Shown piece after piece: positions 1 to 25,565 of a stretch of 25,565 nucleotides of DNA (its first letter is position 1; each line of letters starts with the position of its first letter). The notes beneath the pieces were generated by a model. That model had not been told where the DNA came from and ran no database searches. It worked only from the letters and a program-made list of their open reading frames with translations. A program made the position numbers and the translations under genes. Source of the stretch: Paenibacillus sp. oral taxon 786 str. D14 (GTDB taxonomy: Bacteria; Bacillota; Bacilli; Paenibacillales; Paenibacillaceae); NCBI RefSeq assembly GCF_000159955.1, contig NZ_GG695989.1, positions 6,291 through 31,855 of the forward strand, in the 5' to 3' direction.

Positions 1-40
1 GCAATATTAAATAACTTTTAATGGAATAGGTGATGTGAAA

Positions 41-586
41 ATGTCGGATACAACCAATGTGTTGGAGGAGAACTTCAAAAAGTCCATGGATAAAACTCAT
101 AAATGCGCTAGGACAACTTGCGTGCGATATGTCCGTCTGCTCAGCGTTGTCATGGGTCGAGAGCAATTGAGAGGGAACGAACGGTAATTGATAGAATCGC
201 ATCAACTACAAGGGAAAATACTGTAGTTTAATACCGAGCCGACTATGCTGTATTGAATCAGAAATGCATTTGTTGATGGGCGACATTTGATTCCCAAAGA
301 GTTTACATTCGGTAATGTGATCCTTGCATAGAACGTGGCGAAGTTTGATGTGTTTTTTCTGAACACTACAATTGTAATCTTAACGGTTGTATTGTTGGTA
401 TTGCTCATTTCTGCTCCCGAACTAAGAATGTTTGGACTTGGCATGTATGCCTTTTTCGGAGAGTATTCCTCTGATCGGACTGCACTGGCTGCGGGTGCTA
501 TGATTACATTAGTGCCAATCATTATTGTTTTCTTATTTTGCCAGAGATATTTTAACGAGGACCATTCCGACGCAGTGAAAGGTTAA
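41..586 (+). pseudogene. Relic of MalG-type sugar ABC permease, internally deleted
   Basis: One reading frame runs from an ATG at 41 to a TAA at 584-586 but is broken by stops at 185, 224, 254 and 329. Around 272-400 it reads like the first periplasmic stretch and second membrane helix of a MalG-type permease (HLIPKEFTFGN, then FFLNTTIVILTVV). It then jumps directly to the family's C-terminal end (FFGEYSSDRTALAAGAM ... AVKG). About 130-140 codons containing the EAA loop are missing, judging by the intact permease at 6689. The stop at 329 falls where such proteins often have Trp, consistent with TGG to TAG. That the 41-187 part is the original N-terminus is inferred from the shared frame only. 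An open piece with a GTG start (335-586) remains but could not make a working permease. It lies 24 bases upstream of the dehydratase gene, so an older operon probably carried a transporter here. Confidence 0.72.
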
Positions 587-610
587 TGATGGGAAAGGAA
601 TGAATGCAGG

Positions 611-1729
611 ATGAAAATTACAGCGGTAAATGTGTTACATGTAAAGCCAAGATTCACCTTTGTAAAAATAGCAACAGATGAAGGGATCACCGGTTGGGGA
701 GAAGCCGTTGTGGAAGGAATGTCTCGTACGGTAGAGACGGCGCTTCAAGAGTTGAAGGAGTTTTTAATCGGGGAGGATCCAACAAGGATTGAATTTTTGT
801 GGCAAGCGATGTACCGAGGTTTGTTCTATCGGGGCGGTCCTGTTCTGTGCAGCGCGATAAGCGGTGTGGATCAGGCACTGTGGGACATACTAGGCAAGTC
901 GTTAAACGTGCCAGTCTATCAACTTCTTGGCGGTTCCGTGCGAAGTCGCATACGCATGTATAAGCATGTGATTGGGGATACAACGGAAGAAGCGGTGCAA
1001 AGCGCCAAACAGGCAGTGGCAGAAGGATTCACGATGGTCAAAGCAGGTTTAGAAGCCAAGCCGCGTTTTGTGGAAGGTCCGGCATTTATTGCTGCTCAAG
1101 TAGAACGGATGGAAGCCATTCGTGAGGCGATTGGTCCGCATATCGACTTTGCCATTGATTTCCATGGGAGGGTTAGTCCGACATTTGCGATCCAACTGGC
1201 CAAACGGTTTGAGAAGCTTGATCTATTGTTTATTGAAGAGCCTTGTTTGCCTGAAAATGTGGACGCGATGGTAACTGTTGCTCGTTCTACATCCATTCCG
1301 ATTGCAACAGGCGAACGTTTATATACGAAATGGGGATTTCGGGAATTACTGGAAAAACAAGCTGCGGCAATCGTGCAGCCTGATCTTGCACATTGCGGAG
1401 GCATTTCCGAGGGAAGACGCATTGCAGCGATGGCGGAAGTGTATTATGCCGGTTTTGCGCCGCACAATCCGTTAGGCCCGATCAACCTGGCAGCCAGTCT
1501 TCAGGTTTCCGCTCATGCCGCCAACTTCGTGGCTCAGGAGCATGTGACATTAGGGGAGGGGTACTTGAAGAAGCCGTTTGAGGTCAACGAAGGATATATT
1601 GAACTGTCAGATCAGCCAGGACTAGGGATTGAAGTGGATGAAATTCAGTTGAAAGACATGATGTATGAAGGGAATTGGCGCTCCCCTCGATGGTTCCACG
1701 ACGATGACGGCTCAGTAGCAGATTGGTAG
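611..1729 (+). CDS. dgoD: Galactonate dehydratase-like enolase-superfamily enzyme
   Basis: The 372-residue protein belongs to the mandelate racemase/muconate lactonizing group. It resembles E. coli D-galactonate dehydratase along its full length, including the FYRGG segment and the W-R-P/N-x-x-W-like tail. The expected metal and catalytic residues are visible: D183 and H185 in DFHGR, E209 in FIEEP, E235 in TGER, H285 in APHNPLGP and E310 in QEH. They fall at the same numbers as in DgoD. The family reaction is dehydration of a sugar acid to a 2-keto-3-deoxy acid in the cytoplasm, with Mg2+. The ATG at 611 follows an AAAGGA-type site (about 594-599). A sulfatase starts 23 bases after the stop, so the two are probably cotranscribed. 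Substrate is inferred: closely related dehydratases act on other aldonates, and no kinase or aldolase for the product is in this window. Confidence 0.8.
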   Translation: MKITAVNVLHVKPRFTFVKIATDEGITGWGEAVVEGMSRTVETALQELKEFLIGEDPTRIEFLWQAMYRGLFYRGGPVLCSAISGVDQALWDILGKSLNVPVYQLLGGSVRSRIRMYKHVIGDTTEEAVQSAKQAVAEGFTMVKAGLEAKPRFVEGPAFIAAQVERMEAIREAIGPHIDFAIDFHGRVSPTFAIQLAKRFEKLDLLFIEEPCLPENVDAMVTVARSTSIPIATGERLYTKWGFRELLEKQAAAIVQPDLAHCGGISEGRRIAAMAEVYYAGFAPHNPLGPINLAASLQVSAHAANFVAQEHVTLGEGYLKKPFEVNEGYIELSDQPGLGIEVDEIQLKDMMYEGNWRSPRWFHDDDGSVADW

Positions 1730-1752
1730 ATAGGAGGAGGGGAAATGATAAG

Positions 1753-3291
1753 ATGAACAAAACAGAGAGACCGAATATTTTATTTATTCATACAGATCAA
1801 CAGCGGGCAGATTCGTTAGGATGTTATGGAAATACAGTGATACGAACGCCGAATCTGGATCAGCTGGCTGCATCGGGTACGTTGTTTGAAAATGCTCACT
1901 GTACACATCCGCTGTGTATGCCTTCACGTGCAACACTGCTTACGGGCAGATACATGCACGCCCACCGTTTATATCGCAATGGGATCCCGCTAAGCCAGCA
2001 AGAGCAGACCATTGCCCATTTATTAAGTAAGTCCGGGTACGCAACAGGTTTGATTGGTAAAGCTCACTTTACGCCATACAAAGGAGATCCCAAAGTCAAT
2101 CCGGAGTCGGTGCAAATCAATAATGGTGTTGCACCAGAGGAATGCTGGGCGTACTGGCGGCAATTTGAGGGGCCTTATTACGGATTTGATCATGTACAGA
2201 TGAGTATGGGACACGGTGATTACGGGATGAAGGGCGGCCATTACGGTTTATGGGTTCATGAGCAGCATCCAGACAAGGTGCCTCTCTTTGATCAGGACAT
2301 TCATGGAGAGCCATCTGATGGTGTATATCGTAGCTGGAAGTCGGCTGTGCCGCTGGAGATTCATTCGTCCACATGGACGACAAACAAAGCGATCGAGTTC
2401 ATCAAACAAAACAAGGATCGTCCGTTCTATGCGTGGATTGGATATCAGGAACCGCATGAGCCGTTTAATCCGCCAAGACCATATTGTGATATGTACGACC
2501 CACAGGAGATTCTCTTGCCTGTGGGTCGTGATGGAGAGTGGGGAAGTGAATCGCCAGAGCATGTACAATATTATTTGAATCGAGGAAAATGGAAGGATAT
2601 TCGTGAGGAGAAGGTTCGGGAAATTATTGCGCATTATTATGGCTGCGTTAGTATGATCGATGATTGTATTGGTCGCTTGATGAAGACACTGGAGGAAGAG
2701 GGGCTGGCAGACAACACGATTATCATATTTACTTCTGATCATGGGGAGTGGCTTGGTGATCATGGACTATGGTTGAAGGGAGCGGTCCATGCAAGAGGGT
2801 TAACGCGCATTCCTTTGATGATCAAGTGGCCGGGTACGGCAGTAAGTGGCAGACGTGTGTCCAATGTGGCCAGTCTAATTGATGTTATGCCGACATTGCT
2901 TGATGCAGCAGGGGCAGAAATTCCATATGGTGTGCAAGGAACGTCGTTGCGCAGTGTTTTGGCAGGTGAACAAGACAAAGTGAGGGATTATGCTCTGATT
3001 GAACATCGGCACGAACCGTATCATCTCAACATTCAACTTGAGAAAGAAGAGTTGGTCATCAATAAAGGAACAGAAGAATGGCATATGAAAACGATTGTGA
3101 CCGACCGCTACAGGTTGAGCTACATTCCGTCAGCCCAATACGGTGAGTTGTACGATCATCAAACAGATCCGGATGAGCTGATTAACTTATGGGATAAGTT
3201 TCCGGAATTGCGTGTTCAGCTGCAGCTGCAACTGTTGGATAGCTTGATCGAAACCGAAGAAGTATTGCCAAGGCGCATCTGGCAAGTTTAA
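1753..3291 (+). CDS. Cys-type sulfatase, cytoplasmic (sulfatase 1)
   Basis: This 512-residue protein is a type I sulfatase of the alkaline phosphatase superfamily. The N-terminal metal motif is HTDQQRADSLG (D15). The maturation motif is C55-M-P-S-R59, in which the Cys would be converted to formylglycine. The second metal motif is TSDHG (D329, H330). The start is the ATG at 1753, seven to ten bases after AGGAGGAGGGG; an in-frame TTG at 1723 overlaps the previous gene and lacks a good site. There is no signal peptide: the chain begins directly with the core beta strand, so it should act in the cytoplasm on imported sulfated sugars. It is clearly more distant from the other two sulfatases here than they are from each other. 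It needs a maturase (anSME or FGE), which is not encoded in this window. The exact sulfate ester cannot be told from sequence. Confidence 0.9.
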   Translation: MNKTERPNILFIHTDQQRADSLGCYGNTVIRTPNLDQLAASGTLFENAHCTHPLCMPSRATLLTGRYMHAHRLYRNGIPLSQQEQTIAHLLSKSGYATGLIGKAHFTPYKGDPKVNPESVQINNGVAPEECWAYWRQFEGPYYGFDHVQMSMGHGDYGMKGGHYGLWVHEQHPDKVPLFDQDIHGEPSDGVYRSWKSAVPLEIHSSTWTTNKAIEFIKQNKDRPFYAWIGYQEPHEPFNPPRPYCDMYDPQEILLPVGRDGEWGSESPEHVQYYLNRGKWKDIREEKVREIIAHYYGCVSMIDDCIGRLMKTLEEEGLADNTIIIFTSDHGEWLGDHGLWLKGAVHARGLTRIPLMIKWPGTAVSGRRVSNVASLIDVMPTLLDAAGAEIPYGVQGTSLRSVLAGEQDKVRDYALIEHRHEPYHLNIQLEKEELVINKGTEEWHMKTIVTDRYRLSYIPSAQYGELYDHQTDPDELINLWDKFPELRVQLQLQLLDSLIETEEVLPRRIWQV

Positions 3292-3327
3292 TGAGGAGCA
3301 TTGAACAAGCTAGGAAAATTAAAATTG

Positions 3328-3402
3328 AGGCTGAGACAAAACCTACCTAAACCAAAAATTCCGAGTGTTCTACGAAAGTAGGACACTCGGAGTTAATTTT
3401 TT
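3328..3402. mobile_element. Possible solo insertion-sequence end (IS1182-like)
   Basis: The motif GAGGCTGAGACAAAAC (about 3327-3342), followed after 18 bases by a strong hairpin, resembles from memory the terminal repeats of IS1182-type elements, whose ends often carry a hairpin terminator. No transposase and no second copy of the motif was seen in this window, so this is a weak call. The hairpin works equally well as the ordinary terminator of the upstream operon. Confidence 0.22.
3361..3402 (+). terminator. Rho-independent terminator after sulfatase 1
   Basis: A 13-pair stem (CCGAGTGTTCTAC / GTAGGACACTCGG, one G-U pair) closes on a GAAA tetraloop at 3361-3390 and is followed by AATTTTTT. 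It ends the dehydratase-sulfatase transcript, 70 bases after the stop codon. Confidence 0.85.
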
Positions 3403-3503
3403 ATGGAGGATTATCAAAAAACAAGGTGTTACTTGTATGCTTTTGGGGTACATTAAATTAATGGATAAAATGTCAAGAAGCTTAGCAACGTCAGGAGATG
3501 CAC

Positions 3504-3538
3504 AAAAGGAGAAAGTCGTTTGCTGGACCTTCTCCTTT
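3504..3538 (-). terminator. Terminator after sulfatase 2
   Basis: An imperfect 12-pair inverted repeat (AAAGGAGAAAGT / ACCTTCTCCTTT) lies 28 bases beyond the minus-strand stop at 3566. Read on the minus strand it ends in CTCCTTTT, a short T run. The 3403-3503 stretch between the two facing terminators holds nothing I recognise. Confidence 0.6.
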
Positions 3539-3565
3539 ACATCATTTCATCCTATTTCCATATTA

Positions 3566-5125
3566 TTATTGTTGTCGCGTACATTGCGTGATTCCCCCAT
3601 CAGCTTGAAGTGTATCGGCAACCTTACTCCAATTGTCAGCTTGATCGAGGATGAATTTATAGACTTGATTCATATTCGCTTGCTTTAATCCGCGATAGTC
3701 AGCAAGCGCTCCCAAACTCTGCTTCCAACTTTCAAGCTTGGACAGCATTTCTTCCTTCTGAGCGGCATACTTCGGATTATCGAACAGATTATGCTGCTCG
3801 TAAGGGTCGCTGAGCAAATCGTAAAGCTCTCCTTCTACTAGTGGCAGGTCGAAGAACGGTGAGTATTTCAAGTAATGGTCTCCATAAAGCTTCTCATGGA
3901 TCGATTCTTGCTCCGGATAGATTGTCAGCTTCCATTGGTGATCGCGGATCATGAGTGCTGGCTCTCTGTGAAGAGAACCACAGAAGTATTGGCTATGGGC
4001 TTCTGTTCGATGCTCCTTCGATTCACCGCGGCATACGGGCAGCAAGCTTTTTCCCTGGACCTCTTCCGGTACTGCAATTCCTGCAGCATCCAATATAGTA
4101 GGCAGAATATCTATAATTTCTGCAAACGTATCGAGTCGCATGCCGCCGTTTACATTTTGTGGCAGCTTTACTAATAACGGAATTCGAACGACAGGCTCAT
4201 ACATGTGTCCCCATTTCTCCACGAAACCATGCTCCCCCATCATCGAGCCATGATCTGAGGTGAAGATAATCAAGGAGTCATCATAAAGCTCCAGTTCCTT
4301 CAATCTGGCGATCACTTTTCCAATGCGATCATCAACATGGGTGACCAATCCATAATAGCTGGCTAAGCTTTTACGGTAATCTTCTTCGGTCAGTTTGTCA
4401 AAGCCACGCACTTTGTGAAAATACCGATGGGTGATCGGTTTATCATCGAGTGATCTGCCTGCGTTTGGCGGAAGCGGCATTTGTGCTGGATCATACATTT
4501 CAGAGTATGGTTTTGTTGGCATGTATGGTGTATGTGGGTCATGCAAGGATAGATGATGGAATATCGGTTTATCACTTCCCGGAATTTCTGATATGCGACG
4601 AATATAATCTTCTGTTAAGCGGGAGCATGGTGTTTGATCGGGATGGGTCGGGCTTTCTCCGTGGATGACTAAAGGAATATCGCCTTCATTTTTTTTGTAG
4701 CTGGACTTTTTTCGCATTTCGGGATCTTTAATGCCGAGAAAACTTGTATAAGGATCGCCATATCCACTTTGAAATTCCTCGAACCCAATTTCTTCAGCGG
4801 AGCGATGAACATGAAGCTTACCAAAGAGCGTTGTTGTATAACCGTTTTGGCGAAGTAAATCAGGGAGAGGCTTTTCATCGTCAATCATAAGCATCGCATT
4901 ATCCAAAACACCATTGCTGATCGGATTTCTGCCTGTCATCATGCTTGCTCTGGCAGGTACGCACATCGGGCAATTGGTATAGGCGTTCTCAAATATGACG
5001 GCATCTTTAGACAGGTTGTCAAGATGAGGGGTTTTCACAATGGAGTTTCCCATATAACCAAGACTGTCTGCTCTGAGCTCATCGCACATTAGAAAAAAAA
5101 CGTGTGGTCGTTTGTTTGTTTGCAA
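3566..5125 (-). CDS. Cys-type sulfatase, cytoplasmic (sulfatase 2)
   Basis: This 519-residue type I sulfatase shows the N-terminal metal motif MCDELRADSLG, the maturation motif C55-V-P-A-R59 and the second metal motif TSDHG (D291, H292), followed by EHGFVEKWG. I chose the TTG at 5125 because AAGGAG sits eight bases before it; the in-frame GTG at 5134 overlaps that site. The resulting start (MQTNKRPHVFF) also matches that of sulfatase 3. No signal peptide is present, so it is predicted to be cytoplasmic. It is a close paralogue of the protein at 22489, sharing long blocks such as TEEDYRKS-ASYYGL-THVDDR, so the two probably handle related substrates or positions of sulfation. It is transcribed away from the ABC importer operon and shares that operon's control region. 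A terminator follows at 3504-3538. The substrate is unknown. Confidence 0.9.
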   Translation of the reverse strand: MQTNKRPHVFFLMCDELRADSLGYMGNSIVKTPHLDNLSKDAVIFENAYTNCPMCVPARASMMTGRNPISNGVLDNAMLMIDDEKPLPDLLRQNGYTTTLFGKLHVHRSAEEIGFEEFQSGYGDPYTSFLGIKDPEMRKKSSYKKNEGDIPLVIHGESPTHPDQTPCSRLTEDYIRRISEIPGSDKPIFHHLSLHDPHTPYMPTKPYSEMYDPAQMPLPPNAGRSLDDKPITHRYFHKVRGFDKLTEEDYRKSLASYYGLVTHVDDRIGKVIARLKELELYDDSLIIFTSDHGSMMGEHGFVEKWGHMYEPVVRIPLLVKLPQNVNGGMRLDTFAEIIDILPTILDAAGIAVPEEVQGKSLLPVCRGESKEHRTEAHSQYFCGSLHREPALMIRDHQWKLTIYPEQESIHEKLYGDHYLKYSPFFDLPLVEGELYDLLSDPYEQHNLFDNPKYAAQKEEMLSKLESWKQSLGALADYRGLKQANMNQVYKFILDQADNWSKVADTLQADGGITQCTRQQ

Positions 5126-5190
5126 GTGAATCACTCCTTATTTAAATAGTATTACATTAAACCTACATCCAATTTTAAATATAGTCAATT

Positions 5191-5219
5191 ATTATATATA
5201 TAGTATTGTATAAAAACAA
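5191..5219 (-). promoter_or_regulatory. Promoter of sulfatase 2
   Basis: On the minus strand TTGTTT (5214-5219) is followed after exactly 17 bases by a perfect TATAAT (5191-5196). This gives a leader of roughly 60 bases before the TTG start at 5125. Assigned by sequence match only. Confidence 0.6.
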
Positions 5220-5248
5220 TTGACAATGTAAGCGCTGTCGTTTATTGT
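5220..5248 (+). promoter_or_regulatory. Promoter of relic gene / ABC importer operon
   Basis: A perfect TTGACA (5220-5225) is followed after 17 bases by TATTGT (5243-5248). Its -35 box directly abuts the -35 box of the divergent sulfatase promoter. It would drive the relic at 5297 and the importer genes from 5777. Confidence 0.62.
5227..5240 (+). promoter_or_regulatory. cre-like CcpA operator
   Basis: TGTAAGCGCTGTCG matches the catabolite-responsive element consensus TGNAANCGNWWNCA except at the final base. It sits inside the spacer of the rightward promoter and one base beyond its -35 box, so bound CcpA would block the rightward promoter and could affect the leftward one. Confidence 0.6.
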
Positions 5249-5296
5249 TTGAATACAAAACATTGTTATATATATAGTTAAATAGGAGGTGCAAAC

Positions 5297-5746
5297 ATAA
5301 TATTAACGGTTTTTAAGGCGCGACTAGGAATGATGATGACAGCAACAGCAAATGTTGTCGAATGTTCGTTCCATACAAGGCATGTGTATGCAGATGTTTG
5401 TGCAACCGCCGATCAAATGCTGTAAAGGGTTCCAGGTGCCGATGAAGTCAACGATATCGATAGTGTTGAAACTTATCTGGAAGCGGCGCAGGATCCAATT
5501 CCAGCGAAAATATGAATGCAAGGTATATTAACGGGGAGATTCGATGCGGAGTCAAAACGGTTCATTATATAAATAATGAATATGGTGAATAATATGGCTT
5601 GAATCACGATCCGGAGGAAAAATGTCTGGGACCATTAAGCTTACGAGAAGTATAAGCTGGAAGGCTATCGCGACATTGTTAATCATATGTATCGTGTGAT
5701 TACTAAATCAAATATTCATTGGAACATCGGTACACCGGAGATTTAA
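5297..5746 (+). pseudogene. Unidentified gene relic, one frame, start codon lost
   Basis: The relic lies behind a good promoter and an AGGAGG site (5284-5289). The start position expected at 5297 reads ATA, and that frame continues without any needed shift to 5744-5746. It is broken by stops at 5423, 5513, 5570, 5600 and 5636. Between stops the peptide looks protein-like: CSFHTRHVYADVCATADQML, DIDSVETYLEAAQDPIPAKI, and YKLEGYRDIVNHMYRVITKS. Every stop is one C-to-T change from CAA or CGA, and ATA is one G-to-A change from ATG. I do not recognise the family. It may have been the first gene of the importer operon, and the frame even runs on into the ATG of the permease at 5777. An in-frame ATG run at 5330-5338 could give only a 31-residue peptide. 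Confidence 0.6.
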
Positions 5747-5776
5747 GCTCTTGTTGAAGAAAAAAGGGAGGAGAAT

Positions 5777-6676
5777 ATGAAAACAAAAAGAAAGATCACG
5801 CTTAGAGACAATTTGGTCGGGTATTCCTTTATTTTGCCTGCATTAATCGGATTCATGTTATTTATGGCTTATCCACTGTTTAACTCTTTATATATAAGCT
5901 TCATGGATTGGAACATGTTCAAAGGGGCTGAAGGATCTACATTTATTGGTCTTGAAAATTATAAAGAGGCTTTTGATAATGAATATTTTCGAATAGGTTT
6001 TGTCAACAACATCTTGATTGTGATCATGGCAGTCCCAATTTTATTGTTTCTGGCTTTGGTAATCGCTTCTTTGCTCAATACGAAAATCATGGGTAGAGGT
6101 GTGCTGAGAGCGATGTACTTTGTGCCGTATATCACGACAATTACTGCAGCAGCTTTAGTTTTTTCGGCTATCTTTCATCCCGAATTTGGACCAGTCAATG
6201 CATTATTGCAATCTCTTGGTGTCGATCCAGTACCTGGATGGTCAACTAGCGTGAAATGGGCCTTGCCTACGATAGCATTATTCTGGATCTGGAAAAATGT
6301 TGGCTACTGTATCGTGATCTTTTTGGCTGGGCTACAAGGGATTTCTCGCACTTATTATGAGGCGGCATCCATCGACGGCGCCAATAAACTGCAACAGTTT
6401 TTCAAGATCACCGTGCCCATGATTTCACCTACTACATTTTTCCTGGTGATTACTTCTGTGATTTCTTCATTCCAGATTTTCGCTGAAGTAATGGTGATGA
6501 CTAATGGCGGACCGGGTACTTCAACGGTGACTATGGTCTTTCATATTTATGATACCGCATTCAAACAATACAATATGGGCTATGCTTCAGCGGTATCTTG
6601 GTTGTTCTTCATTATGGTTGTCATCATTACGATGATTCAGTGGATTGGGCAAAAATACTGGGTGAAATATGTGTAG
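5777..6676 (+). CDS. Sugar ABC importer permease, MalF/UgpA type
   Basis: This 299-residue integral membrane protein belongs to the binding-protein-dependent transport permease family. About six hydrophobic segments are visible, the first at residues 14-36 (the FILPALIGFMLFMAYPLFNS segment). The cytoplasmic EAA loop that docks the ATPase is at 195-201 (EAASIDG) and is followed by the expected FFKITVPMI. The ending (GQKYWVKYV) is typical of this subunit. The ATG follows GGGAGGA. It is the first intact gene of a three-gene importer unit: the partner permease begins 12 bases after its stop, then the binding protein. No ATPase is encoded nearby, so a shared MsmX/UgpC-like ATPase is presumed. The cargo is inferred from context to be an oligosaccharide, possibly sulfated. 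Confidence 0.92.
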   Translation: MKTKRKITLRDNLVGYSFILPALIGFMLFMAYPLFNSLYISFMDWNMFKGAEGSTFIGLENYKEAFDNEYFRIGFVNNILIVIMAVPILLFLALVIASLLNTKIMGRGVLRAMYFVPYITTITAAALVFSAIFHPEFGPVNALLQSLGVDPVPGWSTSVKWALPTIALFWIWKNVGYCIVIFLAGLQGISRTYYEAASIDGANKLQQFFKITVPMISPTTFFLVITSVISSFQIFAEVMVMTNGGPGTSTVTMVFHIYDTAFKQYNMGYASAVSWLFFIMVVIITMIQWIGQKYWVKYV

Positions 6677-6688
6677 GGAGGGAAGGTC

Positions 6689-7519
6689 ATGAATATTCGC
6701 AGGGAAGGGCTTTCCATGCTCATTTTAACGTTAATGTTAGCTGTGTTTGGTGTCTTGATGGTTTTTCCATTGGCTTGGATGATGTCAGCTTCGCTAAAGT
6801 ACGAAAGTGAAGTGTTCAAAATGCCAATTGAATGGATACCCTCCAAGATTAATGTAAGCAATTATATCACGGCGATGACAGAATTTCCATTTCTGAATTG
6901 GTATATGAATACGGCCTTGGTTACCTTGTATATTGTTTGTCTCGTTTTATCTGTAAGCACCATTGCCGGATATGCATTTGCGAAGCTGGAGTTTAAAGGG
7001 AAAGATGTAATTTTTATGATATTTATCGCTACGATGATGATACCAGTCGAAGTGCGGATCATTCCACAGTTTATGATCTTTAAGTCACTCGGTCTGATCA
7101 ATAATGTGATAAGTGTCGCATTACCATGGATGTTTAATGCTTTTTCTATCTTCTTGATGCGTCAATTTTTCACATCCATTCCTAATGATCTGCTTCAGGC
7201 AGCAAGAATCGATGGTTGTAATGAGTATAGTACTTTTTTTCGGATTGTGTTGCCACTAGCCAAGTCACAGATTACCGCATTATTTATTTTGGCATTTACG
7301 TGGGGATGGAACGAATATTTAAGCCCGTTGATTTATATCAGTGATGTGAACAATCAAGTGCTGAGTGTAGGGATTGCCAGTTTCAAGGGAGAGTATTCTA
7401 CGAACTTCGCTGTACAGATGGCTGGTGCAACAATGGCGTTAGTTCCGATTATCATTGTGTATTTGTTTGCCCAGAGACATTTTGTTGAAGGGATCGCCCT
7501 CTCTGGCGTGAAAGGGTAA
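6689..7519 (+). CDS. Sugar ABC importer permease, MalG/UgpE type
   Basis: This 276-residue inner-membrane permease is the usual length for the family. The first helix is at about 9-30, the second at 72-95 (ending in AGYAFAKLEF), and the EAA loop is at 170-176 (QAARIDG) followed by FFRIVLPLAKS. It ends in the family's GVKG tail. Its AGGGAGGG ribosome site overlaps the stop codon of the first permease, so the two are translationally close and surely form one heterodimer. Its C-terminal half is the best internal guide to what was deleted from the relic at 41-586, which shares the GEYS...AGA-M-LVPIIIV pattern. Confidence 0.92.
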   Translation: MNIRREGLSMLILTLMLAVFGVLMVFPLAWMMSASLKYESEVFKMPIEWIPSKINVSNYITAMTEFPFLNWYMNTALVTLYIVCLVLSVSTIAGYAFAKLEFKGKDVIFMIFIATMMIPVEVRIIPQFMIFKSLGLINNVISVALPWMFNAFSIFLMRQFFTSIPNDLLQAARIDGCNEYSTFFRIVLPLAKSQITALFILAFTWGWNEYLSPLIYISDVNNQVLSVGIASFKGEYSTNFAVQMAGATMALVPIIIVYLFAQRHFVEGIALSGVKG

Positions 7520-7593
7520 TTTTCGCTATGTGATGTGGTTATTAAGCGGGCAAAGCTGCTTAATGATAAATATGATAAAAGGGGAGAATGAAA

Positions 7594-8988
7594 ATGAAAA
7601 GAGGCATGACGTTGTTCTTGGTGTTGTCAATGCTCCTGTTCATCATGGCGGCTTGTGGCAACAATAATTCAGTCAATGATGGCAACGCAGGTCAGAACGA
7701 TAACAAAGCTGCGAGCAATCAAGGTGGGCAAAAAACAGATGACCAGTCCGAGAAGAAGGAACCGATCAAGATGGTTATTCATCTAAGTGGCATTGATGAA
7801 GATATTAAAATGCAGGAAGCGATGAAAGAAATTCAAACGTTGGACAAATATAGTCATGTAGAGTTTGAATTTCATGGCAGGGAAGCAGATTACCTTACGT
7901 CTGTTCCGATTGCCATAGCTGGTGGCAGTCAGGTCGATATTATGATTGTTCCCAATCCGATGATTCAGCAGCAATGGGCTGATGCAGGCACGATCGTCCC
8001 GCTGGATGATCTCGCGAAGGAAATCGGTGTCGATTTCGATAAGGAATTTGGACCATACGTAGAGAATGCTTCTAATAATGGTGAAATTTTCATTGTTCCA
8101 CATAACATTACCAGATGGGCGCTTTATTACAACAAAGATATTTTTGATCAGGCTGGTGTGCCGTATCCAGATGATAAAGTACCGATGACTTGGGATGAGT
8201 ACCGTGAAGTGGCTAAACAGCTGACAAGCGGTGAAGGCTCTGATAAAGTGTATGGCGCATTTTATCTGCCATGGGGAACATTCTGGTATGGCGATGCGAT
8301 CATGGAACTTGGTGGCGGCGAACACTTCTATAACGAGGAAGGATTGTCCAATATCGAACAACCGGCCTTCGCAAGAGGATTGGAACGCGTCTACAACATG
8401 ATGCATGTGGATAAAAGTATGCCGACCCATGCGAATACTGCAACTTCAAAAATTGATCCTCCAGCGTTTATGAATGGTCAATACGGTATGAATATTCAAG
8501 GTGGTTGGGTGTTGCCATGGGCGGCTGACAAGGATAATTTCCCTCGTGACTGGAAAATCGGTGTTGCTCCAATGCCAGTGGACAGTGGTGAGAAGATGAA
8601 AACGTGGGGAATCGTGAACGGTTTTGGTATTTCCCCTACTTCTGCAGATCCGGAGCTTGCTTTGGAAATTGCCATTGATTTGAGCAGACTTTCAGCTAAA
8701 TATGCGGTATCTTCAGAATCAGCCAACCGTACGGTTGCACAAGACAACTTGTTTAATCAATTTGGTGAGTTGTTGGCAGATGATGATATTACGGTAGACC
8801 ATCTCAAATATATTTTCACAAGTCCAGAAGCTGAGTTTGTAGGTGAAAAAGTAATGGGACCAAACAATGTCCAATATGAGAAGGTTATTACCGAAGAAGT
8901 TGAAAAATATCTGGTCAAAGAGCAAGATCTGGAATCCACGATTCAAAACATCAAAGAACGCGGCGATAAGGCGATTCAAGATAAATAG
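7594..8988 (+). CDS. Sugar-binding lipoprotein of ABC importer, MalE-like
   Basis: This extracellular solute-binding protein (family 1) has 464 residues from the ATG at 7594. That start has AAAAGGGGAG seven bases upstream; an ATG two codons earlier (7588) is possible but too close to the site. A lipoprotein signal is clear: a hydrophobic stretch, then the lipobox MAAC with C21 as the lipidated residue, then an Asn/Gly/Gln-rich linker. The mature part shows family features such as NKDIFDQAGVPYPD, TWDEYREVAK and a GGWVLPW segment near the ligand cleft. It should be anchored on the outer face of the membrane and deliver ligand to the two permeases just upstream. The unit ends at a strong terminator (9153-9203). 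The ligand is not identifiable from sequence. Confidence 0.92.
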   Translation: MKRGMTLFLVLSMLLFIMAACGNNNSVNDGNAGQNDNKAASNQGGQKTDDQSEKKEPIKMVIHLSGIDEDIKMQEAMKEIQTLDKYSHVEFEFHGREADYLTSVPIAIAGGSQVDIMIVPNPMIQQQWADAGTIVPLDDLAKEIGVDFDKEFGPYVENASNNGEIFIVPHNITRWALYYNKDIFDQAGVPYPDDKVPMTWDEYREVAKQLTSGEGSDKVYGAFYLPWGTFWYGDAIMELGGGEHFYNEEGLSNIEQPAFARGLERVYNMMHVDKSMPTHANTATSKIDPPAFMNGQYGMNIQGGWVLPWAADKDNFPRDWKIGVAPMPVDSGEKMKTWGIVNGFGISPTSADPELALEIAIDLSRLSAKYAVSSESANRTVAQDNLFNQFGELLADDDITVDHLKYIFTSPEAEFVGEKVMGPNNVQYEKVITEEVEKYLVKEQDLESTIQNIKERGDKAIQDK

Positions 8989-9152
8989 ATTGAGAAATAT
9001 TTCGATTCAGCTGTCTATGCGAAGTGAATTAAATCCCGATTCAATCTGCGTCTGCAAAGGACAAGGGACTCTGGTCGACATGGCATAGAAAACTCGTTAA
9101 GCTGACGAAAATGTCTTGGACTGAAGCCTCTCACTTCTTTATGATAAAAGTC
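8989..9152. other. Short non-coding gap before terminator
   Basis: No convincing gene was seen in 8989-9152. All three forward frames have early stops and give no peptide I recognise, and there is no plausible ribosome site. It may be simple 3' leader or decayed sequence. Confidence 0.4.
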
Positions 9153-9203
9153 AATAAAGCCTGAAATCCCTTGATACGGCAGGGATTTTAGGCTTTATTT
9201 TTT
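9153..9203 (+). terminator. Strong terminator ending first ABC importer unit
   Basis: A 19-pair stem (AATAAAGCCTGAAATCCCT / AGGGATTTTAGGCTTTATT, one G-U pair) with a nine-base loop is followed by TTTTTT. It separates the two importers into different transcription units. Confidence 0.92.
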
Positions 9204-9277
9204 CCGCATATGATTCCGAATTTCACCGATTGCAAGCAAGGAAATGAGTTGCTAAGATTACGATGCATGCGACATTC

Positions 9278-9291
9278 TGAAAGCGCTTAAG
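9278..9291 (+). promoter_or_regulatory. cre-like site upstream of second importer
   Basis: TGAAAGCGCTTAAG has the core of a catabolite-responsive element (TGAAAGCG and a palindromic AAGCGCTT) but deviates at its last two bases. It lies about 70 bases before the TTG start at 9359. No good -35/-10 pair was found around it, so the promoter is not placed. Confidence 0.45.
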
Positions 9292-9358
9292 AATTGGAGA
9301 GCTTGTGGAGAGTACAGTTCAACAACAAGTTTAGAAGATAAGACTGGAGGGGAAGAAA

Positions 9359-10252
9359 TTGCTAGCAAGATGGAAACGATATTATGATTTATACTTATTG
9401 CTTCTGCCGACGCTTCTTTATTTTGCAATTTTCGAATATGGTCCGATTTATGGTTTACAAATTGCGTTCAAAAACTTTTTGCCGTTCAAAGGAATATTGG
9501 ATAGTCCCTGGGTTGGATTTGATAATTTCCAGCGTTTTATAGAAAATTACAAATTCTGGGAAATATTACTTAATACTATAACGATTAGTATTTACGAGCT
9601 AGTTCTTTTTCCAATACCAATTATATTGGCATTGCTGATCAATCAGCTTACAAGCCGGAAGTTTAAAAGGATTGTACAAACTGTCACCTACGCACCACAT
9701 TTTATTTCCACAGTCGTCATTGTGGGTATGCTTTACTTATTTACGAATCCAAGAAATGGTATTATAAACCAACTATTAGAGGGATTGGGATTTCATAGTA
9801 TATATTTCATGGCCAAAGCGGAATGGTTTACCTCCATCTTTGTTTGGTCCGGTGTCTGGCAAAATGCAGGTTGGGGAACGATTATATATTTGGCAGCACT
9901 CACATCAATTAATCCAGAGTTGCATGAATCGGCTGTTGTAGATGGAGCAAGTAAAATAAAGCGAATTTGGCATATAGATTTGCCAGGAATTATGCCGACA
10001 GTGATTGTATTGCTTATTCTGAGTATCGGCAATTTTATGTCAGTTGGTTTTGAGAAGGTGTATTTGATGCAGAATCCATTGAATATTTCTACAGCTGAAA
10101 TTATTCAGACTTATGTCTACAAGAGTGGGCTGTTAAATGCACAGTATAGCTATTCTGCAGCAATTGGCATGTTTAATTCAGTTATCAATTGTATCTTGCT
10201 AGTCAGTGTGAATTTTATTGCCAAGCGTTTCTCGCAAACAAGTCTGTGGTAG
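9359..10252 (+). CDS. lplB: Polysaccharide ABC importer permease, LplB type
   Basis: The 297-residue permease belongs to the LplB group common in Paenibacillus. Hallmarks are the short N-terminus leading directly into LYLLLLPTLLYFAIF, the following YGPIYGLQIAFKNF segment, and an EAA-loop variant at 190-197 (ESAVVDGA) followed by IWHIDLPGI. The N-terminus is cytoplasmic by analogy and about six helices are visible. The TTG start at 9359 is supported by GGAGGGG (about 9345-9351) seven bases upstream. The partner permease starts 11 bases after its stop, followed by the lipoprotein, which is the usual LplB-YtcP-LipO order. Such importers generally take complex oligosaccharides and borrow a shared ATPase; none is encoded here. 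Confidence 0.9.
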   Translation: MLARWKRYYDLYLLLLPTLLYFAIFEYGPIYGLQIAFKNFLPFKGILDSPWVGFDNFQRFIENYKFWEILLNTITISIYELVLFPIPIILALLINQLTSRKFKRIVQTVTYAPHFISTVVIVGMLYLFTNPRNGIINQLLEGLGFHSIYFMAKAEWFTSIFVWSGVWQNAGWGTIIYLAALTSINPELHESAVVDGASKIKRIWHIDLPGIMPTVIVLLILSIGNFMSVGFEKVYLMQNPLNISTAEIIQTYVYKSGLLNAQYSYSAAIGMFNSVINCILLVSVNFIAKRFSQTSLW

Positions 10253-10263
10253 GGGGACAGCAC

Positions 10264-11154
10264 ATGGATACTTTGAGTAAAAGTAAATCGGATAAATTAT
10301 TTGATGTGATGAATGTCATATTTTTCTGTGGGGTTTTGTTTATTGTTATGTACCCTTTGTACTTTATTATCATTGCTTCTATCAGCGATCCGGACCTAGT
10401 GAATGCAGGACAAATCCGATTTTGGCCCCAGGACATTACATGGATAGGCTATGAGCGCATTTTGAGCGATGATGAGATATGGAGAGGGTACTATAATACG
10501 GTGTTCTATGCAGTGTTTGGCACAATATTTCGAGTTAGTCTTATTATCACAGGGGGCTATGCTCTTTCACGGAAGGATTTGCCGCTATCAGGTCTTTTTA
10601 TGATTTTGATTTTGTTTACGATGTTTTTTAACGGTGGATTGATTCCGACCTATTTGTTGGTCAAAAACCTTGGGATGGTTAATACTGTGTGGGCGATGAT
10701 TGTTCCTGGTGCAGTGAGTGTCTATCAATTGATCATTGTCAAAACTTTTTTCCAGAGTACGATACCCAAAGAGATGCTGGAGGCGGCGATGATGGATGGG
10801 TGTGGTAATATTAAATTTTTTACGAAAATGGTTCTACCACTTTCTTTGCCGATCATAGCTGTTATGGTGCTGTTTAACGTAGTTGCAATGTGGAATTCCT
10901 ACTTTCAGGCACTTATTTACTTGAATGATGTAAATCTTCAGCCGTTGCAAGTGATATTGCGCAAGATTTTGATTGTTAGTGAGGCGCAGCTGAATATGAT
11001 TAATGATTCAAACGATGCAGTAGAGGAACAGAAGGTTGCAGGTCTTGTGAAGTACGGAATGGTGGTTGTTTCAAGTCTTCCTGTTCTTGTCTTGTATCCA
11101 TTCCTGCAACGATATTTTGTCAAGGGTGTCATGATTGGTTCGGTGAAAGGTTAA
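10264..11154 (+). CDS. ytcP: Polysaccharide ABC importer permease, YtcP/LplC type
   Basis: This 296-residue permease pairs with the preceding LplB-type subunit. The FFNGGLIPTYLLVKNLG segment (about 121-137) is a hallmark of the YtcP/LplC group, and the EAA loop is at 173-180 (EAAMMDGC) followed by FFTKMVLPLSLP. It ends in VMIGSVKG, the usual tail. The ATG at 10264 follows AGGGGGA; an upstream in-frame start at 10189 would overlap the previous gene by 64 bases and add unrelated sequence, so I reject it. It forms an operon with lplB and the lipoprotein at 11202. Confidence 0.92.
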   Translation: MDTLSKSKSDKLFDVMNVIFFCGVLFIVMYPLYFIIIASISDPDLVNAGQIRFWPQDITWIGYERILSDDEIWRGYYNTVFYAVFGTIFRVSLIITGGYALSRKDLPLSGLFMILILFTMFFNGGLIPTYLLVKNLGMVNTVWAMIVPGAVSVYQLIIVKTFFQSTIPKEMLEAAMMDGCGNIKFFTKMVLPLSLPIIAVMVLFNVVAMWNSYFQALIYLNDVNLQPLQVILRKILIVSEAQLNMINDSNDAVEEQKVAGLVKYGMVVVSSLPVLVLYPFLQRYFVKGVMIGSVKG

Positions 11155-11201
11155 CCGGACTTTCATGAATAAATCAAAAATTTCTTAAGGAGGTCACAGA
11201 A

Positions 11202-12860
11202 GTGAGAAGAAAATGGTTGCTTTCATGTGTGTATGTAGTGGTCATTGTAGCGTTATTGGTTAGTGGATGTTCAAGAGGGGGGAACAACGAACCAGGCAAT
11301 GGTAATCAATCTACCGGGCCGGGGAGCTCCAGTAATAATGAAATGAACGATCAGCAGAAGGATACGGCAGATCGAATTCAGTTTCCATTACAAGAACCTG
11401 TAAAATTAGAGATTTTTGCGAATACCGCACCGCAGGTGAAGAAGGATTATAACGAGCTGCAAATGTTTAAAGAGTTGAAGGAGCTTACCAATGTCGATGT
11501 AGAGTGGACTCAGGTTAGCTGGGAGCATCTTGGTGAGAAGAAGAATATCCTGCTTGCCAGTGGAGATTTACCGGATGTGTTTTATGGGAGAGCTGTATTA
11601 AGTGATGCAGAAATCGTGAAATTAGGTAGTCAAGGGGCGATTATCCCGTTGGAAGGGTTGATTGAGCAATATGCACCGAATTTGCAAAAAGTTTTTGAAC
11701 AGCGTCCTGAATTCAAAAAGATGCTTACAGCTCCGGATGGTCATATCTACTCACTTCCCACTATTGTAGAACGGGATTTTAACGAAATCGCACCAGTTCT
11801 GTTTATCAACAAGAAATGGCTCGATAATCTTGGATTGTCGGTTCCAACCACCATTGATGAATTTTACACGACGCTAAAAGCGTTTAAGGAAGACGATCCA
11901 AATGGAAACGGACAACAAGATGAAATTCCATTATCCTTCCAGTTTAACAATGCTGCCAATGGAGCGAATTCTTTGGCAGGGTCATTCGGAATCAAGTTGG
12001 ATGATCCGCGTAACAATCTGTATGTCGATAACGGAGAAGTAAGATATGCTCCAGAGCAACCGGAATATAAAACATATCTGCAATATATGAGCAAATTATT
12101 CAAGGAAGGGCTTATTGATCCGGAAGTATTCACACATGATGAGAATACTTACGTGACCAAGGTTCGAAATGCAGATGTACCGGTTGGTGCCTTTTTCGGA
12201 TACTCACAGCGTAGTGTATTTGGGAATGTGAATGAAGATTACGTGCCTGTTATGCCGCTTAAGGGCGCGAATGGAGAACAAGGATGGCTGCGCATGCCGG
12301 TTGCGCTCAATAAGGGTGCATTTGCCATTACGTCAGTTAATAAATATCCAGAGATCACTATGCAATGGATGGACACCATGTATGATGAATTGCTAAGCTT
12401 CCAATTTGAGATTGGACCAATTGGGGTGACAGTAGAAGAAAATTCAGATAATACATTTACCCCTATACCAGTTCCAGAAGGCATGAATGCAGGTGATTTC
12501 AAGCATTCGGAAGCTCCGGGTAATGGTGCGACTGTCATCGTGTTGAAAGAGATGGTTGATCGTTTGATTGATGAACAAGCGGATGAAAAGAGAGCGTATT
12601 ACAATATGTATCTTCCTTACACAACGGATGAACTCATATATGATATGCTTTGGAGCCCGGAGGACGGAGAAAAGCTGGCTGAAATCAATCTTGACTTGAA
12701 CGGTAAAAATGGCTACTACGCCAGCACCTACGCTAAATTTGTAATGAATGGTTTTACAGATGAAGACTGGAACAACCATCTTGAGCAGTTAAAGAAGCTG
12801 AGAGTTGATGAATATAAAGCACTGTATCAAAAATATTATGATTCTTATGTAGGGAAGTAA
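11202..12860 (+). CDS. lipO: Sugar-binding lipoprotein of ABC importer, LipO type
   Basis: The 552-residue extracellular binding protein is the length typical of LipO/YtcQ lipoproteins. The GTG start lies seven bases after a perfect AAGGAGGT. The signal ends in the lipobox LVSGC with C23 lipidated, followed by a Gly/Asn/Ser-rich linker. A calcium-loop-like DPNGNGQQDEIP segment (about residue 230), common in this family, precedes the cleft region. The protein should sit on the outer membrane face and feed the LplB/YtcP pair. It closes this operon, with a hairpin at 12876-12909 just beyond. The ligand is inferred to be an oligosaccharide released by the surface enzyme encoded next. Confidence 0.92.
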   Translation: MRRKWLLSCVYVVVIVALLVSGCSRGGNNEPGNGNQSTGPGSSSNNEMNDQQKDTADRIQFPLQEPVKLEIFANTAPQVKKDYNELQMFKELKELTNVDVEWTQVSWEHLGEKKNILLASGDLPDVFYGRAVLSDAEIVKLGSQGAIIPLEGLIEQYAPNLQKVFEQRPEFKKMLTAPDGHIYSLPTIVERDFNEIAPVLFINKKWLDNLGLSVPTTIDEFYTTLKAFKEDDPNGNGQQDEIPLSFQFNNAANGANSLAGSFGIKLDDPRNNLYVDNGEVRYAPEQPEYKTYLQYMSKLFKEGLIDPEVFTHDENTYVTKVRNADVPVGAFFGYSQRSVFGNVNEDYVPVMPLKGANGEQGWLRMPVALNKGAFAITSVNKYPEITMQWMDTMYDELLSFQFEIGPIGVTVEENSDNTFTPIPVPEGMNAGDFKHSEAPGNGATVIVLKEMVDRLIDEQADEKRAYYNMYLPYTTDELIYDMLWSPEDGEKLAEINLDLNGKNGYYASTYAKFVMNGFTDEDWNNHLEQLKKLRVDEYKALYQKYYDSYVGK

Positions 12861-12875
12861 TCAACAATACATTGG

Positions 12876-12912
12876 ATAGTGAACTAGAGGAATCCCTCTG
12901 GTTCACTATTTC
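12876..12912 (+). terminator. Terminator after LipO gene
   Basis: A 15-pair stem (ATAGTGAACTAGAGG / CCTCTGGTTCACTAT, one G-U pair) with an AATC loop is followed by only TTTCT. The weak T run suggests partial termination, so some transcripts may read into the giant enzyme gene. Confidence 0.7.
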
Positions 12913-12955
12913 TGTTAAATGAATTGACAGTTAATTGTTGCATTATAGCTTTAAT

Positions 12956-12969
12956 TGAATGCGCTTACA
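12956..12969 (+). promoter_or_regulatory. cre-like site upstream of SLH enzyme gene
   Basis: TGAATGCGCTTACA, which reads TGTAAGCGCATTCA on the other strand, is a near-consensus catabolite-responsive element. It lies about 90 bases before the ATG at 13058. A TTGACA occurs at 12924-12929, but no good -10 box lies at normal spacing, so the promoter stays uncertain. Confidence 0.6.
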
Positions 12970-13057
12970 TGGGAGTTGATTGCACATTTACTGAATCAAA
13001 AATTATTGTTGAACAATTTAGGGAAGTGCAAATGACTATAAGTAGAGGAGGACCATA

Positions 13058-16000
13058 ATGAAAAAAATTATATCAACTCTATTGTGTGTGGTATTGCTTG
13101 CTTCGATGGCTTTTCCGGTAGATGCCATAGAGGAACCAACAATTACCGATGCACAGCAATTGGCGGATTATTTGAGAACGAAGATAACCCCGGGGGGAGA
13201 TGCTGCGAAGATAAAGACGGCTGACGGTGGCAATACCGTTCAAGTAAGCACGCCTGTGACGCTAGATGTACCGTTTACTATTCCGAGCGGCGTGAAGCTG
13301 CAACAATTTGTGAAGATGAATATTAACGAAACGATTATTGTCCAAGGGAAAATTCAAGACAGTCGGGGAGCAGAATACCGAGCTGATGGGTTGGTCGGCA
13401 CTGGTACAGGAACTGTTGTGATTGACACTTATGGAAGCTACTTTCAGCAAGGCATTGAGGTAGTAGGATCCAATGGATTGTTTGTTTTGGACTCGGACTC
13501 CAGTGTCACATTGCTGTCGAACAACCGATTAGAAATCACAACAGGTACAGTTACGGTACCAGCAGGAAAGAGCATTACATCAGATATATTGAAAGGCATT
13601 ATTGTAGCTCCTGGAGCAAATTTCAACATCAACGGGACAGTGGAAGTACCAATAGATTGGGGCGATACGGGGGTTGATAAAACAGCTTTAATCGAAGCGA
13701 TTGCTGATGCGAATAACTTCAAAGCATCTGTCAAAGTCAGTGTAGATAGTTCAGATGTTTCGAATTCCAAAAAATGGGTTACACAGGATGTCATGGACAG
13801 TTATAGTCATGCGATATCTTTGGCGTTAGAAGTAAGGAATGATTCTGCAGCGACACAATCTGACGTAGATAACGCCATTGATGTGCTTGAAGCTGCGACG
13901 GATGTTTTTCTTGCCGCCATGCAAGATGGCACAAATGATGAAGCAGCGGTTGAGATTGAGACTGTAGCGGATTTAGCAGAATTTTTGAAAACGATTACTG
14001 TAGACGATTCCAAGGTAATGATCAGTGGGAATGCTGCACTGCTTTATGAAGACATCGAAATAAACAGGGACTTTATCATCCCGAGTGGTGTGAAATTACA
14101 AACATTTGCAAATATCAAAACAGACGCAACGATTACAGTATATGGTACGGTGCAGGACAGTCGAACTCCAGAGAACAGGACAGATGGTTTGATAGAAACA
14201 GGCTCGGGATCATTCGTTTTTCATACCGGGGGAAGTTACTATCAGCAAGGTACAGAAGTTATTGGACCAAACGGTATTTTCAAGCTGGGATCGGACGCCA
14301 GTTTGACGCTGTTCAAGAACAATCATGCTGAGATTACATCCGGATCGGTAACGCTTGCCAAGCAGATCAATAGTGGGGTGATTGAGAAGATAACAGTTGC
14401 CGTTGGAGCAATTTTCCATGCTGATTCCAGTAAAATCGGTGAAGGAGTCATTTATATTCCTGTTGGAGTCAATCAAACAAAACTAGGCGAGACAATCAAA
14501 TTGGCTGAAGCCAATCTTAATGCAACATTAGTGAGCAATGATGGAGCCGACATTGATGCTGATATGTATTGGGTTACACAGTTGGATCATGATACTTTTG
14601 CGCTAGCAATTCAACAGGCGAAGGCTACCAAAAACGGTCCCGATGCAACAGAAGAAGAGCTTGGTTTGGCATTGGACGATCTTGGAGCTGCTATGGATCA
14701 TTTTATAGCTGCAAAGAAGCAAGGCTTGATACCGGTTGCTGAGATTACGACAGCTGAACAATTGCTTTCTGTCATCAACAGTTTTAAGGAAGGGGAGGAG
14801 GATGTAGCTCGACAATTAAGCGATGAAGTAGTCAATGGTGTTACGTTGGATGTTATCGAAGTATTCAAACCTGTTACCATAAAGAGAAATATTACTGTTC
14901 CAGAAAATGTGAGGCTGAGATTCACCGCACAAATGACAGTGAATGCTAAGATTACTGTTAAGGGACAGCTTCAGGATTTTCGCGATGAGGGTTTTATTAT
15001 CGGCAATGGAATTGTGGGTGCAGCGGGGGTTGGCTCTGTAGTATTTGAACCAGGGAGCGCATTGTATATTAAAGGGAAAGGCGAAACGATAGGCAATACA
15101 GGTATCTTGAAGATTGAGGATGGTTCAACTGTTACTTTGTTTGCCAAAAACCGCATGGAAATTACAAAAGGTTCAGCAATTGTGCTAAAGTCTTTAATTA
15201 CTTCTTTAACAAATGAGCTTACGGTAGGAGCTAGTGCAGTATTAACAGTCATCGGATCAATTCCTAAAGAGATAGCTGTTCGATCAGAAGGGACTTATAT
15301 CGACGCAAGCATCTTAAATACGGAAGAGAAGCTTGGCATCGAAGGCACAACAGTAACTTCTTCTGATGAAACTATCGTAACCGCTTCCGTTCAAAATGGT
15401 CGGATTAATTTACTTGTAAACACGAAGGATGAAGGCAATGCGGTTGTTACTGTTTCGACTGCAGATAACAAGACGGCCAGCATACAAATCAGTGTTAATC
15501 ATGGAGCCATTGAGGAAAAGACAATAAAGAAATATGGAGCATTGTCTACTAGTGAACTGAAAGCGATGATCCAGTATAAGATCAGCGAACTGGAAACATT
15601 AATTTCACAAGCGGAATCAAAAAAATTGGATGCGGAACGGGAGAAGGGAGCGCTGTGGTTTGCAAAAGAATTTGATAAATATGCGGATTGGGATGAACAG
15701 AATATTAGTGTGAACCAAAAAATGTTTGATAACATTTCATGGTATAGACCTGGTGGAAAAACTGCTGAAGAACTCGCCAAAGAGCTCCCTGAATTTGAGC
15801 GGATGGAAATCATTGCGATGCTCGACACGGCGATTGCCGAGTTGACAGAGGTGATCAACGGTACAATGGTTCGTAGGCCGGTTCGTCTTGTGGATTGGAA
15901 CGGAATTTCTTTGCAGGGCAGCAATTTTTATAGCAATGGTAAGCCAGTATTTTTGCATGATTATTTCTCTAAGCCATTGGATGTGCCAACAGACGATCAG

Positions 16001-19000
16001 ATGCTATACAACCATTACCTAGGCAATATTGATCATCCGGAATCGCTTAATCCGAGCCTTATCTCTGACAGTAACGGCACACCGACTTTAGGCAAGTACG
16101 ACAGTCTGATGAATCGTCCGACGAATAGCATGGGCTATACGATTTTGTGGCACGAACCTGCTCCAGACTGGGCGGTGGCACAATATGGTGAGACATTGAG
16201 GGACGGAATTACGACGTTTACGAAGTATGATATCAATAATCCTGAAATTCGAAATATTTGGGAGAAAGTATTGGAAAATACAGGTCCAATTACTTCTGGT
16301 AAGCCATATACAGAGCTTGGGTATTTACTTGCGAACGAGCCGCACTGGTTCCTTGAAAAAGGGCATTGGGCTGTTCCCAAGAAGGTTAACGGTCAGGAGG
16401 GGATTTCTGATCTCGCTCTTCAAGCGTTTGCTCAATGGCTAAGTGAACGTCATGGAACGGTAAGCCAGATGAATGCAATCTGGGGAACGACTTTCTCCAG
16501 CTTCAATGAGGCAGCCGCCACGGTCATACCGCTGGAAAAATCGTATAAAGGGACGCCGATTGGATACGATGTAAGCCTGTTCAATATGGAGAGAGGAACA
16601 GAGTGGCTGACTTTCCTACATGATCAGGTGAAATTGAATGATCCGGGAGCGAAAACACATATCAAGATCATGCCGGACTTGTTTGCCGAAGGGAACAGGA
16701 CGCATGGAATTGATTTTGAGAAACTTACCGAGATGGTTGAAATCATTGGTGATGATGCGAAAACGCGCAAACTGAATGTCAGAGCAACAGGATCTTCAGA
16801 GGATTGGGCCGATCACTATGCCTATTATTGGAAAGAGCTTGGCATGTCGTATGACTTCATGCATTCGGTCAGCCCGGATAAAGCACATGTGAATTCGGAA
16901 GTACATTTTCTTTCCACTACGGCATATCGAGATTTATATATGAAGCCCGAATATGTTCGGTCAACGTATTGGTTGGCAACGATTCTAGGGATGGATGCAG
17001 GTTTTACCTGGTTTTGGGGGAGAAATCCCGATGGTTCCATCGAGAATCGCTTGATGACCACCAGCGTGCAAGGATTGTTGGAATCTTATCCGGGTTCCGT
17101 TGCCCAGCAGCCTCGCGTAGCTAATGAATTGAGCAAGACGATGATGGACTTGAATGCATTCTCTGAGGAAATTGTGAAGTTTCAAACTCAGAAAAAGCCG
17201 ATTCGGATATTCTACTCTGAAACGTCGGCGATCAATGATGAACATTACATGGATGATTTATTCGACTTGTATGAGTCAATGTACTTTGACGGAGTTCCGA
17301 TTGGTTTTGCAACAAAGAATATAATAAAGAAACAGCCAAATTCAGATTGGGATGTCATCGTTGTTTACGAGACGCAGGAGGTAACTGACGAAGAATTTGA
17401 CGTTTTGCAGGATTACCTTGATCAGGGTGGGACAGTGATTATCGATAACGCCAGCTTGAAGTTCAATGAGTATAAACAACCACGTGCAGCGTCACTGAAG
17501 GCAAGCAATGGTACATTGATTGTGAAAGCAGACCATGATGTGCAAAGCATGGCAACGAGCGCGTTCGGGATCGTGTCTGCCAATGGGCATATGCCTCCTG
17601 TTGTTGTCACAGAAACGAATGGGAACACGAAGAAGGGAGCGATGTGGCGCGTTGTCCCGAACGGAGAGAATCGTTATGTCATGACTATTTTGAATCTTGG
17701 GAAAAATCAGGCAACTCTTGATGTGTCGATGGTTAATGGCATGAATATAACAGTTACTGATTTGTTGACTGGAAAGCGGATGGGCAATTCGTTTTCATTG
17801 GACCCTGAAGGTGTAATGCTGCTAGAAATCAAAGCGCTTCCTCGGACAAACCACGGGCATGAACCTGGCGCAGATACTTCAAATTCTTCTGAAGTGGAGG
17901 TTGTCAATAAGCCTGTAGTGAATGAGGGAAAGATTGAAGTTTCAGTCGATAAAGGAAAGAATAAATTGATATTACCAGCAAACGCTAAAGAAATAAATGG
18001 AACAAACATGCTGCAATTGACAAATGAAAGCTTTAAGGTGATCATACCAGCGAATGTGCTTGAATCGTTAAAATTGAAGGCAACAGAAGACATGCTTATT
18101 AATGCGGGCATCACATTTGAATTCAAACCGATGGATGAAGCAGAGAAGAGAACGCTCTTAACAAATGCTTCAAAAAAGAATCATGTTAACCTGAACCCCG
18201 TGACAGGGATATATCATTTTTCTTTATCTCTAAACGATCAGAAAGGAGATTTGATCTCATCAGCAACTATCGAAGAACCGATACGCATTGAGTTGGTGGT
18301 TTCCCCGAAAGCAGACTCGAATTTACTGGGGATGTACTTTGTTGGTGAAGATGGTACCTTGGAGTACGTTGGAGGAGAGATCATCGATGGGAAATTGGTG
18401 GCTAAAGTCAACCGTTTAGGCAAATATGTAGGTTTGGAGTACAAAAAAGTATACACAGACGTAAGTGAAACATACTGGGCTGCAGATGCAATTCAGAGTG
18501 TGACAGCTAAGCATATCATTATCGGAGTTGAAGATGACAAATATGAGCCACATCGTAGCGTGACACGAGCGGAATTTGCAGCAATGCTTGTCCGTATGTT
18601 AGGTTTATCCGTACAGTATACAGCATCATCGTCTCCATTCCAAGATGTCAGTGAAACAGATTGGTTTGCAGATGAAGTTGCAGCAGCCTATGCAACAGGC
18701 ATTGTTCATGGTAAAAATGATGGAATTTTTATGCCAAATGCCGCCATCACGAGACAGGAGATGGCTGTTATGATCATTCGTGCTTATGAAGTTGCACATT
18801 CGACAGGAGTCTCAACAGAAAATCTGGAGTTCAGCTTTGCAGATATGGACCAAATTAACGAATGGACAAAGCCATCCATCGCTGCTGCCATTGAGCTTGG
18901 ATTGTTGCGAGGTCGAACGAATAATCTGTTTGCCCCGCTCGACGAAACTACTAGAGCGGAAAGTGCACAAGTAATTGCTAGGCTACTTATGTTTTTGTAA
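13058..19000 (+). CDS. Surface-anchored multidomain glycoside hydrolase with SLH domains
   Basis: This 1980-residue secreted protein starts after AGAGGAGGACC. Domains in order: signal peptide cleaved near 23 (PVDA); a beta-rich module at about 70-200, again at 325-465 and at 600-745 (shared pattern IPSGVKLQ-F, I-V-G-IQDSR, NG-F-L-SD-S-TL, EIT-GS); FIVAR-like helical domains at 206-290 and 471-553; an Ig-like region at 746-820; a helical linker at about 828-945; then a catalytic core at about 945-1500 resembling clan GH-A enzymes such as GH42 or GH50. The likely acid/base is E1094 (ANEPHW) and the likely nucleophile E1281 (VNSEVHF). A GH42-middle-like domain follows (ETQEVTDEEFDVLQDYLDQG). SLH domains begin near 1799, 1861 and 1927, so it should sit on the cell wall. 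The exact family and substrate are not resolved; the context suggests a sulfated, possibly galactose-containing, polymer. Confidence 0.85.
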   Translation: MKKIISTLLCVVLLASMAFPVDAIEEPTITDAQQLADYLRTKITPGGDAAKIKTADGGNTVQVSTPVTLDVPFTIPSGVKLQQFVKMNINETIIVQGKIQDSRGAEYRADGLVGTGTGTVVIDTYGSYFQQGIEVVGSNGLFVLDSDSSVTLLSNNRLEITTGTVTVPAGKSITSDILKGIIVAPGANFNINGTVEVPIDWGDTGVDKTALIEAIADANNFKASVKVSVDSSDVSNSKKWVTQDVMDSYSHAISLALEVRNDSAATQSDVDNAIDVLEAATDVFLAAMQDGTNDEAAVEIETVADLAEFLKTITVDDSKVMISGNAALLYEDIEINRDFIIPSGVKLQTFANIKTDATITVYGTVQDSRTPENRTDGLIETGSGSFVFHTGGSYYQQGTEVIGPNGIFKLGSDASLTLFKNNHAEITSGSVTLAKQINSGVIEKITVAVGAIFHADSSKIGEGVIYIPVGVNQTKLGETIKLAEANLNATLVSNDGADIDADMYWVTQLDHDTFALAIQQAKATKNGPDATEEELGLALDDLGAAMDHFIAAKKQGLIPVAEITTAEQLLSVINSFKEGEEDVARQLSDEVVNGVTLDVIEVFKPVTIKRNITVPENVRLRFTAQMTVNAKITVKGQLQDFRDEGFIIGNGIVGAAGVGSVVFEPGSALYIKGKGETIGNTGILKIEDGSTVTLFAKNRMEITKGSAIVLKSLITSLTNELTVGASAVLTVIGSIPKEIAVRSEGTYIDASILNTEEKLGIEGTTVTSSDETIVTASVQNGRINLLVNTKDEGNAVVTVSTADNKTASIQISVNHGAIEEKTIKKYGALSTSELKAMIQYKISELETLISQAESKKLDAEREKGALWFAKEFDKYADWDEQNISVNQKMFDNISWYRPGGKTAEELAKELPEFERMEIIAMLDTAIAELTEVINGTMVRRPVRLVDWNGISLQGSNFYSNGKPVFLHDYFSKPLDVPTDDQMLYNHYLGNIDHPESLNPSLISDSNGTPTLGKYDSLMNRPTNSMGYTILWHEPAPDWAVAQYGETLRDGITTFTKYDINNPEIRNIWEKVLENTGPITSGKPYTELGYLLANEPHWFLEKGHWAVPKKVNGQEGISDLALQAFAQWLSERHGTVSQMNAIWGTTFSSFNEAAATVIPLEKSYKGTPIGYDVSLFNMERGTEWLTFLHDQVKLNDPGAKTHIKIMPDLFAEGNRTHGIDFEKLTEMVEIIGDDAKTRKLNVRATGSSEDWADHYAYYWKELGMSYDFMHSVSPDKAHVNSEVHFLSTTAYRDLYMKPEYVRSTYWLATILGMDAGFTWFWGRNPDGSIENRLMTTSVQGLLESYPGSVAQQPRVANELSKTMMDLNAFSEEIVKFQTQKKPIRIFYSETSAINDEHYMDDLFDLYESMYFDGVPIGFATKNIIKKQPNSDWDVIVVYETQEVTDEEFDVLQDYLDQGGTVIIDNASLKFNEYKQPRAASLKASNGTLIVKADHDVQSMATSAFGIVSANGHMPPVVVTETNGNTKKGAMWRVVPNGENRYVMTILNLGKNQATLDVSMVNGMNITVTDLLTGKRMGNSFSLDPEGVMLLEIKALPRTNHGHEPGADTSNSSEVEVVNKPVVNEGKIEVSVDKGKNKLILPANAKEINGTNMLQLTNESFKVIIPANVLESLKLKATEDMLINAGITFEFKPMDEAEKRTLLTNASKKNHVNLNPVTGIYHFSLSLNDQKGDLISSATIEEPIRIELVVSPKADSNLLGMYFVGEDGTLEYVGGEIIDGKLVAKVNRLGKYVGLEYKKVYTDVSETYWAADAIQSVTAKHIIIGVEDDKYEPHRSVTRAEFAAMLVRMLGLSVQYTASSSPFQDVSETDWFADEVAAAYATGIVHGKNDGIFMPNAAITRQEMAVMIIRAYEVAHSTGVSTENLEFSFADMDQINEWTKPSIAAAIELGLLRGRTNNLFAPLDETTRAESAQVIARLLMFL

Positions 19001-19033
19001 GTATGCTATGAATGAGAAGTTAACTGATAGAAT

Positions 19034-19065
19034 ACCGTCGGGAATTCACATCCTGACGGTTTTTT
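19034..19065 (+). terminator. Terminator after SLH enzyme gene
   Basis: A ten-pair stem (ACCGTCGGGA / TCCTGACGGT, one G-U pair) with a seven-base loop is followed by TTTTTT. It lies 34 bases after the stop codon. Confidence 0.9.
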
Positions 19066-19069
19066 GTGG

Positions 19070-19189
19070 AAAGCAAGGATCTTCATGCAAGAAAACTATC
19101 GAATCGTGGTAGACATCGACATGGAGAAGTTCTTCGACCGAATCGATCACAGCTGCCTAATGGAAAAAGTCGTGCTGAAACGTGCATAG
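19070..19189 (+). pseudogene. Fragment of group II intron reverse transcriptase
   Basis: In the frame ending at the TAG of 19187-19189 the sequence reads ...FMQENYRIVVDIDMEKFFDR... followed by IDHSCLMEKV. This is the conserved reverse-transcriptase block of bacterial group II intron proteins holding the first catalytic aspartates (VDIDxxKFFD). Only about 40 codons survive, with no start codon, ribosome site, maturase region or intron RNA domain V seen nearby. It begins immediately after the enzyme's terminator, as if an intron had inserted there and been largely deleted. 19190-19253 holds nothing further that I recognise. Confidence 0.75.
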
Positions 19190-19253
19190 GTCTACTCTAT
19201 TTGGCAACCGGGCATTTTGTTCCGAAGTTGCGGCGAAGCTGGATCTCAGATCA

Positions 19254-20057
19254 TTATCGATAAAGCTGCTGTCTGTATTCTTTGGGAGAGAGTCCTGTTA
19301 CTTGCTTGAACACCCGACTGAAATAATAAGGATTCGGGTATTGAAGCATTTCGCTGATCTGTGAAATATTCAGTGAATCTGATTGCATGAGTTCGATGGC
19401 TTTTTGTACCTTCAATTTTTTGTAATATTGGTTGATTGTTGTGCCTGTTGTGGATTTAAACAATCGTCCCAAGTACGTATAGTTCATATTGAGTTCATCT
19501 GCAATGGCTTGGCTGTCGAAGGGACGATCCAGCTGGGACTGCAGACAACGGACGATGCTGGTGACGATCATATTCGAACGATGTTCGATATTGGCACTCA
19601 GGTGCTGGTACATTAGATCACAAAGAAGTCCGTACAAGTGTCCATTGATTCGTTCTTGATATAAAGGTTCTGCGGACTGATAGATCCGGTGCATTTTATT
19701 TAAGGTATGTGTCAATTGTTCAGGTGCAGCGACTGTTACATGCTTAGGGAGAAAAAGCTGGTTCTCTGAGTGCTTGAACTCAGAGGGAGCAAAGGAAACC
19801 CAGAACCATTTTGATCCAGGTGGCGTTACTTTTTTCCCCCATTGATGACATCCATTTTTGAGAAAAAAAATCTGGTTTTTCGTTACAGTATAGTCGATAT
19901 CCTCCTCACATATTTCAACCTTCCCTTGTAACACAAAAATCATCGTGTTGATGTTCAATATGCGATCCACATGATACCAAGGCTGTTTTGTTTCAAAAAT
20001 CCCGATTGTAAGCAGCGTAGGAAGCTCATTTCGATTGATAAAAATTTGATGCTCCAT
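19254..20057 (-). CDS. AraC-family transcriptional regulator
   Basis: The 267-residue protein has an N-terminal cupin-like sensing domain (about 1-150, containing QGKVEICEEDIDY) and a C-terminal pair of helix-turn-helix motifs of the AraC/XylS type. The first is around IADELNMNYTYLGRLFKSTT, the second around ISEMLQYPNPYYFSRVFK, ending GLSPKEYRQQ. The ATG at 20057 is preferred because GGAG lies eight bases before it; a GTG at 20066 overlaps that site. The gene is divergent from the FAD oxidoreductase and sulfatase 3, with about 160 bases between, the classic arrangement for a local activator. It likely senses a sugar or breakdown product; which genes it controls beyond its neighbours is inference. 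Confidence 0.92.
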   Translation of the reverse strand: MEHQIFINRNELPTLLTIGIFETKQPWYHVDRILNINTMIFVLQGKVEICEEDIDYTVTKNQIFFLKNGCHQWGKKVTPPGSKWFWVSFAPSEFKHSENQLFLPKHVTVAAPEQLTHTLNKMHRIYQSAEPLYQERINGHLYGLLCDLMYQHLSANIEHRSNMIVTSIVRCLQSQLDRPFDSQAIADELNMNYTYLGRLFKSTTGTTINQYYKKLKVQKAIELMQSDSLNISQISEMLQYPNPYYFSRVFKQVTGLSPKEYRQQLYR

Positions 20058-20109
20058 GAACAACACTCCATTTTTCCCATCTTATAAACAGTATACCAAA
20101 ATAGTTGAA

Positions 20110-20180
20110 ATAAGATATGTATTTTGCATTTATATGTATTTCATAAGTCTTTTGTAAAGGATATCTTATTGATATAAGAC
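20110..20180. promoter_or_regulatory. Candidate operators between AraC regulator and FAD gene
   Basis: ATAAGATAT (20110-20118) and its inverse ATATCTTAT (20161-20169) lie 42 bases apart. The latter also forms a short palindrome TCTTAT-TGAT-ATAAGA. A TATAAG at 20173-20178 could be a -10 box, but the best -35-like match (TTGTAA, 20152-20157) is only 15 bases away. These are suggested regulator sites only. Confidence 0.38.
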
Positions 20181-20219
20181 AAGAAGGTATTTTCGATAAA
20201 ATTGAAAGGAAGAAATATT

Positions 20220-22466
20220 ATGGAGTTCAAGAAAACGGTGGTCAAGTATGATCTGACAATTATAGGCGGAGGAATGCCCGGGGTTTGTGCTGCTGTGCAG
20301 GCTGCCCGACTAGGTTTGAAAGTTGCGCTCATTAATAACCGTGGTTATCTCGGAGGCAACGCAAGTCCTGAGAATCGAATTAACGTTGCAGGAGCAGATG
20401 GCGCGCAGGAATTTAATTTCTACGCCAGAGAATCAGGCATTATGGAAGAGCTTCGCTTGGAAAATTTATATCGAAATCCGCAAGGCAACGCCTATTTATG
20501 GGAAACGATACTACTCGATTTTGTCATGAAGGAAAAAAATATTGATTTGTATCTGAACACGAATATCGATAAGGTCGAAACCGATGGAGAAGGCAAAATC
20601 GTGTATGTATCAGGCTCGCAATCCGGGTCTGAAAAACGATTTGATTTTTATAGTCCTTATTTTCTCGATGATACGGGGGACGGGACTGTGGGCTATTTGG
20701 CGGGAGCGGAATATCGAACTGGACGGGAAGCAAAGTCGGAGTTCGGAGAGCGCATCGCGCCGGATGAAGCAGACGATCATGTTTTGCTTAGTACATTGTC
20801 TTGGTATACCAAGGATACTGGTCGCAAAGCGCGGTTTGTGATGCCCGAGTTTGCCAAGAGCCTGAAGGTGGAAGAAGCGCTGCAGCATCGGGAAATACCG
20901 GAAAGAAATCCAAACAGTACGCGATATGAAGGATATCGCATGCAATGGTTTTATGAAATTGGACATGGCAAGGATCAAATCGAGCAAAGTGAGGAAGTGA
21001 TGCAAAACCATAGAGAACTCGTTTACGGCATTTGGAATCATATCAAAAATAGCGGCAACTATGACTCTGACACGTTCGATCTGGAATATGTCAGCAGCAT
21101 TCCGGGCAAGCGGGAATCAAGAAGATTGATTGGCGATTACATCCTGACAGAACAAGATGTCGTGGAGCAGCATGATTTTGAGGATGCCATCGGCTATGGC
21201 GGATGGTCGATTGATCTTCATGCAATCGAAGGCTTTTTCTCCAAGGACATGACAACTAGACATTTCGTGCTGCAGGGTGTATATCCGATCCCATATCGGA
21301 GCTGTTATTCGAAAAATGTCAACAATCTGTTCGTAGCCAGCCGTTGTATGTCCACTTCCCATGTTGCTTTTGGCTCAACGCGGGTCATGGCAACCTTGGC
21401 GGTGCTTGGCCAATCGTGTGCGGCTGCGGCTTATCTTTGCAAAAAATATCAAGTTCAACCAAGAGATATTTATGAGCACCACATGCATGAGCTTCAACAA
21501 TTGCTTTTGAAAAATGACCAGTATATTATTGGCAAGAAAAATGAAGACCCAGAGGATGTATGCCGAACAGCACGTTTTTCAGCAAGCTCAGTGCAACGCT
21601 GCAGTTTAGAGAACATGGATCGCGCTGTGACATTGCAAGAAAGTCTCGCATTGATTGTTCCGGTCAAGGATTCGCTTGAGTATATAGCTCTGCGTCTTCA
21701 TAGTGAGACGGATACTAGCTTGCGTTACACTGTGTACACTGCAGCCAAGCAACAAAACTATGGACCACAGCAAAAGTTATTCGAGGGGTCTGTAGCGATT
21801 TCGGCAGGCAACAATTTTAACTGGGTTCAATTACCAGTACCTTGCAAAACAGAGTCTGGAAAGCTGTTTATTGAGTTCGAGGTCAATGATGCGCTCCAAC
21901 TGGGTCTAAGTAATGATGATATCAATGGCTTGTTTTTCTTGAAAAAAATATTATTGAATAGACGAACGACATTTTGCGATATTAATACGTTGGAAGTAAA
22001 GAAGGAAATGTGGAGTAGAGATAGTGGACTGCCGTGCTTCCTGCTTGGACCTGAGCAAGATATTTATGGCGCTGAAAATTTGAACAATGGATACGCCCGG
22101 AACCACGGGTTGCCGAATTTGTGGCTGTCTGCTGTTACGACTGGCGAGGAAACCGTGCATGTACGTTTTGATGGCGAGAAAAAGCTGAGCAAGCTGCAAA
22201 TCGTATTTGACTCCAATTTGAATTTTCATTACGACAATCTTGAGATTTATCACGATTTTACAGTGTTCCCGACTCTGATTCGAGACTATACAGTGTATGC
22301 GAAAGGGAAAAATGGCTTTGAAGAAATTGTCCAGGTTACAGGAAATCACCAAAGAGTCAACAAGTTGACATTTGATGTGATTACGACAAATGAACTTAAG
22401 CTTGTGTTCCACCGAACGAATGGAGCGAAACGGATCGGTGTGTATGAGATCAGAGCCTATGCATAA
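20220..22466 (+). CDS. FAD-dependent oxidoreductase with C-terminal galactose-binding-like domain
   Basis: This 748-residue protein opens with a dinucleotide-binding beta-alpha-beta fold: YDLTIIGGGMPGVCAA (glycines at 16-18 and 21), then ARLGLKVALINNRGYLGGNAS. This is the pattern of the FAD-dependent oxidoreductase family often seen in glycan-use clusters (PF12831 type). The C-terminal roughly 150 residues (from about 600) are beta-rich, with NLNNGYARN and a LEIYHDFTVFPTLIRDYTVY stretch resembling F5/8-type or NPCBM-like carbohydrate-binding folds. There is no signal peptide. The ATG at 20220 follows AAAGGA; an in-frame TTG at 20202 precedes that site and is rejected. Sulfatase 3 starts 22 bases after its stop, so they form one operon facing away from the AraC gene. 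Sugar or sugar-acid oxidation is plausible, but the reaction is unknown. Confidence 0.85.
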   Translation: MEFKKTVVKYDLTIIGGGMPGVCAAVQAARLGLKVALINNRGYLGGNASPENRINVAGADGAQEFNFYARESGIMEELRLENLYRNPQGNAYLWETILLDFVMKEKNIDLYLNTNIDKVETDGEGKIVYVSGSQSGSEKRFDFYSPYFLDDTGDGTVGYLAGAEYRTGREAKSEFGERIAPDEADDHVLLSTLSWYTKDTGRKARFVMPEFAKSLKVEEALQHREIPERNPNSTRYEGYRMQWFYEIGHGKDQIEQSEEVMQNHRELVYGIWNHIKNSGNYDSDTFDLEYVSSIPGKRESRRLIGDYILTEQDVVEQHDFEDAIGYGGWSIDLHAIEGFFSKDMTTRHFVLQGVYPIPYRSCYSKNVNNLFVASRCMSTSHVAFGSTRVMATLAVLGQSCAAAAYLCKKYQVQPRDIYEHHMHELQQLLLKNDQYIIGKKNEDPEDVCRTARFSASSVQRCSLENMDRAVTLQESLALIVPVKDSLEYIALRLHSETDTSLRYTVYTAAKQQNYGPQQKLFEGSVAISAGNNFNWVQLPVPCKTESGKLFIEFEVNDALQLGLSNDDINGLFFLKKILLNRRTTFCDINTLEVKKEMWSRDSGLPCFLLGPEQDIYGAENLNNGYARNHGLPNLWLSAVTTGEETVHVRFDGEKKLSKLQIVFDSNLNFHYDNLEIYHDFTVFPTLIRDYTVYAKGKNGFEEIVQVTGNHQRVNKLTFDVITTNELKLVFHRTNGAKRIGVYEIRAYA

Positions 22467-22488
22467 TCTATGAAAGGAGAATGAATCC

Positions 22489-24039
22489 ATGATGCCCCGA
22501 AAACCACCTGTATTTTTTATTATGACAGATGAATTGCGAGCAGATACGTTTGGGTTCAGAGGCCATCCGATCGTGAGAACGCCTCACCTGGATGCCCTTG
22601 CGAAGGATGCGGCTGTTTTTACGAATGCATATACGAATTGTCCGATGTGTGCGCCTGCTCGAGTGAGCTTGGCTACGGGGAGATACGGATTAAGCCATGG
22701 TGTGCTGGACAACGCTTTTGCACCAGTCGAAGATGAGGTTTCTTTATACCAAACGATGCATGACCATGGTTATCGCACGATCAACTATGGCAAAACACAT
22801 TTTAATACGCCCGGCAGCTTCGGCTTTGAGGAAAATTATCCGCGTGGTTTATTTGACGATGGCGGTGTCAGTGTGTTCGGAGTAACGGATCGCGAGCTGT
22901 TAAATCGAAGTGTTTACAAGAAGAATGAGGGAGAGGTTTCCTTGATCATCCATGGAAAAAATCCACAGAAGCCGGAGGAAACAGCCGATTCTCGTGTTAC
23001 CAGAGCATATATAGACAGATTGGATGAATTGAAAGACAGTGAGCGACCATTATTTTACCGATTGTCGATCATCGATCCTCACACGCCGTATTTTCCAACG
23101 GAACCGTATGCCTCGATGTATCACCCTGACGATATGCCTTTGCCTGCGACATGGAACGAAGATTTGACGTCGAAGCCGCTCATGCATCGTTATTATTACC
23201 GTGCACGGGGGTTCGATCGTTTGACAGAGGAAGATTATCGTAAAAGTATAGCCAGCTATTACGGCTTGATTACCCATGTGGATGATCGGGTGGGGCAAGT
23301 CATCGCTCGCTTAAAGGAGCTAGATCTTTATGATAATTCTATCATTGTTTTTACCTCCGATCATGGCTCAATGATGGGCGAACATGGCTTTATCGAGAAG
23401 TGGGGCATTATGTATGAAGAAGTGTGCAGAATCCCCTTGATGATCAAGTTTCCCAGATCGAAGTATCAAGGAAGTTACGACAGCTTTGCTGAAATTGTGG
23501 ATATTATGCCTACGATTATGGATGCAACAGGTATTGAAGTGCCAGCATGCGTGCAGGGGACATCCTTGATGCCGTTGCTGAGGGGGGACGAAGTTGCTGT
23601 CAAAACGGAGGTATTCGGACACATCTTCACTGGTGGTTTGCAGGATGAACCTGCTCTGATGATTCGAAGCGGGCAATGGAAGCTAACTTTGTATCCTGGT
23701 CAAGAACAGCTGCATGATAAGCTGCTGAATGACCATTATTTGAAATATACGCCAATGTTTCTTGAGGATGTCGTGGAGGGCGAGCTGTATCATCTGGAGG
23801 ATGATGCCCAGGAAGTTCACAACCTGTTCCATGACCCGGCATATCGAAAGATTCGGGATCAGCTGATCTCCCGGCTGGACAGCTGGCGAAATGAGCTCGG
23901 GAGAATTGCTAATTATCGCGGGATGGAACGATCGGAAAAAAATACGGTAAACAGTTATCATTTGATGCAGGCGGACAATCTTGCCAAGATGCAGCGCTTG
24001 ATGAGCGCCGAGGGGACGATTACGCAGTTGAACAGGTAA
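22489..24039 (+). CDS. Cys-type sulfatase, cytoplasmic (sulfatase 3)
   Basis: This 516-residue type I sulfatase has the metal motif MTDELRADTFG, the maturation motif C54-A-P-A-R58 and TSDHG at D291-H292. The last falls at the same number as in sulfatase 2 (3566-5125), of which it is a close full-length paralogue; both end in a similar ITQ tail. The ATG at 22489 lies eight bases after AAAGGAG; a second ATG directly follows it. No signal peptide is present. It is cotranscribed with the FAD oxidoreductase, linking desulfation to an oxidation step. Activation of the Cys needs a maturase from elsewhere in the genome. No clear terminator follows. Confidence 0.92.
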   Translation: MMPRKPPVFFIMTDELRADTFGFRGHPIVRTPHLDALAKDAAVFTNAYTNCPMCAPARVSLATGRYGLSHGVLDNAFAPVEDEVSLYQTMHDHGYRTINYGKTHFNTPGSFGFEENYPRGLFDDGGVSVFGVTDRELLNRSVYKKNEGEVSLIIHGKNPQKPEETADSRVTRAYIDRLDELKDSERPLFYRLSIIDPHTPYFPTEPYASMYHPDDMPLPATWNEDLTSKPLMHRYYYRARGFDRLTEEDYRKSIASYYGLITHVDDRVGQVIARLKELDLYDNSIIVFTSDHGSMMGEHGFIEKWGIMYEEVCRIPLMIKFPRSKYQGSYDSFAEIVDIMPTIMDATGIEVPACVQGTSLMPLLRGDEVAVKTEVFGHIFTGGLQDEPALMIRSGQWKLTLYPGQEQLHDKLLNDHYLKYTPMFLEDVVEGELYHLEDDAQEVHNLFHDPAYRKIRDQLISRLDSWRNELGRIANYRGMERSEKNTVNSYHLMQADNLAKMQRLMSAEGTITQLNR

Positions 24040-24323
24040 AATCTTTGAATGCTTCTTAAATAAGGCAGGCAGCTCGCCAGTATTACGTTCAGCAAGCAAG
24101 ATGATGGGGTATTTTCGTTTATTACCACTTAAATTTGATTTTGAAAGTTGATAGTATCTACGACGTATCACCCTACGAATAGAGATTATTGGAGTCGGGC
24201 GGAATCACTACCCTATATCTGAAAATCTTCTACCATGATTCTGATGATTATCCCTTTAACCCAAACTGAAGATCTAGACAACAATTATCATTGTAGAACA
24301 TAAAAGGGAGGTTTATAAGAGAG
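24040..24323. other. Intergenic stretch with no recognised gene
   Basis: No gene, clear hairpin terminator or cre-like site was found. A ribosome-site-like AAGGGAGG occurs at 24304-24310, rather far (about 13 bases) from the ATG at 24324. On the minus strand 24060-24160 can be read as a short peptide with no family I recognise. Confidence 0.4.
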
Positions 24324-24741
24324 ATGAAGAAAATAAAAAATTCGCATTTTTACTCGCAGCTTTTGCTCTTTTCCTTACTGCCTGCGGTAACAACGGTTCC
24401 AACAATGGAGGAAACGAGAATGCATCTGAGGATCAAGTAACGATTTCGATTTGGCATAACTGGGCTGGTCAGGATGCAAAAGCAATTGCGATGAGAGGCA
24501 TTCTTGATCAATTTAGTCAGGATCATCCGAATATTAATTTGGAAATCGAAGGGCTGCCAACAGACGGCTTGAAGACTCGCCTAAGAACAGCTGCTGCAGC
24601 TAACGAAATGCCTGATTTGTTCGTAATGTGGCCAGATGCAATGACGAAGGAATTCGTAAAAGTAGATTTATTGCAGCCAATTAATGATTTCCTTGATAGT
24701 AATGCCGATTGGAGAGATAATTTTAATTTTCAGCTTCGATG
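24324..24741 (+). pseudogene. Broken sugar-binding lipoprotein
   Basis: The sequence encodes the N-terminal third of a solute-binding lipoprotein (family 1): lipobox LTAC, a Gly/Asn-rich linker, ISIWHNWAGQDAKA, then PDLFVMWPDAM. Two lesions are visible. First, the ATG at 24324 (reading KKIK) is out of frame with the signal peptide; the run of five A at 24336-24340 needs one more A to restore it. Second, the family sequence stops abruptly near 24735 (DWRDNFNF), after only about 135 residues of an expected 420 or so, and is followed by unrelated GC-rich sequence. No other start in the correct frame exists upstream. A sequencing error could explain the first lesion but not the second. Confidence 0.82.
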
Positions 24742-24742
24742 A

Positions 24743-25565
24743 GCATCGCTAGCGGTTGAAGGAAGCCAAGAGCGGCATTGCGGGTTTCTCGGTCAACCCG
24801 ATCGTGGAGGGTGCGAAGTTGTGATTCGCCCATACGAATGTCGGGAGCGTCGCCGGTTTGAACGGCAGCGCAACATTGGTAACGCTTGTGTTTGAACGAA
24901 TTCGTCCGGGTGAAGCCGTTGTTGTGCTCGAGAGTGCCGAATTGGTGGATGCCAGTCTCGTTATGATCGCTTACGCGCGGGGCCAACAGGTTGTGGCAGT
25001 CAGTAAGTACGACGGGATGGGCTTTGTCGATACCGCCGTTCATTGGGCGGAATACGAAATTAATCACGCAATATCGCTTGGTTTCATCCACGGCTACGGC
25101 GACCGTACGTTCCGTCCGCAGCGTCAAGTCACTCGTGCGGAATTCGCGGCTATGCTCGTACGCGCGCTGCAGCTGCCATCGGCGGCTGACTCCGAAGACG
25201 AAGCGGACGCTTACGTCGATCACGACTAGATCGCCGCATGGGCGCAACCGCATGTATATGCAGCGGGCAAGGTTGATTTGTTAGTCGGTTACTGCGACGG
25301 CACATTCCGCGCAGACCGTTTGGTGACGCGAGCGGAGATGGCCGTCATAGCTGCGCGATCATTGCGGTTGCCTCTTGCAGCCGAATCGAATCCGCCGTTT
25401 AACGATGCGGATCATATCCCCGCATGGGCAAGCTCGAGCGTGACAGCTGCCGCGGAAGCGGGATTGATTAAGTGCCGCAGCGGACATTTGTTCGCTCCGG
25501 GCGACTATTTGACTCGCGCGGAGGCGGTTACTGTTTTGTTGAATATACTTCTTTATTTCTTTAGA
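24743..25565 (+). pseudogene. Decayed cohesin-like/SLH-domain surface protein, partial
   Basis: In one frame the sequence reads a cohesin-like end (HTNVGSVAGLNGSATLVTL, then PGEAVVVLESAELVDASL) followed by three SLH domains: VDTAVHWAEYEI...GYGDRTFRP...TRAEFAAML, then IAAWAQPHVYAA...GYCDGTFRAD...TRAEMAV, then FNDADHIPAWA...LFAPGDYLTRAEA. The frame is broken by stops at 24750, 24822 and 25227. At 25227 the family pattern would have a residue such as Gln (CAG to TAG), so the second SLH is cut. No start codon or ribosome site is present. The base composition is visibly richer in G+C (57% in the 60 bases from 24961) than the sulfatase gene before it, so this piece came from a different gene. The frame is open to the window edge. 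Confidence 0.82.

What the first reader, a model, noticed from the sequence alone, without database searches (positions are those of the whole stretch)
611..24039. Candidate Gram-positive utilization locus for a sulfated glycan
Seen: three Cys-type sulfatases, a DgoD-like dehydratase, two complete sugar importers, an SLH-anchored glycosidase-like giant, an FAD oxidoreductase and an AraC regulator, with little else between them. Established: sulfatase-rich glycan loci are mostly described in Bacteroidota and Planctomycetota. Inference: a coherent Bacillota system of surface cutting, import and intracellular desulfation, perhaps for a sulfated galactan since the dehydratase resembles D-galactonate dehydratase.
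Basis: partly seen in the sequence, partly recalled or inferred. Interest (0 to 1): 0.72.

Follow-up and report, generated by a model that had tools for sequence, protein, structure and literature searches.

The report
Gram-positive seaweed carrageenan-feeding gene cluster
A Gram-positive bacterium, probably a Paenibacillus, carries a gene cluster that most likely lets it cut carrageenan, the sulfated red-seaweed gel, at its surface, import the pieces and strip their sulfate inside the cell, a job studied so far mainly in Gram-negative bacteria.

Summary
The "giant" can be named: residues 829-1592 match two solved GH167 enzymes over their length (E 3e-166, 4e-165) and keep both catalytic glutamates. 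Characterised GH167 enzymes release beta-neocarrabiose from carrageenan (PMC6923384). Order and strand of 3566-24039 recur, with extra genes between, at 55-85% identity in a genome of Paenibacillus algicola's length, a published carrageenan grower; GH82 iota-carrageenase, GH127, GH2 and a DauA-like dehydrogenase lie within about 55 kb. P. soyae and a Blautia hold related but less similar sets. So the substrate is probably carrageenan. The dehydratase is weak evidence, and dgoD-sulfA (611-3291) looks like a separate unit. A puzzle remains: sulfatases near GH167 have a leader in 86 of 92 scored Gram-negative cases but 0 of 18 Bacillota ones, yet known GH167 enzymes act only after desulfation. 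Either the surface enzyme tolerates sulfate or it uses unsulfated stretches. Nothing was assayed, and the window's own genome is not held.

The parts
611..1729 (+). DgoD-like enolase-superfamily dehydratase; probably part of a separate unit with 1723-3291
   Evidence: NCBIfam NF010624 479 bits (cut-off 311); closest PDB 3rr1 putative D-galactonate dehydratase; nearest kin in relatives lie away from GH167
1723..3291 (+). S1-type sulfatase A, C-M-P-S-R motif, no leader seen; overlaps dgoD by 7 bases
   Evidence: PF00884 E 2e-60; sequence; leader test
3566..5134 (-). S1-type sulfatase B, C-V-P-A-R motif, no leader seen
   Evidence: PF00884 E 5e-51; 80% and 77% relatives in the P. algicola-sized genome and P. 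soyae; leader test
5777..6676 (+). importer 1 permease a
   Evidence: PF00528; 82% in same order; 67% in Blautia
6689..7519 (+). importer 1 permease b
   Evidence: PF00528; 80%, 68% in Blautia
7588..8988 (+). importer 1 lipoprotein sugar-binding protein
   Evidence: PF01547; lipobox; 75%, 59% in Blautia
9359..10252 (+). importer 2 permease a
   Evidence: PF00528; 85%
10189..11154 (+). importer 2 permease b (true start probably inside this frame)
   Evidence: PF00528, weak, 27.2 bits against cut-off 26.4; 83%
11202..12860 (+). importer 2 lipoprotein sugar-binding protein (552 aa)
   Evidence: PF01547; lipobox; 72%
13058..19000 (+). surface GH167 enzyme: signal peptide, three beta-solenoid-like repeats, GH167 catalytic part, SLH repeats
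13136..15301 (+). region of three N-terminal repeats (residues about 27-206, 297-500, 561-748) of unknown function
   Evidence: pairwise 31-44% identity; model of repeat 2 pLDDT 88, no PDB fold match at E <= 0.001; 4 hits in the homologue search, all GH167-SLH proteins, the window's own included, but only proteins of similar length are searched
15542..17833 (+). GH167 catalytic part, residues 829-1592; acid/base E1094 (codon 16337-16339), nucleophile E1281 (codon 16898-16900)
   Evidence: phmmer to 6ptm and 9whd; both invariant in the 13 rows of A2; map to BovGH167 E295/E472 of PMC6923384 with a chain offset of 2 (counted by hand)
18446..18982 (+). SLH cell-surface anchor, residues about 1797-1975
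   Evidence: PF00395, three stretches; S-layer protein Sap structures
19034..19060 (+). terminator-like hairpin (10 pairs, then TTTTT) behind the GH167 gene
   Evidence: such sites as a class are not above chance in that stretch (3 found, 4.1 expected)
19254..20066 (-). AraC-family regulator, divergent from the FAD gene
   Evidence: PF00165/PF12833; 57% and 54% relatives at the same place beside the FAD gene in G212 and G051; only 29% in P. soyae
20202..22466 (+). FAD-dependent oxidoreductase with a CBM32-like C-terminal domain, no leader seen
   Evidence: PF12831; fold match of one part to CBM32 2xqx; 73% and 74% relatives; start of the protein
22489..24039 (+). S1-type sulfatase C, C-A-P-A-R motif, no leader seen, 22 bases after the FAD gene
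   Evidence: PF00884 E 4e-48; 75% and 74% relatives directly after the FAD gene; leader test

Best explanation
The locus 3566-24039 is the GH167 part of a Bacillota carrageenan-utilisation system. An SLH-anchored GH167 enzyme cuts beta-1,4 bonds of carrageenan or its oligosaccharides at the cell surface. Two ABC importers that borrow an ATPase take up the pieces. Cytosolic S1 sulfatases (after conversion of their Cys to formylglycine) and an FAD enzyme process them, under an AraC regulator. The endo-carrageenase, the anhydrogalactosidase and the anhydrogalactose pathway are expected elsewhere in the genome. Shown: gene content, GH167 membership by sequence, conserved order, absence of recognisable leaders on the sulfatases. 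Inferred: substrate, order of steps, role of the FAD enzyme and of each importer. The unit 611-3291 (dgoD-sulfA) is probably a neighbour that serves another sulfated galactan.
For: GH167 match to 6ptm and 9whd over the catalytic unit; both catalytic Glu kept. Known GH167 activity: release of beta-neocarrabiose (PMC6923384). Same order and strand of sulfB, importer 1, importer 2, GH167, AraC, FAD, sulfC at 55-85% in G212, with other genes between and GH127, a second GH167 and GH2 added. About 53 kb upstream of its GH167 gene lies GH82 (1h80 iota-carrageenase, E 1.4e-12), then GH127, an aldehyde dehydrogenase whose best PDB match is 6pnu/6pop (439 bits, next 336), both in the deposition list of the paper that solved DauA, a 2-keto-3-deoxygalactonate-type kinase and a KDPG-type aldolase. 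G212's contig is 4,475,055 bp, the published size of P. algicola HB172198, which grew on carrageenan as sole carbon source. P. soyae and Blautia regions hold GH127, GH2, sulfatases, ALDH, enolase and an aldolase-type gene.
Against: No endo-carrageenase, GH127 or anhydrogalactose gene is among the window frames scanned, and the window's genome is not held. P. soyae has GH167 but no GH82 match, its FAD gene is only 39% identical and not beside a sulfatase, and it has no close sulfC or AraC counterpart in the stretch; the Blautia genome has no FAD homologue at E <= 1e-50. So the FAD-sulfC part need not belong to carrageenan use. PsGH167 did not act on kappa- or iota-carrageenan, nor on kappa-neocarratetraose until a sulfatase had acted, which fits badly with a surface enzyme and cytosolic sulfatases. 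The tree holds no characterised GH167 in the window's set (names judged from titles). Remnants at both edges could mean decay. GH167 is rare: 3 of 394 Paenibacillaceae genomes at E <= 1e-100.
Confidence: 0.75

Rival explanations
1. The locus serves an agaran (agar or porphyran) rather than carrageenan; GH167 in this clade has changed specificity and the DgoD-like gene marks the true substrate.
For: The window's dgoD type (49%) recurs in P. soyae beside a sulfatase, an importer 2-like set (62/53/37%) and an SLH protein with a porphyranase-type domain, plus a GH16-SLH protein. P. algicola is also reported to have GH50 and GH86 and to grow on agar.
Against: No GH167 domain was found in that P. 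soyae neighbourhood (its SLH giant matches the window protein at about 31% over 310 residues), while the GH167 regions of G212, P. soyae and Blautia have GH127, an enolase of another clade and an ALDH (75% between the first two, 49% in Blautia). GH167 catalytic residues are unchanged.
Confidence: 0.1
2. The window joins two independent sulfated-galactan units, 611-3291 (agaran type) and 3566-24039 (carrageenan type), that are not co-regulated. This is compatible with the best explanation and concerns its left boundary only.
For: dgoD kin and GH167 lie apart in relatives: about 52 kb in P. soyae, megabases in G212 and G051. dgoD-sulfA and sulfB are convergent, and a permease remnant precedes dgoD.
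Against: Both units handle sulfated galactans and could be used together; D-galactose from carrageenan could also enter through galactonate (the De Ley-Doudoroff route is named for carrageenan growers in PMC6923384).
Confidence: 0.6
3. A decaying, non-functional locus: the intact frames are recent survivors.
For: Broken binding-protein and SLH remnants right of 24039, a permease remnant left of 611; GH167 is broken by a stop/frameshift in the PL2-23-sized genome.
Against: All thirteen genes of the window are intact frames over 23 kb, with catalytic motifs kept in the sulfatases and GH167, and the GH167 genes of G212, P. soyae and Blautia are open too.
Confidence: 0.08

Closest known systems
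Pseudoalteromonas CarPUL (PS47, U2A; Hettle et al. 2019, PMC6923384; passages and one section read)
   Same: GH167 exo-enzyme with S1 sulfatases; DauA-type dehydrogenase and 2-keto-3-deoxygalactonate route in relatives of the window
   Different: Gram-negative; the paper has the sulfatases act before GH167 and predicts a lipid anchor for GH167; it reports no GH127 or GH129; the window enzyme is SLH-anchored and its sulfatases lack leaders
Bacteroides ovatus CL02T12C04 GH167 (BovGH167, PDB 6ptm)
   Same: aligns over chain residues 38-771 with both catalytic Glu
   Different: the crystallised chain has no N-terminal repeats and no SLH; Bacteroidota PUL
Paenibacillus algicola HB172198 and Paenibacillus sp. 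YYML68 carrageenan use (PMC9227215, PMC9788395; passages read)
   Same: Paenibacillus; GH82 iota-carrageenase; growth on or degradation of carrageenan; a genome of P. algicola's length shares this locus; YYML68 has a 76% FAD homologue
   Different: neither paper is among the 14 that name GH167; PMC9227215 has no occurrence of sulfatase; no such locus appears in the passages seen
Marine GH167 loci with a sulfatase-FAD gene pair (L020, L021, L022, L065, L071 and others)
   Same: FAD homologue (E <= 1e-40) in 11 of 76 Gram-negative loci, directly beside a sulfatase in 8 of these 11
   Different: the FAD protein starts with a twin-arginine-like leader in 8 of the 11 (read by eye); the window's does not

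Membership tests
GH167 | sequence match over the whole catalytic unit | tested here: met
   829-1592 to 6ptm 38-771 and 831-1591 to 9whd 25-759
GH167 | acid/base and nucleophile Glu (BovGH167 E295, E472) | tested here: met
   E1094 and E1281, invariant in A2
GH167 | release of beta-neocarrabiose | not testable with these tools
   needs an assay
carrageenan utilisation locus (CarPUL-like) | carrageenan-active enzyme family with sulfatases and transport in one neighbourhood | tested here: met
   GH167, sulfatases, importers in the window
carrageenan utilisation locus (CarPUL-like) | endo-carrageenase (GH16/GH82/GH150) and anhydrogalactosidase (GH127/GH129) | tested here: not met
   not among the 16 window frames scanned; present near the homologous locus in G212. 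The rest of the window's genome could not be searched
carrageenan utilisation locus (CarPUL-like) | induction and growth on carrageenan | not testable with these tools
   growth reported for P. algicola, not for the source strain
PUL in the strict sense (SusC/SusD) | SusC/SusD pair | tested here: not met
   none among the frames scanned; ABC importers instead
S1 sulfatases | PF00884 with C-x-P-x-R for formylglycine | tested here: met
S1 sulfatases | subfamily (SulfAtlas S1_n) and substrate | tested here: inconclusive
   only A and C were compared with solved structures: best are 7oz8 choline-sulfatase and 4upi/4upl sulfatase family proteins; for C the exo-2S-iota-carrageenan sulfatase 6pt4 is third (157 bits against 182), for A it is far down; no NCBIfam cut-off reached by the three
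D-galactonate dehydratase (DgoD) | equivalog NF010624 | tested here: met
   479 bits, cut-off 311
enolase of GH167 loci (DauB-like; name recalled) | same clade as the enolase genes of GH167 loci | tested here: not met
   10 of 10 marine-locus genes matched by both queries score higher with the P. soyae gene than with the window's; two partial hits (L023, L025, 168 aa) matched the window's gene only

The most novel reading that the evidence does not exclude
Gram-positive carrageenan feeders have reversed the order of the known pathway. A surface GH167 cuts chains that still carry sulfate (a new specificity), sulfated oligosaccharides are imported, and all desulfation plus a cytosolic sulfatase-FAD oxidoreductase step, exported in Gram-negatives, happens inside the cell. 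The three N-terminal beta-solenoid repeats would be a new carrageenan-binding module.
Probability: 0.3. Interest if true: 0.68.

Novelty: new variant of a known kind. Interest (0 to 1): 0.55.

Why it matters
Carrageenan breakdown has been worked out in Gram-negative marine and gut bacteria. A Gram-positive version with its sulfatases inside the cell would show a second way to eat a sulfated gel, would expose a testable conflict in GH167 specificity, and would add a Blautia (a genus of gut Firmicutes; recalled) to the possible users of a common food additive. Ten searches of the open-access library listed no paper that by title or abstract describes such a locus. Of the 14 papers naming GH167 passages were read in two (PMC6923384, PMC13168452); the others were seen as listings only. 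One search returned nothing for the Zobellia carrageenan regulon, a published topic, so an empty search here is weak evidence, and most subscription journals are not held.

Tried and rejected
DgoD as the substrate marker: rejected after comparison with the enolases of GH167 loci. Searching with the full-length giant: in P. soyae 38 matches, 2 in the GH167 protein itself and 36 others to the C-terminal, SLH-bearing part of the profile, so a GH-only alignment A2 was used. Weak GH167-like matches (E 8e-44 to 2e-49) in 5 of 51 genomes of the P. soyae genus were not counted as GH167. Transfer from marine bacteria: a quick tree of 109 GH167 rows (one model, SH-aLRT only) puts the window with 11 other rows, among them P. 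soyae, Blautia and named Paenibacillus proteins (99), not inside a marine set; the second G212 copy and P0016/P0017 sit just outside (83), and the Vallitalea longa protein P0018 (Bacillota; recalled) falls elsewhere. No claim on direction is made. Fold of the N-terminal repeat: confident model, no PDB match at E <= 0.001. RNA families in the window: none at gathering score. Promoter-like sites in 18900-24300 were not above chance (8 found, 10.9 expected).

Sulfatase leader test: a simple hydrophobicity rule, not SignalP; 11 Gram-negative and 2 Bacillota rows without a recognised motif were dropped; the 18 Bacillota rows include a few sulfatases of neighbouring, non-GH167 parts of the stretches. 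Wider look in G212, G001 and G002: 40 rows, 39 distinct genes because one came twice, several already; 8 rows had no motif and were not scored; 0 of the 32 scored rows (31 distinct) had a leader; frames over 640 aa (LtaS length) were left out; 28 of G212's 30 places were fetched, the other two being frames of 629 and 654 aa; one start (581 aa frame) is uncertain. FAD gene near GH167: about 0.8 matches expected in 1.59 Mb of loci from 45 matches in 19 Gram-negative genomes (92.7 Mb), 11 loci seen; the genomes were partly picked because they have the gene, cut-offs differ a little (1e-50, 1e-40), and glycan genes cluster anyway, so this is no test of specificity. Formylglycine-generating enzyme: PF03781 also rings in 4 of 14 control genomes, Bacillus subtilis among them, so its presence says little.

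Full report
What is there. Thirteen intact genes fill 611-24039. Pfam and NCBIfam confirm three S1-type sulfatases with a Cys in C-x-P-x-R, one DgoD-like dehydratase, two permease-permease-binding-protein sets without an ATPase, a 1980-residue SLH protein, an AraC regulator and a PF12831 FAD oxidoreductase. Both ends of the window hold gene remnants.

The giant is a GH167 enzyme. Pfam saw only a weak GH42 hit, but residues 829-1592 match 6ptm and 9whd ('GH167 glycoside hydrolase') at E 3e-166 and 4e-165. The catalytic pair of BovGH167, E295 and E472, falls on E1094 (NEPHW) and E1281 (NSEVHF); the two-residue offset between chain and paper numbering was counted by hand from the printed alignment. 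Both are invariant in the 13 rows of A2. In PMC6923384 (passages and one section) GH167 releases beta-neocarrabiose from the non-reducing end and failed on kappa-neocarratetraose until a sulfatase had acted.

Conserved neighbourhood. A pattern scan of one genome for each of 84,980 species gave 189 GH167-encoding stretches, the best 80 kept as 78 loci. By title two are Bacillota (P. soyae L001, Blautia L002); most others are marine Bacteroidota, Gammaproteobacteria, Planctomycetota and Verrucomicrobiota. A protein search adds named Paenibacillus relatives (B01, BS8-2, P. ferrarius, P. agaridevorans, JSM ZJ436, NRS-1760) among its 20 hits. In Paenibacillaceae 3 of 394 genomes have GH167 at E <= 1e-100; in Lachnospiraceae 1 of 397, Blautia itself. 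In G212 (4,475,055 bp, the size of P. algicola HB172198) the order sulfB(-), perm1a 82%, perm1b 80%, SBP1 75%, perm2a 85%, perm2b 83%, SBP2 72%, GH167-SLH 55%, AraC(-) 57%, FAD 73%, sulfC 75% equals the window's, with about 16 kb of other genes (among them MurNAc-type ones) between sulfB and importer 1, and a regulator, GH127, two SBP2-like genes, a second GH167 and GH2 added. G051 (PL2-23-sized) keeps importer 1, AraC, FAD and sulfC together (perm 81 and 84, SBP1 75, AraC 54, FAD 74, sulfC 74%), but its GH167, far away, is broken.

Limits of the conservation. P. soyae has sulfB 77%, importer 2 (82/79/61%), GH167-SLH 59% and importer 1 (60/58/46%), but its FAD gene is 39% and followed by a GH43-like gene, its AraC gene 29%, and no close sulfC was seen there. 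Blautia has importer 1 at 59-68%, GH167 and weaker importer 2 and sulfatase relatives, and no FAD homologue at E <= 1e-50. GH167, the importers and sulfatases are thus the firmer core; AraC-FAD-sulfC is an add-on shared by the window, G212 and G051.

Pathway genes near GH167 in relatives. G212: GH82 at 206628-208064, about 53 kb before the GH167 gene (PDB 1h80, E 1.4e-12), GH127 81% to P. soyae's, an enolase 79%, aldehyde dehydrogenase 75%, kinase 52%, aldolase 60%, further sulfatases and GH2. The dehydrogenase's best structures are 6pnu/6pop (439 bits; next 336), in the deposition list of the DauA paper; they are labelled only 'Aldehyde dehydrogenase', so DauA is an inference. P. soyae and Blautia hold the same kinds of gene. 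Blautia's importer 1 is 59-68% identical to the window's, its GH167 domain 52%. GH82 of this type occurs in 1 of 394 Paenibacillaceae genomes, G212; P. soyae has none. P. algicola grew on carrageenan as sole carbon source (PMC9227215, passages), and Paenibacillus sp. YYML68 degrades iota-carrageenan, most likely through a GH82 enzyme (PMC9788395, passages).

Enolase-family genes in the Bacillota GH167 regions are 30-33% identical to the window's gene, and 10 of 10 marine-locus genes matched by both queries score higher with the P. soyae gene; two partial hits matched only the window's. The window's own type (49-51% in P. soyae and G051, 54-56% in G212) sits elsewhere, in P. soyae next to a sulfatase, an importer 2-like set, an SLH protein with a porphyranase domain, and further on a GH16-SLH protein. 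I take 611-3291 as a neighbouring unit.

A conflict of place. By a hydrophobic-leader rule, 86 of 92 scored sulfatases in the 76 non-Bacillota GH167 loci have a leader and 0 of 18 in the Bacillota stretches. A wider look at G001, G002 and G212 found none in 32 scored rows (exclusions under Tried and rejected). GH167 has a leader and SLH anchor in the window, and both G212 copies start with a leader-like stretch (by eye). FAD proteins in the 11 marine loci that have one begin with twin-arginine-like leaders in 8 (by eye); the window's does not. So desulfation and the FAD step appear to lie in the cytosol here, while GH167 stays outside. Given the known need for prior desulfation, the surface enzyme must tolerate sulfate, use beta-carrageenan or furcellaran-like stretches, or depend on an export route not seen here. 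Formylglycine-generating-enzyme homologues (PF03781) are in G001 and G051 but not in Blautia; G212 was not asked, controls such as Bacillus subtilis ring too, and an anaerobic maturase was not searched for.

FAD enzyme. AlphaFold model pLDDT 85; Foldseek pairs it with fumarate-reductase-type flavoproteins (low TM) and one part with the CBM32 of EndoD (TM 0.70 by target). It belongs to a very large family (7950 hits among the 7999 candidates scored), so it is not specific to carrageenan. Its place beside a sulfatase suggests that it oxidises the desulfated sugar; this is a guess.

Evolution. In a quick tree of 109 GH167 rows the window groups with 11 rows that include Paenibacillus and Blautia (99), apart from the marine sets.

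Verdict. Real, coherent from 3566 to 24039, and best read as a Gram-positive carrageenan locus; a new variant of a known kind. Confidence 0.75 for carrageenan, lower for each step.

Noticed in passing
L002:3-18552 (Blautia sp. Marseille-P3201T); L136:1110-19772: A Blautia (Lachnospiraceae) genome has GH127, GH2, GH167, sulfatases, both importer types, enolase, aldolase and ALDH, with an IS66 transposase and a recombinase close behind GH167: a candidate mobile carrageenan locus in a Firmicute.
   Followed up: partly
L135:3350-8884, L135:11963-15094: P. soyae has a second sulfated-galactan neighbourhood with an SLH protein carrying a porphyranase domain and a GH16-CBM9-SLH protein.
   Followed up: partly
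window 24315-25559 and 425-583: Remnants of a binding protein joined to SLH remnants with an in-frame stop, and of a permease tail: old breakpoints or decay.
   Followed up: partly
window 13136-15301: Three N-terminal repeats of a beta-solenoid-like module with no PDB fold match, seen only in GH167-SLH proteins in a length-limited search; possible new binding module.
   Followed up: partly
G051:C1:3385655-3387809: GH167 of the PL2-23-sized genome is split by a stop/frameshift although the FAD-sulfC-importer 1 unit elsewhere is intact.
   Followed up: no
protein P0021: A 1266-residue protein with GH167 similarity also carries precomputed sulfatase domains (PF00884, PF16347): a possible sulfatase-GH167 fusion.
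   Followed up: no
L103:7381-9315 and L133:4074-6110: G212 has two GH127-type genes near GH167, candidate 3,6-anhydrogalactosidases.
   Followed up: no
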